Shown piece after piece: positions 1 through 59,119 of a stretch of 59,119 bases of DNA. The position numbers were made by a program, and so were the translations under genes. A model generated the notes under the pieces. It was not told where the DNA came from, did not search any database, and saw only the letters and a program-made list of their open reading frames with translations. The stretch's first letter is position 1. Each line of letters starts with the position of its first letter. Source of the DNA: Robiginitalea aestuariiviva (GTDB lineage Bacteria > Bacteroidota > Bacteroidia > Flavobacteriales > Flavobacteriaceae); contig NZ_JARPUQ010000002.1 of assembly GCF_029537735.1 (NCBI RefSeq), positions 15,389 through 74,507 of the forward strand, read 5' to 3'.

Positions 1-279
1 AGGCCAGCGCACCATCTGGCTCCTCACTGCCAAAGGTCCACCGGACCTTTGGGCGGTCGTTCGGTCCCTATTTGCAGAAGTGGTTTCCCGGTTTGGATCA
101 CAGGTGAAGCCTGTAATCCTTTCCCTGGATCACATGCACAGCGCGTAATCCTGCACAAGAAGGCCAGCGCACCATCTGGCTCCTCACTGCCAAAGGTCCA
201 CCGGACCTTTGGGCGGTCGTTCGGTCCCTATTTGCAGGCGTGGTATCCCGGTTTGGATCACACGCGCAGCGTGTAATCC
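1..279. repeat. 160-bp direct repeat, two copies, with internal hairpins
   Basis: Bases 1-77 recur exactly at 161-237, and the next 42 bases (78-119 and 238-279) recur with changes, giving a 160-bp period. Each copy holds a perfect 9-bp inverted repeat with a 3-base loop (31-51 in the first copy, caaaggtcc/ggacctttg). Each ends with a GGATCAC...GTAATCC block that is itself a near-palindrome (254-278); a third such block lies at 127-151. Small reading frames crossing this DNA have no recognisable domain and are probably not genes. It looks like a tandem intergenic repeat family (REP/MITE-like). The array may continue left of the window. Confidence 0.75.
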
Positions 280-334
280 GTCTTACTCGAGCTTTCGGAT
301 GAAACTTAGAACCCATTGCATATCCCCCCTGCTG

Positions 335-1462
335 TTAGTCACCCGTTTTCGCCTCCCAGATCGCCTGTAAGAGACTGCCATCCATACGGTCGTCCGTAAG
401 CTGCCAGAACATGATTCCCCCCAGGTTAAATTCGAGGGCGTAGCGCGTTTTTTCAGCAAGGGATTGGGCATCGTCGAAGGTGGCAAACTCACGCCGGCTG
501 GCACTATAGGCATAAGGGGCCCTGGAAATGGAATCCCTATAGTATACAAAACCATTTTCGGAAGTAAGCACCGCATCAAAACGGTGGTGTGGGATAAACG
601 ACTTAAAAGCCCCCGTTTGGTATAAGCCATTTTGATCCGGGGCCACCTTCTCCCAACTCCTGGCGTAAAAGGCAGCCCCCAGCACAATCTTCCGGGCCGG
701 GACGCCTAAATTCAATAAATACCGTACCCCAAAATTCGCCGAACCTTCTTGCTGGTCATTGGAATAGAGCGGGGTGTGATGGCCGGTAACGGTACTGTAC
801 CCGCCCACCAGGTCGTAACTCATCAGGTTCACAAAATCGATATACGGCAAAACGGCCACCCAGTCTACGGAATGGTCAAAGTAGTCCTGAAACCCTCCGG
901 CTGCAAAGCTGACCACGGCTTCAGGCCCCAGCACCTGTCTTAATTCCTGCACCAGGCGTGTAAAATGCGCCCGGTCTGTTGGGGCAAACAGGTGGCCCGG
1001 GTAACCCGCAATGGCCGGGTATTCCCAGTCCAGGTCTAAACCATCTGTGCCATACTGGTCGGTAAGCCGTTTCACGGAACGCGCAAACTGCGCGATCCCG
1101 CTGGCCCGGGAGAATACCTCAGAACAGGTTTCGCAACCGCCCCAACCCCCCAGCGACAACAATACTTTCAGGTGGGGAAATGTTTCTTTCAGGTGCACCA
1201 GGTTGCGGATAGCCGTGCTGTCGCGGGCGTTGTCTACCGCCAGTTCATCCCCTTTAAGGTGACAAAAGCTGAAAATCACATGGGTGATCTGCTCCCAGCG
1301 GTACCGGTCAAGGTCTTGCCCGTCTCCTGCATAATAGGCAATGACCGCCAAATCCGTTTGGGCCTGGGCCGGGAGCTCAGCAGCCAAAGCCAGGGATATC
1401 AGGGGCAGGATCAGGACTTTGCTTCGCAGTTGCCTGAAAAGGCGGGAACAGATTGGTCGCAT
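335..1462 (-). CDS. Secreted GH18 chitinase
   Basis: Predicted extracellular or periplasmic endo-acting chitinase of glycoside hydrolase family 18, cleaving beta-1,4-GlcNAc chains by substrate-assisted catalysis. The 375-residue protein opens with a basic, hydrophobic signal peptide (about residues 1-35, ending near AQAQ). A single TIM barrel follows, with the SLGGW strand at 103-107, the diagnostic DGLDLDWEYP motif at 140-149 (catalytic acid Glu147), an MSYDL strand, and a C-terminal MFWQL strand. No carbohydrate-binding module or T9SS sorting domain is present, so it is a minimal catalytic enzyme. It is transcribed alone, away from the BspA-like gene. The family call is firm. The precise substrate (chitin or an N-glycan, as in ENGase-type GH18) is not certain. 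Confidence 0.9.
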   Translation of the reverse strand: MRPICSRLFRQLRSKVLILPLISLALAAELPAQAQTDLAVIAYYAGDGQDLDRYRWEQITHVIFSFCHLKGDELAVDNARDSTAIRNLVHLKETFPHLKVLLSLGGWGGCETCSEVFSRASGIAQFARSVKRLTDQYGTDGLDLDWEYPAIAGYPGHLFAPTDRAHFTRLVQELRQVLGPEAVVSFAAGGFQDYFDHSVDWVAVLPYIDFVNLMSYDLVGGYSTVTGHHTPLYSNDQQEGSANFGVRYLLNLGVPARKIVLGAAFYARSWEKVAPDQNGLYQTGAFKSFIPHHRFDAVLTSENGFVYYRDSISRAPYAYSASRREFATFDDAQSLAEKTRYALEFNLGGIMFWQLTDDRMDGSLLQAIWEAKTGD

Positions 1463-1826
1463 CAGTTGGATTTATTTCCTAAAAGTACGGGAAATAATGG
1501 GTGTTAAGGGGTATAGCGTAGTGCAGCTGCTGTGGTGATCGGTGTAACGCCCTCCGGCAGGAAGAAGCAGCAACTTTTACGGGGGTTGGGCTAGAATTAC
1601 TTGTAAAGGATAATCCAGCTCCGTTTAAGGGCCAGGCAGATCCAGCCTTTTCTCCCTGGTTTTGGTAACCTGTATTCACGTTTTTTAAGGCAGTCGTCGG
1701 ATGCTTTGGGGTAATGTCAAAACGTTTTCGGCAAGACGTGACATTCAACGGTTTCGAGGTATATTCTGACAGAAACTTTTGGCGAATATTTCGTTTTGGC
1801 GTATGTTAACGACAAGAACATACCGC
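1463..1826. other. Intergenic region between divergent genes
   Basis: About 360 bp separate the divergent chitinase and BspA-like genes, so both promoters should lie here. I see no RNA gene, clear hairpin or CRP/FNR-type box. An in-frame TTG lies at 1779 and an in-frame ATG at 1803, but the ATG at 1827 gives the best signal peptide and was chosen as the downstream start. Confidence 0.5.
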
Positions 1827-4800
1827 ATGATAAAAAATTACGGGCTTGCCTTACTGTGCATTCTTCCCACCCTACTGAGCGCCCAGAACCCCTTTGTTTC
1901 CACTTGGAAAACCGATAATCCAGGGGCTTCGGCAGACAACCAAATTACCATTCCCACCTTTCCGGATGAAACCTATAACTACGATATCGACTGGGGCGAT
2001 GGCTCGAGCGATAGCGGGGTTACCGGTTCTATAACCCATACCTATGCCACCCCAGGAACCTACCAGGTGTCAATATCGGGAGCTTTTCCCCGGATATACT
2101 TCAACTATGACGGGATAGAAGCCAATATTGGGGATAAGGATAAAATCCTGTCTGTGGATCAATGGGGGGACATCGCATGGACCTCCATGGAAAGCGCTTT
2201 TAACGGGTGTTCCAATCTGGATGTGCTTGCTGCGGATTCCCCCGATTTATCTCAGGTAACATCGCTGTTCGGCATGTTTTACCTCTGTTCTTCCCTGCAG
2301 GGTACAACGGCCTTTGCGTCCTGGGACGTCAGTAATGTATCCCGATTTGAGGCGATGTTTCGAGGGGCTACCCTTTTTAATCAAAATATAGGTAGTTGGA
2401 ACATGTCCGGGGCGCAAAACCTGGTTTGTATGTTCTGCGATGCCATCAATTTCAATCAGCCTATCGGGAGCTGGGATGTTTCCGGGGTAACCAATATGAA
2501 TAGCCTTTTCCAGGGAGCTACTAATTTCAACCAGCCGATTGGCGGGTGGAATACTGCCCAGGTGACCCGAATGAGCAATGTGTTTGCAAGGGCCACCTTT
2601 TTTAACCAGCCCATCGGGGGCTGGGATGTAAGTCAGGTTACCGATATGCAGGGGATGTTCCTAGGAGCCATCAGCTTTGATCAGCCTCTTGGCACGTGGA
2701 ATACGGGCCAGGTGACCAATATGGCCGAGATGTTCTTCGATGCGCTCATCTTTAATCAGGATATCGGGAACTGGGACGTGTCCCAGGTTACCCAGATGTT
2801 CTCCATGTTTGAAGGGGCAATGGATTTTGATCAGAGCCTTGGCAACTGGGATATTTCCCAGGTAACCACCATGGAGCGGATGTTTTTTAACAATGCGATT
2901 TCGGGTGCAGAATACGATCAAACCTTAATCGGCTGGTATCAGCTCCCGAACGCACCACAGGGGATTGTTTTTGACGGGGGCTTTAGTCAGTATTGTGCAA
3001 GTTATCTGGAACGGGCCAAACTGAAATACGAAAAGGGATGGACGATTACGGACGAGGGGCCTACAGCAGGCCCATGCCCGGAACGGCCCTTTGTGACCAA
3101 TTGGAAGACCGATAACATCGGAGGCTCAGCCGATAATCAGATTACCATCCCAACTGCTGCTGGGGAAACCTATAATTATACCGTGGATTGGGGCGATGGT
3201 AGCAGTGATACTAACGTAACGGGGAATATCACCCACACCTATGCTACCCCTGGCACCTATAAGGTAGAAATTACCGGCCAGTTCCCCAGAATATCTTTCC
3301 TGGGGTCCAGTTATGCGGACGACACTACCATGGATAACAAAAAGCTCCTGAGTGTGGAGCAGTGGGGCTCGCAACAGTGGACTTCTATGGATTTTGCCTT
3401 CGCCAACTGCACCGAAATGCAGGTGACTGCCCTGGACGTTCCCATACTCAATAATGCTACCAGTCTGGAGTCTATGTTCAACAGTTGCTATGCCATGCAG
3501 GGGACACCTTCCTTTGGGGCCTGGGAACTACAGCACATCAACTCTATTGTCGGCATTTTTGCGGATTGCCAACAGTTTAACCAGGATCTGTCTGCCTGGG
3601 ATGTCCGGAATGTAACGGATATGTCCTTTGCTTTTTCAGGCGCGTCCCAGTTCAACGGTGATATTAGTGGGTGGGATGTCTCCTCCGCCACCGATATGCG
3701 CGTCATGTTTCAGGATGCCAGAGCCTTCAATCAGGACATCAGCGGTTGGGACGTAAGCCAGGTAACCAATATGATGAATATGTTCTTTGGCACCGAGGCA
3801 TTTAACCAGGATATCGGAGGTTGGGATGTAAGCCTCGTAAACAATATGAACGGCATGTTCGCCGAAACTACCGCCTTTAACCAGGATCTCAGTAACTGGG
3901 ACGTCTCCCTGGTAACGGATATGGCGTATATGTTTTACAATACTTCAAGCTTTGACCAGGATTTGGGCAATTGGAACATCGGGGTAGTCTTGGACCTCAC
4001 CGGAATGTTTCAGCTGGCAGCGCTTTCCACCGAGAATTACGATGCAACTTTAACGGGCTGGGCTGGTAAAACGGTTAATAACGGCCTTGTTTTTGACGCG
4101 GGCAACAGTACTTTTTGTGGGGCCTACAAGGCGCGGCAAACCCTTATAGATAACTTTGGCTGGACCATTAATGACGGCGGAGTTGCCCCGGGTTGTGCCT
4201 TTGTAACAACCTGGAAAACGGATAATCCCGGCGTATCCGGATCAGACCAGGTAGCCCTGCCTACGGCGCCGGGTGCCCTATACGATTACCGCGTAGACTG
4301 GGGAGATGGTACCATAAGCAATAGTGTGACAGGTAGTATTACCCATACTTATGCCAGCCCCGGCACCTACCAGATTTCCATTATCGGAGATTTTCCCAGG
4401 ACTGTTTTTGAGGCAAATATTGTATCCGACGGAGCTTCTGAAACCATTACCCCTTTAGGAGATAACCTGAAACTTTTAAGCATTGATCAATGGGGTTTGG
4501 GGAACTGGACATCCATGGCAGATGCCTTCCTGGGGTGTGCCAATGTAGATATTCTGGCTGCGGACCTGCCGGACTTATCCAATGTTACCGATATGAGTAA
4601 TATGTTCGGGTGGTGCACTTCGTTTACCGGCAATGCCACAATGGCGGACTGGGACGTAAGCGGGGTGACCGCTATGAGCGGGATGTTCGCGCATGCCGAA
4701 GTGTTTGACCAGGCTATAGGTAATTGGGATGTTTCTGCTGTAGTGTCCATGGCGGAGATGTTTCGTGAAGCCATTCTATTTAATCAGAATGTGGGTAACT

Positions 4801-6374
4801 GGAATACTTCCCTGGTTACGGATACCCGAAATATGTTCCGTGGTGCTACCGCCTTTAACCAGAATCTTTCGGGGTGGAACACGGGTAGCATTCAGGATAT
4901 GAGTGGGATGTTTCAGGAGGCGGCCTCTTTTAACCAACCCATCGGTGGCTGGAATGTGAGCAGTGTATCTTCCATGGAGCAGATGTTTCGTGGGGCAATA
5001 GCATTTAACCAGGACGTCGGCGGTTGGAACGTCGGCAGTGTAACGTCCATGCAAGGCATGTTTCAGGGGGCCTCAGCATTTAACCAGGACCTGAGTACCT
5101 GGGATGTCACCCAGGTCAGTACTATGAACAGTATGTTCCGGGAGGCTGTCTCCTTTGCCGGGGCCATTGAAGGGTGGGATGTTTCCGGCGTAACCGATAT
5201 GGGATATATGTTTGAACAGGCAACTTCCTTTAACGGCTCTATCGGCAGTTGGAATGTTGACGCTGTTACCGGAATGCCTTTTATGTTTGCAGGTGCCGTT
5301 GGTTTTGATCAGGACCTTGGGGATTGGAACATCGGGCAGGTCGCCGACATGTCTTCCATGTTTTCCGGTGCCGGCCTTTCTCGAGAAAACTACGACTGGA
5401 CCCTATTGGGATGGTCGCAATTACCTGTCTTGCAATCGGCCGTGGTATTTGATGCCGGCAGTTCCCAATATTGTGAGGGACGGGATGCCCGACAGGCCCT
5501 GATAGACACCTATGGTTGGGTCATTACGGACGGCGGAGAGATTCCACTTTGCCGCACCGACGACGATGCAGATGGCGTTTTTGACTACAAGGATGTCTGT
5601 TTGACGACCGCTCCCGGGCAGGTGGTCAACGCCAACGGTTGTGACCTGATTGCCGCGGACGCGTTTTCTGTTTATGCCCTTACCCCAAGTTGTGTGGGCA
5701 GTTCCGACGGGTCTATTGAAGTTAGCAGCAACCTGACCGGCTACTTGCTGGATATCCGCATGGAAGGCACTGGGGCCCCTCAGGAAGTACTGGACCGTCC
5801 ATCCGAATCTGGCCATCGATTTGAAAATCTGCCCACCGGCCTGTACCAGCTAACCGTTACCATCCCGGAAATTCTTTTTGAACGGTCCTTCGGAGTTACC
5901 ATCAGTGAAATCGGAACCCTTTCCGGGAAGCGGACGGATTTGGATCCCGGTAAAGGAACGGCCACGTATTCCGTTTCGGGTAGTACCGCTTACCGGGTTG
6001 AGGTCAATGGACAAACCCGTGAATTTACCTTCGGGGATAATGGCCCACAGACCTTAACCGTGGATAATCTTTTTGGCCCGACGGAGATCCGGATTCTGGG
6101 GATCAGTGATTGCCAGGGTCAGGTCGCAGATAACTTTTATATAGGCAATGGCCTGGAAGTCTTCCCGACGGTTGCTGAGTCCCAAGTCCAGGTTTATTCC
6201 ATGGGAGGTGAAATTCTTATCCGGTTATATACCCCGAATGGACAAGCCATAAAGGAAATGCGAGTGAGCCATTTGGAGAATGAAGTAGACCTGTCCGGGT
6301 TATCGGCTGGCATGTATATCCTGCAGTTAGAACGGGAAGGGAAGTTGGAATCCGTTAAAATCATCAAGAAATGA
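1827..6374 (+). CDS. Giant BspA-like (DUF285 repeat) surface protein with T9SS sorting domain
   Basis: Predicted cell-surface adhesin or structural protein of 1515 residues. The chosen ATG gives a typical signal peptide (MIKNYGLALLCILPTLLSAQ). Three large modules follow, starting near residues 21, 420 and 790. Each opens with a PKD-like domain (WKTDN..., DWGDGSSD, ITHTYATPGTY) and continues with DUF285/BspA-type repeats of the form FNQDIGNWDVSQVTNM..MF; I count 7, 6 and 9 repeats. Each module closes with a Cys-containing cap (YCASY, FCGAY, YCEGR). A thrombospondin type-3-like Asp-rich stretch (DDDADGVFDYKDVC, about 1244) and a SprB-like region follow. The last 75 residues are a type A T9SS sorting domain (VFPTVAES...LSAGMYILQL). 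It overlaps the next lipoprotein gene by 4 nt. The ligand is unknown. Confidence 0.88.
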   Translation: MIKNYGLALLCILPTLLSAQNPFVSTWKTDNPGASADNQITIPTFPDETYNYDIDWGDGSSDSGVTGSITHTYATPGTYQVSISGAFPRIYFNYDGIEANIGDKDKILSVDQWGDIAWTSMESAFNGCSNLDVLAADSPDLSQVTSLFGMFYLCSSLQGTTAFASWDVSNVSRFEAMFRGATLFNQNIGSWNMSGAQNLVCMFCDAINFNQPIGSWDVSGVTNMNSLFQGATNFNQPIGGWNTAQVTRMSNVFARATFFNQPIGGWDVSQVTDMQGMFLGAISFDQPLGTWNTGQVTNMAEMFFDALIFNQDIGNWDVSQVTQMFSMFEGAMDFDQSLGNWDISQVTTMERMFFNNAISGAEYDQTLIGWYQLPNAPQGIVFDGGFSQYCASYLERAKLKYEKGWTITDEGPTAGPCPERPFVTNWKTDNIGGSADNQITIPTAAGETYNYTVDWGDGSSDTNVTGNITHTYATPGTYKVEITGQFPRISFLGSSYADDTTMDNKKLLSVEQWGSQQWTSMDFAFANCTEMQVTALDVPILNNATSLESMFNSCYAMQGTPSFGAWELQHINSIVGIFADCQQFNQDLSAWDVRNVTDMSFAFSGASQFNGDISGWDVSSATDMRVMFQDARAFNQDISGWDVSQVTNMMNMFFGTEAFNQDIGGWDVSLVNNMNGMFAETTAFNQDLSNWDVSLVTDMAYMFYNTSSFDQDLGNWNIGVVLDLTGMFQLAALSTENYDATLTGWAGKTVNNGLVFDAGNSTFCGAYKARQTLIDNFGWTINDGGVAPGCAFVTTWKTDNPGVSGSDQVALPTAPGALYDYRVDWGDGTISNSVTGSITHTYASPGTYQISIIGDFPRTVFEANIVSDGASETITPLGDNLKLLSIDQWGLGNWTSMADAFLGCANVDILAADLPDLSNVTDMSNMFGWCTSFTGNATMADWDVSGVTAMSGMFAHAEVFDQAIGNWDVSAVVSMAEMFREAILFNQNVGNWNTSLVTDTRNMFRGATAFNQNLSGWNTGSIQDMSGMFQEAASFNQPIGGWNVSSVSSMEQMFRGAIAFNQDVGGWNVGSVTSMQGMFQGASAFNQDLSTWDVTQVSTMNSMFREAVSFAGAIEGWDVSGVTDMGYMFEQATSFNGSIGSWNVDAVTGMPFMFAGAVGFDQDLGDWNIGQVADMSSMFSGAGLSRENYDWTLLGWSQLPVLQSAVVFDAGSSQYCEGRDARQALIDTYGWVITDGGEIPLCRTDDDADGVFDYKDVCLTTAPGQVVNANGCDLIAADAFSVYALTPSCVGSSDGSIEVSSNLTGYLLDIRMEGTGAPQEVLDRPSESGHRFENLPTGLYQLTVTIPEILFERSFGVTISEIGTLSGKRTDLDPGKGTATYSVSGSTAYRVEVNGQTREFTFGDNGPQTLTVDNLFGPTEIRILGISDCQGQVADNFYIGNGLEVFPTVAESQVQVYSMGGEILIRLYTPNGQAIKEMRVSHLENEVDLSGLSAGMYILQLEREGKLESVKIIKK

Positions 6375-7081
6375 AATTAGGTTATCAATTTACATCCGCC
6401 CTGATCCTATTGACAGCCCTTTTGCAGACAGCTTGCGGGGGTTCAGAATCCACCGGCGGAGAAGACCCGTTTATCGACGGACCGGTCCTTCCCGGAAAAG
6501 CTGTCGGTACGCTTCCGGCAAACGGGGAGCCTTGTGTGGATTATCAACCAGTTGCCGGTTCTGACACCAGGGTAGAAGTATCCTTCCAATGGAATAGCGC
6601 CCTGAACGCGGACAGCTACCTGCTGATTGTCCTGGATGGGCTTAGTGAGGTATTTCGCAGTAGCTATACGACGCGTCAGGCTTCCGTGGAATTGGATCGG
6701 GGCAAGACGTATAGCTGGTCTGTGGTTGCCGTGAATACAGATGGACAGACCCTGGGTGACACCTATTCGTTTACCACCCCGGGAATCCCGGAAGGAAACT
6801 TCGCACCCTATGCCGCAGAGATATCCATGGATTTCAACACTGTGGATGGAACTTTGTCGGTAACCTGGACTGGCTCCGATCCCGACGGGGACCCTATAAC
6901 TTTTGATGTCCGTGTTCTGGAGGACGGATTGATCCTTGCTGAGGAATTTGACCTTTCCACTGGAGCCCTTACACCATTGCCCTTTAAGGGCAGGACAGCG
7001 TATACGGTTGAGGTGTATTCCAGGGACAACAAAGGAAGCTTTTCTGTATCCGTACGGGAAGAAACGGCTCCGGACCTCTAG
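6371..7081 (+). CDS. Lipoprotein with two fibronectin type III-like domains
   Basis: 236-residue predicted lipoprotein. The N-terminus has a hydrophobic signal with lipobox LLQTAC (Cys22) followed by GGSES. Two beta-sandwich domains are suggested: one near residues 45-135 (VSFQWNSALNADSYLLIVLDG ... YSWSVVAVNTDG, typical of Fn3 in Bacteroidota) and a second near 140-232 (WTGSDPDGDPITFDVRVLEDG). Its ATG overlaps the stop of the BspA-like gene (ATGA), so the two are translationally coupled and it probably acts with the large surface protein, perhaps as an outer-membrane partner. No catalytic motif is visible. The partnership is inferred from gene order. Confidence 0.75.
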   Translation: MKLGYQFTSALILLTALLQTACGGSESTGGEDPFIDGPVLPGKAVGTLPANGEPCVDYQPVAGSDTRVEVSFQWNSALNADSYLLIVLDGLSEVFRSSYTTRQASVELDRGKTYSWSVVAVNTDGQTLGDTYSFTTPGIPEGNFAPYAAEISMDFNTVDGTLSVTWTGSDPDGDPITFDVRVLEDGLILAEEFDLSTGALTPLPFKGRTAYTVEVYSRDNKGSFSVSVREETAPDL

Positions 7082-7116
7082 CGCACCTTGTCGCATTTAC
7101 AGGCCTTTATTATTCT

Positions 7117-7623
7117 ATGATCATACCACATATGCCTTCAACCCACACCACCCCCATCAGCCCGGGAAAATGGCTGCAAACCCAACGCCTGGTCCACATG
7201 GGCCTGGTACTGGGTTTGGGCGCCAGTATTGTATTCCTGAATATGGACAACATTCCGGACGTAGACTTTCAAAGCCTGGACTACCTTTTTCCCTATGGCG
7301 TGCCTGTCCTGGCCGCAGCGGGGATCCTGCTGGGGGCTTTCCTGTTCCGCCGGCAAATGGTGCCCTTGCGGAAGGCCGGGGAGTTGGACAATAAGCTAAA
7401 CGGTTATGGCACTGCCAGCTTAATCCGGTGGGGGTTGGTGGAAGGCCCTGCGTTTCTGGCCAATATTGCCGCCGGCAACGAAGGCAATGCCGCATACCTG
7501 ATCCTGGCGGTGGTGTTGCTGCTGTATATAGTGACTCTGGCGCCCACCCGCCAGCGGGTACTCAATGACCTGCAGTTAAACCCGGAGCAGCAACGGGCTT
7601 TTGAGGCCGATTTCAAGAATTGA
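7117..7623 (+). CDS. Small conserved-type membrane protein
   Basis: 168 residues with three or four hydrophobic segments: about 26-44 (LVHMGLVLGLGASIVFLN), 57-78 (YLFPYGVPVLAAAGILLGAF), possibly 100-118, and 126-143 (AYLILAVVLLLYIVTLAPT). The soluble C-terminus contains RVLNDLQLNPEQQRAFEADF. The stop (TGA) is immediately followed by the ATG of the next membrane protein, so the pair forms an operon. An in-frame ATG six codons downstream could be the true start. I do not recognise a function. Similar small proteins are common in Flavobacteria. Confidence 0.65.
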   Translation: MIIPHMPSTHTTPISPGKWLQTQRLVHMGLVLGLGASIVFLNMDNIPDVDFQSLDYLFPYGVPVLAAAGILLGAFLFRRQMVPLRKAGELDNKLNGYGTASLIRWGLVEGPAFLANIAAGNEGNAAYLILAVVLLLYIVTLAPTRQRVLNDLQLNPEQQRAFEADFKN

Positions 7624-8028
7624 ATGACTTCCTCGCTTAACCAAATACTTCCCTATCGCAAACGCCACCTTTGGGTAAACCTGACGGCAGGGGTGCTGTG
7701 GCTAACCTGGGGGATACTGCAAGTGGTATTCGGGGATCCCGTAAACTGGATTGACTATGGATGGTTTGTGATCTCGGCGGCTTACCTGCTCACCTTTGCC
7801 TATTACTGGAAGTACGGTTACCTTACCCTAAGCCCTACAACCCTGAAGATAAATGGGCCATTTGGTAAAACCATAGCCCTGAACGAGGTTACTCAGGTGC
7901 GGAAATTCGCCGGGGATTACACCTTACATGCCTCAGCCAGAAAACTGAAAATCAATACAGGGTTGCTGGAAGCAGAAGGCCGGGCTGCCCTGGATCGATT
8001 TCTAGACTCATGGGAACAATTAAATTAA
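7624..8028 (+). CDS. Membrane protein with PH-like (bPH) domain
   Basis: 134 residues. Two membrane segments sit near residues 18-36 (LTAGVLWLTWGILQVVFG) and 44-62 (YGWFVISAAYLLTFAYYW). A C-terminal region follows with the strand pattern of a bacterial pleckstrin-homology-like domain (YLTLSPTTLKINGPFGKTIALNEVTQVRKF, then YTLHASARKLKINTGLLE). It starts directly after the stop of the upstream membrane protein, so the two are probably co-translated. Function is unknown; bPH domains usually serve as small membrane-anchored scaffold domains. Confidence 0.65.
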   Translation: MTSSLNQILPYRKRHLWVNLTAGVLWLTWGILQVVFGDPVNWIDYGWFVISAAYLLTFAYYWKYGYLTLSPTTLKINGPFGKTIALNEVTQVRKFAGDYTLHASARKLKINTGLLEAEGRAALDRFLDSWEQLN

Positions 8029-8099
8029 CCTAAGCCTGCAACTATATAAGGCCATACGGGCAAACAGGCCGGGCAGGTAATCAGGATTTTTCCAGGAAT

Positions 8100-11000
8100 A
8101 TGTTTACATCTCTTTTCTCATTTTCGGGCCGCATCCGCAGATTGGAATTTGGCCTGTCCTATATTCTGTACTGGTTCCTAACCATGACCCTGTCCGTGCT
8201 GATGGATTATCTGGAAATGGGCGCCGTCCTGGTCGTAGTGCCGCTCCTGCTGAATATCTATGTGTTGCTGGCACAGGGCAGCAAACGTTGCCATGACCTG
8301 GGGAATAGTGGATTTTACCAGTTGATACCCTTTTACATCTTTGTGATGTTGTTCCAGGAAGGTCAAAAAGGTAAAAATCGTTATGGCGCGGACCCTAAGG
8401 CGAATCAGGAGTCCATGACGGAGGCCGAAACCAACAACATTCCATACAAAAATGTGTTGTTCTATACCTTGCCGGCAGCGCTTCTAAGTGGTTTTTGCTT
8501 ACTGCTACTGGGTTGGATGGGAGATGAGGACGACGGGCTTATGATGTTCTTCGGGATTGTGATATGCAATACGGTATGCGTATTCCTTATGTTACTTTTG
8601 AATGGCTTTCGAAGCGGTTCCTTCCGCGACCGGAAGATCATTATTGCCCAGTTCCTGGTCTCAGGGATTTTACTGGTCTTACTCATTGTTGTTTTTTCCT
8701 ATTTCGTACGTGGGGTCAGTTATGGTTTGGATGATTTCTGGAGCCTGCTGGCACTGCAGATCGTTTTGCTGGGCTCTGCCCTGGTGGCCTATGTAACCTA
8801 TGTGGTGATCTTTCAGGATCGCAGGCCGGGAGTACAACGGCCCAAATATCACCTTTTTGCCTCCGGGCTATTGTTATTTGGGATTTTGATCCTGGGGTTT
8901 GTGGAGGCAGGCGAACCTGCTGCCCTTAGTGAGGTCAAATGGTCCGAACGCCCTATCACCTGGGACGATTTTCAAACCCGGGAAGCCCTTTCAGAAGAAT
9001 TCGTAGCCACCATTTACTCCGGGATTTCAACCCCGGATCAAATTTCGGATACGAGTGCTTGGGTTTATGCCTTTATGAGCCCTCAACTCAGTCAAAAATT
9101 GAAGGGGGAATACGACTCCTTTAATGTGCTCCAACACGAACAATTCCATTTCCATATCACGGAATACATGGCCAGGAATATGCGTAAAACTTTTTTAGGG
9201 TTAGGCCCTGGTAAGGTTACTCCTGACCGTATAGACTCCCTGGAGTTGCTGTTTCATGCCCGGTTAGACAGCCTTCAGGATGTGTATGACAGTATTACGG
9301 ACCACAATGCGGATTATGAGCAACAACGTAAATGGGAATTGCGTATAGAGGACTGGCTGCGCCAGACCCATGCCTATCGGGCGGAAAAATTGACGGACTA
9401 TATCGAATTTTCGCAGGATTCCTCCGGGTATTACAAGTACGTCCTTCTAACCCTGGACCACCGGTTGTTGTTTTCCCTGCCGGCTTCTGCTGCGGAAAGA
9501 GCACAAGGCAGCTCCTACCGGATTACCCATATCGATAGCAGTCTAACGGAGGTCGAACATTACCAGCAAGGCGTATTGGCCAACGGGGGATATTTCAAAA
9601 CCGCTGTTGCACGCATCTTCAGGTCCCAAAAGAATATTATCGAGACGCATTATCGGGATGTTGACGGCTCCTACAACGACGGTTTGCAGGCCGCTATTCT
9701 ACGAACCGAAATCAAATCTTCCGGGGATCTTAGAGAAACTTATATGGACAGCCTCCAACAGCCGGTAGGCCTGGATGGGATTTTTGAGCAATATTGGAAA
9801 TATGAACCGGGCAAGGATTCTTTCCTGGCAACCTACCTGGATGCGGAGGGTAGGGCTATCCCGAATAATGATGGGGCATTTCACCAGCGGCGCTATCTGG
9901 ATGCCCTGGGGAGGTCTACACAGATAGATCAATTAAGCCTTGAGGGGCAGTTGCAGAATGACCGGGACGGTATTGCCCGGTATTCGTATACCTATGGGGA
10001 AGATCACCTGAAAGGTTCGTATCGCCTTTTTGACCAGACCGGGAAACCCGCCTACCACAAGAATGATTATCACCTTTCCTATGACTACGACCGATTAGGA
10101 CAGATTATCCGCGTGCGTTCCCTCGATATGGATGGCCAACCCATTTACGACAACAACGGGGCTTCCATTTACGAATATACCTATGACAGTTCGGGGCGGG
10201 AAACCAGTGAAAAACGATTCAATAAATTCCATGAGCCGGTTGTAGCCAATGATGATTACTTTTTAAGGGTTACCGAATACGATTCCTTAGGAAGGACATC
10301 TTTTCAGGCGTTTTACTACCCGGACTACGTGTTGAAATTCGATCAGAACCTCTGGGGGGCTACCAGGTATGAATACCCCAATGACACCACCCGCCTGGAA
10401 TACAATATAGATGCCTACGGCGATGTCATTGAAAATGATAAGGGCATTTCTGTCATTGAAAGGACCTATGACCAAAAGGAGAACCTCAGGATGGAACGTT
10501 ATCTGGATGCGGAAGGGAATTTAATCAATGCCGGAGATGGAGTGGCCAAATATGATTATGAATACAATGAGGAAGGCAACCTTGTTGTTCAGCAAGCCCG
10601 GGACTCCCTTGGGAATCTCATAGCCTTTAATGGCAGTGCCACGACCATAGTAAGGGCATACAATGGCCAGGGCCAGGTGGTGCGTGTCCAATACCTGGAC
10701 GGTCAAAACCAACCGGCATCCGGGTTAGGGGGGTATTCAGAGGTCCGTTATTCCTACGAATCTCAAACCGGGTTGACTGAAACCACCTATTATGACGGGC
10801 AAGGCATCCCAATGGAAGTGGATGGGGTGTTTGCGGAGCAGACCTACCAGGACAGCCGGGGGAATACGACTTCAATACGCAGATTTGACACAGACCGCGA
10901 GCCTATAGGAGGTGTTTTTGAGACCCGTTATACGTACGACAGATTCGGGTATGAGACCCGGCGCAATTTCCTGAACCGGAATGCACGCCCCGTTGCCGAT

Positions 11001-11507
11001 GAGAATGGGGCCTATGCCGTTGAAACACTATATGATCGGCGACACTATTTGGCAGGATATCGGTTTCTGGGTTCTAACGGCCGCCTGGCCACAAACCTGG
11101 AAGGCTATGCAGCCGAATACTATGTCCGGGACGAATTGGGCCACGCTATTTCCCACCGCTATGTGGATCACCGGGAGAGGCCCGTAGTCGGGCCTGGTGG
11201 GTATTATCTGCTGGAGTATGAGTGGGCCCCAATGGGAGAGATTCAGAAAAGCAGCACCTTTGGCACAGATGGCAAGCTTATGGAGGACGAACAGGGAACG
11301 GCTATGTACGAATATGATCTTGCGCCTTGCGGGTTGCGAACGGAAGTCCGCAGGTATAATGCTGCAGGGAAGCTTTCCAACAATGTAGACGGGATCGCCA
11401 TTACGCGATATGCGCCGGATTTGAATGGCCTGTACTATCTCTTGGAGGAGGTGGATGCCTTGGGGAAAGTGCTTTCGGAAGAATGGGTAGCAGAGGAAAA
11501 CCAGTAA
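8100..11507 (+). CDS. DUF805 membrane domain - DUF922 zinc-protease-like domain - YD-type repeat fusion
   Basis: 1135-residue multidomain membrane protein. Residues 1-100 match DUF805 (FSFSGRIRRLEFGLS, GSKRCHDLGNSGFYQLIP, GKNRYGADPK). Further membrane segments lie near 115-140, 148-168, 180-203, 215-238 and 253-270. Residues about 279-425 resemble DUF922, a presumed zinc peptidase: WSERPITWDDF, then HEQFHFHITEYMAR with an HExxH core at 346-350, then DHNADYEQQRKWELRI. From about residue 500 to the end are roughly 13-14 degenerate units of about 43 residues (YLDAEGNLIN..GVAKYDYEYNEEGNLV), like Rhs/YD repeats but with no Rhs core or toxin domain. The repeats would sit on the same side as the protease domain, probably the periplasm. 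I do not know a characterised protein with this order. Domain calls are by motif; function is unknown. Confidence 0.7.
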   Translation: MFTSLFSFSGRIRRLEFGLSYILYWFLTMTLSVLMDYLEMGAVLVVVPLLLNIYVLLAQGSKRCHDLGNSGFYQLIPFYIFVMLFQEGQKGKNRYGADPKANQESMTEAETNNIPYKNVLFYTLPAALLSGFCLLLLGWMGDEDDGLMMFFGIVICNTVCVFLMLLLNGFRSGSFRDRKIIIAQFLVSGILLVLLIVVFSYFVRGVSYGLDDFWSLLALQIVLLGSALVAYVTYVVIFQDRRPGVQRPKYHLFASGLLLFGILILGFVEAGEPAALSEVKWSERPITWDDFQTREALSEEFVATIYSGISTPDQISDTSAWVYAFMSPQLSQKLKGEYDSFNVLQHEQFHFHITEYMARNMRKTFLGLGPGKVTPDRIDSLELLFHARLDSLQDVYDSITDHNADYEQQRKWELRIEDWLRQTHAYRAEKLTDYIEFSQDSSGYYKYVLLTLDHRLLFSLPASAAERAQGSSYRITHIDSSLTEVEHYQQGVLANGGYFKTAVARIFRSQKNIIETHYRDVDGSYNDGLQAAILRTEIKSSGDLRETYMDSLQQPVGLDGIFEQYWKYEPGKDSFLATYLDAEGRAIPNNDGAFHQRRYLDALGRSTQIDQLSLEGQLQNDRDGIARYSYTYGEDHLKGSYRLFDQTGKPAYHKNDYHLSYDYDRLGQIIRVRSLDMDGQPIYDNNGASIYEYTYDSSGRETSEKRFNKFHEPVVANDDYFLRVTEYDSLGRTSFQAFYYPDYVLKFDQNLWGATRYEYPNDTTRLEYNIDAYGDVIENDKGISVIERTYDQKENLRMERYLDAEGNLINAGDGVAKYDYEYNEEGNLVVQQARDSLGNLIAFNGSATTIVRAYNGQGQVVRVQYLDGQNQPASGLGGYSEVRYSYESQTGLTETTYYDGQGIPMEVDGVFAEQTYQDSRGNTTSIRRFDTDREPIGGVFETRYTYDRFGYETRRNFLNRNARPVADENGAYAVETLYDRRHYLAGYRFLGSNGRLATNLEGYAAEYYVRDELGHAISHRYVDHRERPVVGPGGYYLLEYEWAPMGEIQKSSTFGTDGKLMEDEQGTAMYEYDLAPCGLRTEVRRYNAAGKLSNNVDGIAITRYAPDLNGLYYLLEEVDALGKVLSEEWVAEENQ

Positions 11508-11620
11508 CCTTCAGTAAGGCGTAATATTCCTGAGTCGGATTTCTATTCTTTATGCATCTACCATCATAAAACGAATTTCAGGAATACCTCTCCGTAACAG
11601 GCCAACATGGCAGCCGGAAC

Positions 11621-12217
11621 TCAAACCGGGTTGCCAGCCTGGCTACGCCTGGGGTCCGTAAGGGCCCAGAAAATGCTTTTTACATCCTTTACCCATCCCG
11701 GGTACATATAGATAAGCGCGATCTCTTCTGCGGTTTCGATGACCCCAAGGACAATGACGGTCCAGAACAGCCCGGTTACGGGTCCGAAAAACAAGGCCCA
11801 CAAGACAAAAATGCCCTGTGCCAAAGCTGAGGTTTTGGCCAGGTAGGTGTGGAAGGCCGTGGTTTTTCCATATTTGATGAAGGCGATTACCATCTGAAGG
11901 AGATAAAGGGAGAGGGCCAGGCCAATGGGCCACAGGTGATCCAATACGAACCGGGTTTCATAAACGCCCAACCCAATCAGGCCGGCCCCCAGGGTAAGCT
12001 GGTCGCCTATGGAATCCAGCTGGGCGCCCCGGGCACTGCAGAGGTTTAACCTGCGGGCCAGCTGCCCGTCAATGGCATCGGTGGTGTAACTAATGAGCAA
12101 TAACCAGGTAAAAAGCCCCTGGGTACCCCAAAGCAGTGCTGCGGCCAGCAGGGGGATGGCCAATATCCGGTATACGGAAAACCAGTCGGCAATATTGAAT
12201 TCCTTGAACGAAATCAT
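11621..12217 (-). CDS. CDP-alcohol phosphatidyltransferase family protein
   Basis: 198-residue integral membrane enzyme of the CDP-alcohol phosphatidyltransferase family, which transfers a phosphatidyl group from a CDP-lipid to an alcohol (as in phosphatidylglycerol-phosphate or cardiolipin-type synthases). The full signature DxxDGxxAR(8x)GxxxDxxxD is present: Asp47, Asp50, Gly51, Ala54, Arg55, Gly64, Asp68, Asp72. Several hydrophobic helices follow. The alcohol substrate cannot be told from sequence; PgsA-like is possible. The promoter carries a CRP/FNR-type box 23 nt from a promoter element (12235-12277), linking membrane lipid synthesis to the stress regulon. Start at ATG 12217 leaves a 17-nt leader from the promoter element. 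Confidence 0.85.
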   Translation of the reverse strand: MISFKEFNIADWFSVYRILAIPLLAAALLWGTQGLFTWLLLISYTTDAIDGQLARRLNLCSARGAQLDSIGDQLTLGAGLIGLGVYETRFVLDHLWPIGLALSLYLLQMVIAFIKYGKTTAFHTYLAKTSALAQGIFVLWALFFGPVTGLFWTVIVLGVIETAEEIALIYMYPGWVKDVKSIFWALTDPRRSQAGNPV

Positions 12218-12234
12218 GGCATCGCGATCTGGGG

Positions 12235-12277
12235 GTAAGGTAAGCGCCCCGGCCCAGGACTCAAATGATGGAGGTCA
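12235..12277 (-). promoter_or_regulatory. CRP/FNR-type box plus promoter (regulon site 1)
   Basis: Palindrome TGATGGAGGTCA (12266-12277; reads TGACCTCCATCA on the minus strand) lies 23 nt from TACCTTAC (minus strand, 12242-12235), which ends 17 nt before the phosphatidyltransferase ATG. The same geometry occurs at ten other sites in the window. Confidence 0.7.
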
Positions 12278-12416
12278 GGGGAGGATTTCAGGGGGCATGG
12301 GGATCGTAGTGGCCGGTGGGGGTGGGATGAGCCAATAGGGACCCACCCGCCCACCCGTCAACAAGATAGGCGGCAACCCTGCAAACTCCCTTCAGGAAAA
12401 TGGAAAGGGAACCCCG

Positions 12417-14036
12417 TCAATCCCCATTAAAAGTGATCATCACCCCAATTACAATTGCCACGATAATGATGGAAACCACAATATCCTTCCAGTTGTAGCT
12501 GTTTTTGTTGCGCTGTTTTTCTTCCGCAGTAATGGTCCCGTAGGTCAGGTTGCGTATCTGGGCCTCGGAAGGCGCAGGGGTTAGCAGGCTTACCGTGACC
12601 AGCAGGCCAATACAGAACAGGAAAAACCAGGAGGCAAAAATCAGGAAATTGGTAGCCCCCAGGGTATGCCACAGGCTGCCCGGGGCAAAGGAATCCTTGG
12701 CGAGTTCCAGGCCAATGCGCAGGGCAGCAATCACAAACCCCGTAATCAGAGTAATATAGGCTCCCTGGGCGTTAATACGCTTGTGGAAGATCCCCAGCAG
12801 GAACACAGCCGCAATGGGCGGCGCAATATAAGACTGCACGCTCTGCAGGTATTCGTAAAGCACCCCGGAGATATTCGACATGATCGGGATCCAGATAATC
12901 CCGATCACCACCACAATGGCCGTGGCCACCTGCCCGGTGCGTACCAGTTTTTTCTCCGGCGTATTGGGCTTTAGCTTCTTGTAAATGTCCACGGTAAACA
13001 GGGTAGAACAGGAGTTAAAAACCGAAGCCAGGGAGCTCATCAGGGCGGCCAGGAGGCCAGCGGCTACCAGGCCGCGCAGACCGGAAGGCAAGAGGTTGCT
13101 CATGAGCATCGGAAAAGCCTGGTCCGGCGAATCCCAGTGCAATTCGCCCCGCATTTTCAGGGTCAGGGCAATCACCCCGGGAATCAGGAAAAGGAATACC
13201 GGCATCAGTTTGAGCAGGGCCCCGAAAATGGTCCCGCGGCGGGCTTCTTTCAGGTTCTTGGCCGTTAGCGCCCGCTGCACGATATACTGGTCCGTACACC
13301 AGTACCATATCCCTACAATGGTGCTGGAAATCACCAGCCAGGGCCAGGGGAAATCGGGGTCTGAGGCGCTGCGCCACATGTTGAGGTATTCCGGGGTTAC
13401 GGTCTCCTTCATGCTTTCCCAACCGCCCACGTGGTCCAGGCCAATAAAGGTAAGGGCAGCAGCCCCCAGCACCAGGACAATGGCCTGCAGGGTCTCGGTA
13501 TAAACCACGGCACGCATCCCGCCCAGTACGGTATAAATCCCGGTCAGCACAACCGTGGCGATAGCGCCGGTCCAGAAGTCGATGCCCAGCAGGGCAGAGA
13601 CTACCACCCCGCCCGCGTAAATGGTCACTGAAATTTTGGTGAGTACATAGGCCACAATCGAGAAGACAGACAGGATCCAGCGGGAACGCGCGTCAAAACG
13701 CTTCTCCAGGAACTCCGGCATGGTAAAGACACCGGCCCGGGAGTAGAAGGGCAGGAATACCCACCCCAGCAGGAGTACAATCCAGGCGTGAATTTCGTAG
13801 ATGAGCATGGGCAGCTTGTTGCTGGCCCCGGTGCCCGCAAGACCCACCACGTGTTCGGACCCGATGTTGGAGGCAAAGATGGAAGCCCCTACCACAAACC
13901 AGCCCACGTTCCGGCCCGCCAGGAAATAGTCTTCGGTATTGTCCCGTTTCTTCCGGATCACCCAGACGGCAATACCCAGGAGGATCAGAAAATAAAGGGA
14001 GATGGTAATCCAGTCAAAAGTGTCCAGCATTTGCAT
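12417..14036 (-). CDS. Sodium:solute symporter (SSS/SGLT family), probable arabinose transporter
   Basis: 539-residue inner-membrane transporter with about 13-14 hydrophobic helices, opening DWITISLYFLILLGIAVW and including the SSS-type stretch NTEDYFLAGRNVGWFVVGAS and GSEHVVGLAGTGA. This family couples Na+ entry to sugar uptake. It is the last gene of the minus-strand arabinose operon, 11 nt after galM, so L-arabinose is the likely cargo; specificity comes from context. No SusC/SusD pair is present in the locus, so this appears to be the only transporter encoded here. Confidence 0.88.
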   Translation of the reverse strand: MQMLDTFDWITISLYFLILLGIAVWVIRKKRDNTEDYFLAGRNVGWFVVGASIFASNIGSEHVVGLAGTGASNKLPMLIYEIHAWIVLLLGWVFLPFYSRAGVFTMPEFLEKRFDARSRWILSVFSIVAYVLTKISVTIYAGGVVVSALLGIDFWTGAIATVVLTGIYTVLGGMRAVVYTETLQAIVLVLGAAALTFIGLDHVGGWESMKETVTPEYLNMWRSASDPDFPWPWLVISSTIVGIWYWCTDQYIVQRALTAKNLKEARRGTIFGALLKLMPVFLFLIPGVIALTLKMRGELHWDSPDQAFPMLMSNLLPSGLRGLVAAGLLAALMSSLASVFNSCSTLFTVDIYKKLKPNTPEKKLVRTGQVATAIVVVIGIIWIPIMSNISGVLYEYLQSVQSYIAPPIAAVFLLGIFHKRINAQGAYITLITGFVIAALRIGLELAKDSFAPGSLWHTLGATNFLIFASWFFLFCIGLLVTVSLLTPAPSEAQIRNLTYGTITAEEKQRNKNSYNWKDIVVSIIIVAIVIGVMITFNGD

Positions 14037-14047
14037 AACGGTCGGGG

Positions 14048-15232
14048 TTAGCGGGTGGTGAATTTAAAGCGGGTTTGCGTGTGGTAGGTCTGTCCTGGGT
14101 CTAGCCGGGTGCTCGGGAATTCCGGACGGTTGGGGGAATCCGGTAAATGCTGGGTCTCCAGGCAAAGCCCTCCGCGGAAGGGGTAATACCCGCCGCCTTT
14201 GGCCGGTTGATCCCCATTGAGGAAATTGGAGGTGTACACCTGTATGCCGGGTTCTTCTGTAAAGACTTCCAGTTGCCTGCCGCTCCCCGGATGGTACGTT
14301 TTGGCAGCGGGGGTTTCGGAATCCCGCCCTTCGTCCAGTACCCAGCAGTGGTCATAACCGCCTGCCACCTGCAGCTGGGGATCCGGGGCGTCTATTTCGG
14401 CCCCGATGGCCTTAGGTTGGGTGAAGTCGAAAGGCGTCCCGGCCACAGGCTGGAAGTCTCCCGTGGGAATCAGGCCCTGGTCTACCGGCAGGTAGGCGGG
14501 GGCATCCAATTGCAGTTCGTGGTCGGTAATGGGCTGCTGGAAATTGCCTGAGAGGTTGAAATAGGTATGCTGGGTTAGGTTCACCACCGTAGGGGCATCC
14601 GTGCTGGCCTGGTAATCCACGATCAGTTCATTGTCAGGCGTCAGGGAGTAGGTCACTTCCACCTGGAGGTTCCCCGGATAGCCCTCCTCCCCATCCGGGC
14701 TCAGGTAGCCCAGGCTCAGGGAAAGGGTGTCCCCTTCGCTTTGGCCGGTAACTTCCCAGAGGACCCGGTCGAAACCGTATTCCCCCCCATGCAGGTGGTT
14801 TTCCCCGTTGTTTTTGGCCAGGGTATAGGTCTTGCCGTCCAGCTGGAAGCTCCCCTGGGCAATACGGTTGCCGTAGCGCCCGATCAGGGCTCCGAAATAC
14901 GGGTGGCGCTCCAGATAGGGCGCCAGGCGGTCAAAGCCCAAAACCACATCCTGGTAGTTTCCATCCCGGTCCGGGGCCGTCCAGCGGGTGATGATTCCCC
15001 CGTAGTTCAGGATGTCCACTTCCATACCCCGGGCATTGCGGAGCGTATACCGGGTTACCTGGCCCCCGGCCGGGAAGGGGCCGAAAAAGTGGGATTCAAT
15101 TCCGGGCTTCTGGGCTTGCTGGGTCATGGTATGTTGTTTTTGGTCCGCTTTGCCCTTGTCTTTACACCCGGTGGATAGCGCGCCAAGGAGGAGCAGGAGC
15201 AGGATCGTGGTTATGGAATTTCGGTGCTTCAT
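14048..15232 (-). CDS. galM: Aldose 1-epimerase, predicted lipoprotein
   Basis: 394-residue mutarotase that interconverts alpha and beta anomers of aldoses. The N-terminus is a lipoprotein signal (LLLLLLGALSTGC, Cys23) followed by a Lys-rich linker, so the enzyme probably sits in the periplasm or on a membrane rather than in the cytosol. Core motifs include FDRLAPYLERHPYFGALIGRYGNRI, NLTQHTYFNLSG with the conserved His, GGYDHCWVLD, and the C-terminal GGLCLETQHLPDSPNRP with the catalytic Glu. It lies between araA and the symporter in the arabinose operon, where it would supply the anomer needed for uptake or isomerisation. Confidence 0.9.
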   Translation of the reverse strand: MKHRNSITTILLLLLLGALSTGCKDKGKADQKQHTMTQQAQKPGIESHFFGPFPAGGQVTRYTLRNARGMEVDILNYGGIITRWTAPDRDGNYQDVVLGFDRLAPYLERHPYFGALIGRYGNRIAQGSFQLDGKTYTLAKNNGENHLHGGEYGFDRVLWEVTGQSEGDTLSLSLGYLSPDGEEGYPGNLQVEVTYSLTPDNELIVDYQASTDAPTVVNLTQHTYFNLSGNFQQPITDHELQLDAPAYLPVDQGLIPTGDFQPVAGTPFDFTQPKAIGAEIDAPDPQLQVAGGYDHCWVLDEGRDSETPAAKTYHPGSGRQLEVFTEEPGIQVYTSNFLNGDQPAKGGGYYPFRGGLCLETQHLPDSPNRPEFPSTRLDPGQTYHTQTRFKFTTR

Positions 15233-15262
15233 GGTACTGCTTGTTGGTTCAGTGAGCGGGAA

Positions 15263-16744
15263 TTACCTCCGGGCTTGCGCCCCTAATCGGGATTTGAAAT
15301 CCCGCAGGCGGGTGTCCGCATCAATGAGCAGGAGTTCAATATCGAAAAATTCGGCAAAATCTTCCAAAAATTCAGGAGAAAGCGCCTGGGTAAATACCGT
15401 ATGGTGGGATCCGCCGCCGGCCATCCAGCAGGCTGCAGAGGTTTTCAGGTCCGGGTGGGGCTCCCAGTATGCGCGGGCTGTAGGCAACTTGGGGAGGGTA
15501 GCCGGTGGGGGCAGGGTGTTGACGGTGTTCACCAGCAGGCGAAAATGGTCGCCCAGGTCTACCAGGCTGGCATTCAGGCCCGGGCCTGCTGCAGCGGTAA
15601 AGACCAGCCGAACCGGGTCTTCCCGGTTGCCGATCCCCAGGGGATGTACCTCGCACGTAGGCTGATCTGCGGCAATACTGGGGCAGATTTCCAGCATGTG
15701 GGAGCCCAGTACGTAACCCCGGTTGTTTTCAAAATGATAGGTATAGTCTTCCATAAAGGAGGTGCCTTGTGCCATGCCATTCCCCATCACTTTACAGGCC
15801 CGCAGCATGGCGGCTGCCATCCAGTCCCCCTCGGCCCCAAAACCGTATCCGTCCGCCATCAGCCGTTGCACGGCCAGCCCGGGCAATTGCTTTAGGGAAC
15901 CCAGGTTTTCAAAGGTATCCGTGAAGGCATGGAACCCCCCGCTGCTTAAAAAGTTGCGCAGACCCAGTTCAATACGGGCAGCTTCCACCAGGGAGTCCCG
16001 GCGGTCACCCCCGGCCATAAGACCGGGCTGCAGCCGGTACATATTTTCATATTCCGCCAACAGAGTGGCTACTTCCGGGGCATCGGCCCCCGGCATTGCC
16101 CGGGCAATGACATCGGGTTCATACCCGTGTACCGAAACCCCGAAGGTTATTTCGGCAGCCACCTTGTCGCCCTCGGTTACGGAAACCTGCCGCATGTTGT
16201 CCCCAAAGCGGGCCACCTTTAATTCCTGTATGGCCCGGCAACCCAAGGCTACCCGGCTCCAGACAGCAATTCGCTCCAGGACTTCCGGGTCCTGCCAGTG
16301 GCCCACAACCGTTTTTCGGGCTTTCCCCAGGCGCGTAAGCAGGTGGGCAAATTCCCGGTCGCCGTGGGCGCTTTGGTTCAGGTTCATAAAGTCCATGTCG
16401 ATTTCCCCCCAGGGGATTTCCGCATTGAACTGGGTGTGCAGGTGGCAGAGGGGTTTGTCCAGCAACTGCATCCCCCGTATCCACATCTTGGCGGGGGAGA
16501 AGGTATGCATCCAGGTAATCAGGCCCACGCAGGCCTGATCCTGGTTGGCCTCCCGGCAAAGGGAGGTAATTTCCTCCGGGGTAGTCAGTACGGATTTAAC
16601 GTTAAGGCGAACGGGAAGCCTGCCGCTGGCATTCCAGGCGCTGCCAATAGCCTGTGCATGCTGAGCTACCTGCCGGAGGGTGTCCGGGCCGTAGAGGTGC
16701 TGGCTTCCCGTAGCCAGCCATATTTCGTAGGTATCAAAATTCAT
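15263..16744 (-). CDS. araA: L-arabinose isomerase
   Basis: 493-residue cytosolic enzyme converting L-arabinose to L-ribulose, the first step of the AraA-AraB-AraD route. Length fits the family (about 500). Recognisable segments are [19 protein letters not shown] at the N-terminus, [28 protein letters not shown], the metal- and substrate-site region [10 protein letters not shown] followed by [12 protein letters not shown], and a C-terminal GGSHHTV segment. It lies 10 nt after araD in the operon. The family call is very firm. Confidence 0.96.
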
Positions 16745-16754
16745 GGGGTGTGTT

Positions 16755-17459
16755 TTATTGTCCGTAATAGGCGTCTTTCCCGTGTTTGCGGGTATAGTGT
16801 TTTTGGATTAACGCCTCCTTTAACCGGGGTGCCCCCGGGTTGATCTGCAAGGTCAGGTAGGCCATCTGGGCCACGGTTTCCAGGACCAGGCTATGGTGTA
16901 CGGCCTGAGCCGCATCCTTGCCCCAGCAAAACGGCCCGTGGTTGCCTACCAGCACCATAGGCACCTCCTGGGGCTCCAGGTTTCTCTCCCGGAAGCATTC
17001 GGTAATCTGAACCCCGGTATTGTGTTCGTAATTTCCCTGGATCAGCTCGTCTGCCATGGGGGGCGCACAGGGGATGTCGTGGGTCAGGTGGTCTGCATGG
17101 GTAGTCCCCAAGATGGGGATGTCTTGCTGGGCCTGTGCCCAGGCTACCGAATATAAGGCATGGCAATGGGCAATGCCGCCAAGGCCTTCCCATTCCCGGT
17201 ACAGGTAACTGTGGGTCCGGGTATCGGATGAAGGGCGCAGCTTGCCTTCCACCACCTCGTTGTTATAGTCCAGGACCACCATGTCTTCCGGGCGCAGCTT
17301 TGCATAGGGTACCCCGCTGGGTTTGATGGCAAACACCCCCCGGGAAGTATCGGCGGCACTCACGTTCCCAAAGGTATGGATCACCAGCCCCAGGGCGTGT
17401 AACTCCATATTGGCCGCATAGGCCTCCGCTTTCAGGGTGGTGTAGGGAGAGGTGCTCAT
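16755..17459 (-). CDS. araD: L-ribulose-5-phosphate 4-epimerase
   Basis: 234-residue class II aldolase-fold enzyme that epimerises L-ribulose-5-phosphate to D-xylulose-5-phosphate, feeding the pentose phosphate pathway. Key features are the phosphate-binding [19 protein letters not shown], the zinc-site histidines in [10 protein letters not shown] and GTTHADHL, and a late [10 protein letters not shown]. Its ATG overlaps the end of araB by 4 nt, indicating translational coupling. Length and motifs match the family. Confidence 0.95.
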
Positions 17460-19117
17460 GGGTACTGGGTTTGGGTTTCTACAAAATGGCCCAACCGTTC
17501 GTAGGCGGCCATGCGGGCATCGTAATGGGCTTTGCGTTCGGGCCGGGGTTCGTAGGTAGCCTCTGCAGGGCTACCCATCTTTTGCGCGGCGGAAGCCACA
17601 TCCGGATATAAGCCCGCTGCCACTGCCGCATAGATGGCAGCCCCCAGGGCAGGGGTCTGATCGGAGGCGGCCACCCGCACCCTCCTGCCCAGCACATCGG
17701 CCAGGGTCTGCATAATGTAGGGCGATTTCCGGGCGACCCCACCAATACCCAATACCTCCCGGATGGGGACGCCTTCTTGCTCAAAGCGTTCCACAATTTT
17801 CCGTGATCCCAGGCATATGGCTTCCACCAGGGCGCGGAAAACTTCAGGGGCGCCGCTGCCCAGGCTTAGCCCGGTAATGGCGCTTTTCAGTTGTTGGTTT
17901 GCATCCGGGGTACGGCGTCCGTTAATCCAGTCCAGGGCCAGGGGGTAAGGGGCCTCTGACGGCAGGGCTGCTGCTGCCCGGCTAAGCTCGGGTAAGAGCT
18001 GTTCTTCCCAGGTTTCCCTGAGGCGCTCAGGGGCGCCTTCCAGGTGCTTTAATGGCCACAGCAAGAGATCCCGGTACCAGGCCAGCAAATCCCCGAAGGC
18101 AGACTGTCCGGCCTCCAGGCCTGTAAGCCCCGGGAGTACGGATCCATCTACCTGTCCGCAAATACCCCGCACGGCTTTTTGATCCCATTTAGGGTCTTCT
18201 GAGACCAGGATGTCGCAGGTGGAGGTCCCCATGACGCGAACCAGGGTCTGGGGCGCTATAGCCGCCCCAACCGCGCCGGCATGGGCATCGAAGGTGCCAG
18301 TGGCTACGGCAATGCCGGGTTCCAGCCCCAACTGCTCCGCCCACTTTTGGCAGAGGGTGCCTGCAGGCTGGTCCGAGGTATAGGTGTCTTCATAGAGCCG
18401 GCCGCGCAGCTCCCCCAGGTAGGGGTGTAACCCGGCCAGGAAGTTGGCAGGGGGCAGCCCGCCCCAGGAAGCATGCCACATGGCCTTGTGGCCCGCGGCA
18501 CAGCGGCTGTGCCGGAAGGCCCCGGGATCCTTCCCGCCGGTAAGCAAAAAGGTGAGCCAGTCGCAATGCTCCATCCAGGTCCAGGCGGCTTCCCGTACTG
18601 CGGGGTCGGAGGCGGCCACATGCCAGACCTTCGCCCAGAACCATTCGGAGGAATAAATTCCTCCCACAAAGCGCGTGTAATCGGGCCCGCCCCAGGTGCG
18701 GGCATGTTGGTTCAGGGCTTCGGCTTCGGCAATGGCGGTGTGGTCTTTCCAGAGCACCACCATGGCGTTGGGGTTCTCGGCAAATGCCGGGGTAAGGGCC
18801 AGGGGGGTGCCGTCTGCCTGCAGGGGCAGGGGGGAAGAACCGGTGGTGTCCACACAGAGCCCCCGTACCTGGGCCGGCTCCAATCCGCTTTCGGAAAGGG
18901 CAGCGCGTACGGCATGGACCATGCACTCCTGGTGGTCCAGGGGGTGCTGGCGAAACCGGTTTTTGGCCGGGTCGCAAAATTGTCCTTCCGCCCACCTGGG
19001 GTAGTAGGCTACGGCCGAGGCGTGCTCGGCCCCATCCGCAGTGCCTACCAGGACCGCCCGAACGGAGTCCGTTCCAAAATCAAGGCCAAGGGTAAAGGTG
19101 GCTGCGCGGGTACTCAT
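17456..19117 (-). CDS. araB: Ribulokinase
   Basis: 553-residue FGGY-family carbohydrate kinase that phosphorylates L-ribulose with ATP. It shows the N-terminal phosphate-binding turn LGLDFGTDSVRAVLV, the CVDTTGSSP segment, the second nucleotide-binding segment GIAVATGTFDAHAGAVGA, and C-terminal GIGGVARKSPYIMQTLADVLG. Length is typical for AraB. It lies 4 nt after the GH127 gene and overlaps araD by 4 nt. Confidence 0.95.
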   Translation of the reverse strand: MSTRAATFTLGLDFGTDSVRAVLVGTADGAEHASAVAYYPRWAEGQFCDPAKNRFRQHPLDHQECMVHAVRAALSESGLEPAQVRGLCVDTTGSSPLPLQADGTPLALTPAFAENPNAMVVLWKDHTAIAEAEALNQHARTWGGPDYTRFVGGIYSSEWFWAKVWHVAASDPAVREAAWTWMEHCDWLTFLLTGGKDPGAFRHSRCAAGHKAMWHASWGGLPPANFLAGLHPYLGELRGRLYEDTYTSDQPAGTLCQKWAEQLGLEPGIAVATGTFDAHAGAVGAAIAPQTLVRVMGTSTCDILVSEDPKWDQKAVRGICGQVDGSVLPGLTGLEAGQSAFGDLLAWYRDLLLWPLKHLEGAPERLRETWEEQLLPELSRAAAALPSEAPYPLALDWINGRRTPDANQQLKSAITGLSLGSGAPEVFRALVEAICLGSRKIVERFEQEGVPIREVLGIGGVARKSPYIMQTLADVLGRRVRVAASDQTPALGAAIYAAVAAGLYPDVASAAQKMGSPAEATYEPRPERKAHYDARMAAYERLGHFVETQTQYP

Positions 19118-19121
19118 CTTT

Positions 19122-21095
19122 TTAATCGGTTTTCGGGATCCAGACTTTCATCTTTCCTATACCGCGGTTGGACCAGGCATAGTAGGGAATAGCCACCAGG
19201 CTGTCGCTTTCCAGGGTAACGACCCCACCCAGGAGTTCTTGCCGGGGCACGGCCTGGAAATGTTGGGCATCCTTAAGGCGCAGGTGGTCCATTTGCCCGG
19301 GGTTGTCTGCGGCCTCTGCGGCATACACCAGGGGGCCGCGCTCCAGGGCCCTTTTTCCCAGATCTTCGGCTACCTTCGGGCTGGCCGAAACGGTGCGGGG
19401 CTCCATGGGGAATTCCCATTCCAGGACATCCCCCGGGTTCCATTGGCGTCTCAGGGTTACATACCCGTCTTCGGTGCGGGTACGGAGTTCCTGCCCATTC
19501 AGGGTAATCCGGAGTTCGGGGAGGAATTCGGTATCATAGGCATAGAGTTCCCCGGGCAGGACTTCCCCTCTTACCCAGCCGGGGATCCGCAGGCGCAGGG
19601 TAAACTCCGCGGGGCTTTCGGGTTCCACCTTCAGGCTAACTTTGCCATCCCAGGGGTATTCGGTGGCCTGTTCCACCTGGAGTGTGGTCCCATTCAGTTC
19701 CAGTTGGGCAGTGTTGGCTGCATAGAGGTTTACCAGCAGGGTATCTGCGGTTTTGGAGTATACCAGCCCGGGTACTGAGGGTAAAAAACGGATCAGGTTG
19801 GTGGGGCAACAGGAACAATCGAACCAGTCCTTGCGGGTACAGGCCCCCTGGTTAAAGGTGTAGACCCCGTCCGATTCCAGGGCATTGGGATAAAAAAATT
19901 GCGTTCCGCTCAGGGAAAGGCCCGAAATAAGCCCATTATACAGGGTGCGCTCAATGATGTCAAAATAGCGCACGTCGCCCGTCAGGTGGAACAGGCGATG
20001 GTTCCAGTATACATTGCCAATGGCCGCGCAGGTTTCGTTGTATGCGGTCAGGTTGGGCAGTTCATACGCCTCCCCGAAGGCTTCCCCTTGCCGGCTGGAA
20101 CCGATACCCCCGGTGAGGTACATTTTCTTGTTCACTACATTTTCCCATAGGTTATGTACGGCCCGCAGGTAGGCCGTATCCTTTTTCATGGCGGCCAGGT
20201 CCGTCATGGCGGCGTACATATATACGGCCCTAACGGCATGCCCTACGGCTTCGTCCTGCTCGGTTACGGGCAGGTGGTCCTGGGAATAGGGCCCGAAAAG
20301 CTCGTGGTGTTCCGGGTTGCCGCGGTTTTCCAGAAAGTAGGTAGCCAGGTCCAGGTAGGCCTGTTTACCGGTAATCTGGTACAGGCGAATCAGGCCGGTT
20401 TCTATAATCTGGTGGCCGGGTACCGCCTGGATCTGGTTTTCCCCGGGTCCGAAGGTCTTTACCATCAGGTCCGCATTTTTCAGGGCGATGTCCAGGAAAT
20501 TTCGCTTGCCCGTGGCCCGATAGTGTACGGCTGCCGCCTCGTAGAGGTGCCCGGCGTTGTAGAGTTCATGGCTGGCTTCCAGGGATTCCCAGCGCTTGCC
20601 TTCTTTGACCTTTACCCATGTAGCCGGGGGGGCGGCGGGGTCGATGGTGCGCCAGGTGGTCAGGTACCCGTCGGCTTCCTGCCCGGTGGCAATAATGGCT
20701 ATCAGGGAATCCAGCTGCGCCGATAATGCAGGGTCCGGGGCACTGATCAACGAATTGGAGGCCCCTTCAATAATTTTGTACACATCCGTGTCGTCAAAGG
20801 GCATGGCCCCGCGAACCGTACCCTGTTTAAGGCCGCCGGCAATCAGGAAGTTGTCGAAACGCCCTTCTTCCAGGCACTTCTCCAGGGCAAACCCTATGGT
20901 TTTCTCCTGCACCCTCGAGATCATCGGAAGCCAGAAGTTGTCGGTCAGGTGCACCTGGCGGATATCCACCGCAGCTATGGGGTAGCCATCAGCCCCTGCG
21001 GCAGGCGCCGTTTCCTTTTTCTCATGGGCACAACCCAGGATTCCCAGGGCAAATATGCCCAGCCAGAAATTGCGGCTGGGGGAAGGAAACTTCAT
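19122..21095 (-). CDS. GH127 beta-L-arabinofuranosidase, predicted lipoprotein
   Basis: 657-residue glycoside hydrolase of family 127 (DUF1680), expected to release L-arabinose from beta-L-arabinofuranosides. The unusual cysteine-based active site known from HypBA1 is complete by spacing: Glu338, Glu354 and Cys356 (YNETCA), and the CxCC cluster Cys427/Cys429/Cys430 (DCSCCPTN), which bind zinc with Cys430 as the probable nucleophile. The N-terminus has a lipobox (LGILGC, Cys22), so it is probably anchored in a membrane facing the periplasm or cell surface. Second gene of the arabinose operon, 17 nt after GH51. Confidence 0.9.
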   Translation of the reverse strand: MKFPSPSRNFWLGIFALGILGCAHEKKETAPAAGADGYPIAAVDIRQVHLTDNFWLPMISRVQEKTIGFALEKCLEEGRFDNFLIAGGLKQGTVRGAMPFDDTDVYKIIEGASNSLISAPDPALSAQLDSLIAIIATGQEADGYLTTWRTIDPAAPPATWVKVKEGKRWESLEASHELYNAGHLYEAAAVHYRATGKRNFLDIALKNADLMVKTFGPGENQIQAVPGHQIIETGLIRLYQITGKQAYLDLATYFLENRGNPEHHELFGPYSQDHLPVTEQDEAVGHAVRAVYMYAAMTDLAAMKKDTAYLRAVHNLWENVVNKKMYLTGGIGSSRQGEAFGEAYELPNLTAYNETCAAIGNVYWNHRLFHLTGDVRYFDIIERTLYNGLISGLSLSGTQFFYPNALESDGVYTFNQGACTRKDWFDCSCCPTNLIRFLPSVPGLVYSKTADTLLVNLYAANTAQLELNGTTLQVEQATEYPWDGKVSLKVEPESPAEFTLRLRIPGWVRGEVLPGELYAYDTEFLPELRITLNGQELRTRTEDGYVTLRRQWNPGDVLEWEFPMEPRTVSASPKVAEDLGKRALERGPLVYAAEAADNPGQMDHLRLKDAQHFQAVPRQELLGGVVTLESDSLVAIPYYAWSNRGIGKMKVWIPKTD

Positions 21096-21112
21096 ATCGG
21101 GCTGTTTTTGGG

Positions 21113-22672
21113 TTAGGATTTTTCAGAAAGCACCAGCACGGAGAAGGGAGGCAATTCCAGGGAAACTTCCCCCTTGCGCAAGGAGAAGGCCTTAAAGGGG
21201 ACAGGTTTGATTCGCTCCGGAGCGTCGAAGGTGTTGTGGTCCTGAAGGCTTTTGGACGTCAGGATGCGTCCTTCCAGGCCGGACACCTCCAGGCCGGAAA
21301 GGTCCAGGGTAATCTTATGGGCCTGGCTGGCATCGATGTTGACCAGGGAAACGTTTACCTGCCCCTGGGCATTGCGGGAGGCCGAAACGGAAAGGGCCGG
21401 GAGCTCCTCCCCGTCCTGGCGGTACACCGGGGAGTCAAAGGCCACGTCCAGCAATTGGGCATCCTGATGCACCTTGTACATATGCATCACATGGTAGGTG
21501 GGGGTCAGCAGCATTTTTTCCTCGTCGGTGAGGATTACCGCCTGCAGCACATTGACGGTCTGGGCCAGGTTGGCCATTTTGACCCTGCGGGCGTGGTTGT
21601 TGAAGACGTTCAGGACCATACCGGCCACCATGGCGTCCCGCATGGTGTTCTGCTGGAACAAAAAGCCCGGGTTGGTGTCCGGCATCACATCGTACCAGCC
21701 CCCCCATTCATCTACAATCAGGTCTACCTTCCCATCCGGGTCGTACTTATCCATAATATCGGAATGCTTCCGGATCAGTTCGTCCATAAGCCAGGATTTC
21801 TGCATGGTTTTGAAGTATTGTCCTTCCGTGAAATCCGTGGATGAACTCTTGTTGGACCAGTCAATTACGGAATAGTGGTGCAGGGCCACGGCCTGCAACA
21901 TCCGGTGGGGGATGTCCCGCATCAGGACTTCGGTCCAGTGGTAATCGGCATCGCTGGCGCCGGAGGCAATTTTGTAGATCCCGCCTTCCACCCCGGCATT
22001 GCTCATAAAGGTGGCATACTTCCGGTACACATCCACATAGTGCTCCGGGCGCATATTGCCCCCGCAGCCCCAGGCTTCGTTCCCGATCCCCCAGTAGCGG
22101 ACGCTCCAGGGCTTTTCCCGGCCGTTGGCGCGGCGCAGGTCGGACATGGGGCTTACCCCGTCAAAATTGGTGTACTGCACCCAGTCTGCCAGTTCCTGCA
22201 CGGTGCCGCTGCCCACATTGCCGGATACATAGGGTTCGGTTTCCAGCATCTCACACAGGTTCAGGAATTCGTGGGTGCCAAAGGAGTTGTCTTCGGTGAC
22301 CCCGCCCCACCAGGTGTTTACTATGGTGGGCCGTTCGGTCTTGGGCCCGACCCCGTCCTTCCAGTGGTAGGTGTCTGCGAAACAGCCCCCGGGCCACCGC
22401 AGGTTCGGGATTTCCAGGTCCTTCAGGGCGGCAATGATGTCGTTGCGGACCCCGGCGGAGTTCGGGATGGGGCTGTCTTCCCCTACATAGAAGCCTCCAT
22501 AAATACAGCGGCCCAGGTGTTCTGCAAAATGCCCGTAAATATGCCGGCTTATTTGGGGGTTATCCGCCTTGGCAGATACGGAAATCCGGGTGTTTTGTGC
22601 CTGCGCACTCAGGGTGAGGCAGCAGGATAGAAGGATAAAGACGATGGCAATGGCCCTGGGTATCCGTTTCAT
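21113..22672 (-). CDS. GH51 alpha-L-arabinofuranosidase, secreted
   Basis: 519-residue exo-acting arabinofuranosidase. I start it at the ATG 22672 (MKRIPRAIAIVFILLSCC) rather than an upstream TTG, because this gives a clean signal peptide ending near LSAQAQ. Catalytic residues are visible: acid/base Glu199 in WGIGNEAWGC and nucleophile Glu322 in LIVDEWGGWYD. A C-terminal beta-sandwich follows. Most bacterial GH51 enzymes are cytosolic, so export is notable and fits a scheme where arabinan side chains are trimmed in the periplasm before symporter uptake. First gene of the seven-gene operon. Confidence 0.92.
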   Translation of the reverse strand: MKRIPRAIAIVFILLSCCLTLSAQAQNTRISVSAKADNPQISRHIYGHFAEHLGRCIYGGFYVGEDSPIPNSAGVRNDIIAALKDLEIPNLRWPGGCFADTYHWKDGVGPKTERPTIVNTWWGGVTEDNSFGTHEFLNLCEMLETEPYVSGNVGSGTVQELADWVQYTNFDGVSPMSDLRRANGREKPWSVRYWGIGNEAWGCGGNMRPEHYVDVYRKYATFMSNAGVEGGIYKIASGASDADYHWTEVLMRDIPHRMLQAVALHHYSVIDWSNKSSSTDFTEGQYFKTMQKSWLMDELIRKHSDIMDKYDPDGKVDLIVDEWGGWYDVMPDTNPGFLFQQNTMRDAMVAGMVLNVFNNHARRVKMANLAQTVNVLQAVILTDEEKMLLTPTYHVMHMYKVHQDAQLLDVAFDSPVYRQDGEELPALSVSASRNAQGQVNVSLVNIDASQAHKITLDLSGLEVSGLEGRILTSKSLQDHNTFDAPERIKPVPFKAFSLRKGEVSLELPPFSVLVLSEKS

Positions 22673-22942
22673 AAACAAAGGGTTTTTGTAAGGTAGAGGC
22701 CGGGGTAAATACCACGGCCTCCGATAGTTAACTAAACTAAAAAAACTAATTCAAACGGGGCTTGTGGATGGGGGTCCGGGCAGGCCACCGGTTAAGTGTG
22801 AAAAACACACGATCAATGTAGGAAAAGAATTCTGCTTCACCAAATTTCGGCTGGGAAAAGTCTGGTGCAGTCCTGCAAATTTTTTGGCTATCTTGCCCGT
22901 GCCGCGCCCGGGGTGCGGCCGCAATTAACCAACCATTACAAT
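22673..22942. promoter_or_regulatory. Divergent control region of the arabinose locus
   Basis: 270 bp between the GH51 operon and the NUDIX regulator. It contains the perfect 10-bp palindrome TAGTTAACTA (22725-22734), running into ACTAA repeats (22731-22750), about 52 bp before the GH51 ATG. It also holds GTGTG-AAAAA-CACAC (22796-22810). A minus-strand TACCTTAC element (22696-22689) is a plausible promoter for the operon, and TATCTTGC at about 22889-22896 one for the regulator. Either repeat could be the AraR-like operator; the assignment is inferred. Confidence 0.5.
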
Positions 22943-23635
22943 ATGGCGCTAACCTATTACAAGACGGAGGACCAGGTCCTGCTCGCGGTAGACTGCATCA
23001 TTTTCGGGTTCGACGAAGAAGAACTGAAGCTTGTCCTCGTAAAGCGGAGCATGGAGCCGGAGCGCGGTAAATGGTCCCTGATTGGCGGCTTTATGAAAAA
23101 GGACGAGGACCTGGACCAGGCTGCCGCCCGCGTCCTGGAGACCCTTACCGGCCTGAGCGACATCTATATGGAGCAGTTGTATGCCTACAGCAAGGTAGAC
23201 CGGGACCCGGGCCAGCGCACGGTTTCCGTGGCCTACTTTGCCCTGATTGACGTGGCTTCCCACCAGTTTGAAGGGGTACAGTTGGAAACGGCCCAGTGGT
23301 TCCCGCTAAGCCAGGCCCCCCACCTGATCTTTGACCACAACGCCATGGTTGAAAAGGCGGTGGCCCGCCTCAGGCGCAGGGCCATGACCATGCCTATCGG
23401 GTTTGAACTCCTGCCTGAAAAATTTACCATGCGCCAGTTGCAGGCCCTGTACGAAAGCATCCTGGACAAAAAGCTGGACAAGCGCAACTTCATCAACAAA
23501 TTCAAATCCCTGGATGTCCTGATCCGCCTGGATGAAAAGGACATGACGGTGGCCCGCAAGGGCGCCTACCTCTACCGGTTCGACAAGGAAAAATACGACC
23601 GAAAGGTCGAGGAAGGCTTTAGTTTTAAACTCTAA
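22943..23635 (+). CDS. NUDIX-domain transcriptional regulator (AraR/NrtR-like)
   Basis: 230-residue regulator (ATG 22943 chosen; a longer frame from 22865 adds residues unlike the family). Residues about 10-145 form a NUDIX-fold domain (VDCIIFGFDEEELKLVLVKRS, GKWSLIGGFMKKDEDLDQAAARVLETLTGL). The canonical GxxxxxExxxxxREUxEExGU box is degenerate, so it is likely a sugar or nucleotide sensor rather than a hydrolase. The C-terminal 80 residues are a winged helix (FTMRQLQALYESILDKKLDKRNFINKF). In Bacteroidota, NUDIX regulators of this kind are known to respond to L-arabinose and control ara genes. Its divergent position next to the arabinose operon supports that role here. GH2 follows 13 nt downstream. 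Confidence 0.85.
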   Translation: MALTYYKTEDQVLLAVDCIIFGFDEEELKLVLVKRSMEPERGKWSLIGGFMKKDEDLDQAAARVLETLTGLSDIYMEQLYAYSKVDRDPGQRTVSVAYFALIDVASHQFEGVQLETAQWFPLSQAPHLIFDHNAMVEKAVARLRRRAMTMPIGFELLPEKFTMRQLQALYESILDKKLDKRNFINKFKSLDVLIRLDEKDMTVARKGAYLYRFDKEKYDRKVEEGFSFKL

Positions 23636-23648
23636 AACCGGATTACTT

Positions 23649-26213
23649 ATGAGACGAGTACTCATACGGCTCCTACTGATTTGCTGGGGAGGGCTCGTAG
23701 CCGGATATGGGCAGGACATCCCGCTCCCGGAACACCCCCGTCCGGATTTTAGGCGCCCGGATTGGATAAATCTGAACGGTGCCTGGGAATTTCGCTTCGA
23801 CCCTTCAGCGGAAGGAATGAAGGCCGGGTGGGAACGCCCAGGCGTGCCCTTTGACCGTTCTATCCAGGTGCCATTTCCCTGGGGGTCTTCCCTGTCCGGG
23901 GTGCCGGATGAAGCGGATATTGGCTGGTACCGCAGGCAGATTGTGATTCCCGAGGCCTGGAAGGGCAAACGCGTATTCCTGGTAATCGGCGCTTCGGACT
24001 GGCAAACGGATGCCTGGTTGAACGGCACTCCCCTGGGGAGCCACCAGGGGGGCTATGTCCCGATTGAATTTGAACTTACGGGTTCCATGGCCCCGGGAAC
24101 CACCCAGGAGCTGGTAATCCGTGCGGACGATGCGCGACGCGATTTTACCCTGTACGGCAAGCAAGGGTACGGGAATGCCCGCGGCATCTGGCAAACGGTG
24201 TATCTGGAAGCCCGGGGCCCATCCTACCTGTCGGCCCTCCACCTGACCCCGGATACGGACCGGGAAGTTGTAACCGCCACGGCCTATCTGGACGCCCCTG
24301 CTGCCCGGCCGGTGCCCCTTACCGTAACCGTACACCGGCAATCCGGTCCGGTGTCGCGCGATACACTGGTCCCTGCCGGGACCGAGAAGGTCCATCTGGA
24401 AATCCCTATGGAAAACCCGCAGCTCTGGGACCTGGAAAACCCCCATTTGTACGAGGTTAGCGCCAGTCTGGGGTCGGATAAGGTGGCTTCCTATTTCGGA
24501 ATGCGTAAGATTTCGGTGGTAAACCTGCCTGGAACGGACTACCCGTACATAGCCCTGAACGGAAAACCGGTGTATTTGCAGCTGGCCCTGGATCAGTCCT
24601 ATCACCCGGAGGGCTTTTATACCTTCCCGACCGATGCCTTTATGCGGGAAGAAATTGAACGCTCCAAGGCCATTGGCCTTAATGGGATCCGGGTGCACAT
24701 TAAGGTAGAAGTCCCGCGCAAACTATACTGGGCGGATAAACTGGGCCTGTTGGTGATGTCCGATCTGCCCAACAGTTGGGGGGCTCCCGATGCCGATATG
24801 CAGCGGGAATCGGAAACCACCCTGCGCCGGATGATCCGTCGCGACTATAACCATCCATCGGTTTTTTCCTGGATTGTGTTTAACGAAACCTGGGGTTTAA
24901 CCCGCAACGGATCCTATACGCGCGAAACCCAGAATTGGGTAGCTTCCATGTATTACCTGGCCAAGTCCCTCGATACCACCCGTTTGGTGGAGGACAATTC
25001 CATTTGCTGCGGCCGGGGGCATACCGAAACGGATATCAATTCCTGGCATGCTTACCTGCCGGGCTACCAATGGGAGTCCCTTCTGGCCCAGATTTCGGAC
25101 AGCACCTACGCCGGGAGTCCCCATCATTTTGAAAAGGGGTTTCTGCAGGGGAGCCAGCCGAACATCAATTCGGAATGCGGAAATGTCTGGGGGTACCAGG
25201 GGAGTACTGGCGATGTGGATTGGAGCTGGGACTACCATAAAATGATGAACGCCTTCCGGATGTATCCCAAAATTGCCGGGTGGCTCTATACGGAACATCA
25301 CGACGTTATTAACGAATGGAACGGATATTGGCGGTTCGACAGGAGCGAGAAATATACGGGGGTGGAACAACTTGTTCCCGGAATGACCCTGAAGGACTGG
25401 CATTCCGAGGTATACCTTTCCAACGGCAGTGAGATTTCCCGGGAAGTAACCGGGGGGAGTACCCAACAGGTCCCGATGCACCTTTCGGTGATGACGGGTG
25501 CTGCCCTGGGGGAGTCCCTGGAAATCTATTATCGCTATACGACTACGGATGTGCTCGGAGCATTACAACCAGGCCCCGAAGGGCGGATTATGGTCCCCTA
25601 TTCCCCCTGGATGCAACAAACCCTGGCCCCGTTGCAAATCCAAATCCCCGACATGGAAGGGCTGGGGTTGCTGGCTTTTGAAGTCCGGCGGGCCGGGGGA
25701 GAAGTGCTTCACAGGAACTTCGTGCATTTTGTGGTTTCGGGTAGGAACCCCGGGCACAAGTATACCCGAATTGCGGCCCGGCCCTTGGAATATACCCAGA
25801 GCCAATGGAGCGGCAAGCAGTGGGATGTGCTGGAGGGTAAGAAGCTAAACGGGGCCGGGAGCGGGTACTTTGAATATACCTTTTCACTGCCCGAGGGTTT
25901 TAACCCGGACCAGGCGGACCAGGCGTATTTCCTTGCGGAACTTGGCGCCAAGGAACTTTTTGTAAAGGACCGGGAGTCCTATGAGTCCGACCAGGATTTT
26001 ATGAAAGGCTCCCGGGTGGCCCCATCCGGGAACCCGAATGCCTATCCCATGACCGATACGGTTTATTACCCCTCTGAAATACAGGTTTCGATCCAGGACG
26101 GCCCGGCCACGGTGGTAGTCCTCCCGGACGACCCGGCAGACCACAGGGGGGTACTTTCCTGGCATTTTCAGTTGCGGGACGGGAAGTTGCGGGAAGCTGG
26201 CTCGTACGGCTAA
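23649..26213 (+). CDS. GH2 family glycoside hydrolase, C-terminus cut by an in-frame stop
   Basis: 854-residue exported glycoside hydrolase of family 2. It has a signal peptide (RRVLIRLLLICWGGLVAGYGQ), a sugar-binding domain (LNGAWEFRFDP, GWYRRQIVIPEAWKGKRVFL), an immunoglobulin-like domain and a TIM barrel. The predicted acid/base is Glu413 (WIVFNETWGL) and the nucleophile Glu509 (NINSECGN). Co-transcribed with the NUDIX regulator, so it may act on arabinan- or galactan-linked sugars; substrate is unknown. The reading frame stops at TAA 26211-26213, but homologous-looking sequence continues in the same frame for 54 codons to 26378. The protein therefore appears to have lost its last beta-strands by a nonsense change, or the base is a sequencing error. 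The catalytic barrel is intact. Confidence 0.85.
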   Translation: MRRVLIRLLLICWGGLVAGYGQDIPLPEHPRPDFRRPDWINLNGAWEFRFDPSAEGMKAGWERPGVPFDRSIQVPFPWGSSLSGVPDEADIGWYRRQIVIPEAWKGKRVFLVIGASDWQTDAWLNGTPLGSHQGGYVPIEFELTGSMAPGTTQELVIRADDARRDFTLYGKQGYGNARGIWQTVYLEARGPSYLSALHLTPDTDREVVTATAYLDAPAARPVPLTVTVHRQSGPVSRDTLVPAGTEKVHLEIPMENPQLWDLENPHLYEVSASLGSDKVASYFGMRKISVVNLPGTDYPYIALNGKPVYLQLALDQSYHPEGFYTFPTDAFMREEIERSKAIGLNGIRVHIKVEVPRKLYWADKLGLLVMSDLPNSWGAPDADMQRESETTLRRMIRRDYNHPSVFSWIVFNETWGLTRNGSYTRETQNWVASMYYLAKSLDTTRLVEDNSICCGRGHTETDINSWHAYLPGYQWESLLAQISDSTYAGSPHHFEKGFLQGSQPNINSECGNVWGYQGSTGDVDWSWDYHKMMNAFRMYPKIAGWLYTEHHDVINEWNGYWRFDRSEKYTGVEQLVPGMTLKDWHSEVYLSNGSEISREVTGGSTQQVPMHLSVMTGAALGESLEIYYRYTTTDVLGALQPGPEGRIMVPYSPWMQQTLAPLQIQIPDMEGLGLLAFEVRRAGGEVLHRNFVHFVVSGRNPGHKYTRIAARPLEYTQSQWSGKQWDVLEGKKLNGAGSGYFEYTFSLPEGFNPDQADQAYFLAELGAKELFVKDRESYESDQDFMKGSRVAPSGNPNAYPMTDTVYYPSEIQVSIQDGPATVVVLPDDPADHRGVLSWHFQLRDGKLREAGSYG

Positions 26214-26378
26214 CTGGTGAAGATTCCCATATCCGCCAACGTGCTGCGGGAAGCCGAAAACCAATCCGGGAAGGTCCGCGTTCGGCTTGCCACGGATTCA
26301 GGCCACGGGATTGCCGTGTACGGCCGGCAATTTGGCCGGTATCCTACTGACCCCAGTCTGGTTATTGAGCTGAAATAA
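26214..26378 (+). pseudogene. In-frame remnant of the GH2 C-terminus after a TAA
   Basis: After the TAA the same frame reads LVKIPISANVLREAENQSG... through AVYGRQFGRYPTDPSLVI and ends at TAA 26376-26378. The closing VYGxxFGRYPxDPxxV pattern resembles the normal end of Bacteroidota GH2 enzymes, so this is the detached tail of the preceding gene rather than a separate gene. A single-base change at 26211-26213 (for example from a Tyr codon) would restore one frame of 909 codons. Confidence 0.7.
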
Positions 26379-26411
26379 ACTTCGTGCCTTCTGTTTTTTG
26401 CCCCCAGGAAT

Positions 26412-27347
26412 TTACTCGTTTCCCGCCTGGAGATGGTGCTCCTCAATCTCCTCCGGACTTAGGCCCAGGAATGCTGCCGCATTGTTGTAGAAGATATCCG
26501 CTTTTTGTTCCATCGATAGAAATGACGCGCTGTTGATATTGCCAATGGCCTGATCAAAAGCGCCCTGAAACACCATTTGGTCCGTCCCGTACATGATGCG
26601 CTTGCCAAACCCCGCATCCACCAGGCCTTTCAGGAAGTGGTGGAATTCTGCCCGGGGCAGGGCCCAGCTAATGACCCCAAGATCTACATACAACTGCGGA
26701 TGGGCATACATCAGGGCTTTCATGTCTTCCAGGTACGGCCAGCCGGCATGCATGATATAGATCTTCAGTTTCGGGTGCGCCACCAGAACCCTTTCAATTT
26801 GCATGGGGTGGGCATTTTCGGCCCGTACCCCCGGATATCCGGCATACATGGCACCGGGCGGGCCTCCCGGGTAAATATGGTAGCCTACCGGCACTTCCAG
26901 GGATTCAGCCAGTTCAAAATAAGGGTCCATGGCGGCGTCATCGGCCTGTACCCCATTGTAGTACGGGGCCATCTCGGCCATAATCTGCAATTCCCCGGAC
27001 ATAAACCCCTGCCGTAAGGTTTCCAGGTTGCCGCCTCCTTTGGCGGGAATTACCCGATCCGGGTCTTCCGCCTCCCAGGCCGGGTTGTAATCTACCACCG
27101 CCTTTACAATACGGTGGGCTTTCATCCTGTCGAAGGTCCAGGCCTTATGGGCTTCCAGGTCCGCAGTAGTGGTATAGGAAATCCCGGTAAGGGGGTTGGT
27201 AAACTGGATGCCGAACAGGGGGGATACCTGCTGGTAGGCGTGAACATGCATGTCGATGATTGGGCCCTGATAGGCCTCTTGTGCGGTAGTGGTGGCCTGT
27301 AGCATCAAAGCGAAGATTGCAGCCGCAGCCGCGCGATAGTGTATCAT
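26412..27347 (-). CDS. Exported amidohydrolase-2 family metal-dependent hydrolase
   Basis: 311 residues with a signal peptide (YRAAAAAIFALMLQATTTAQ) followed by an amidohydrolase-2 (PF04909-type) barrel. The metal-binding HxH lies early (IIDMHVHAY), further conserved positions are IYIMHAGWPYLEDM and the terminal Asp in IMYGTDQM. This family includes decarboxylases and lactonases such as the 2-pyrone-4,6-dicarboxylate lactonase type, and the substrate cannot be inferred. It lies 10 nt from the AraC-type gene, which is upstream in the same direction, so the two are probably co-transcribed. Confidence 0.8.
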   Translation of the reverse strand: MIHYRAAAAAIFALMLQATTTAQEAYQGPIIDMHVHAYQQVSPLFGIQFTNPLTGISYTTTADLEAHKAWTFDRMKAHRIVKAVVDYNPAWEAEDPDRVIPAKGGGNLETLRQGFMSGELQIMAEMAPYYNGVQADDAAMDPYFELAESLEVPVGYHIYPGGPPGAMYAGYPGVRAENAHPMQIERVLVAHPKLKIYIMHAGWPYLEDMKALMYAHPQLYVDLGVISWALPRAEFHHFLKGLVDAGFGKRIMYGTDQMVFQGAFDQAIGNINSASFLSMEQKADIFYNNAAAFLGLSPEEIEEHHLQAGNE

Positions 27348-27357
27348 AGTACTGGCT

Positions 27358-28185
27358 TTAAGTCATCCCAAAGGTAACCGGGCCGGGGTGTTCAAAATTG
27401 TAAAAATCGGAACCTTTATGCGGCAATTCCTGAAATCTGCCAGGGGTAATGCCCCCAAACGCACGGAACTCCTTGATGAAGTGCGCCTGGTCAAAATACC
27501 CCTGGTCTGCCGCTATGGCCGTCAGTGAGGTTGCGGGCTGTTGGGCGATTTGCAGGGCGGCCCGGTTAAAGCGGGCCAGGCGGGCATAATACTTAGGGGA
27601 TATCCCCACCTGTTGGGCAAAGCGTTTGCGCAGCCCCCTGGAACTGAGGTTCAGCATCCGGCTGAGGTCGTCCATCCGCAGGCCCGGCACTTCGCGGATC
27701 CCCAGTACCCCGCGGCGGATTCTGGGGTCTGCTGCATCAGGGTCCAGACGTTGCCAGAGAAACTGCTCAATAGTCTTGCGGATATCCGTCTCGTTTTTCG
27801 CGTCTGCAATCTGGTTGTACAGGGCTTCCAGGGCGGAGGCCCGAAATAACTGGTCCAGGCTGCTCAGGCGGTTGCGCAACTGCTGCATGGGGATGCCCAG
27901 CAATGCAAACAATCCAAAGGGCTCAAATTGTATGTTGATCATACGGATCCTGACGCTCCGGTCAAAGGCTACGGGGCTCAGGCAGGAAGTGGAGGCAAAA
28001 TTCTGCAGCGCTTTATAGGGCCCGATCCGCACCGGCTCATCCAGGTTAATGCTGAGGTTGGTGGTGCAATTGGGAAAGAGACACAAATAGGTGTCTTCAG
28101 TTCCCGCCGGCACTTCTATAAAGGCGATAAAACGCACGCAGGCCTGCAAGCCGGGGTGGGAGGGACGATAGATGCGGAATTCCAC
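27358..28185 (-). CDS. AraC-family transcriptional regulator
   Basis: 275 residues. The N-terminal half (FRIYRPSHPGLQACVRFIAF ... LCLFPNCTTNLSINL) looks like the DUF6597-type sensory region common in Bacteroidota AraC proteins. The C-terminal 100 residues carry the two helix-turn-helix units (MDDLSRMLNLSSRGLRKRFAQQVGISPKYYARLARFNRA and TAIAADQGYFDQAHFIKEFRAFGGITPGRF). It sits between the dienelactone hydrolase (6 nt away) and the amidohydrolase gene in one orientation, so it probably controls this small operon. The ligand is unknown. Confidence 0.88.
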   Translation of the reverse strand: MEFRIYRPSHPGLQACVRFIAFIEVPAGTEDTYLCLFPNCTTNLSINLDEPVRIGPYKALQNFASTSCLSPVAFDRSVRIRMINIQFEPFGLFALLGIPMQQLRNRLSSLDQLFRASALEALYNQIADAKNETDIRKTIEQFLWQRLDPDAADPRIRRGVLGIREVPGLRMDDLSRMLNLSSRGLRKRFAQQVGISPKYYARLARFNRAALQIAQQPATSLTAIAADQGYFDQAHFIKEFRAFGGITPGRFQELPHKGSDFYNFEHPGPVTFGMT

Positions 28186-28191
28186 GTCTGC

Positions 28192-29091
28192 CTACTTCAG
28201 GTGCGCATCAAAAAAGGCTATCGTGCGCTCCCAGGCCAGCTGGGCGGCCTTTTGGTCGTAACGGGGGGTGGTGTCGTTGTGGAACCCGTGGTTTACCTCC
28301 GGGTATACATGGGCCGTATAGGATTTCCCCCGGGCTTTGAGGGCGGCCTCGTAGGCGGGCCACCCGGCATTTACGCGCTGGTCCAGCCCGGCGTAGTGCA
28401 GCAACAGGGGCGCCTGTATGTCCGCTACCATTTCCTCCGGGGGCTGCCCCCCGTAAAAGGGTACGGCGGCGTCCAGTTCGGGCAGGCGCGCGGCCATCAT
28501 GTTGGAGATCCATCCGCCAAAGCAAAAGCCCACTACCCCTACCTTGCCCGTGCTGTCCGGGTGTGTATCCAGGTAGCGGAAGGCCGCAATAAAGTCTTCG
28601 AGCATTTCATTGCGGTCGCGCTGGCGCTGCAGGGTCCGGCCGTCGTCGTCGTTACCGGGATAGCCACCCAGGGGGGTCAGGGCATCCGGCGCCAGGGCCA
28701 GGTAACCGGCCAGGGCTGCACGCCGGCAAACGTCTTCAATATGCGGGTTGAGCCCGCGGTTTTCATGAACTACCACTATCCCGGGGAGAGGGCCTTGTGC
28801 CTTGGCGGGTTTGGCCAGCAGGCCTTTGATACTTCCCCCGCCCTGGGGGGAATCGTAAGTGATGTAATCCGTGCTCAGGCGCGGGTCGTCCTGTGGCACC
28901 TGCAGCCGGGTCACGTAGTCCGGCATAATGAAGCTCATCAAAGACATCACGGTTATCCCTCCAACGGCGTAGGTAGACAACTTGTCCATAAACTGGCGGC
29001 GGTTAATCTGGTTGTGGGCATAGGCGTCGTACAGGTCAAAGACTTCCTGGCTGATGTCTTCCTTCCGGAGTTTTTTCATGGCGGGTAGCAT
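28192..29091 (-). CDS. Dienelactone hydrolase family protein, Tat-like signal
   Basis: 299-residue alpha/beta hydrolase of the dienelactone hydrolase family. The catalytic Cys is in [11 protein letters not shown], with the expected Asp and the His in [15 protein letters not shown]. The N-terminus has a cytosolic stretch, then [25 protein letters not shown], a twin-arginine-like export signal or membrane anchor. An ATG four codons inside (29079, MKKLRKED) is an equally good start. A TACCTTAG element on the minus strand (29118-29111) is a possible promoter. Natural substrate is unknown. Confidence 0.82.
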
Positions 29092-29160
29092 TTAAGGTTG
29101 CGGATGCTACCTAAGGTATGGAATTCCAGCCGGCCTGGCAAGGTGCTGCATTTCAGGGGG

Positions 29161-29191
29161 AAACAAAAGCGGCCCCCCGAAAGGAGGGCCG
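29161..29191 (-). terminator. Rho-independent terminator of the GerW operon
   Basis: Inverted repeat cggcccccc-gaaa-ggagggccg (29170-29191, 8 of 9 pairs) is followed on the minus strand by CTTTTGTTTC. It lies 22 bp past the GerW stop. Confidence 0.7.
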
Positions 29192-29213
29192 TAAAGGTTG
29201 GCGTCAAAGGCGG

Positions 29214-29588
29214 TTAAACCATTTCAGCTTCTTTTTCTTTCCGGCGGGTTTCCACCAGTTTTTCGATCAGGTCCGGAACTTTTTCAAAAGCTGCGGACAG
29301 GCCGTGTGCTTTACCCGCTTCCAGGAAGGAGATGTTGTCTTTGTAGGTAACCAGGAAGCCAACAGGCTCAACACCTACACCGCCACCAGCGCCAAGGCCC
29401 TGGCCGATGCCTTTTTTAGGGGCGTTGCCTTCTCCGCCTCCGGATCCAAATCCAAGTCCTACTTTGATCACCGGTACACAGGTAAATTCCCCCAGTTTAA
29501 AGGGTTCACCCACTACCGTTTCAGTTTTGGCCTCTGATTTTAAAAAATCAGTGACTCTGCCGAGGAGTTCTTCATAATGCATTTCCAT
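29214..29588 (-). CDS. GerW/YtfJ family protein
   Basis: 124 residues (start at ATG 29588; a start at 29612 would overlap the preceding gene). The sequence matches the GerW/YtfJ family: an N-terminal amphipathic helix (HYEELLGRVTDFLKSEAKTETVVGEPF), then VPVIKVGLGFGSGGG, a Gly-rich centre (GIGQGLGAGGGVGVEPVGFLV) and a charged C-terminal helix. Named for a Bacillus spore germination protein, the family also occurs in non-sporulating bacteria where its role is unknown. It follows the DUF2953-like gene by 10 nt, the same pairing seen in Bacillus (ytfI-ytfJ). The operon promoter carries a CRP/FNR-type box. Confidence 0.85.
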   Translation of the reverse strand: MEMHYEELLGRVTDFLKSEAKTETVVGEPFKLGEFTCVPVIKVGLGFGSGGGEGNAPKKGIGQGLGAGGGVGVEPVGFLVTYKDNISFLEAGKAHGLSAAFEKVPDLIEKLVETRRKEKEAEMV

Positions 29589-29598
29589 GATTAAGGGT

Positions 29599-30099
29599 TT
29601 ATGGGTTAACAAATGATTTTAAGAGTCTGACGGGCCGGTTGGTAACCCGGAAGGCCAGCCGGTTCTGATTCCAGAAATTTACCCGGAAGGCCGTGCCCCG
29701 TTGTTGCAGCATAAAGGCCAGGGGATAGAGTTGGGCATTCCAGACGGGGTCTCCCGTATCCAGGTCCCAACTGAATTGCCGCACCCTGAAGCTGCGGAAT
29801 ACCTGTATCCAATTGACCTGCCGATGGTTCCCGGATTTTTTGGGCCGGGATTTTATCCTTTTTTTACGTTTGTCGTGCATCCGCACCAGGTCCGTGGGTT
29901 TCCAGCAATAGGTGGCAAAAGGGACATGCAGGCGCAGGTGGATGAGCTCTTCCCGGTCGTCTTCCAGGCGGGCCCAGGCCAGGTGCCCGGCCCGGAGCTC
30001 CAGTTTCCTGGAGGCGGTGTCTGCCACCAGTTCCAGGGGCATCCAAAGCAGGTAGGCCAGCAGTCCCAGCAAAATTCCGATGCCGATGATCCAGACCAT
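29599..30099 (-). CDS. DUF2953-like membrane-anchored protein
   Basis: 166 residues with one N-terminal membrane helix (VWIIGIGILLGLLAYLLWMPLELV), a beta-rich stretch (LELRAGHLAWARL), a Lys/Arg-rich middle (DKRKKRIKSRPKK) and a C-terminal domain (FRVRQFSWDLDTGDPVWNAQLYPLAF). The pattern fits DUF2953 (YtfI), which neighbours GerW/YtfJ in Firmicutes. First gene of a two-gene operon under regulon site 2. Function is unknown. Confidence 0.65.
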   Translation of the reverse strand: MVWIIGIGILLGLLAYLLWMPLELVADTASRKLELRAGHLAWARLEDDREELIHLRLHVPFATYCWKPTDLVRMHDKRKKRIKSRPKKSGNHRQVNWIQVFRSFRVRQFSWDLDTGDPVWNAQLYPLAFMLQQRGTAFRVNFWNQNRLAFRVTNRPVRLLKSFVNP

Positions 30100-30116
30100 A
30101 CCGAATTCGTTTGTGG

Positions 30117-30159
30117 CAAAGAAAATAAAGGAAAGGCGCCTGTACCATGATCTGGGTCA
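30117..30159 (-). promoter_or_regulatory. CRP/FNR-type box plus promoter (regulon site 2)
   Basis: TGATCTGGGTCA (30148-30159) lies 23 nt from the minus-strand element TTTCTTTG (30124-30117), 17 nt before the DUF2953-like ATG. No matching element exists at this distance on the plus strand, so the divergent DUF6090 gene is probably not the target. Confidence 0.65.
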
Positions 30160-30267
30160 GGCAGATGGGAAATCTTAGGGGTCTTTCGGCAGGGCTCATA
30201 AACCTGTAGCTCCTGGTGGTAAAGGCCATTGAAAAATTAATGTACATTTAAGGGATACCTGTACACC

Positions 30268-31023
30268 ATGCTACACCTGTTCCGTCGCCTGCGCAGCAAA
30301 TTTCTGGCCAAGAACCAGATCAGCCGTTACCTGGTATATGCCCTGGGCGAGATAATTTTGATAGTAGTGGGAATCCTGATCGCTCTGTACATCAATAACA
30401 GCCAGGAAACTGTCAGGGATTTAAAAATGGAGGAGTCCTATTTACTTCGGCTGGAAGACGACCTTAACCAGAATCTTAAGGAATTGGATCGTGTTATTGC
30501 CGAAACAGCTAGGAATCTGAATGCAGTTGATTCGGTGGTGGCCCTAGGGAGAGGGCATTTACCATCCATGGAGCCTCAGGACTTTTGGCATCTGTCCGGG
30601 GGCCTGCTGGAATATACTATTTTCCAGGCAGCGGAGGCTACCGTAGACGATATTATGGGTTCCGGCAGGCTGGACATTATCAAAAACCGGGAGATCCGCG
30701 AGGCTATTGCAGGTTGGAAGACTGATTTAATTTCCATCCGATCGCTGGAAGAAGATTATAAGGCAACCTTCAACATGCTACTGGCTTATTACCGCAAATC
30801 CCTTCCTATTTACAAATACTATGGTTCGCAAACCTCCGAAAAGATCTCGAAGGATGAAATGGAACAAATTCTTGCGGATTTTGAATTTTTGAATCTGGTA
30901 AGCCATATTGGGTTTCCGGCGGGGGCATTGCATCAGGAGTATGTCAGGCAGAAGATTCAGGTCATGGAGCTTCAGAAAAAGGTGCATGTCGAATTAAAGC
31001 GATTCCCCAAAAGGGATGAATGA
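30268..31023 (+). CDS. DUF6090 family membrane-anchored protein
   Basis: 251 residues. The N-terminus LFRRLRSKFLAKNQISRYLVYALGEIILIVVGILIALYINN is the hallmark of DUF6090, a family very common in Flavobacteria: a short basic leader, one membrane helix, then a soluble region with long helices (about residues 50-245). The rest is mostly helical, with no catalytic motif. Function is unknown. TACATTTA at about 30243-30250 is a possible promoter. It precedes the cyclase gene by 120 bp; a functional link is not evident. Confidence 0.8.
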   Translation: MLHLFRRLRSKFLAKNQISRYLVYALGEIILIVVGILIALYINNSQETVRDLKMEESYLLRLEDDLNQNLKELDRVIAETARNLNAVDSVVALGRGHLPSMEPQDFWHLSGGLLEYTIFQAAEATVDDIMGSGRLDIIKNREIREAIAGWKTDLISIRSLEEDYKATFNMLLAYYRKSLPIYKYYGSQTSEKISKDEMEQILADFEFLNLVSHIGFPAGALHQEYVRQKIQVMELQKKVHVELKRFPKRDE

Positions 31024-31142
31024 CTTAAAGCCTAATAGCTGATGAAAAGTACAAAGGGTAGTAGTTAAATGCGTCTTGCTTCCGTTCAAGCATTCTGGGT
31101 ACTTTACCTTAGCACATTAGGATTTTTCATACATTTAACCGT

Positions 31143-33119
31143 ATGGGGATCAAGCGATTTAGGGGATTCAGCCGTTCCGGACCGGGATTATTTTTAGGCC
31201 TAATGCTTGCTATAGCCCTGCTGGGCACCCAAAAAAGCAGGGCGGAAGCGCCCCAGGAACCCACCCAGACCGATACCACCCAGCTGCGTTTGCTCCTGCA
31301 GCGGTTTGACGCTCTTCGTTTTTCCGAGCCGGATTCCGCCCTGCAAATATCCCTGGAAGCCATTGCCCTTTCCCAGGCGGTTGGCGAGCCGCGCAGCCGG
31401 GCCCGTGCCCTGAAAAATGCAGGGACCATCCATTTTGACCGGGGGGATTACAACGATGCCCTGGACTATTATACCCGTTCCCTGGAGGCTTTCGAACGGG
31501 AACAGGACACCCTGGGGATCAGCAACCTTCAGAGTAACATCGGCTCGGTGTACCAGACTATAGGGGACAATCCACGCGCCCTTGAGTATTTTATCAATTC
31601 CCTGAAAAATGCAGAGGCAGTCCAAAACACCATGCGCATTGGCACGGCCTACCTGAATATCGGCACGGCCTATTCCAATGATGAACTCACCTATGACCAG
31701 GCTATTTTCAACTACGGTAAATCCCTGGAATATTTTACCAGGGACGGGTATGACCTGGGAATGGCGGTGGCGAATATCAATATAGGGGAACTGTATCTGC
31801 TGCAGGAACGCCCCATAGAAGCCATGCCCCACCTGATGGAAGCCCTGGAGCAGTTTCGTGAACTGCAGATGGACCCGGCCACCCCCCTGAATTATATGGG
31901 GCAGGCCTATGCCATTATGGGGCAGAACAGCCGGGCCATTGAATTCTATCAGCAGGCCCTGGAATCGGCACGGGAAAAGGGCAGCCGGATGGAGGAAACC
32001 AAGGCCTACCTGGGCCTGGGCGAAACCTACCTGAAGCTGCAGCAGGCCACGCCTGCGCTGCGGTACCTCGAAAATGCCCTGGAGGTGGCTAAGGAAACGG
32101 GTCTGAAATACGAACAAAGCCGCGCCTATGAAGGGTTTTCCCAAGCTTATGAACTACTGGGCGATTTCCGGAAGGCCCTGGAGGCGCAGCAACAATACAC
32201 CGAGGTGCAGGATGCACTAAGGAAGGATGACTATGAGGACCAGATGTCGCGGCTTCGGGCAACCTTCGACCTGGAGCGCAAGGAGCAGGAAATCGAGTTG
32301 CTGAACGCCGAAAACAGCCTCAATACCCTGCAGATCGAAAAAGATGCGCGGGCCAAGTTGTTGCTTACCATTATCCTGGGGTTGTTCCTGGCCATCATTG
32401 CCGGCTTTGTCTTCCAGTTTTTCTATATCCGCCGGTCCAACCGCCGCCTGGCCTTTGAGCAAAACCGGTCGGAACAGATCCTGTTGAATATCCTGCCCAA
32501 GGAAACGGCGGACGAACTCAAGGAACACGGTTTTATTAAAGCCAAGGAGTTTGAACAGATTACCGTCTTGTTTACCGATTTTAAGGCCTTTAGTGTGATT
32601 GCCGAACGCATTTCCGCCGATAAGCTGGTCAAAAGCGTGGACTACTACTTCAAGAATTTTGACGAGATTACCGAAAGGCACAACCTGGAGAAGGTCAAGA
32701 CCATTGGCGATGCCTATATGTGTGCCGGGGGCATCCCTACCCCCAATACCACGCATGCGCAGGATGCCATGGGAGCCGCCCTGGAAATCCTGCAGTTTGT
32801 GAAGGATACCGAGATCGATCCGCCCAAGGGAATTTATCCCTTCAAAATAAGGATTGGATTGAATTCGGGCCCGGTAGTGGCCGGGGTGGTAGGTACCCGG
32901 AAATTCGCTTACGATATCTGGGGCAGTACCGTAAATATTGCCGCGCGTATGGAATCCGGATCTGTACCTGGGCGGATCAATGTTTCCGAAAACACCTATC
33001 AGCTGCTACGGGATCAGTACACATTTACCTACAGGGGGGAAATGGAAGTCAAGAACAAGCAGGTGCTGCGCATGTACTTCGTGGAGGTGCCTGAAACAGA
33101 TCCGTCATGGAGCAGTTAA
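31143..33119 (+). CDS. TPR - transmembrane - class III adenylate cyclase
   Basis: 658 residues. N-terminal signal-anchor (LFLGLMLAIALLGTQ), about seven TPR-type repeats across residues 80-355 (periplasmic by prediction), a coiled coil (about 360-402), a membrane helix (404-428), a short signalling helix (FEQNRSEQILLNILPKETADEL), and a class III nucleotide cyclase domain (about 470-630). Catalytic residues are complete: metal Asp479 and Asp523, base-selecting Lys519 and Asp591, and transition-state Asn598 and Arg602. The Lys/Asp pair indicates ATP rather than GTP as substrate, so cAMP is the expected product. Periplasmic TPR sensing coupled to cytosolic cAMP synthesis is inferred. An HD-domain gene follows in the same direction. 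Confidence 0.9.
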   Translation: MGIKRFRGFSRSGPGLFLGLMLAIALLGTQKSRAEAPQEPTQTDTTQLRLLLQRFDALRFSEPDSALQISLEAIALSQAVGEPRSRARALKNAGTIHFDRGDYNDALDYYTRSLEAFEREQDTLGISNLQSNIGSVYQTIGDNPRALEYFINSLKNAEAVQNTMRIGTAYLNIGTAYSNDELTYDQAIFNYGKSLEYFTRDGYDLGMAVANINIGELYLLQERPIEAMPHLMEALEQFRELQMDPATPLNYMGQAYAIMGQNSRAIEFYQQALESAREKGSRMEETKAYLGLGETYLKLQQATPALRYLENALEVAKETGLKYEQSRAYEGFSQAYELLGDFRKALEAQQQYTEVQDALRKDDYEDQMSRLRATFDLERKEQEIELLNAENSLNTLQIEKDARAKLLLTIILGLFLAIIAGFVFQFFYIRRSNRRLAFEQNRSEQILLNILPKETADELKEHGFIKAKEFEQITVLFTDFKAFSVIAERISADKLVKSVDYYFKNFDEITERHNLEKVKTIGDAYMCAGGIPTPNTTHAQDAMGAALEILQFVKDTEIDPPKGIYPFKIRIGLNSGPVVAGVVGTRKFAYDIWGSTVNIAARMESGSVPGRINVSENTYQLLRDQYTFTYRGEMEVKNKQVLRMYFVEVPETDPSWSS

Positions 33120-33254
33120 CAGGCGCTTTGCAGTCAGGTCGCTTAGAAATTCAAAATCTCATAGGACACCCGGGGATTTGCCGGGACCTTTATGCAATAT
33201 TTACTGTGCGGGGCAGTTACCAATTAGGAACCTTCCCGTATTTGGATTGAATCT

Positions 33255-33863
33255 ATGGAATTAGAAAACAGTAGTTTATATCCCGATATCTGCCACCGTA
33301 TCCTGGAGGACCTGGCTCAAAAACTGCCATCCTACCTCACCTATCATTGCCTGGAGCATACCCTGGATGTGGCCAACGTCTGCAACCGCTATATCGATTA
33401 CTATATGGTGGCCGAGCCTGTCGCCCGGCTCATTCGGATTGCGGCTGTGGCCCATGATTACGGATATATCTACGGCCCGAAGGATCACGAGGAGCGGAGT
33501 ATTACCGAGGTGCGCCCCATGCTAACAGACTACTCGGAAAAGGAGATTGCCCTGGTTGAAGGCCTGATCCGGGCCACCAAAGTGCCCCAGTATCCCCGGA
33601 ATCTCTACGAGGAAATCCTGGCCGATGCAGACCTGGATTATCTGGGACGGGGAGATTATGAGCCGCTGAGTGATCTGCTCTACAAGGAATTCCTCCATTT
33701 TGGGGTGGTAAAAAACCCAGAGGAATGGGTGCAGGTGCAGATTCGGTTCCTGGAGGGGCATGCCTACCATACGGACTGGGCCATCCGCCATCGGGTAGCG
33801 GAAAAAAAGAAGGTATTGGAAGCCCTGCGGGCACAGGTGGTAACCCCGCCTGAAAAAGGCTAG
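33255..33863 (+). CDS. HD-domain phosphohydrolase
   Basis: 202 residues with a complete HD signature: His35 in YHCLEHTLDVANVC, His67-Asp68 in AAVAHDYGYIY, and the late Asp in ILADADLDYLG (about 124-128). The fold resembles the HD half of Bacteroidota fusion proteins that join an HD domain to a DUF5706/Pycsar-effector membrane domain. Here the HD part is a free-standing gene, and a PycTM-like gene sits convergently with a 4-nt overlap of stops. It follows the adenylate cyclase by 135 bp. A role as a cyclic-nucleotide or nucleotide phosphohydrolase is plausible but inferred. Confidence 0.82.
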   Translation: MELENSSLYPDICHRILEDLAQKLPSYLTYHCLEHTLDVANVCNRYIDYYMVAEPVARLIRIAAVAHDYGYIYGPKDHEERSITEVRPMLTDYSEKEIALVEGLIRATKVPQYPRNLYEEILADADLDYLGRGDYEPLSDLLYKEFLHFGVVKNPEEWVQVQIRFLEGHAYHTDWAIRHRVAEKKKVLEALRAQVVTPPEKG

Positions 33864-34393
33864 AGGAAGAGCGCTGCCACCACCGTAAGTACCCCAATCA
33901 GCATAGGGACAAAACTGTACACCAGGTTCCGGACGGAATTGTTTACATCGCTGAATTTTTTGTCTGCAATCAGCGAATTCACATAAATCTGCTCGCCAAG
34001 CTGGGCGTAAAGGCGCTGGTCGTCTTCCAGCAACTCGTGAAACCGTTCGGCAAACTTGTGGATATCCCCGTATTTGGTAATCACATCGTGGAAGAAGAAC
34101 ATATTCTGGTCGAACTTGGTCTCGATCTGCGGTAGGAAACAGCGAAAGCTGTAGTAGATGGAACGGCAGACAAAGAAGGTGAAAATGAGTAAAACCCCAA
34201 TCAAGAAAGCACTGAGTTTAAAGGAGGTCTCTATACTGGTCACGATCTGCAGCACTACCCCCAGCAATAATCCATAGAAAGAAATAATAAGCCCGGCCTT
34301 GATTTCAGAAGAACGGTTCAGGCCGTTGATATAGGAAATGGTTTCCCAGTAAACGCTCAGTTTTTCCTCGGCCTGTAATTTTTTTCCGGACAT
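33860..34393 (-). CDS. Pycsar-effector-like (PycTM/DUF5706-like) membrane protein
   Basis: 177 residues. An amphipathic N-terminal helix (SVYWETISYINGLNRSSEIKAG) leads into two adjacent membrane helices (about 32-53 LIISFYGLLLGVVLQIVTSI; 60-84 SAFLIGVLLIFTFFVCRSIYY). A cytosolic helical region of about 70 residues follows, with EQIYVNSLIADKKFSDVNNS, and a final membrane helix (157-177). This topology and the motifs around the first helix fit DUF5706, the effector family of Pycsar anti-phage systems, in which a membrane protein responds to a cyclic nucleotide. Homology is judged by eye, so a generic membrane protein remains possible. Promoter-like TACCTTTA lies on the minus strand near 34425-34418. 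Confidence 0.62.
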   Translation of the reverse strand: MSGKKLQAEEKLSVYWETISYINGLNRSSEIKAGLIISFYGLLLGVVLQIVTSIETSFKLSAFLIGVLLIFTFFVCRSIYYSFRCFLPQIETKFDQNMFFFHDVITKYGDIHKFAERFHELLEDDQRLYAQLGEQIYVNSLIADKKFSDVNNSVRNLVYSFVPMLIGVLTVVAALFL

Positions 34394-34735
34394 AAGGTTT
34401 GGGTTGCTTTGCCTTAAAGGTAGTAATAAAACTTAACGCCAAAAGGGGGTGAAATGGAAAACCACAAACGGAACCCCTTAATATTTAGCAACTTAAGATA
34501 TTGGCCGTAATGCAATTGATACGTGATTCGGAACCATTCAGGCACCATTTCCGGGCATTGGTGAATCTTTGGGGCTGCGCGTCTAATTATTTCATACTTT
34601 CAATGGTCTTCGGAAACATTGAGGCCATTCCCCCGGGGCCCCTGAAAAGGTGGTGTTTCAGAGGTAGCTCCAAATTCTTTCCTTCCCGGGCCTTTATGGT
34701 CCGGACCTATGGCGCTTTGGCCAAACAACCGCCAT
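34394..34735. other. Intergenic region upstream of the giant subtilase
   Basis: About 340 bp between divergent genes. It holds the likely minus-strand promoter of the PycTM-like gene (near 34418-34425). I see no RNA gene, box or clear hairpin. A small reading frame at 34501-34767 overlaps the next gene and has no recognisable features. ATG 34736 gives the better signal peptide for the downstream gene than 34709. Confidence 0.5.
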
Positions 34736-37700
34736 ATGAAAACATCTCGCCCCGGGTTTCTGCGTGAAACCCCCTCCCGTCTTTTGGTACTCATGGCCTG
34801 TCTCTTTTTGGGATGGGCATCCCATGCCCAGAATTATTCCACTACAGGAGCTTCTGATAACTGGGAGGATCCCGCGGCATGGACCTGCCAGGGAGGGCCC
34901 TGCCAGAAAAACCCTTATCCGGATACCGATGTCACGGGTACGGTTACCATCAACCATACCCTGAACTACTACGGCAACCCGCCCATCAATGTGCATAACG
35001 GGGGGGTCTTACTGCTGCAAGGCGCTACATTGATCAACTACAGCAACCTTAATATTTTTACCGGCGGGCTGGTAACCCTTACCGGCTCTTCGCTTACCGT
35101 AGGCCCGGGGGTCCTAAATGTAGATGGGCGCATGGAACTGACTCAGAGTGTAATTGAAAAGGATGGGAATGTGGTCAATAATTCCGAAGTGGCCCTGGAG
35201 AATGCCTGTTTCACCCTGTTGAGCGGCAATTTCAACAATTATGGTGCCCTTTCAGGCTCGGGCGGGGTGAAAGTCCTAAGTGGCAACCTGAACAATACGG
35301 GAACCTGGGATGCGGATATACAGTACTATTATGCCAATAACAGCAGCGGGTTGCCCGGGGTTCCGGGTACCCTCGAGGATCTGGAGGCCCTTTGTCGGTG
35401 CGCCCAGGTCAATTGCGATATTGAATACGCCTACGATTTCCAGTTTAAGACCGAAGGGAAACTAAGCCCGGCCCTGCTCTCCCTGGCCCTTACCTACCTG
35501 GACGCCCCGGAAACGGACCCCCTGATTTATACGATTGATACCCGCAATACCCCGGCAGACCTTACCGACGACCGGGTGCTGGTGGAAATTGTGGTCACGG
35601 ACAACCAGATCGACGCCCTTTTTACCGTGTTGCAGGGGTTTGGGATCAATACCACCCTGCAATCGGCCTCCAATCCTGCGGGGGACCTGCTTTCCGAATA
35701 CGACCTGTCCGCAGGCGTGCGGGTGGTTACCCTCTATGTACAGATAGACCAGGACCTCTTGGACCTGGACGACGAGCCTTCCCTGAACCGGGTGTACGAA
35801 CCGGCCCGGCTTACCAACCGGATTACCAGCCAGGGCGATTTTGCCCAGGGGTCCCTGGCCGGGCGCCTGGGGTGGGATGTTAGTGGAGCCGGTGTGGGGG
35901 TAGCCGTGATTTCGGATAGTTATAACAACAGGGGCGGGGCAGCCCTGGACATCGAGAACGAAGACCTGCCCGGGCCGGGCAATGCGGCCGGGTATACCAG
36001 CCCGGTATCGGTGTTGCAGGACCTGCCCGCGGGGGGCTCCGATGAAGGTCGTGCCATGTTGCAGCTGGTGCACGACGTTGCCCCGGATGCCGACCTGTAT
36101 TTCCGCACCGGCTTTATTTCCGAATACAATATGGCTGCCGGTATTACCGAAGCGGCAGCCCTGCCCGGGGTCCATATTCTGGTGGACGACCTGACCTACC
36201 TGAAGGAACCCTACTACAAGGATGGGATCATAGCCCAGGCCATAGCGGGGGTGGTGGCCTCCGGCAAGCACTATTTTACCTCGGCGGGAAATTTCGGAAA
36301 CCGCTCCTACGAAGCCGGGTTTACGCCCATGCCAGGGGATGGTCCTGCCCTGTACCGCCACCGCTTTGACGAGGACTTCCTGCAGGAACTGACCCTGAAC
36401 CCGGGCCTCTATGTGATTGGCCTGCAATGGGACGACCATTATTATTCCCTGGGGGAAGGCGGGGCCCAGGCAGACCTGGACATCTACCTGACCGATGGTT
36501 CCGGAAACAAGGAATTTGGGTACAACTGGAACAATACCGGGGCAGACCCCATAGAGCTCATGTACTTCCGGGTGCTGCAGCCCACCACTACCTACCTGAT
36601 GATCGAGCAGGCCGGAGGCAGCAGCCCCGTTCCCTTTAAATATGTGGTTTTCCGGGCCGGGGACGACGGGGCATTCCTGGCACAACCCGCCCTGAATGCC
36701 TCCACCATTGTAGGGCATGCCAATGCCCAGAGCAGTACCACCATCGGGGCTGTGCGCTACGACAACAGCCCGAATTTTGGCGGGAGCCTGCTGGCCCAGC
36801 AGTCCTCCTCCCTGGGTGGCACCTATACCGAAGGGGGCGTAAGGAACCAACCGGCCCTGATGGGGCCAACCGGGGGCGACACCTCTGTAGACCTGGGCGC
36901 CCCGGATTTTGACAACAACAACCTTCCGAACTTTTTCGGGACTTCCGCAGCGGCGCCCCATGTAGCCGCCGGCGCAGCCCTGTTGCAGGAAGCCGTGGGC
37001 AAATACCTGAAGGACCCGCAGACCGAGAGTTTCCTGCCTACGGTAGGTGATCCGGCCAACTTTGCCCCACCCCGGCTGCTGAAGGACCACGCCCTTCCTA
37101 TGCCCAATGCCTATGGGGCATACGATTATAAGCACGGGTACGGGTTTGCCGCTGTAGACGCAGCCCTGGCTTCCTTTGCCAACCCCGTTCCGAATTTCAC
37201 CCGCTTTAATTACGACGACGTGCTGGCGGCCAACCCGGATTTTGTGCCGGGAACCGAACCGTTTTACCTGACCCTGGAGGGCGCGTATTTTACAGATGCC
37301 TCTGTGGTGTATTTCCGGGGGGAGGCCCTGCCCGAAGACACCGAAGGAGACCTGGATGCCCTGAACAGCTACCAGGTAACCAGCAGTTCGCAAATCCAGG
37401 TGTACCTCGATACCTTTGTGGGTGATCCGGCTTTTTTCATCTACACCCCGCCCAATGACGCCCTGACCAACGGCTCGGATGGAGGCTCTTCCGATACCCT
37501 GAATATCCTGGACCTGCCCCGTACGGCCGTGCTGGTCCGCCCCAGGGATACCGTACGCCTGTTCGGACAGCCCAACCCGACATTCACTTTTGAAGTACTC
37601 CGGCAGCTGGATGCCAGTACTACCGAAGTCCTGCCCGAAGCCGAGATGGCCCTCTTTCTCAATCCCGCCCTTTTTCAACCGGAATTCACCACCAATGCCC

Positions 37701-40258
37701 TGCCGGGTTCGGATGTGGGGATTTATGCGATAACCATGGCCCCAACCGTGCTGGATCCAGGCCTTACGGAACTCTACGAGATCACCTACGACAGCGGGAA
37801 CCTTTTTGTGGACCCCATGCCGGTAACCATACAGGCCGTATTTGCGGATGGGGTGGAGTCCATTACCTACGGCGATCCTGTGCCGGACATCGTTTTTATC
37901 TACAACTACGGGGAGGCAGGCGATGCGGACGACCCGGTTGCATCGGTCCAATCCGAATTTGCAGCGGCGCATACCAATGGCTTTAACCTGGTGAACGGGT
38001 TTAGCCTGGTGAACGGGTTCAGGCTGGTAAACGGACAGCCGGAAATCAATGGGTTTTCCCTGGTGAACCGTTCATTTTGGGTTTCCGAATCCACAGAACT
38101 GGCCACCCGTACCGTACAGGAAAACGGCTTTAGTCTGGTCAATGGGTTTAGCCTGGTCAACAGTGCTACGGCCTCGGACCCTGTTAAGCTGATCCCTCTG
38201 GAGGCCGACCTCTTTACCCAGGTTGTGGCCGATGAAGCTGCCAACGGGCAGGATATCCAATCCCCCTTTACCTATACGCCCCAGGAGGCAGACCCCAACG
38301 GGTTTTCCCTGGTGAATGGATTCTCGCTGGTGAATGGCGTAAGCCTGGTGAACAATGACGGGCAGGTGAACGGTTTTTCCCTGGTGAACGGCTTTAACCT
38401 GGTGAACGGCTTTTCCCTGGTGAACGGCACTCCGGCAACCAACGGGTTTTCTCTGGTGAATGGCTTTAGCCTGGTCAACGGCTTTAGTCTGGTCAATGGG
38501 TTTAGCCTGGTCAATGGCTTCTCCCTGGTCAATGGGTTTAACCTGGTCAATGCACAGCCGCCCTCCGGGCCGGACAATGCCCCGCCCGCTGCCGTGGAAC
38601 AACCTTTACTGCTGGTTAATAGCGTAGACAGCCGGCTTAGCGTGGATTATGAAAGCCCGGTACTCTTCAAGGCGGTTACCGTGCTTACGGGACTGGACCG
38701 CGGCCCCCAGTTCATAGTGCCGCCCGCCCTGATCAATACCAATTATCGGGTTTACCTGGAACTCTTCCCCTTCCAGGTAACGCCTGCCGCCCTTACCCTG
38801 ACCACCCTGGATTTTCCCGCAAGTGGGGAAGCCCCTGTGGAATACGGGGATTATACCGCAGAACAGGCACCGCCATTGGGCTATGAGGTGAGTGGTTTGC
38901 AAAACGGGGACCTGGCTGCGGACCTATTTAATGGCTTGCCCGTGTTTGCGGATTGCGAGAGCTGTCTTCAGGGGAAATACCCTGCGGGCCAGCATCCGGT
39001 GGTGGTGGACACCACAGGCCTGGGTGTCCGGAATTACGAAGTGACCCTGGACCTTGCCGGTCGCTTCACGGTTTCCCCGTATGCGCTCACCCTTACCGTG
39101 CAGGATTTTACCGGTACCTATGGAGACCCGGGGCCACTGGACATCTCTACCGCCCTTTCACGGCCCGGGAACCCGGGGTGGACCGAGGCTGACCTGCCCT
39201 ATGGGGAAACGGCCCAGGATATTCTGGGCTCCCTGGCCTTTAATCCTGAAGCCCTGTGTGCTGTGCCCGAAGACGGCTTGATCCGGGTAAATCCGGAACC
39301 TGTACCGGAAAATTATGCCCTCACCTTTCTGCCGGGGCAGCTTACCCTGTTGCCGGCTCCGCTCCATTTGCAGGTGGGTGACGCCTACATAAACCTTGGC
39401 GACCCTATCCCGGATACCTTTGGCGTCCTGGCCAGCGGCCTGGTGTGTTCCGATACAGAACCGGCCGGCTTTGGGTTTGCCATCTATGATGCCCTGGAGA
39501 CAACCCCGGTACAGGCGCCGCTGGCCGAAGGGGTATACCAGGTTCGTATCGATGAAGATACCCTCCCGCCTGGATATGAAACCTATAGCATTACCCAGGG
39601 TTACGGGAGCCTCTATGTAAACCCCTCGGTGGGCTGCGACGACCGCATAAAAGCAGTGGATTTATGTAAGGCCCCGGCTTCACTGCCGGAAGACCCCAGG
39701 ATGACCACCCTGTTGACCTTTACCTTCGAGAACCGGACCAGTACGCCCATCTATGTACCCTTTGGTACACCGGAAAACCGGTTTAAGGGTAATGCCGTTT
39801 ATATCGGGGAGGCCCCGTCGTTGTTTGCGCCCGGAGTTCATGAATTCCAGGTATATACGGATGGGGGAAATATACAGTGGGAGATCATTACACCGGGGTG
39901 CAGTAGTGCCTTTAAATCTGCCAATGGCTCCAAAGCCAATGATTGCAAGGGAGGGCTCAACCTGACGGCCAAGACCTCTGGGGAGGTGTTTGAGGTGAAT
40001 GTGCAGGTGCGGGAGAACCCCCCGGCTGCCTATCCCAACCCCGTAACCGACTACCTGACCCTGTTTGTGGGGCAGATGCGGGGGCCGGTACGCGTAACCG
40101 TTTTTGATAGTGTTGGGCGTATGCTGCTCCAAAAGGACTATGAAGCCACCGGGCAGGCCGAGGTTTCCCTGGACGTGGCCGGCCTCAAACCCGGGATCCT
40201 CACCCTGGTTACCGAAAACCAGGGAAGCCGGTCCGCTTTCCGGATTGTAAAACGTTAG
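34736..40258 (+). CDS. Giant T9SS-exported subtilase-like protein with MBG domains and hexapeptide repeats
   Basis: 1840 residues from ATG 34736 (signal peptide LLVLMACLFLGWASHAQ). After an N-terminal beta-rich region comes a subtilase-type (S8) domain with Asp394 (VAVISDSYN), an oxyanion Asn (TSAGNFGN) and Ser737 (GTSAAAPHVAAGAAL). The usual catalytic His position reads SDEGRAML, giving Glu437, so the triad looks like Asp-Glu-Ser. MBG-type domains then occur: one before the repeats (FADGVESITYGDPVPD), then LTLTTLDFPASGEAPVEYGD, LTLTVQDFTGTYGDPGP and LHLQVGDAYINLGDPIPD. Between them lie 18 copies of a G-F-S-L-V-N hexapeptide. The C-terminus is a type A T9SS sorting domain (YPNPVTDYLTLFVG ... 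LKPGILTLVTEN). Likely cell-surface; whether it cleaves protein is open. Confidence 0.85.
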   Translation: MKTSRPGFLRETPSRLLVLMACLFLGWASHAQNYSTTGASDNWEDPAAWTCQGGPCQKNPYPDTDVTGTVTINHTLNYYGNPPINVHNGGVLLLQGATLINYSNLNIFTGGLVTLTGSSLTVGPGVLNVDGRMELTQSVIEKDGNVVNNSEVALENACFTLLSGNFNNYGALSGSGGVKVLSGNLNNTGTWDADIQYYYANNSSGLPGVPGTLEDLEALCRCAQVNCDIEYAYDFQFKTEGKLSPALLSLALTYLDAPETDPLIYTIDTRNTPADLTDDRVLVEIVVTDNQIDALFTVLQGFGINTTLQSASNPAGDLLSEYDLSAGVRVVTLYVQIDQDLLDLDDEPSLNRVYEPARLTNRITSQGDFAQGSLAGRLGWDVSGAGVGVAVISDSYNNRGGAALDIENEDLPGPGNAAGYTSPVSVLQDLPAGGSDEGRAMLQLVHDVAPDADLYFRTGFISEYNMAAGITEAAALPGVHILVDDLTYLKEPYYKDGIIAQAIAGVVASGKHYFTSAGNFGNRSYEAGFTPMPGDGPALYRHRFDEDFLQELTLNPGLYVIGLQWDDHYYSLGEGGAQADLDIYLTDGSGNKEFGYNWNNTGADPIELMYFRVLQPTTTYLMIEQAGGSSPVPFKYVVFRAGDDGAFLAQPALNASTIVGHANAQSSTTIGAVRYDNSPNFGGSLLAQQSSSLGGTYTEGGVRNQPALMGPTGGDTSVDLGAPDFDNNNLPNFFGTSAAAPHVAAGAALLQEAVGKYLKDPQTESFLPTVGDPANFAPPRLLKDHALPMPNAYGAYDYKHGYGFAAVDAALASFANPVPNFTRFNYDDVLAANPDFVPGTEPFYLTLEGAYFTDASVVYFRGEALPEDTEGDLDALNSYQVTSSSQIQVYLDTFVGDPAFFIYTPPNDALTNGSDGGSSDTLNILDLPRTAVLVRPRDTVRLFGQPNPTFTFEVLRQLDASTTEVLPEAEMALFLNPALFQPEFTTNALPGSDVGIYAITMAPTVLDPGLTELYEITYDSGNLFVDPMPVTIQAVFADGVESITYGDPVPDIVFIYNYGEAGDADDPVASVQSEFAAAHTNGFNLVNGFSLVNGFRLVNGQPEINGFSLVNRSFWVSESTELATRTVQENGFSLVNGFSLVNSATASDPVKLIPLEADLFTQVVADEAANGQDIQSPFTYTPQEADPNGFSLVNGFSLVNGVSLVNNDGQVNGFSLVNGFNLVNGFSLVNGTPATNGFSLVNGFSLVNGFSLVNGFSLVNGFSLVNGFNLVNAQPPSGPDNAPPAAVEQPLLLVNSVDSRLSVDYESPVLFKAVTVLTGLDRGPQFIVPPALINTNYRVYLELFPFQVTPAALTLTTLDFPASGEAPVEYGDYTAEQAPPLGYEVSGLQNGDLAADLFNGLPVFADCESCLQGKYPAGQHPVVVDTTGLGVRNYEVTLDLAGRFTVSPYALTLTVQDFTGTYGDPGPLDISTALSRPGNPGWTEADLPYGETAQDILGSLAFNPEALCAVPEDGLIRVNPEPVPENYALTFLPGQLTLLPAPLHLQVGDAYINLGDPIPDTFGVLASGLVCSDTEPAGFGFAIYDALETTPVQAPLAEGVYQVRIDEDTLPPGYETYSITQGYGSLYVNPSVGCDDRIKAVDLCKAPASLPEDPRMTTLLTFTFENRTSTPIYVPFGTPENRFKGNAVYIGEAPSLFAPGVHEFQVYTDGGNIQWEIITPGCSSAFKSANGSKANDCKGGLNLTAKTSGEVFEVNVQVRENPPAAYPNPVTDYLTLFVGQMRGPVRVTVFDSVGRMLLQKDYEATGQAEVSLDVAGLKPGILTLVTENQGSRSAFRIVKR
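37976..38551 (+). repeat. 18-copy NGFSLVN-type coding repeat
   Basis: Within the giant subtilase, an 18-nt unit encoding G-[FV]-[SNR]-L-V-N occurs 18 times in clusters of 3, 1, 2, 3, 3 and 6, separated by short spacers; the last six are uninterrupted. Codon choice differs between copies (e.g. ctggtg/ctggtc, aatggc/aacggc), so protein sequence rather than DNA identity is conserved. Confidence 0.92.
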
Positions 40259-40297
40259 GATGGGAAAAGATTTTTGGGTTTTGCCTATCTTGGGAGG

Positions 40298-41878
40298 ATG
40301 GTGAAGAAAAGGATATTTGTGTTTGGCCTTACCGGGGTGGGCCTGCTTATTGGGGTGTTTATGGCTTGCAGGCCGGGTGGCACACCCAGACCGGAAACGG
40401 GGGCGTCTGGCCCGGAGCCGCACCGGCCCCGGTTTCATTTTACCCCTCCGGCCCATTGGATGAATGATCCCAACGGGATGTTTTATCTGAATGGGGAGTA
40501 CCACCTACATTACCAGTACTACCCGGATAGCACCGTCTGGGGCCCCATGCACTGGGGGCACGCTGTTTCCCGGGACCTGGTGCGCTGGGAGCACCTGCCT
40601 GTTTCCCTGGCTCCGGATTCCCTGGGGTATATATTTTCCGGCAGTGCCGTGGTGGATGCGGACAACCGTTCCGGCTTTGGTACCCCGGACCAACCCCCTG
40701 TGGTGGCTGCGTTTACCTATCACGATCCCGTGGCCCTGGAGGCCGGGCGGAAGGATTTTCAGAGCCAGGGCATAGCCTACAGTCTGGACGACGGGCGGAA
40801 CTGGACCAAGTATGAGAACAACCCGGTGTTGCCCAATACCACGGAAAACCAGGATTTCAGGGATCCCAAACTGATCTGGCACCCGGGAAGTGAACAATGG
40901 GTTATGGCCCTGGCCGTGTACGACCGGGTACAGTTCTATGGATCCTCTGACCTGAAGAACTGGGCTTTCCTTTCGGAGTTTGGCCTCCCCGGCGATACGC
41001 GCCTGTGGGAGTGTCCGGATTTGTTTCCTTTGCGGATGCCCGGGTCCCGGGAGGAAAAGTGGGTGCTCCTGGTAAGCATACAACAGGAAGGCCCGAATGG
41101 CGGCACGGGGACTTCATATTTTCTGGGCGATTTTGATGGCGCCAATTTTTCGGCCGATGCCGGCGGGCAGCACTGGCTGGATTACGGGCCGGACAATTAC
41201 GCCTTTGTAACCTGGGATAATGCTCCTGTGGGCTGGGGGAGCCGGCTGGGGATCGGGTGGATGTCCAACTGGCAATACGCTCAGGAAGTACCCACGCAAA
41301 GTTGGCGCTCCGCCATGACCTTACCCCGGGTGTTAAGCCTGAAAACACTGGGAGACAGCCTGGTACTGGCCGCTCTTCCCGTTCCTTCCGTAAGCGGTCT
41401 TCGGGGGGAAGCCACAGCCCTGCCCGAAAAAATTACCGGGCGAAAGGCCATCTCTGGAAACTTCAGCCCTTCGGCCTGTGACCTGGTCCTGCAAACGGAC
41501 CTTTCCCGTACCACGGCTACCCGCTTTGGCTTTACCCTGACCAATGCAGCGGGAAACAAACTGGAAGTGTCATTCGACCGGGAAGCGATGCAAATGCGGG
41601 TAGACCGGACCCGGAGCGGTCCCGGGGGCTTCTCCGATACCTTCTTTAAAGGCCCGCATACGGCCCCAATGCTTATGGAAGGCAATGTTTGGGATGTGCG
41701 GGCCCTGCTGGATGTGGCATCTATGGAATTGTTTGCAGGTGAGGGCGCCCTGAATTTCACGGAAATCTTCTTTCCGGAAACCCCGTTTGCCACGTTGGAA
41801 CTCTGGGCAGAGGGGGATTGGTACCTGAATGAAGGTACCGTTTATGCTTTGGGAGCTGCCACACGGAAGGAACCCTGA
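40298..41878 (+). CDS. GH32 fructan/sucrose hydrolase, predicted lipoprotein
   Basis: 526 residues from ATG 40298 (a TTG at 40274 is less likely). The signal ends in a lipobox (LIGVFMAC, Cys20) followed by a Pro/Gly-rich linker. GH32 motifs are complete: nucleophile Asp in HWMNDPNGMFY, transition-state Asp in FRDPKLIW, and acid/base Glu in LWECPDLF. A beta-propeller is followed by the C-terminal beta-sandwich (RFGFTLTNAAGNKLEVSFDRE). It should hydrolyse terminal beta-fructosides (levan, inulin or sucrose) at the periplasm or surface. TATCTTGG at 40286-40293 is too close to the start for a normal promoter. No transporter or regulator for fructans adjoins it. Confidence 0.92.
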   Translation: MVKKRIFVFGLTGVGLLIGVFMACRPGGTPRPETGASGPEPHRPRFHFTPPAHWMNDPNGMFYLNGEYHLHYQYYPDSTVWGPMHWGHAVSRDLVRWEHLPVSLAPDSLGYIFSGSAVVDADNRSGFGTPDQPPVVAAFTYHDPVALEAGRKDFQSQGIAYSLDDGRNWTKYENNPVLPNTTENQDFRDPKLIWHPGSEQWVMALAVYDRVQFYGSSDLKNWAFLSEFGLPGDTRLWECPDLFPLRMPGSREEKWVLLVSIQQEGPNGGTGTSYFLGDFDGANFSADAGGQHWLDYGPDNYAFVTWDNAPVGWGSRLGIGWMSNWQYAQEVPTQSWRSAMTLPRVLSLKTLGDSLVLAALPVPSVSGLRGEATALPEKITGRKAISGNFSPSACDLVLQTDLSRTTATRFGFTLTNAAGNKLEVSFDREAMQMRVDRTRSGPGGFSDTFFKGPHTAPMLMEGNVWDVRALLDVASMELFAGEGALNFTEIFFPETPFATLELWAEGDWYLNEGTVYALGAATRKEP

Positions 41879-41886
41879 AAAAGGAA

Positions 41887-41949
41887 GCCCTGGCCAACAG
41901 GCCAGGGCATTCCGGTAACCCCGGGGAGCCTCCCGAAGCCTGGCTCCCC
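41887..41949. terminator. Two hairpins between convergent genes
   Basis: Perfect 9-bp stem gccctggcc/ggccagggc (41887-41908) is followed on the minus strand by TTCCTTTTT, so it can terminate the PepSY-like gene. A second 8-bp stem ggggagcc/ggctcccc (41923-41949) has an 11-base loop. Together they separate the GH32 and PepSY-like genes. Confidence 0.6.
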
Positions 41950-41977
41950 TTACCTATGCGTTACGTGCGCAAGGCAA

Positions 41978-42487
41978 CTACAGGAAGTTTCCGCGATCAT
42001 CAATCTTCACGCGAAGTCTTTTATCCCCGTTTTCAAGGGTCAGTTTGTAGGTTTTTACCGCACCTTTGTTTTGGTGGTAATTCACCCGGTATACATCCTT
42101 GGTGATTTCCCAACCCGGGAAGCGATCTACAACGGCCAGCCGAACGGAATTCGGGAGGGCAATGTTGTCGAAGCGCTCAATAGTGCGAATAATGTTTCCG
42201 TCTTTATCGTAGGCGGCCAGGATACTGCCTTCCGGGATATAGAACCGGATTTGGTAGTAATTGTAGTCGTCTTCGTAAAATTCGGAGTTTTCCAGGTCGA
42301 ATGCTGCCACTTTGCGTTCCAGCATTTTAACCGGGATGGCAGCGGGTTCTTCATTGGCCACGCTGCTCAGGTACTTGTAATTAGTGGCATAAACGGTTAC
42401 TTCGGATAGTTTTTCCGTTTTCACAATCTGGGCCAGTGCCGGGGTAGTCAGCCCAATACACAACAGGCCTAACAACAGTTTTTTCAT
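41978..42487 (-). CDS. Small secreted PepSY-like protein
   Basis: 169 residues from ATG 42487 (a longer frame from 42583 runs through the promoter and box). The signal peptide is MKKLLLGLLCIGLTTPALAQ. The body has YATNYKYLSSV, LENSEFYEDDYNYYQIRFYIPEGSILAAYDKDGNII and a C-terminal KTYKLTLENGDKRLRVKID, resembling PepSY-like (DUF2874-type) periplasmic domains of Flavobacteria. Function is unknown. Its promoter carries regulon site 3, so it belongs to the stress regulon. Confidence 0.72.
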   Translation of the reverse strand: MKKLLLGLLCIGLTTPALAQIVKTEKLSEVTVYATNYKYLSSVANEEPAAIPVKMLERKVAAFDLENSEFYEDDYNYYQIRFYIPEGSILAAYDKDGNIIRTIERFDNIALPNSVRLAVVDRFPGWEITKDVYRVNYHQNKGAVKTYKLTLENGDKRLRVKIDDRGNFL

Positions 42488-42539
42488 GGCGGTATTTTTT
42501 AGGTTTCCATCGCAGCCCGAAACGGTTCCGGGTCTGATA

Positions 42540-42582
42540 TGAAGGTAGGGGGAAGCCCTGCTTCCCGCAATGACCTGAATCA
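42540..42582 (-). promoter_or_regulatory. CRP/FNR-type box plus promoter (regulon site 3)
   Basis: TGACCTGAATCA (42571-42582) lies 23 nt from minus-strand TACCTTCA (42547-42540), which is 52 nt before the PepSY-like ATG. Confidence 0.72.
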
Positions 42583-42655
42583 TAGGGGGCTGTCCCCGGC
42601 CTCAGGGCAGTTTTTAGGTAAATAGCCGGGAGGGCCGGATTACCGGGGTGGGAGC

Positions 42656-42698
42656 TGACGCAGGTCAGTGGCCAGCCAGCCATTACATTGTACCTTCT
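42656..42698 (+). promoter_or_regulatory. CRP/FNR-type box plus promoter (regulon site 4)
   Basis: TGACGCAGGTCA (42656-42667) lies 23 nt before TACCTTCT (42691-42698), which ends 18 nt before the flavin reductase ATG. It shares the intergenic region with site 3 but faces the other way. Confidence 0.72.
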
Positions 42699-42716
42699 TG
42701 CGGAAACCCCCTGGCT

Positions 42717-43328
42717 ATGAAGAATCCTATCCCAAAGGGTTTTGAAGCCCTGGATACCCGCACCCCGGTATGGTCGCGCTTTTTTATGGTAGCCCCGCTG
42801 GTGGTCATCGGTACGCGTGAAGGGCATGATTATGACCTGGCCCCCAAACACATGGTAACCCCCATGGGTTTTGGGAATTATTTTGGTTTTGTCTGTACCC
42901 CCCGCCATGCCACCTACCAGAATATTGCACGGCATGGGGCCTTTACCGTAAGTTTTCCCCTCCCGGACCAGACCCTGGTTGCCGCCCTGAGCGCCTCGCC
43001 CCGATGCGGGGAGCAGGAAAAGTCCAAACGGGTTCTGGAGTGGCTTCCTACCTTGCCTGCCCCGGGCATGGATGCCCCCTTTTTGCAGGATGCCTATCTG
43101 CTTATGGAATGCTCCCATTTTAAAACCGTGGATGGTTTTGGGGAAAACAGCCTGATCACAGGAAAGATTGAACGGGCGTATGTGAAGCGGGAATACCTTC
43201 GTATTTCCGAGGATGATCCCCAACTCAAGCTCGCCCGAAACCCGTTGCTGGCCTACATAGCAGAAGGCCGGTTTGCAGTAGTGGGGGAGACCTTTGCTTT
43301 TCCATTTCCCAAAGATTTTCAGCGATGA
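42717..43328 (+). CDS. Flavin reductase family (FMN-binding split-barrel) protein
   Basis: 203 residues from ATG 42717. The sequence fits the flavin-reductase-like split barrel: PVWSRFFMVAPLVVIGTREG, DLAPKHMVTPMGFGNYFGFVC, HGAFTVSFPLPDQTLVAALSASP, and a C-terminal LAYIAEGRFAVVGETFAFPFPKDF. Such proteins bind FMN and use NAD(P)H or act as flavin carriers. First gene of a three-gene operon, overlapping the M20 peptidase by 4 nt (ATGA), and controlled by regulon site 4. The physiological substrate is unknown. Confidence 0.8.
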   Translation: MKNPIPKGFEALDTRTPVWSRFFMVAPLVVIGTREGHDYDLAPKHMVTPMGFGNYFGFVCTPRHATYQNIARHGAFTVSFPLPDQTLVAALSASPRCGEQEKSKRVLEWLPTLPAPGMDAPFLQDAYLLMECSHFKTVDGFGENSLITGKIERAYVKREYLRISEDDPQLKLARNPLLAYIAEGRFAVVGETFAFPFPKDFQR

Positions 43329-44494
43329 CTATCCGGCAGGAAACGGCAGCACGGGTCACCGCCTGGCTAGAGGCTCACCAGCAGGAGCAACTGGAATTCC
43401 TGGAAACGCTGGCGTGCATGGAATCTCCTTCTTCCCAAAAATCGGCCCAGCACCGCCTGCTGGAGTGGCTGGCAGCCGCCTTCCGGGAACTGGGATTCCA
43501 GACGGTTAGAGTGCCCGGGAAGGAAACCGGCGGTTTCCTTTACGCCCGCCCGTCGCGCAGCCAAAAGGGCAAGCCCCTCCAACTCATGTTGGGGCATTGC
43601 GATACGGTATGGCCTGAGGGTACCCTGGACCAGATGCCCGTATCCCGGCAGGAGACCATCCTGTCCGGCCCGGGGGTGTACGATATGAAAGCGGGGATTG
43701 CCCAGGTCATTTTTGCACTGCGCTGCCTCCGGGAACTGGAACTGACAACCCCGGTAACGCCTTTGGTCCTTTTTAACTCCGACGAGGAAATCGGGAGCCG
43801 GGAATCCACACGTACCATTGCCCGCCTGGCCCGCCTGGCAGACCGGGCATGGGTGCTGGAACCGCCCCTGGGGCCCGAAGGCCAACTAAAGACCCGGCGC
43901 AAAGGCCTGGCCCGTTTTACCCTGACTACCCATGGCAAGGCGGCCCACGCCGGGCTGGACCCGCAAAAGGGCGTCAATGCCATAGTGGAAATGGCGCACC
44001 TGGTACAACGCCTGTACGACCTCAATGATTTTGAAGGCGGCACCACGGTAAACGTCGGTCTCATTGAAGGCGGGATTGCCCCCAATACCGTGGCCCCCAT
44101 GAGCAGGGTAGTGGTGGATGTCCGGGCGCCCAATGCCGAGGCAGCCGAACACGTAGAATGGGTGATTCGGAACCTGGAGGCCCGCTCCCCGGGCATCCGG
44201 TTGGAGATTGAGGGTGGTTTTGGCCGCCCCCCCATGGAATTCACGCCCCGTAACCGCAGGTTGTGGCAGGCGGCAAAAGGAGTAGGTCATACTTTGGGCA
44301 TCCGACTGGAACAGGCCGCCGCCGGGGGTGGATCCGACGCCAATACCGCCAGCCAGTATACGGCAACCCTGGATGGATTGGGTACTCCCGGGGATGGCGC
44401 CCATGCCGTCCATGAACACATACGCATTCCGGCCCTGAGGGAACGGACTGCCTTGCTGGCCTTGTTGCTATTGCTTGAACCCTTCAATCCCTGA
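43325..44494 (+). CDS. M20 family metallopeptidase (carboxypeptidase G2-like)
   Basis: 389 residues. Zinc-site and catalytic motifs of the M20 family are present in order: GHCDTVWPEG, GPGVYDMKAGIAQ (bridging Asp), NSDEEIGSRES (general-base Glu), GKAAHAGLDPQKGVNA in the dimerisation domain, GGGSDANTAS, and the C-terminal HAVHEHIRI. It resembles the carboxypeptidase G2/ArgE-like branch that removes terminal amino acids or acyl groups. No signal peptide, so cytosolic. It is the middle gene of a tight operon with a flavin reductase and a P-loop protein. Confidence 0.88.
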   Translation: MTIRQETAARVTAWLEAHQQEQLEFLETLACMESPSSQKSAQHRLLEWLAAAFRELGFQTVRVPGKETGGFLYARPSRSQKGKPLQLMLGHCDTVWPEGTLDQMPVSRQETILSGPGVYDMKAGIAQVIFALRCLRELELTTPVTPLVLFNSDEEIGSRESTRTIARLARLADRAWVLEPPLGPEGQLKTRRKGLARFTLTTHGKAAHAGLDPQKGVNAIVEMAHLVQRLYDLNDFEGGTTVNVGLIEGGIAPNTVAPMSRVVVDVRAPNAEAAEHVEWVIRNLEARSPGIRLEIEGGFGRPPMEFTPRNRRLWQAAKGVGHTLGIRLEQAAAGGGSDANTASQYTATLDGLGTPGDGAHAVHEHIRIPALRERTALLALLLLLEPFNP

Positions 44495-44497
44495 TCC

Positions 44498-45526
44498 ATG
44501 GAACGCACCGCAGACATCTACACTTCCCTGACCCGAATCTCGGACCTTCCGCTGATCCCGTATGTGACTGAAAAGCTGCCCCGGAACCAATGGGAACGGG
44601 GGGATTATGTGGTCTGCGAGATCCGGGACGCAGGGGGAAATGCCCTGCTCCTCGAATTGCCCAACGGCCGGATGCGAGGAGTCATTGGAGGGGAATGGGT
44701 GATGGGCGCCCTGGGCGATCGCTTTGCTACCCTCGAGGCTACAGGTAGCTGGGAAGCCATAGCGGAAGATGGGGAAATGCATGTTCTTACCGGTGCGGGT
44801 CTATTGGGCAAGCTCACTTCAAAATCAGTATTCCTTCCGCCTATGATGCAGTGCGTCTACCAGGGGCATGCCCTGCGCAATGGTAAAAAAGTTACCATGG
44901 ACGATTTTGTGGCCACGGCAGAACCGCGGGTCTTCAATACCCCGGTCATCCTTTTTTACGGCACCTCCATGTCTGCAGGTAAAACCACGTCGGCACGTAT
45001 CGTTACCCACCTGTTCCGGCAGGCCGGGTACCGTGTGCTCGGTGCCAAAGTAACAGGAGCCGGGAGGTTCAAAGACATTCTGGCCATGAAAGACGTGGGC
45101 GCTGTGGCTATTTTTGATTTTGTGGACGTGGGCCTGCCTTCGTCCATTTGTCCGGAAGCGCTCTACAGGGAAAAACTGGAACAGTTGCTCAGCCGGATGG
45201 CTTCCGTACCCGCCGATGTGGCGGTGGTGGAAATTGGCGCCTCCCCCTTGGAACCCTATAACGGTACCCTGGCTTTCGAAGCCCTGAAGGATACCATTGT
45301 CTTTTCTGTCTTAAGCGCTTCTGACCCCTATGCCGTCCTCGGGGTGATCGAGGCCTTTGGCCTGCGTCCGGACCTGGTAACCGGGGTGGCCTCCAATACC
45401 CTGGCCGGAGTGGCCCTGGTGGAGCGCCTTTGCGGGGTGCGGGCCCTGAACCTTATCGACCCGGACAATACCCCCAAGTTGCGGGAACTCCTCTCCCGGG
45501 CAACCGGCCTTGATTTGGGCGCATAA
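44498..45526 (+). CDS. P-loop NTPase, dethiobiotin-synthetase/DUF1611-like, function unknown
   Basis: 342 residues. Residues about 1-140 form a mostly beta N-terminal domain (RGDYVVCEIRDAGGNALLLEL). Then VILFYGTSMSAGKTTSA provides a Walker A loop (Gly155-Thr163), followed by AGYRVLGAKVTGAGRF, VAIFDFVDVGLPS, DVAVVEIGASPLEPYNG (Walker B-like), and VTGVASNTLAGVALVERL. The pattern is close to SIMIBI-type NTPases such as BioD/MobB or DUF1611 (the DgcN-type family linked to N-acyl-amino-acid metabolism). It starts 3 nt after the M20 peptidase stop, so the two probably share a pathway. Function is inferred only at family level. Confidence 0.7.
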   Translation: MERTADIYTSLTRISDLPLIPYVTEKLPRNQWERGDYVVCEIRDAGGNALLLELPNGRMRGVIGGEWVMGALGDRFATLEATGSWEAIAEDGEMHVLTGAGLLGKLTSKSVFLPPMMQCVYQGHALRNGKKVTMDDFVATAEPRVFNTPVILFYGTSMSAGKTTSARIVTHLFRQAGYRVLGAKVTGAGRFKDILAMKDVGAVAIFDFVDVGLPSSICPEALYREKLEQLLSRMASVPADVAVVEIGASPLEPYNGTLAFEALKDTIVFSVLSASDPYAVLGVIEAFGLRPDLVTGVASNTLAGVALVERLCGVRALNLIDPDNTPKLRELLSRATGLDLGA

Positions 45527-45556
45527 AAAAATACACCCGGAAAAATCCGGGTGTAT
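45524..45556 (-). terminator. Strong terminator, effective on the minus strand
   Basis: Perfect 11-bp stem atacacccgga/tccgggtgtat with a 4-base loop (45531-45556). It is followed on the minus strand by a run of seven T. It ends the WG-repeat gene, and the same hairpin sits 4 bp after the P-loop gene's stop. Confidence 0.85.
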
Positions 45557-45578
45557 CTCTCGGGCCACTGCCGCATCT

Positions 45579-46235
45579 TTAAAGGTCCAGCTTTCGGATT
45601 TCCCATCGTTGCTTTGCTGATTTCACGGCCACCAGGTGGGGCTGGAGGATTCGCGTGTGCAACTCCGGGGTTTCGTACCGGCGGGGGTCCATCATGATAT
45701 TGATCCGCTCGGTCAGCGGCCAGATCATTTCGCCTTCCGGGTTCAAAATTACCTCGGTAAAGGCGTAATCGAAAATATTCAACTGGAAGTTGTTTTTTCC
45801 CCTGAATGTCTTCTTGAAATAAATACCCACAGCCATGCCGCCGTTGAATTCGGACAAGTTCAGGTATTCGGGATTAATCAATGTTTTGCCGGTTGGTCCG
45901 ATGTACCCGTAAAACGGAATGCCATCTTCCTTCAAGACCCGGATCGGGCAGCGCCCGTCCCGGAACCTGGGGTAGGGAATAGAAGCCACGCCCTGGGATT
46001 CGGGGTCCGGGTGTTCATTCCATACCAGGTCGTCCCGGAAGGGAATCACCAGTTCTCCATCGCTGTTGATAAAGCCCCAGCGATTGCCCTGGCGTACGGC
46101 TGCCAGGCCTTCGTGGAAGGGGGTAACCTCATCCAGTTGGGTCAGGACCGGTTTGTTGATGTCGGCAACAGATTGGGCGGCCCCTGCCATGGGCAGGGCC
46201 AGAAGAGCGGTTAGCAGTAAGAAAACGCGTTTCAT
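45579..46235 (-). CDS. Secreted WG-repeat protein
   Basis: 218 residues with signal peptide (KRVFLLLTALLALPMAGAAQ). It contains WG-type beta repeats: TPFHEGLAAVRQGNRWGFINSDGELVIPF, then FRDGRCPIRVLKEDGIPFYGYIGPTGKTLINPEY. The C-terminal half (NNFQLNIFDYAFTEVILNPEG) is less clear. WG repeats are presumed binding modules; no enzymatic motif is seen. The promoter carries regulon site 5. Confidence 0.8.
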   Translation of the reverse strand: MKRVFLLLTALLALPMAGAAQSVADINKPVLTQLDEVTPFHEGLAAVRQGNRWGFINSDGELVIPFRDDLVWNEHPDPESQGVASIPYPRFRDGRCPIRVLKEDGIPFYGYIGPTGKTLINPEYLNLSEFNGGMAVGIYFKKTFRGKNNFQLNIFDYAFTEVILNPEGEMIWPLTERINIMMDPRRYETPELHTRILQPHLVAVKSAKQRWEIRKLDL

Positions 46236-46258
46236 GATTGAAGGGTTTTAAAGGTGGT

Positions 46259-46301
46259 ACAAGTTCGCACCAATTCACTGGTCCTGAAATGATATCGATC
46301 A
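46259..46301 (-). promoter_or_regulatory. CRP/FNR-type box plus promoter (regulon site 5)
   Basis: Perfect palindrome TGATATCGATCA (46290-46301) lies 23 nt from minus-strand GAACTTGT (46266-46259), 23 nt before the WG-repeat ATG. The promoter element is weaker than at other sites. Confidence 0.65.
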
Positions 46302-46308
46302 GCCTTTT

Positions 46309-46761
46309 TTAGAACATCAGTTGGGAGTATACCATATGTTTCAGGTCCCGCGGAAGGGTGTTGCGAACGTCTTCCATTTCGCCCAGGGAAACGTATCTGC
46401 GGAGGAACATAAAGGTGAGCTCAATGTACCGTTCCACCAATTCGTTTTCCTCACCCAGGTCGCCCGGGGCACTAACTCCGCAGCGGTGGCGTACCAGGGC
46501 TATAAAGTCTTCCATGGTCCGGATATCGTCCGGGGTTTTCCGGGTAGACCAGGCGTTTACGTAAACGGCTTTCAGGAACATGGGAAACTGGGCAAATAAC
46601 TGAATGGATTCGTTAATCGGGATAATGTCCCGTAGGGCGTGCAGGATGGCGGAAAGGATCCGTCCGGCTTTGTCCGTGTCCCGGCCAAAGCCCATATGCT
46701 TGGCATAGTCTTTTAAAAAGGCGTTGCCTTCGCTGGCGTATTGGTTGAAGTGTAAGGCCAT
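46309..46761 (-). CDS. DUF2267 family protein
   Basis: 150 residues, all-helical, matching DUF2267: FNQYASEGNAFLKDYAKHMGF, AGRILSAILHALRDIIPINESIQLFAQFP, then a second half ending FLRRYVSLGEMEDVRNTLPRDLKHMV. The two halves are the usual internal duplication of this family. DUF2267 genes often lie near universal stress and heat-shock genes in other bacteria; biochemical role is unknown. Under regulon site 6. Confidence 0.82.
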   Translation of the reverse strand: MALHFNQYASEGNAFLKDYAKHMGFGRDTDKAGRILSAILHALRDIIPINESIQLFAQFPMFLKAVYVNAWSTRKTPDDIRTMEDFIALVRHRCGVSAPGDLGEENELVERYIELTFMFLRRYVSLGEMEDVRNTLPRDLKHMVYSQLMF

Positions 46762-46787
46762 TTTTCCGGATTTATGGGGTTATACCC

Positions 46788-46830
46788 GGAAGATGGAGGT
46801 TTTTGGGAAATTACCCAATGACCTGGGTCA
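46788..46830 (-). promoter_or_regulatory. CRP/FNR-type box plus promoter (regulon site 6)
   Basis: TGACCTGGGTCA (46819-46830) lies 23 nt from minus-strand CATCTTCC (46795-46788), 26 nt before the DUF2267 ATG. Confidence 0.68.
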
Positions 46831-46847
46831 GGCCCGAAGTTGAACTA

Positions 46848-47549
46848 TTACCCGGGAAAATGGGCGCGGGCTTCCCCCAGGATACCTACAGCCGAGGAGG
46901 TGCCAATTCGGGTAGCCCCGGCACGGATATAAGCCAGGGCCGTTTCCAGGTTGCGTATACCCCCGGAGGCCTTTACCCCGAGTTTTCCGGACACGGCAAG
47001 GCGCATCAGCGCTACGTCTTCCAGGGTTGCCCCTGCCGGACCAAAACCCGTGGAGGTTTTTACGAAATCCCAATCTGCATCCAGCGCCAGGGCACAGAGC
47101 CTCTTTTTTTGGGATTCATCCAGATAACAAGTTTCCAGGATGAGCTTCAGGCAGGTGGCCGGGGCAGCCTTGCGCAGGGTTTTCAATTCGGCCTCCAGGT
47201 ATGCCCAATCCCCGGACTTTACCCGCCCCAGGTTTACCACCATATCCAGTTCAGTAGCCCCGGCTTCCAGGCAGGCTTCGGCCTCACAGCGCTTGGCAGG
47301 GGTGGAGGTGGCCCCCAGTGGAAAGCCCACCACGGCTGCCAGGCCTACCCCGGTCCCGGCAAGGACTTCCCGGGCCAGGCTCAGATAGCTGCCGTTTACA
47401 CAAACCGTTTTGAAATGGTGTTCGGCTGCTTCGGCACAAAGGGTGCGGATCTGGGATTCCGTTGCGGTTGGGGCAAGCAGGGTATGGTCCATATAGGCGG
47501 CCAGTGCCCTTAGGTTCTCAGGCGTTTCCATAGGGTTAAAGGTAGGCAT
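46848..47549 (-). CDS. deoC: Deoxyribose-phosphate aldolase
   Basis: 233-residue class I aldolase that splits 2-deoxyribose-5-phosphate into glyceraldehyde-3-phosphate and acetaldehyde. Conserved features are MDHTLLAPTAT at the N-terminus, ELDMVVNLGRVKSGDW (proton-relay Asp), the Schiff-base Lys in WDFVKTSTGFGPAGAT, and the second Lys in VKASGGIRNLETAL. The start is uncertain: the sequence TACCTTTA (47544-47537) lies inside the first codons and could be a promoter element, with the second ATG (47531) as a leaderless start. No CRP/FNR-type box has the right spacing for it. Confidence 0.93.
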   Translation of the reverse strand: MPTFNPMETPENLRALAAYMDHTLLAPTATESQIRTLCAEAAEHHFKTVCVNGSYLSLAREVLAGTGVGLAAVVGFPLGATSTPAKRCEAEACLEAGATELDMVVNLGRVKSGDWAYLEAELKTLRKAAPATCLKLILETCYLDESQKKRLCALALDADWDFVKTSTGFGPAGATLEDVALMRLAVSGKLGVKASGGIRNLETALAYIRAGATRIGTSSAVGILGEARAHFPG

Positions 47550-47591
47550 TCCCCGGGGGAAATCCGCGGGATCAAACCCGCGTTGCCGGAC

Positions 47592-47634
47592 TGATGGAAA
47601 TCATGGAATCCCGTGCTTCCAAAAGGTATCTTTA
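47592..47634 (+). promoter_or_regulatory. CRP/FNR-type box plus promoter (regulon site 7)
   Basis: TGATGGAAATCA (47592-47603) lies 23 nt before TATCTTTA (47627-47634), which ends 22 nt before the UspA ATG. One of the three sites with the consensus-best promoter element. Confidence 0.78.
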
Positions 47635-47656
47635 AGAGCATAAAGCCGCAGCCGCC

Positions 47657-48505
47657 ATGAAAAACGTCCTGATCCCCACCGACTTTTCCGATAATGCCAG
47701 GCATGCCCTGAACTATGCCCAGCACCTGTTCAAGGCCGAAGCCTGTACCTTCCATATCCTGCATTGCTACACCCCGGCCTTTTACCGTATGGATTATGTA
47801 ATGGGCGGCCCCGAGGTGAGCGCCATCCCGGATACCGGGGTTGACCTTTCCCTGGCCGGGCTGGAGCAAACCCTGGAGGACGCAAAGCGGGATTTTCCCA
47901 ACCCGCTGCACCGCTTTGAGATGCGCTCTGAATTCAATACCCTGACGGATGCCATACAGGAGGTGTCCCAAGCGGTCCCCCTGGACCTTATTGTCATGGG
48001 GACCCGGGGGGCAAGCGGCGCCAAGCAATTCTTCCTGGGGTCCAATACCGTTTTTGCCATCCGCAAGGCGCAGGTACCCTTACTGGCTGTACCGGAAAGG
48101 GCGCGCTTCCACCCCTTGCGCACCATCCTGTTCCCGCACGATTATCTGTATCCGGTTGGCCGGGAGGACCTGCAACCCCTGTTGCAGCTGGCCACAGCCC
48201 AGGACGCCAGGGTCATGCTGTTGCACATCGATGCGCCCGGCGGGCTTACCGATAGCCAAAAGGACCACAAAGCCGGCCTGGAGCGCGGGCTGGGTTACCT
48301 GGACTATGAGACCGTTGCAGTGGAAGCCGAAAACATCCCCCAGGCCATCCTGGAGTTTACCGAGACCCACCCCATAGACCTGTTGGCCATGATGAACCGC
48401 AAGCATACGGTACTGGAGCGGTTGCTGCAACGCCAGAAGGTAGACCAGATCGGATTCCACATACAAATCCCCTTTCTGGTCATTCCGGATCATTCGGCTC
48501 AGTAA
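47657..48505 (+). CDS. Tandem universal stress protein (UspA family)
   Basis: 282 residues with two Usp folds. The first (1-145) has MKNVLIPTDFSDNARHALNYAQ and the ATP-binding-type loop DLIVMGTRGASGAKQFFLGSNT followed by VPLLAVP. The second (about 150-282) starts RTILFPHDYLYPVG and ends IPFLVIP, with the nucleotide loop degenerate (LLAMMNRKHTVLERLLQRQ). Usp proteins support survival under starvation, oxygen limitation and other stress. Under regulon site 7, convergent with a second Usp gene. Confidence 0.88.
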   Translation: MKNVLIPTDFSDNARHALNYAQHLFKAEACTFHILHCYTPAFYRMDYVMGGPEVSAIPDTGVDLSLAGLEQTLEDAKRDFPNPLHRFEMRSEFNTLTDAIQEVSQAVPLDLIVMGTRGASGAKQFFLGSNTVFAIRKAQVPLLAVPERARFHPLRTILFPHDYLYPVGREDLQPLLQLATAQDARVMLLHIDAPGGLTDSQKDHKAGLERGLGYLDYETVAVEAENIPQAILEFTETHPIDLLAMMNRKHTVLERLLQRQKVDQIGFHIQIPFLVIPDHSAQ

Positions 48506-48553
48506 GCCTCTTTCGCATGTTCAGAAAGGGGAAGCCCTGTGGTTTTTCCGATA

Positions 48554-49414
48554 TCAGAAGAACAGGGTTTGCAGGTTTTGTTCGTTAAAACTCAAAAGCG
48601 GGATGTGGCTTGCGGAAGCCATTTGTTTTACCAGGTCCTTGCGGAACCAGCGTTTTACGCGGTCCCTGTGGTTGCGCTCCAGCATCCCGATCAGGCCGGC
48701 ATGCAGGTGTTCCGAATAGTCCTTAAGCGTATGGGCTACATCTTTGGATTCCAGGAGTTCGAAGTACAGGTTTTCATAATCCGTACGCTCCTGCAGCATG
48801 GATTTGAACCAGGCCATTTGGGAATCCCCAATATGCTCACGGTCCGCGGTTACATGCACCACCCGCACTTCGGCATCAAATGCCCTGGCCAGGGCAATTA
48901 CCTTTTCGAGGGCCTTGAGGTCTTCCACTTCAAAGTCTGTGGCGTAAACCATACTGGCCGGTTCTTCAAACCGGTATCCGGCGGGTACGGCCAATACGGG
49001 GCAGGGGGCTTTGTCGATAAGTTTCTTGGTGGTACTGCCCATAATGGTCTCCATCAGGCGGGTTTCGCCCTTCATTCCCACCACGATCAGCCGGGCATGC
49101 CATTCGGAGGCTTTGGAAATAATCCCGGAGAGTACGGACATATTTTCAACGGGTTCTATCTGAAGCTGCGGCAGGGTTTCTTCGGGCTTGCCCGCGTTCT
49201 CATAGAAGCGCTCCAGGCGCCTGCGCTCCGAAGCGATAGCGTCTGTATGCAGGCGGGGGTAGGGCGCCTGTAATTCCGTGCCCAGCACAGAGGGCACATC
49301 GAAGACATGGGTCAGCACCAGGCGCATTCCCAGCATCCGACTCAGGGTCTGGGCGCATTGGAGGGCAGATACCGATGCTTCGGAGTAGTCTGTGGCGTAT
49401 AGGATGGATTTCAT
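48554..49414 (-). CDS. Tandem universal stress protein (UspA family)
   Basis: 286 residues from ATG 49414 (MKSILYATDYSEASVSALQCAQ); the longer upstream frame overlaps the promoter and is rejected. Usp domain one (1-150) contains ARLIVVGMKGETRLMETIMGSTTKKLI and CPVLAVP, a good GxxG(9x)GS/T-type ATP loop. Domain two (about 155-286) has SMVYATDFEVEDLKALEKVIALA and HAGLIGMLERNHRDRVKRWF, where the loop is degenerate. Probably an ATP-binding stress protein. Under regulon site 8. Confidence 0.88.
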   Translation of the reverse strand: MKSILYATDYSEASVSALQCAQTLSRMLGMRLVLTHVFDVPSVLGTELQAPYPRLHTDAIASERRRLERFYENAGKPEETLPQLQIEPVENMSVLSGIISKASEWHARLIVVGMKGETRLMETIMGSTTKKLIDKAPCPVLAVPAGYRFEEPASMVYATDFEVEDLKALEKVIALARAFDAEVRVVHVTADREHIGDSQMAWFKSMLQERTDYENLYFELLESKDVAHTLKDYSEHLHAGLIGMLERNHRDRVKRWFRKDLVKQMASASHIPLLSFNEQNLQTLFF

Positions 49415-49436
49415 GGTTGAATACTTTAGGGTTCCA

Positions 49437-49479
49437 TAAAGATAGGTCCGGAATGCCGGGGCGTAAATGACTTGCATCA
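49437..49479 (-). promoter_or_regulatory. CRP/FNR-type box plus promoter (regulon site 8)
   Basis: TGACTTGCATCA (49468-49479) lies 23 nt from minus-strand TATCTTTA (49444-49437), 22 nt before the UspA ATG. Spacing and leader length are identical to site 7. Confidence 0.78.
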
Positions 49480-49548
49480 GGGAGTAAAAAGCGTTCGGAC
49501 ACCTTTGAATTATGGGGAAATCCCTTTCGCCGGGATGGGTTAATCCCC

Positions 49549-49556
49549 TACCTTTG
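49549..49556 (+). promoter_or_regulatory. Probable promoter of pta-ackA
   Basis: TACCTTTG matches the flavobacterial TAnnTTTG element and ends 28 nt before the pta ATG. No CRP/FNR-type box lies 23 nt upstream, so this operon appears to be outside the regulon. Confidence 0.55.
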
Positions 49557-49584
49557 CGGTGGCAATTGAAACCTGTTTTCTCCC

Positions 49585-51678
49585 ATGAATAAAGCCATTT
49601 ACATAGCTACCATCGAGGCCTTCAGCGGCAAATCCATCATCTCCCTGGGCCTGATGCAACTCCTCCTGGGTAAAATGGCCCGGGTGGGATATTTCCGTCC
49701 CGTTATAGACGATTATCCGGAGGGGACCCGGGACAACCACATCGAAACTATCCTGGAACACTTTAACCTCCCTATGGCTTATGAAGAAACCTATGCCTGC
49801 ACACGCAGCCAGGTGGTGCTTAAGCTAAGCCGGGATCAGGAAGACGAGGTGGTAGACAGCATCATCGAAAAATACAAGCGCATCGAAAGCCGTTTCGACT
49901 TTGTGCTGGTAGAGGGCACGGATTTTACAGGGGAGGGAGCCATCATAGAGTGGGATTTCAATGTCCTGATCGCCAAAAACCTGGGGTTGCCTACCATTGT
50001 CCTTTCCACCGGGGTGGGCAAGGGCCTGGAAGAATTTGTCAATGCCCTGGCCCTGGCCTGTGATTCCTTTAAGGACAAGGGGGTGGAGGTCCTGATGGCG
50101 GTTGCCAATAAGATACAACCCGAAAACCGGGAGCTGGTCCTGCAGCGGCTCGGGGAACAACTGCCCGAAGGGGTTCTTACGGCGGCTATCCCGCTGAACC
50201 CGACCCTGGGGAACCCCAGCATGCGCGAAATTGTGGAAGCAGTACAGGGAGAAGTCCTGTTCGGGAAGGAAAACCTGGAGCGGCAGGTAGGTCATTACGG
50301 GGTAGGGGCCATGCAGTTGCGGAATTACCTCACCCATATAGGGGAAGATACTTTGGTGGTCACCCCGGGGGACCGGGCGGATATCATCCTGGGGGCGCTG
50401 CAGGCGCACCTGTCTGCCAATTACCCGTCTATCTCCGGGATTATCCTGACGGGAGGATTACTGCCGGAAGCGCCCATTATCAAGCTTATTGAAGGCTTGT
50501 CCGAGGTGGTACCCATTGTTTCCGCCCAGGGGGGCACGTTTTCCGTAGCCAATACCGTAGGTTCCATACAGCCCCGGATCTACGCCGGCAACGCCCTGAA
50601 GATTGAAACCTCCCTGAAGGACTTTTCTACCTATGTGCCCGAGGACGAATTAACCGAGCGGCTGGTTACCTTCCAGCCCAACGGGATTACCCCCAGGATG
50701 TTTCAGTACAACCTGTTGAAGAAGGCACAAACAACCCCCAAACACATCGTATTGCCGGAGGGGACAGATTCGCGTATCCTCCGGGCCACCCGGGACCTGA
50801 TCCACCACGGGGCGGCCCGCCTGACCCTGCTGGGCGACCCGGAGCTGATCCGCGCCCGGGTTAAGGACCTGAAACTGGACCTGGACCTGAATACCGTAAC
50901 TGTGCTGGACCCGCGTTCCGCTCCCCGTTTTGAGGAGTATGCGGAAACCCTCTATGAACTCCGCAAACACAAAAACATGGACATGACCATGGCCCGGGAC
51001 CTGATGACGGATGTTTCATATTTCGGGACCATGATGGTCTACAAAGGCCATGCAGATGGGATGGTTTCAGGCGCCGCCCACACCACGCAACACACCATTC
51101 GCCCGGCCCTGCAGTTTGTGAAAACACGCCCAGGGGTTTCCCTGGTATCCTCAATTTTCTTTATGTGTCTGCCCGACCGTGTTGTGGTCTTCGGAGACTG
51201 TGCCATCAACCCCAATCCCACGGCAGCCGAACTGGCAGCCATTGCCATTTCTTCCGCAGATACCTCCATGGCCTTTGGTATCGAACCCCGGATTGCCATG
51301 CTGTCCTATTCCTCCGGAAGCTCCGGGAAGGGAGCCGATGTGGAACGCGTACGGGAGGCGACCGCCCTGGTGCGGGCCCAGCGCCCGGATCTGAAGATAG
51401 AGGGCCCCATTCAATACGATGCTGCAGTAAGCCCGGAAGTAGGCCGGAGCAAACTCCCGGACTCTGAGGTGGCAGGTCGCGCCACTGTTTTTATCTTTCC
51501 GGACCTCAATACCGGGAACAACACCTATAAGGCCGTTCAGCGGGAAACCGGCGCCCTGGCAATAGGGCCTATGCTGCAAGGGCTCAATAAACCGGTAAAT
51601 GACCTGAGCCGCGGCTGTACTGAAGAGGATATCTTCAACACCGTTGTCATTACGGCTATCCAGGCCCAGGAAGTATAA
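49585..51678 (+). CDS. pta: Phosphate acetyltransferase
   Basis: 697-residue enzyme interconverting acetyl-CoA and acetyl phosphate. It is the long, three-part form: an N-terminal P-loop-like AAA_26 domain (about 1-215, AIYIATIEAFSGKSIISLGL), a DRTGG domain (about 220-330), and the catalytic PTA_PTB domain (about 375-690) with HIVLPEGTDSRILRA, DGMVSGAAHTTQHTIRPAL and ATVFIFPDLNTGNNTYKAVQR. The pair pta-ackA (21 nt apart) makes ATP and acetate during overflow or oxygen-limited growth. Acetyl phosphate can also phosphorylate response regulators. Confidence 0.96.
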   Translation: MNKAIYIATIEAFSGKSIISLGLMQLLLGKMARVGYFRPVIDDYPEGTRDNHIETILEHFNLPMAYEETYACTRSQVVLKLSRDQEDEVVDSIIEKYKRIESRFDFVLVEGTDFTGEGAIIEWDFNVLIAKNLGLPTIVLSTGVGKGLEEFVNALALACDSFKDKGVEVLMAVANKIQPENRELVLQRLGEQLPEGVLTAAIPLNPTLGNPSMREIVEAVQGEVLFGKENLERQVGHYGVGAMQLRNYLTHIGEDTLVVTPGDRADIILGALQAHLSANYPSISGIILTGGLLPEAPIIKLIEGLSEVVPIVSAQGGTFSVANTVGSIQPRIYAGNALKIETSLKDFSTYVPEDELTERLVTFQPNGITPRMFQYNLLKKAQTTPKHIVLPEGTDSRILRATRDLIHHGAARLTLLGDPELIRARVKDLKLDLDLNTVTVLDPRSAPRFEEYAETLYELRKHKNMDMTMARDLMTDVSYFGTMMVYKGHADGMVSGAAHTTQHTIRPALQFVKTRPGVSLVSSIFFMCLPDRVVVFGDCAINPNPTAAELAAIAISSADTSMAFGIEPRIAMLSYSSGSSGKGADVERVREATALVRAQRPDLKIEGPIQYDAAVSPEVGRSKLPDSEVAGRATVFIFPDLNTGNNTYKAVQRETGALAIGPMLQGLNKPVNDLSRGCTEEDIFNTVVITAIQAQEV

Positions 51679-51699
51679 TCGCGAAACCTATTCCCTACG

Positions 51700-52890
51700 A
51701 TGCAAACCAAAATCCTAGTCCTGAACAGCGGGAGCTCTTCCCTTAAATTCCAGCTTTTAAAAATGCCTTCGGAGCAACGCCTCTGCCAGGGCCTGGTGGA
51801 ACGAATCGGAGGGGAAGGTCCGCGGATGCGCGTAAAGGCAGGTGGCAGGGAATGGGAATCCGAACTGGATGCCCCAGACCACGGAAGTGCGCTGGAGGCC
51901 ATTGTACAGGTACTTACGGATCCTCAGTACCAGCTATTGGAAGATGCCGGGCAACTGGCGGCAGTGGGGCACCGGGTGGTGCATGGCGGTCCCCGCTACA
52001 ACCAAACCGTGGCGATCACGGAAGACGTTAAACAAACCATTGAAGAACTGTCCCGCCTGGCCCCCCTGCACAACCCGCCCAATCTGGAAGGGATCCGGGT
52101 GGCCGAAGCCTGTTTCCCCCGGGCCGTGCAGGTTGCCGTTTTCGATACGGCTTACCACAGAAGTATCCCCGAACACGCTCGCAGATACGCCCTGCCCGAG
52201 GAACTTTACCAGGAACACGACATCCAGGTTTTTGGCTTCCACGGTACTTCTCACCAGTATGTGGCCGGGGAAATGGCTGCCGAGTTGCCTGCCGATGGCA
52301 AGATGGTAAGCCTCCACCTTGGGAATGGTTGCAGCGCCACAGCCATTCGCGGCGGAAAGAGTGTAGACCACAGCCTGGGCTTTACCCCGGGTAACGGACT
52401 CATTATGGGGTCGCGCAGTGGCGACATCGACCATGGTATAGTCCTCTATCTGGCCGAAGCGCTGGGCTACAAGCCCGGGGAGCTTCGCCAGCTCTTCAAT
52501 GCGGAAAGCGGGCTTAAAGGCCTCACCGGGTATAGCGACCTGAGGGATGTGGAAGCCGGGGAAGCCCGGGGCGATGCCGCCTGCCGTCTGGCGCTGGAAA
52601 TGACGGCCTACCGGATCCGGAAATACATCGGGGCGTACGCCGCAGCCATGGACGGGCTGGATGCCCTGGTCTTCACAGCCGGGATCGGGGAGCATTCCAG
52701 TCGGATGCGGGAACTGGTATGCCGCGGCCTGACCTATCTGGGCCTGCACCTGGATGCAGGGCGTAACCAGAACCCCGGTGAGGGAAAACAAGCCATCCAC
52801 ACCCCGGATTCCCGGGTGTCTATCTGGATTGTCCCTACCGATGAGGAACTGGAAATTGCCCGCCAGACCTATGCGGTACTGGGGGCATAA
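51700..52890 (+). CDS. ackA: Acetate kinase
   Basis: 396-residue enzyme of the ASKHA superfamily that converts acetyl phosphate and ADP to acetate and ATP. Conserved segments are ILVLNSGSSSLKFQL, GHRVVHGGPRYNQ, AVFDTAYHRSIP, FGFHGTSHQYVA, SLHLGNGCSATAI, GLIMGSRSGDIDHGI and LDALVFTAGIGEHSS. Length matches AckA. It is convergent with the coiled-coil gene downstream. Confidence 0.96.
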   Translation: MQTKILVLNSGSSSLKFQLLKMPSEQRLCQGLVERIGGEGPRMRVKAGGREWESELDAPDHGSALEAIVQVLTDPQYQLLEDAGQLAAVGHRVVHGGPRYNQTVAITEDVKQTIEELSRLAPLHNPPNLEGIRVAEACFPRAVQVAVFDTAYHRSIPEHARRYALPEELYQEHDIQVFGFHGTSHQYVAGEMAAELPADGKMVSLHLGNGCSATAIRGGKSVDHSLGFTPGNGLIMGSRSGDIDHGIVLYLAEALGYKPGELRQLFNAESGLKGLTGYSDLRDVEAGEARGDAACRLALEMTAYRIRKYIGAYAAAMDGLDALVFTAGIGEHSSRMRELVCRGLTYLGLHLDAGRNQNPGEGKQAIHTPDSRVSIWIVPTDEELEIARQTYAVLGA

Positions 52891-52908
52891 CCCTATGAAT
52901 AGAGAGGC

Positions 52909-53319
52909 TTACCAGTTACGGGCGTAGCCAAACACCATTTTTTTGAATTCGCGGAAATCCGCGCCAAACACTTCCATTTTACCGGCCAGGCGACGGTGTT
53001 CGTCCCGATAGTCCGCGTCGGCCAGCCCGGCTTCTGCCCGTTGGATGCGGCTTAGCAGCTGTTCATGAGCCAGGAGTTCCTCGGCCAGGTACTCAAAGAG
53101 CATCTGATGAAGCCGGTCCAGGTTCGCGAGCATGCCGGTATAAGCAGCCTGGTCCTGTACTTGCTCCCGGCGCTGGCGAAGCAGGGAGTCAAAAAATCGC
53201 GTTTCATCTTTCCAGAAGGCAACGGTTTCCAGCCACTCCTGGCTTTGCCGGTGCAGTTCTTCCAGCCCTTCTGCCAGCAGGTAGTCACTGCGGGAGATGA
53301 GTTTTTTGGTGGGGTTCAT
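52909..53319 (-). CDS. Small coiled-coil protein
   Basis: 136 residues, highly charged and almost entirely helical by composition (LAEGLEELHRQSQEWLETVAFWKDETRFFDSLL..., LDRLHQMLFEYLAEELLAHEQLLSRIQRAE). No membrane helix, no catalytic motif, no family I can name. It starts 10 nt after the sigma-like gene and shares its promoter (regulon site 9). It could be a partner or anti-factor of that regulator; this is inferred from gene order only. Confidence 0.68.
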   Translation of the reverse strand: MNPTKKLISRSDYLLAEGLEELHRQSQEWLETVAFWKDETRFFDSLLRQRREQVQDQAAYTGMLANLDRLHQMLFEYLAEELLAHEQLLSRIQRAEAGLADADYRDEHRRLAGKMEVFGADFREFKKMVFGYARNW

Positions 53320-53329
53320 GGGGGTATCT

Positions 53330-54100
53330 TTAAAATTCTTCTAATTTTTCCTTCAGGGATAATTGCAGGATTTCCCGGGTGCGCTCCAGGGTGCGGGATA
53401 CTTCAGCCACGGATTGCATCTTGATGGCGGCAATTTCCTCCAGGCTGAAGAGCTGCTCGTGAGCCAGTTCAAAGACGCTGCGCATCTGGGCCGGCATACT
53501 GAAGAGCAGGCGCTCCAGGTGTTCTGCAGCATCCGGAGCCGGCCGGTTGGCGTCGGTCAGGGCCATCATGTCCTCGTGCGCATCGTCCAGGAAGATGTTC
53601 TGCAAGAGGTGGCGGTGGTCCTGATAGGAGATATCGTCCAGTTCTTCCAGCATCACCAGGTCCCCGTCCCCGTCCGTGCTGAAGTTTTCCAGCATTTCGG
53701 AGTATTCGGCCCGGAGGTAGTCGTCCAGGTTGTCGTAAAATACGGCATCAAAGACCTCCTCTACCTCCATGTCTTCCAGGAGTTTTTCGGCCCGGTTAAA
53801 TAACCAGCTGTGGAAGGCTTCCGCAGAAGGAACTTCGTCAAGGTGGTCCAACACCTCCAGGAACAACTGGTCAAAAAAATCGTCAGGCTTGTATTTGTTA
53901 TGGGAAATCACCCCCTTGGCCAGGGCCAGCCTCAGGCCACGGGTAATGTAACGTTTTACGTCGGGCAGGACTTTCAGCAATACTTCGTTGAAGGCCTTGC
54001 GGTTGTCTTCGGCTTGCAGGGCTACCAGCCTCGGGTAACTCTCGGCGACAAACCGGTTAAATTCGGCCTGCCGTTTGTCGTAGTGCACCTTATTTTTCAT
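53330..54100 (-). CDS. Divergent sigma-70-family (ECF-like) regulator
   Basis: 256 residues. The C-terminal 60 residues resemble sigma region 4 (LLFSMPAQMRSVFELAHEQLFSLEEIAAIKMQSVAEVSRTLERTREILQLSL), with the helix-turn-helix in SLEEIAAIKMQSVAEVSRTL. The N-terminal half (AEDNRKAFNEVLLKVLPDVKRYITRGL, then KPDDFFDQLFLEVLDHLDE) aligns only loosely with region 2, and a long acidic insert lies between (NLDDYLRAEYSEMLENFSTDGDGDLVML). It may be a very divergent sigma factor or a DNA-binding regulator that kept only region 4. Under regulon site 9. Confidence 0.65.
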   Translation of the reverse strand: MKNKVHYDKRQAEFNRFVAESYPRLVALQAEDNRKAFNEVLLKVLPDVKRYITRGLRLALAKGVISHNKYKPDDFFDQLFLEVLDHLDEVPSAEAFHSWLFNRAEKLLEDMEVEEVFDAVFYDNLDDYLRAEYSEMLENFSTDGDGDLVMLEELDDISYQDHRHLLQNIFLDDAHEDMMALTDANRPAPDAAEHLERLLFSMPAQMRSVFELAHEQLFSLEEIAAIKMQSVAEVSRTLERTREILQLSLKEKLEEF

Positions 54101-54127
54101 GACGCCTACCTATTTTGGGATTACACC

Positions 54128-54170
54128 TGAAGTTCCGTAATGCCCTGCCCAAAACAAATGATCTTTATCA
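54128..54170 (-). promoter_or_regulatory. CRP/FNR-type box plus promoter (regulon site 9)
   Basis: TGATCTTTATCA (54159-54170) lies 23 nt from minus-strand GAACTTCA (54135-54128), 27 nt before the sigma-like ATG. The box overlaps the stop codon of the upstream response regulator gene. Confidence 0.66.
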
Positions 54171-55247
54171 GCCCGCCGGCTGATAGTCTGCCATTCGTGC
54201 CAGGCGTTCGGGGTCCGTAATAAAGATCTCACGGGCTCGCCCCATACGGATTATCCCTTCTGCCCGGAGTTCGGAGAGGGCCCGGATGGCGGTTTCGGTG
54301 GCTGTGCCCACCATCCCGGCCAGGTCCTCCCGGGCAATTTCAAGGGCTTCGGTATCCCGGTGCCGGGCCACCCCAAGATCCTGAAGTTTTAAAAGGGTCC
54401 GGGCCACGCGGTGTTTTACCGGCCAGTAGGCCATTTGCATGAGCTGTTCTTTCAGGTCAATCAGGTCGCCGGAGATCAGTTCCATAAAGCGGTGGGCCAC
54501 TTCCGGGCTGCGATCCAGCAAATGGACAAAGTCCGATTTGGGAATGGCGTAAATTTCCGAAGGCTCCATTACCCAGGCAGATTCCAGATAGGTGCCCCCG
54601 GGGTTCAACAAGTCAAGCTGCCCCACAAATTGTCCGGGTCCGAACAGGCCGCTAACCAGTTCTTTCCCGGATTCTGCGGTTTTGTAGCATTTCACCAGCC
54701 CCGTATGCATATAATACAGGAAATGCGCCCCGTCTCCCTCCCGGAAAAGGTAGTCCCGGGGGGCATACTCCCGGGCGTAATACTTCCTTTCAATGTGGTC
54801 CAGATTCAGGTAGGCTGCCGCCTCCTCTACAAAGGCAGTCACCCCGTGTAAATCCTTGCTGAACTCCCGCTGCAGGAAATCGTGTTTTTTCAGACGGGAG
54901 TTTACGGCCCCCAGCAATTCGGCCTCCTCAAACGGCTTGGTGAGGTAGTCATCCGCTCCCATATCCATGCCCTTGCGCACATCGGTTTTTTCCGTTTTTG
55001 CCGTCAGGAATATAAAGGGGATGCGTGCCGTGGCGGGGTTGCGCTGCAGCCGTTCCAGCAGTTGGTATCCGTCCATGCCGGGCATCATGATGTCGCACAG
55101 AATCAGGTCTGGTTCAAAACGGTTTGCCTTTTCCAGACCGCTGCGGCCATCCGGGGCCGTACGCACGTTAAAACCCGCCAGTTCCAATAGGTCTGCGGTG
55201 TTCTCACGAACATCGTCGTGGTCCTCAATAATCAGAATCCGTTTCAT
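54168..55247 (-). CDS. REC-CRP response regulator (receiver plus CRP/FNR DNA-binding)
   Basis: 359 residues from ATG 55247. Receiver domain 1-120 with acidic pocket EDHDD (8-12), phosphoacceptor Asp52 (LILCDIMMPG), Thr82 and Lys104. A cyclic-nucleotide-binding-type barrel follows (about 150-265), but the phosphate cassette reads FVGQLDLLNPGGTYLESAW: Gln210 and Glu222 replace the Glu and Arg that bind cAMP in CRP, so it probably does not bind cAMP. The HTH_CRP region (about 299-345) has recognition helix TATETAIRALSEL, keeping the Glu (318) and Arg (322) that read TGA in CRP/FNR. Encoded with a LOV kinase (23-nt overlap), so phosphorylation by it is likely. Best candidate for the regulator of the eleven boxes. 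Confidence 0.9.
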   Translation of the reverse strand: MKRILIIEDHDDVRENTADLLELAGFNVRTAPDGRSGLEKANRFEPDLILCDIMMPGMDGYQLLERLQRNPATARIPFIFLTAKTEKTDVRKGMDMGADDYLTKPFEEAELLGAVNSRLKKHDFLQREFSKDLHGVTAFVEEAAAYLNLDHIERKYYAREYAPRDYLFREGDGAHFLYYMHTGLVKCYKTAESGKELVSGLFGPGQFVGQLDLLNPGGTYLESAWVMEPSEIYAIPKSDFVHLLDRSPEVAHRFMELISGDLIDLKEQLMQMAYWPVKHRVARTLLKLQDLGVARHRDTEALEIAREDLAGMVGTATETAIRALSELRAEGIIRMGRAREIFITDPERLARMADYQPAG

Positions 55248-58074
55248 GGTTTCCCGGTTTATAGGTTTTTGGCAGGGTAATGCGGAAGGTGCTGCCCCGG
55301 CCTTCAGCACTCTCAAAATCTATGGTACCGCCCATCAGGTCGGTATATTGTTTCACAATATGGAGCCCCAGCCCGGTCCCCGGGATGTTTATGGCGTTGC
55401 GGGCGCGGAAGAACCGGTGGAAGAGTTGGTCCTGTTCGCTTCGGGGGATGCCCATGCCGCGGTCGGTCACCGAGAGTTGGATCTGGCTCGAAGCCGGTTG
55501 CAGCGCAATGTATATGGGGCTGTTTTCCGGCGAATACTTGATGGCGTTGGAAAGGAGGTTAATGAGGATATGGCGGGTGAGTTTTGGGTCTAAACGCACC
55601 TCGGCGTCTGGGAGGCTGTAACGTTCTACAAAATACTGCCCCACTTTCAGGCTGGTTTCCAGTTCTTCCAGCACCGAACCGAGAAGGGACAGGAGGTCAA
55701 AATCCGAAGCTTTGCACCGGATTTCGCCTTCCTCGAGGCGGGAAAGCGACAGGAAATCGTCCAGGATCACCACCAGGTTGCGCACATTGTTCTTGATCTG
55801 TTTGGTGTAGCGCTGGCGCTTGCCTTCCTGGGAAGCATGGTTCTGTTTTTCGATCAGGATGGCCGAGGAGAGAATGGCGCTTAGCGGGGTCCGGAATTCA
55901 TGGGATGCCATGGAGATAAACCGCGACTTCAGGTCGTTGAGTTCCTGTTCGGTCCGCAGGGCGCGAAGCAATTCTTGCTGGGTGCGTTTCTGGCGGGTGG
56001 TATTGCTCCACACCAGCAGGGCCCATTGGATTTGGCCATCTACCGTAAGGGGAGTGGTGTGCACGGCATAGGTGTTTCCGGCCCGCTCCAACTCAAAGCT
56101 CAGGTGTTTGCCCTCCAATGTGGCGCGAACCTTGGAATTCAGGGTCTTGAGCTGATGGGCCGAAAACCCCGGCAGGTCCGAAACGTTGGCGCCGTAATGG
56201 TTCCATTCCTCCAGGTCAAGGGATTCGAGTTCTTCTCCTTCTAGGTGTACCAGTTGCATGGAGGGGTCGGCCACCAGGATAATCCCTTTCGGAAAATTGC
56301 GCGCCATGGCGGTAAAGAGGACATGACTGGCCAGGGCCCGGCGTTCCGCTTCCTGTGTGGTGGTAATTTGTTGTTCCAGGTTCCGGTTCGACTCCTGCAG
56401 GCGTTCCACTGTTTCTTCCAGTTCGTGTGTGCGAATGGCTACGCGCTGTTCCAGCTTCCGGGCATAGGATTCCAATTGCTGATGGCTTTGTTGCAGCCGC
56501 TGGCGGGTCTGGTGACGTTCAATGGCTACCCGCGCCAGTTGCAACACTTCCCGTATAGCTTCGCGCTGGGGGGTATCCGGCTTTACGCGCCCGGGGATTA
56601 AAAAGGTGCAACTCCCCAATACCTCCTGGTGGGAGGAACGGATCGGAAAGGCCCAGACGGAAGCTTCACCCCTTTGCGGTGGCGTTTTGCTTGTGGGAAA
56701 AGAAGGGCTTTGGGCAGCGGGGATCACCCGGATAATCTCACGGTTGGCACGCACGGCATCTGCGATATCCCCGAAGCCGTCTTTTTTCAGTGAAATACAG
56801 GGGGGTGGTATGGCCCTCGCCCGATGCGGACCCCGGGTGGCCAGGGTTTCCAGGCAATGCCGCCCGGGATGCAGCAGGTGCATATGTACCGTGGCAGCGG
56901 CCAGGGGCAGGCGCAAGAGATCGCAAAGGGAGCTCGATATGCGTTGCAGGGGCGCATCGCCGGTGATTTCCTCCAGGATTTTGTGGATGCGGTCCTTCCT
57001 GCGGGCTTCGGTTACCTGCAGGCTTACATCCCGGACCACCCCGATAAAGTGATGAGGTTCCCCCTCTGGCCCCACGATGGGGGTCAGGGTAAGTTCGTTC
57101 CAGAACAAGCTGCCGTCCTTCCGGTAATTGCGCAATATCTCCGAGCAGGGTTCCCGGGCTTCCAGGCATTGTTTAATACGCCGGATTCCAGGTTGTTTCC
57201 GGTCATTTCCCTGCAGGAAACGGCAATTTCGCCCCAGGACTTCTTCCGGTTGGTACCCCGTAATTTCGGTGAAGGCGGAATTGATATAGATCACCGGTTG
57301 GTCCGGCAGGCGGGCATCGGAAATAACAAACCCGTTCCCCGCGGCTTCCAGGGCGCGGTTGCGCAGGTTCAGCACGTTCTGCACGGTCTTTGCCTGGGTG
57401 ACCTCCCGTACTATGGAGAGGATTTTGTGATTGTTCATGGGCACCAGGCGGGCTTCGTAGTGCGCTTTGGCCTGGGGGCCCAGGCTAAATTCCAGGTGCC
57501 TGGGGTTACGGTCTTTTCGGATCGCATCAAAGGCTTCAAGAAAACGGTTGGTAAGCTTTTGCGGAAAGAAGGCCTCCATATTGTGCCCTCGAATTTCCGT
57601 GCCGGGTTCAAAAAGCGGGCCGCTTATAGGGGGGTAATATTCCAGGAAATTACCCTGGAAATCCTGGATGAATATACTGTCGGGAATGGCCTCAATAAGG
57701 GCGTTCAATTGGGTTTGCTGCGCTTTGAGGCGGATTTCGGCACGGGTGTCGGCCTCCAGGTCTCGCAGGAAGACCAGTTGGTAATCCAGTTCTTCCAGCA
57801 GGGGGCTGAATCGCATCAGCACCGGCAGGTCTCCCCGGTCTTTGGAGTGCAGGATATGCAGGGCTTCCTGCCCCGGGCTTCCCGCCTGCCCGGGCACCTC
57901 TTCCACCAGGGACCAGAGATCCTTCCCATGGATTTCAGAGGAGAGGAAACCAAACAGGCTCTCTGCGGGCGTATTGAGTTGGAGGATGCGTCCCTGAGGG
58001 TCAAGCAACGCAAGCCCCTGCGCGGCCAGGTTTTTGGCCCCGGCGCTAAGGGAATATGTGGCCAGGCGACTCAT
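55225..58074 (-). CDS. LOV/PAS/GAF hybrid sensor histidine kinase
   Basis: 949 residues, soluble (no membrane helix seen). Order: PAS (about 15-108), PAS (122-228), LOV-type PAS (about 240-352), GAF-like (358-520), coiled coil (520-580), PAS-like (585-693), HisKA (about 712-780) and HATPase (about 828-937). The LOV core is GRNCRFLQG (281-289), with Cys284 placed to form the flavin adduct under blue light. The adjacent residues are VIYINSAFTEITGY and Asn326 (SLFWNEL), but the usual FIGVQ reads FIGVV (Val347). Kinase parts are intact: His725 (SMASHEFRTPLS), N box NLLSNAIKYS, DRGMGIP, GTGLGLHIVK. Its promoter carries regulon site 10. Encoded with the REC-CRP regulator. Confidence 0.92.
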   Translation of the reverse strand: MSRLATYSLSAGAKNLAAQGLALLDPQGRILQLNTPAESLFGFLSSEIHGKDLWSLVEEVPGQAGSPGQEALHILHSKDRGDLPVLMRFSPLLEELDYQLVFLRDLEADTRAEIRLKAQQTQLNALIEAIPDSIFIQDFQGNFLEYYPPISGPLFEPGTEIRGHNMEAFFPQKLTNRFLEAFDAIRKDRNPRHLEFSLGPQAKAHYEARLVPMNNHKILSIVREVTQAKTVQNVLNLRNRALEAAGNGFVISDARLPDQPVIYINSAFTEITGYQPEEVLGRNCRFLQGNDRKQPGIRRIKQCLEAREPCSEILRNYRKDGSLFWNELTLTPIVGPEGEPHHFIGVVRDVSLQVTEARRKDRIHKILEEITGDAPLQRISSSLCDLLRLPLAAATVHMHLLHPGRHCLETLATRGPHRARAIPPPCISLKKDGFGDIADAVRANREIIRVIPAAQSPSFPTSKTPPQRGEASVWAFPIRSSHQEVLGSCTFLIPGRVKPDTPQREAIREVLQLARVAIERHQTRQRLQQSHQQLESYARKLEQRVAIRTHELEETVERLQESNRNLEQQITTTQEAERRALASHVLFTAMARNFPKGIILVADPSMQLVHLEGEELESLDLEEWNHYGANVSDLPGFSAHQLKTLNSKVRATLEGKHLSFELERAGNTYAVHTTPLTVDGQIQWALLVWSNTTRQKRTQQELLRALRTEQELNDLKSRFISMASHEFRTPLSAILSSAILIEKQNHASQEGKRQRYTKQIKNNVRNLVVILDDFLSLSRLEEGEIRCKASDFDLLSLLGSVLEELETSLKVGQYFVERYSLPDAEVRLDPKLTRHILINLLSNAIKYSPENSPIYIALQPASSQIQLSVTDRGMGIPRSEQDQLFHRFFRARNAINIPGTGLGLHIVKQYTDLMGGTIDFESAEGRGSTFRITLPKTYKPGNHETDSDY

Positions 58075-58107
58075 CAGGTGGACTTTAAGGGCTGGCTGGT
58101 AATCTTA

Positions 58108-58150
58108 TAAAGATAGGCATAACCCCTGTTAAAAAGCATGACTTGTATCA
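58108..58150 (-). promoter_or_regulatory. CRP/FNR-type box plus promoter (regulon site 10, kinase/regulator operon)
   Basis: TGACTTGTATCA (58139-58150) lies 23 nt from minus-strand TATCTTTA (58115-58108), 33 nt before the kinase ATG. It puts the two-component operon under the same type of site it is proposed to bind. Confidence 0.78.
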
Positions 58151-58188
58151 TAAAAACACCCCTCCAATTCCCGTGGAAACTGGAGGGG
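58151..58188 (-). terminator. Terminator of the Hsp20 gene
   Basis: Perfect 8-bp stem cccctcca/tggagggg (58159-58188) is followed on the minus strand by TGTTTTTAT. It ends Hsp20 transcription directly before regulon site 10. Confidence 0.7.
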
Positions 58189-58272
58189 ATTTGCCCGTGG
58201 GACTCCAAAACACTGAGGGCTTATGAACAATGGTATCTGATTTATACAGAGTCCCCCGTCAGAGCCGGAGCG

Positions 58273-58734
58273 TTATCCGACTTCGATGACTTTGGGCGCT
58301 TTTTTCTCGGCTTCAGCCCTTTTAAGGACATTGAAGCTCAGGATGCCGTCGTGGTACCGTGCTTTGATCGCTTCTTCCTTCACATTTTCCGGAAGTTGCA
58401 TGGAGCGTTCAAAAGCATTGTAGTGGAATTCGCGACGGGTGAACATTTCATCCTTTTCGGTTTCGGTCTGTTTTTTCTCTGCGGAGATATTCAGGTATCC
58501 GTCCTCGATGGTTACGTTAAAGTCCTTTTTGGAAAATCCGGGAGCGGCCAGTTCAATTTCATAGTGGTCGTCGGTTTCCTTGATGTTCATTGCGGGCTCT
58601 ACCGTTTTGCCATTCCAGAAGTCGGTTTCCATCATACCACCTTTCCACAAGCGGGAATCAAAAAAATCGTCCATGTCGAAGAAATCCTGGCGCAGCAGGT
58701 TTCCAAACGGCCTTTTGAATTTTACAAGTGTCAT
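58273..58734 (-). CDS. Small heat shock protein, Hsp20/alpha-crystallin family
   Basis: 153 residues from ATG 58734; a longer frame reading from 59013 crosses the tRNA and the promoter and is not real. N-terminal arm FGNLLRQDFFDMDDFFDSRLW, alpha-crystallin domain (about 45-145: AMNIKETDDHYEIELAAPGFSKKDF, YLNISAEKK, GILSFNVLKR) and a C-terminal I-x-V motif (VIEV). ATP-independent chaperone that holds unfolding proteins. Under regulon site 11. Confidence 0.92.
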   Translation of the reverse strand: MTLVKFKRPFGNLLRQDFFDMDDFFDSRLWKGGMMETDFWNGKTVEPAMNIKETDDHYEIELAAPGFSKKDFNVTIEDGYLNISAEKKQTETEKDEMFTRREFHYNAFERSMQLPENVKEEAIKARYHDGILSFNVLKRAEAEKKAPKVIEVG

Positions 58735-58777
58735 AGCGATTTGTGTTAAAAAATTAGACTTCAGGTGAATTCTGGCC

Positions 58778-58820
58778 CCAAAGTATCGGGTTTGTCCGGT
58801 TCCTGAAATGATCCAGGTCA
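58778..58820 (-). promoter_or_regulatory. CRP/FNR-type box plus promoter (regulon site 11)
   Basis: TGATCCAGGTCA (58809-58820) lies 23 nt from minus-strand TACTTTGG (58785-58778), 43 nt before the Hsp20 ATG. Confidence 0.72.
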
Positions 58821-58916
58821 GTGCATTGGGAATACCCTGAGGTCCGCCTTTATTTTTACCTGCCCGGCTGCGGAAAAACCCATAAAATTTCCGATCTTGC
58901 AGCCCCTTCAGCACAA

Positions 58917-58991
58917 GGGATATTAGCTCAGTTGGTTTAGAGCGCTGCCTTGACAGGGCAGAGGTCACTGGTTCGAATCCAGTATATCCCA
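58917..58991 (+). tRNA. tRNA-Val (GAC anticodon)
   Basis: The cloverleaf can be drawn in full: acceptor stem gggatat/atatccc with discriminator A, D arm gctc...gagc, anticodon stem ctgcc/ggcag around loop TTGACAG (anticodon GAC), and T arm ctggttcgaatccag. CCA is not fully encoded. A strong terminator follows 10 bp later. Confidence 0.93.
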
Positions 58992-59001
58992 CATCAAGCA
59001 G

Positions 59002-59032
59002 AAAACCCCGCAACGCCAGTTGCGGGGTTTTT
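59002..59032 (+). terminator. Rho-independent terminator after tRNA-Val
   Basis: Perfect 13-bp stem from 59002-59014 to 59019-59031 (core ccccgcaac/gttgcgggg) with loop gcca, ending in a T run. It follows the tRNA by 10 bp. Confidence 0.88.
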
Positions 59033-59119
59033 CATTTCCGGAGTAAACCGAGCTTGCTCGGGTTTTCGCAGGAAATGAAAAAACCATCGATTCGCGAGCG
59101 CGAATCGGGGTTTTCTATT
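59033..59119. repeat. Cluster of palindromes at the right edge
   Basis: Two further hairpins lie beyond the tRNA terminator: aaccgagc-tt-gctcgggtt (59047-59064 region) and gattcgcg-ag-cgcgaatc (about 59091-59108). ggaaatgaaaaaacc (about 59072-59086) is an inverted copy of the ggggtttttcatttcc end of the terminator. No gene is visible; the window ends inside this DNA. Confidence 0.5.

Follow-up and report, generated by a model that had tools for sequence, protein, structure and literature searches.

A predicted class II CRP/FNR-type low-oxygen and stress regulon in Robiginitalea aestuariiviva, with two candidate activators

The window analysed here, a 59,119-nt stretch of the Robiginitalea aestuariiviva genome, carries a gene encoding a CRP/FNR-type protein with a receiver domain (REC-CRP), its adjoining histidine kinase and several genes for stress proteins, including Hsp20 and two Usp proteins (Table 1). 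The REC-CRP reading frame opens with TTG, and its likely start is an ATG near 55247. The receiver domain matches PF00072 with 112 bits, PF00027 and PF13545 score above the Pfam cut-offs, and the receiver Asp, Thr and Lys were judged present by eye. With this receiver and an adjoining kinase containing HisKA and HATPase domains, REC-CRP has the features of a response regulator, while its cNMP-binding fold and Crp-type HTH are those of a CRP/FNR factor. The 3′ end of the kinase gene overlaps the REC-CRP reading frame. LOV photoreceptors carry a photoactive Cys within the motif GXNCRFLQ, which is fitted by GRNCRFLQG in the kinase PAS domain, and the top PDB matches of kinase residues 234-398 are sensory-box and blue-light photoreceptor chains. 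LOV domains also have a flavin-contacting Gln on the last strand. By eye, this Gln is absent from that strand in the kinase of the window (FIGVVRDVS) and in kinases of REC-CRP loci of relatives (FIGVIRDVS in L009 and FIGIQNDVS in L019). Among the other products, the 166-aa and 169-aa proteins gave no match in Pfam and NCBIfam searches at E 0.001, and the DUF1611 match of the P-loop gene is below the Pfam cut-off. The start of the 169-aa protein resembles a signal peptide.

Table 1. Boxes, elements and genes of the window
Feature	Position (strand)	Box	Element (position)	Gene that follows, or content	Assignment
Site	12266..12277 (-)	TGACCTCCATCA	TACCTTAC (12235-12242)	CDP-alcohol phosphatidyltransferase, 11621-12217	Pfam PF01066
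Site	30148..30159 (-)	TGACCCAGATCA	TTTCTTTG (30117-30124)	166-aa protein, 29599-30099	
Site	42571..42582 (-)	TGATTCAGGTCA	TACCTTCA (42540-42547)	169-aa protein, 41978-42487	
Site	42656..42667 (+)	TGACGCAGGTCA	TACCTTCT (42691-42698)	flavin reductase-like, 42717-43328; then M20 peptidase and DUF1611-like P-loop genes, to 45526	
Site	46290..46301 (-)	TGATCGATATCA	GAACTTGT (46259-46266)	WG-repeat protein, 45579-46235	Pfam
Site	46819..46830 (-)	TGACCCAGGTCA	CATCTTCC (46788-46795)	DUF2267 protein, 46309-46761	Pfam
Site	47592..47603 (+)	TGATGGAAATCA	TATCTTTA (47627-47634)	Usp, 47657-48505	Pfam
Site	49468..49479 (-)	TGATGCAAGTCA	TATCTTTA (49437-49444)	Usp, 48554-49414	Pfam
Site	54159..54170 (-)	TGATAAAGATCA	GAACTTCA (54128-54135)	sigma-70-like, 53330-54100, and 52909-53319	
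Site	58139..58150 (-)	TGATACAAGTCA	TATCTTTA (58108-58115)	kinase and REC-CRP genes	
Site	58809..58820 (-)	TGACCTGGATCA	TACTTTGG (58778-58785)	Hsp20, 58273-58734	
Twelfth palindrome	57282..57293 (strand not assigned)			within kinase CDS	
REC-CRP	54168..55316 (-)			receiver domain, cNMP-binding fold, Crp-type HTH	Pfam
Sensor histidine kinase	55225..58074 (-)			LOV-like PAS, HisKA, HATPase	Pfam

A pattern scan of the window for TGAYnnnnRTCA returned 12 palindromes, compared to a mean of 2.1 and a maximum of 8 in 200 first-order Markov simulations; the 3-4 chance boxes calculated in an earlier, sequence-only reading are right for equal base frequencies (59119/16384 = 3.6). The eleven boxes of that reading, their 23-nt gap to an 8-bp element, the cited 8-mers and the 17-52 nt to the ATG are all present in the sequence. 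Of the eleven elements, seven agree with TAnnTT in its four fixed letters and four (TTTCTTTG, GAACTTGT, CATCTTCC and GAACTTCA) in three of them. The twelfth palindrome is located within the coding sequence of the kinase; neither strand shows an element 23 nt from it, and it was not counted as a site. A full element is found at 23 nt in 7 of the 24 box-strands of the window and in at most one at every other spacing from 5 to 49. That the spacing is not coincidental, as had been argued, is confirmed by a binomial P of 2.9e-12 for at least 11 of 12 boxes with at least three of the four letters at one gap, or 1.3e-10 after allowing for 45 spacings. In class II promoters of Proteobacteria, the FNR/FixK box has the consensus TTGATnnnnATCAA. 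Its dyad TGA-N6-TCA is present in 11 of 11 window sites, as is built into the search definition; in these sites a T follows the box, and the outer TT/AA is dispensable.

A sample of 800 kb (25% of the genome), taken outside the window as 40 stretches of 20 kb at even intervals, contains 41 palindromes, compared to 25.7 expected. The genome-wide excess expected from the window was found in this sample, where a full TAnnTT lies at 23 nt in 8 of 82 box-strands and in 0-2 at other spacings from 5 to 49. With at least three of the four element letters at 23 nt, the 800 kb hold 10 boxes, versus 11 in the 59-kb window. Model R1, which missed only site 30148 among the eleven, has 33 matches genome-wide, one of them without a strict palindrome. 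The regulon, described earlier as one of eleven promoters, extends to about 33 model matches. R1 and box sites precede cbb3 ccoN, ccoI, HemN, PFOR, PEPCK, PPDK, Usp, Hsp20 and CBS genes. FNR regulons include a high-affinity oxidase, hemN and anaerobic pyruvate metabolism, and this target set is found behind the boxes as ccoN, a CcoI-type ATPase, HemN and the N-terminal part of PFOR. Usp and small heat-shock genes are likewise targets in FNR/FixK-type regulons. Compared with the stress set that had been proposed, the content is to an equal degree made up of genes for respiration at low oxygen and for energy metabolism (cbb3, ccoI, hemN, PFOR, PEPCK and PPDK). Together, the sites support the prediction that the eleven promoters belong to a low-oxygen and stress regulon of the class II CRP/FNR type.

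In excerpts of the start-site map of Flavobacterium psychrophilum (PMC9723704), sigma-A promoters carry TAnnTTTG at -12 to -5. Combined with the 23-nt gap, this would place the 12-bp box at -47 to -36, with a predicted centre at -41.5, the class II CRP/FNR position. The class II geometry put forward earlier is thus supported indirectly, by the fixed spacing and a start position transferred from these F. psychrophilum excerpts. The 8-bp element, proposed as TAnCTTnn, appears to be an ordinary sigma-A -7 element. Judging from this geometry, an activator dimer would bind TGAYnnnnRTCA(T) centred at -41.5, adjoining a T-rich and weak -33 region, and would recruit the sigma-A polymerase at TAnnTTTG-like -7 elements.

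The gene of a second CRP/FNR protein (FNR-like) has a Usp gene on one side and the CcoI/cbb3 genes on the other. The recognition helix of this protein, VGTATESCIRILSEF, is nearly identical to that of REC-CRP, VGTATETAIRALSEL. Both proteins are candidate readers of the boxes, and the FNR-like candidate appears the likelier reader of many sites. In E. coli FNR, the four cluster cysteines are residues 20, 23, 29 and 122. When aligned to an FNR of known structure, C6, C9 and C108 of the FNR-like protein match three cysteines, and the counterpart of the third N-terminal cluster cysteine is Asn. An additional cysteine, C55, is conserved in 9 of 9 orthologs, and the score with the NCBIfam Fnr model NF008365 (99.6 bits) does not reach the cut-off of 228. 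The conserved cysteines suggest redox or oxygen sensing. Orthologs are present in 9 of 10 genus genomes (77-100% identity) and, with a threshold of E<=1e-45, in 156 of the 249 genomes of the family.

The conservation anticipated in relatives was observed, with the same box, spacing and element at REC-CRP loci L009-L014 and L017-L021; loci L015 and L016 contain no palindrome at all. Within the genus, seven near-complete genomes with REC-CRP hold 33-40 matches at E<=1, including G249, G251 and G256, which contributed no training sites, and an eighth (74% complete) holds 21. The two genomes without REC-CRP (no match at E<=1e-30) hold 11 and 14, which keep the geometry and precede HemN, CcoI-like, TonB-like and Usp genes. 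Their lower number is partly due to gene loss, for example of the DUF2267 gene, present in 7 of 8 genomes with REC-CRP and in 0 of 2 without. Across the family, uncorrected for phylogeny, the median is 15 matches in 113 genomes with REC-CRP and 5 in 130 without, and in genomes of at least 95% completeness and 2.5 Mb it is 15 (104 genomes) versus 6 (72 genomes). Exceptions are 13 genomes without REC-CRP with at least 14 matches and 9 with REC-CRP with at most 6. Of the 113 putative REC-CRP counterparts in the family, 94 are only 36-44% identical. This co-occurrence with site number is the one line of evidence that supports the earlier proposal of REC-CRP as the regulator of the sites.

The Robiginitalea sites fall into two subclasses, R and F, a two-class mixture being preferred by BIC (3088.6) over one class (3158.7) or three (3189.5). 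The two classes differ in bases 6-8 of the box and in the flanking positions 14 and 18. R dominates around REC-CRP (27 of 33 sites), while 22 of 23 sites in genomes without REC-CRP are F. When each genome was left out in turn, R-like sites of the genome itself amounted to 11/11 near REC-CRP and 3/20 elsewhere, and to 3/23 in the two genus genomes without REC-CRP; one of these, G250, keeps an R-like site before the WG gene. R-like sites are also common far from the REC-CRP gene in G251 (12/20) and G249 (14/18), where the near/elsewhere contrast at base N8 is weak (p = 0.13). Among genus orthologs, the class is constant at the R promoters of Hsp20 (5/5), UspA (6/6), sigma-like (6/6) and DUF2267 (4/4) and at the F promoters of HemN (4/4) and CBS (4/4). 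It switches at UspB (4 R/2 F), phosphatidyltransferase (2 R/1 F), pyridoxamine-oxidase-like (2 F/1 barely R), another Usp (3 R/1 F), TonB-like (4 F/1 R) and kinase (4 F/1 R) promoters. Beyond the genus, no class split was detected in a family sample (R-like in 7/40 sites without and 10/40 with REC-CRP, p = 0.59).

The FNR-like protein could be the one activator that reads all the sites; REC-CRP would then lie nearby but serve other targets, and the classes would reflect promoter strength or base composition. This is in agreement with the wide occurrence of FNR-like orthologs, the sites remaining without REC-CRP and the undivided family sample. However, in the genus both site number and the R class drop without REC-CRP though the FNR-like protein stays, the class is kept at many orthologous promoters, and family site counts, uncorrected for phylogeny, track REC-CRP, making this explanation unlikely. 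It is improbable that an alternative sigma factor, such as the sigma-like protein 53330-54100, reads the element with the box as an accessory: one of the eleven units is its own gene, with a weak match to sigma-70/ECF models, but the protein falls below the family cut-off (TIGR02937, 40 bits against 42.9), the same promoter type occurs in many genera and the element is similar to the -7 consensus of sigma-A in the excerpts of PMC9723704. Activation of all sites by REC-CRP alone would explain why its gene lies within the dense box cluster and why site number goes with its presence; this is highly improbable, as a sole role is largely refuted by the same-geometry sites of the two genus genomes that lack it. 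Coincidence of base composition with a loose 8-mer, to which the four three-letter elements could point, is ruled out by the conserved sites before orthologous genes at the REC-CRP loci of relatives and the independent 23-nt spike in the 800 kb, along with the corrected binomial.

The preferred reading, given a probability of roughly two in three, is a class II CRP/FNR regulon of a Robiginitalea-type flavobacterium that would be shared by two paralogous proteins acting as activators rather than repressors. The FNR-like protein would mainly read TGAYnWTRTCATnTTT boxes (hemN, ccoI, cbb3-linked Usp, PPDK and CBS), and REC-CRP mainly TGAYnCARRTCATTT boxes near its own gene (Hsp20, Usp, DUF2267 and sigma-like). 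The adjoining PAS/LOV histidine kinase would switch REC-CRP by phosphorylation. Of the 5 genomes examined, 4 carry an F-class box at the kinase/REC-CRP operon, suggesting a cascade in which the FNR-like protein would act on REC-CRP, and REC-CRP on the stress genes. Extended to flavobacteria, a proposal for which the odds seem even, this would be a two-input FNR-type network, in which an FNR-like activator of the oxygen/redox type and a phosphorylation-gated REC-CRP would use the same dyad at -41.5. In Robiginitalea, a small number of inner and flanking bases would distinguish the two, light or redox input would enter the low-oxygen regulon via the PAS or LOV kinase and the FNR-like protein would switch on the kinase/REC-CRP operon.

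As far as the excerpts compared extend, the predicted regulon resembles the FNR/FixK regulons of Proteobacteria in its TGAnnnnnnTCA core and predicted centre at -41.5, and FixK of Caulobacterales in its cco and hemN targets (PMC4999443). Unlike in Proteobacteria, the outer TT/AA is not required, a T follows the box, the -7 element is that of Bacteroidota, one cluster cysteine has no counterpart in the FNR-like protein and a CRP with a receiver domain is the other candidate activator. In FixLJ-FixK cascades, as described in excerpts of PMC4999443, low-oxygen genes similarly have a CRP/FNR-type activator that takes its input from a sensor kinase. In contrast to FixLJ-FixK, the receiver and CRP domains are fused here in one protein, so that the target of the kinase would be the activator and not its gene. 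FNR/DNR-type paralogs of one cell share near-identical boxes. According to excerpts on Dinoroseobacter FnrL and Dnr and on the Herbaspirillum Fnr orthologs, several CRP/FNR paralogs divide the oxygen response, with the difference that here one partner would be under the control of a two-component kinase and the site classes differ at the inner and flanking bases given above. The sigma-A -7 element and the low-oxygen link of cbb3 oxidase and heme biosynthesis are shared with F. psychrophilum, in which oxygen limitation induces both functions according to excerpts of PMC9723704; the main text of that paper mentions neither Fnr nor Crp.

A box at a rigid distance from the -7 element provides a rule by which regulation by low oxygen and stress can be read from genomes across much of the family. 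To our knowledge, few transcription factor regulons have been worked out in the Flavobacteriaceae, a major marine group. The regulon also offers a system in which to test how nearly identical sites are shared out between a CRP with a receiver domain and its FNR-like paralog.

The palindrome TGAYnnnnRTCA (the box) is found 12 times in the window, against a mean of 2.1 expected in first-order Markov sequence. At 11 of these, the ones reported in the sequence-only reading and all present in the window sequence, an 8-mer (the element, with fixed letters TAnnTT) follows the box at a distance of exactly 23 nt, 17-52 nt ahead of an ATG; the twelfth, within the kinase gene, lacks an element. All four fixed letters are present in 7/11 elements and three in 4/11, and the probability that 11 of 12 boxes carry at least three letters at a single spacing is about 1e-10, corrected for 45 spacings. 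Because the window itself had suggested the rule, it was tested outside, in an independent 800-kb sample of this genome made up of 40 stretches of 20 kb taken at even intervals. The full TAnnTT occurs there at 23 nt in 8 of 82 box-strands and in at most 2 at any of the remaining spacings between 5 and 49 nt, an excess of the kind that the earlier reading had proposed to look for genome-wide. On this spike and the window probability, a chance origin of the pattern is rejected; the earlier reading had called coincidence very unlikely. Other spacings of 5-49 nt, among them those of a class I box lying further upstream, show no peak.

Among 60 aligned sites preselected for at least three of the four letters (one sample match, on the plus strand of L119, being omitted), the fixed places hold T in 80%, A in 95%, T in 98% and T in 100%, and the position directly after the box, which lies outside the selection criterion, is T in 93%. 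A start-site map of Flavobacterium psychrophilum (PMC9723704) places a sigma-A box, TAnnTTTG, at -12 to -5. If this placement holds here, the 12-bp palindrome would span -47 to -36, with its centre at -41.5, which is where CRP and FNR sit at class II promoters.

A sequence model of box, spacing and element (R1) was trained on 53 of the 60 sites (11 from the window, 9 from the sample and 33 from loci encoding REC-CRP, the receiver-CRP protein of the window; seven doubtful ones were dropped by eye). It gives 33 matches at E up to 10 in the 3.2-Mb genome, every one at E 0.55 or better, recovers 10 of the 11 window sites, and only one of 30 inspected matches departs from the strict palindrome. Among the genes downstream, family models recognise those encoding a ccoN-type cbb3 subunit, the oxygen-independent coproporphyrinogen oxidase HemN, PEPCK, PPDK, Usp and CBS proteins, a pyridoxamine oxidase-like protein and pyruvate:ferredoxin oxidoreductase (first 471 aa read). 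The genes following the eight sample sites include those for cbb3 oxidase and PEPCK (confirmed by family models) and for Usp and a TonB-like protein (named by eye). Two further sample sites have three of the four letters: one, apparently spurious, and one ahead of a CcoI-type copper ATPase, a heavy-metal P-type ATPase by family model. Taken with the window's Hsp20 and Usp genes, these genes beyond the eleven units (cbb3, HemN and pyruvate:ferredoxin oxidoreductase among them) form a set for low oxygen as well as stress, wider than the coherent stress set proposed earlier. Sites are concentrated in the window, with 11 in 59 kb versus 10 (at least three letters) in the 800-kb sample.

Two CRP/FNR proteins are, from their sequences, candidate readers of the box. 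REC-CRP consists of a receiver, a cNMP-binding fold and a Crp HTH, and its gene adjoins that of a sensor histidine kinase. The second, FNR-like protein has 230 aa and is encoded beside a CcoI-type gene. Their recognition helices are nearly identical, both containing the two residues, Glu and Arg, by which CRP and FNR recognise TGA. Four cysteines of the FNR-like protein are kept in 9/9 genus orthologs; when aligned to an FNR whose structure is known, three of them fall on its cysteines, and an Asn occupies the place of another FNR cluster ligand. The protein scores under the NCBIfam Fnr cut-off. In certain Flavobacteriales MAGs, CRP/FNR homologs have been predicted to act in the manner of MalR (PMC8510549).

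The three best matches to REC-CRP are from Robiginitalea, and box, spacing and element are common to these loci ahead of the Hsp20, kinase, sigma-like and Usp genes, as well as DUF2267 and WG in L009 (names by eye). Sites also precede Usp or Hsp20 genes, again named by eye, in Robertkochia (L018, L021), Flavobacterium (L020), Marinoscillum (L012) and Ekhidna (L014); two loci, L015 and L016, have no palindrome. Conservation in relatives, which the earlier reading had asked for, is seen. REC-CRP is present in 8/10 genus genomes (one copy being a fragment at a contig end) and the FNR-like ortholog in 9/10. R1 counts, which are lower bounds (up to 150 candidates scored per genome) biased toward sites resembling the training set, reach at least 33-40 (E up to 1) in seven near-complete genomes with REC-CRP, at least 21 in one that is 74% complete, and at least 11 and 14 in the two genomes that lack it. 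None of G249, G251, G256, G191 and G250 supplied training sites. REC-CRP as the sole activator is rejected on the sites that remain in genomes without it. Their lower number is partly due to missing genes, the DUF2267 gene being present in 7/8 genus genomes with REC-CRP and 0/2 without.

Across the family, one or more matches at E up to 0.3 occur in 223/249 genomes. Medians of these counts, which run up to 24 sites per genome, are at least 15 with REC-CRP (113 genomes) versus at least 5 without (130) in the 243 genomes compared, the other six having no model match and not being among the REC-CRP genomes (Mann-Whitney p 9e-24, like all P values here ignoring shared ancestry), and 15 versus 6 in good genomes only (104 and 72), with exceptions in both directions. 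Four genomes (G106, G182, G062 and G221) have at least 23 model sites, no REC-CRP match at E<=1e-40 and an FNR-like match; in these the FNR-like regulon may be larger, or another activator may be at work.

The boxes themselves differ: the eighth base is T in 1/11 window sites versus 17/20 others of the same genome (Fisher 6e-5). Classes were analysed on 30 of the 33 matches of this genome, to which two window sites were added manually, 30 of the 40 of G251, 30 of the 39 of G249 (both with REC-CRP) and all 25 of G191 and G250 (both without), minus 3/117 sites departing from the strict palindrome. A mixture model without location labels favours two classes, F (TGAY-nAWT-RTCATaTTT) and R (TGAY-nCAG-RTCATTTC); sites sorted by the eighth base also diverge at positions 6, 7, 14 and 18. 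Class F holds 22/23 sites of genomes without REC-CRP and class R 27/33 sites near REC-CRP; sites of G251 and G249 away from it are mixed (14 F, 24 R). Leave-one-genome-out scores, which also took sites of L009-L011 (R1 training loci outside the class matrices), are R-like at 12/20 such sites in G251 and 14/18 in G249, spread over the genome, and at 3/23 sites of genomes without REC-CRP; they are partly circular, as the eighth base both defines and scores the classes, and the covariation at 6, 7 and 14 is independent of that.

With the home genome left out, class R is constant ahead of Hsp20 (5/5), UspA (6/6), sigma-like (6/6), DUF2267 (4/4) and PepSY-like (3/3) genes, and class F ahead of HemN (4/4), CBS (4/4), cbb3-linked Usp (3/3) and PPDK (3/3). 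Class varies for UspB (4 R, 2 F), phosphatidyltransferase (2 R, 1 F), another Usp (3 R, 1 F), the TonB-like protein (4 F, 1 R) and the pyridoxamine-oxidase-like promoter (2 F, 1 barely R). The kinase/REC-CRP operon promoter is F in 4/5, the exception being the window (in G249 the kinase was recognised from its location). An extension of the two classes to the whole family was looked for and not found: among the matches listed, the first 40 places with and first 40 without REC-CRP, genus members skipped, show no division by REC-CRP (R-like 10/40 and 7/40, p = 0.59). The geometry persists in these model-selected sites, with TAnnTT at 23 nt in 40/40 and 37/40, respectively.

The window kinase contains a LOV-like domain (residues about 248-351) with the photoactive-Cys motif. 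Among the 13 REC-CRP loci L009-L021, a six-frame scan found the motif in L009 and L019 only and not in ten, the L015 sequence ending before the upstream gene; this does not support LOV sensing as a signal common to the whole system. Judged from these sequences, sensor input of the kinases varies between loci. LOV domains have a flavin-contacting Gln at a position that is, by eye, Val in the window kinase, Ile in L009 and Gln in the L019 relative.

Other window features are collected in the table. The acetate genes lie inside the box cluster, and acetyl phosphate might matter to a regulator with a receiver domain. A 136-aa protein encoded co-directionally with the sigma-70-like gene has no Pfam or NCBIfam match. 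The cyclase and PycTM-type genes, 0.7 kb apart, are possibly a Pycsar-like anti-phage pair, though convergent.

Positions and characteristics of individual window features
Feature	Position	Strand	Characteristics
1531-aa ORF	1779-6374	+	eight DUF285 stretches and PKD domains
Cyclase	31143-33119	+	TPR and class III adenylate/guanylate cyclase
PycTM-type Pycsar effector-like membrane protein	33860-34393	-	PF18967; PADLOC PycTM 1e-22
Palindrome	49468		no element at 23 nt on the strand of the acetate genes
Phosphate acetyltransferase and acetate kinase genes	49585-52890	+	
Sigma-70-like protein	53330-54100	-	256 aa; just under the sigma70-ECF cut-off
Sensor histidine kinase	55225-58074	-	
Twelfth palindrome	57282		

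The promoter architecture is the same as in FNR/FixK regulons and not new in kind; what sets this case apart is that the candidate activator REC-CRP fuses receiver and CRP domains, that the partner element is a flavobacterial -7 element and that the boxes fall into two subclasses. No earlier account of the box in Flavobacteriaceae or of this REC-CRP was recognised from titles and abstract openings among the open-licence papers listed, which is weak evidence of absence. The reading with the most support, to which we give a probability of about two in three, is a class II FNR-type regulon in which two activators would share one promoter frame, a confidence slightly lowered because several orthologous promoters vary in class. 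The kinase/REC-CRP operon itself often stands behind an F-class promoter, and REC-CRP, on this two-activator reading, may be a phosphorylation-gated paralog that binds and activates the stress branch in Robiginitalea.
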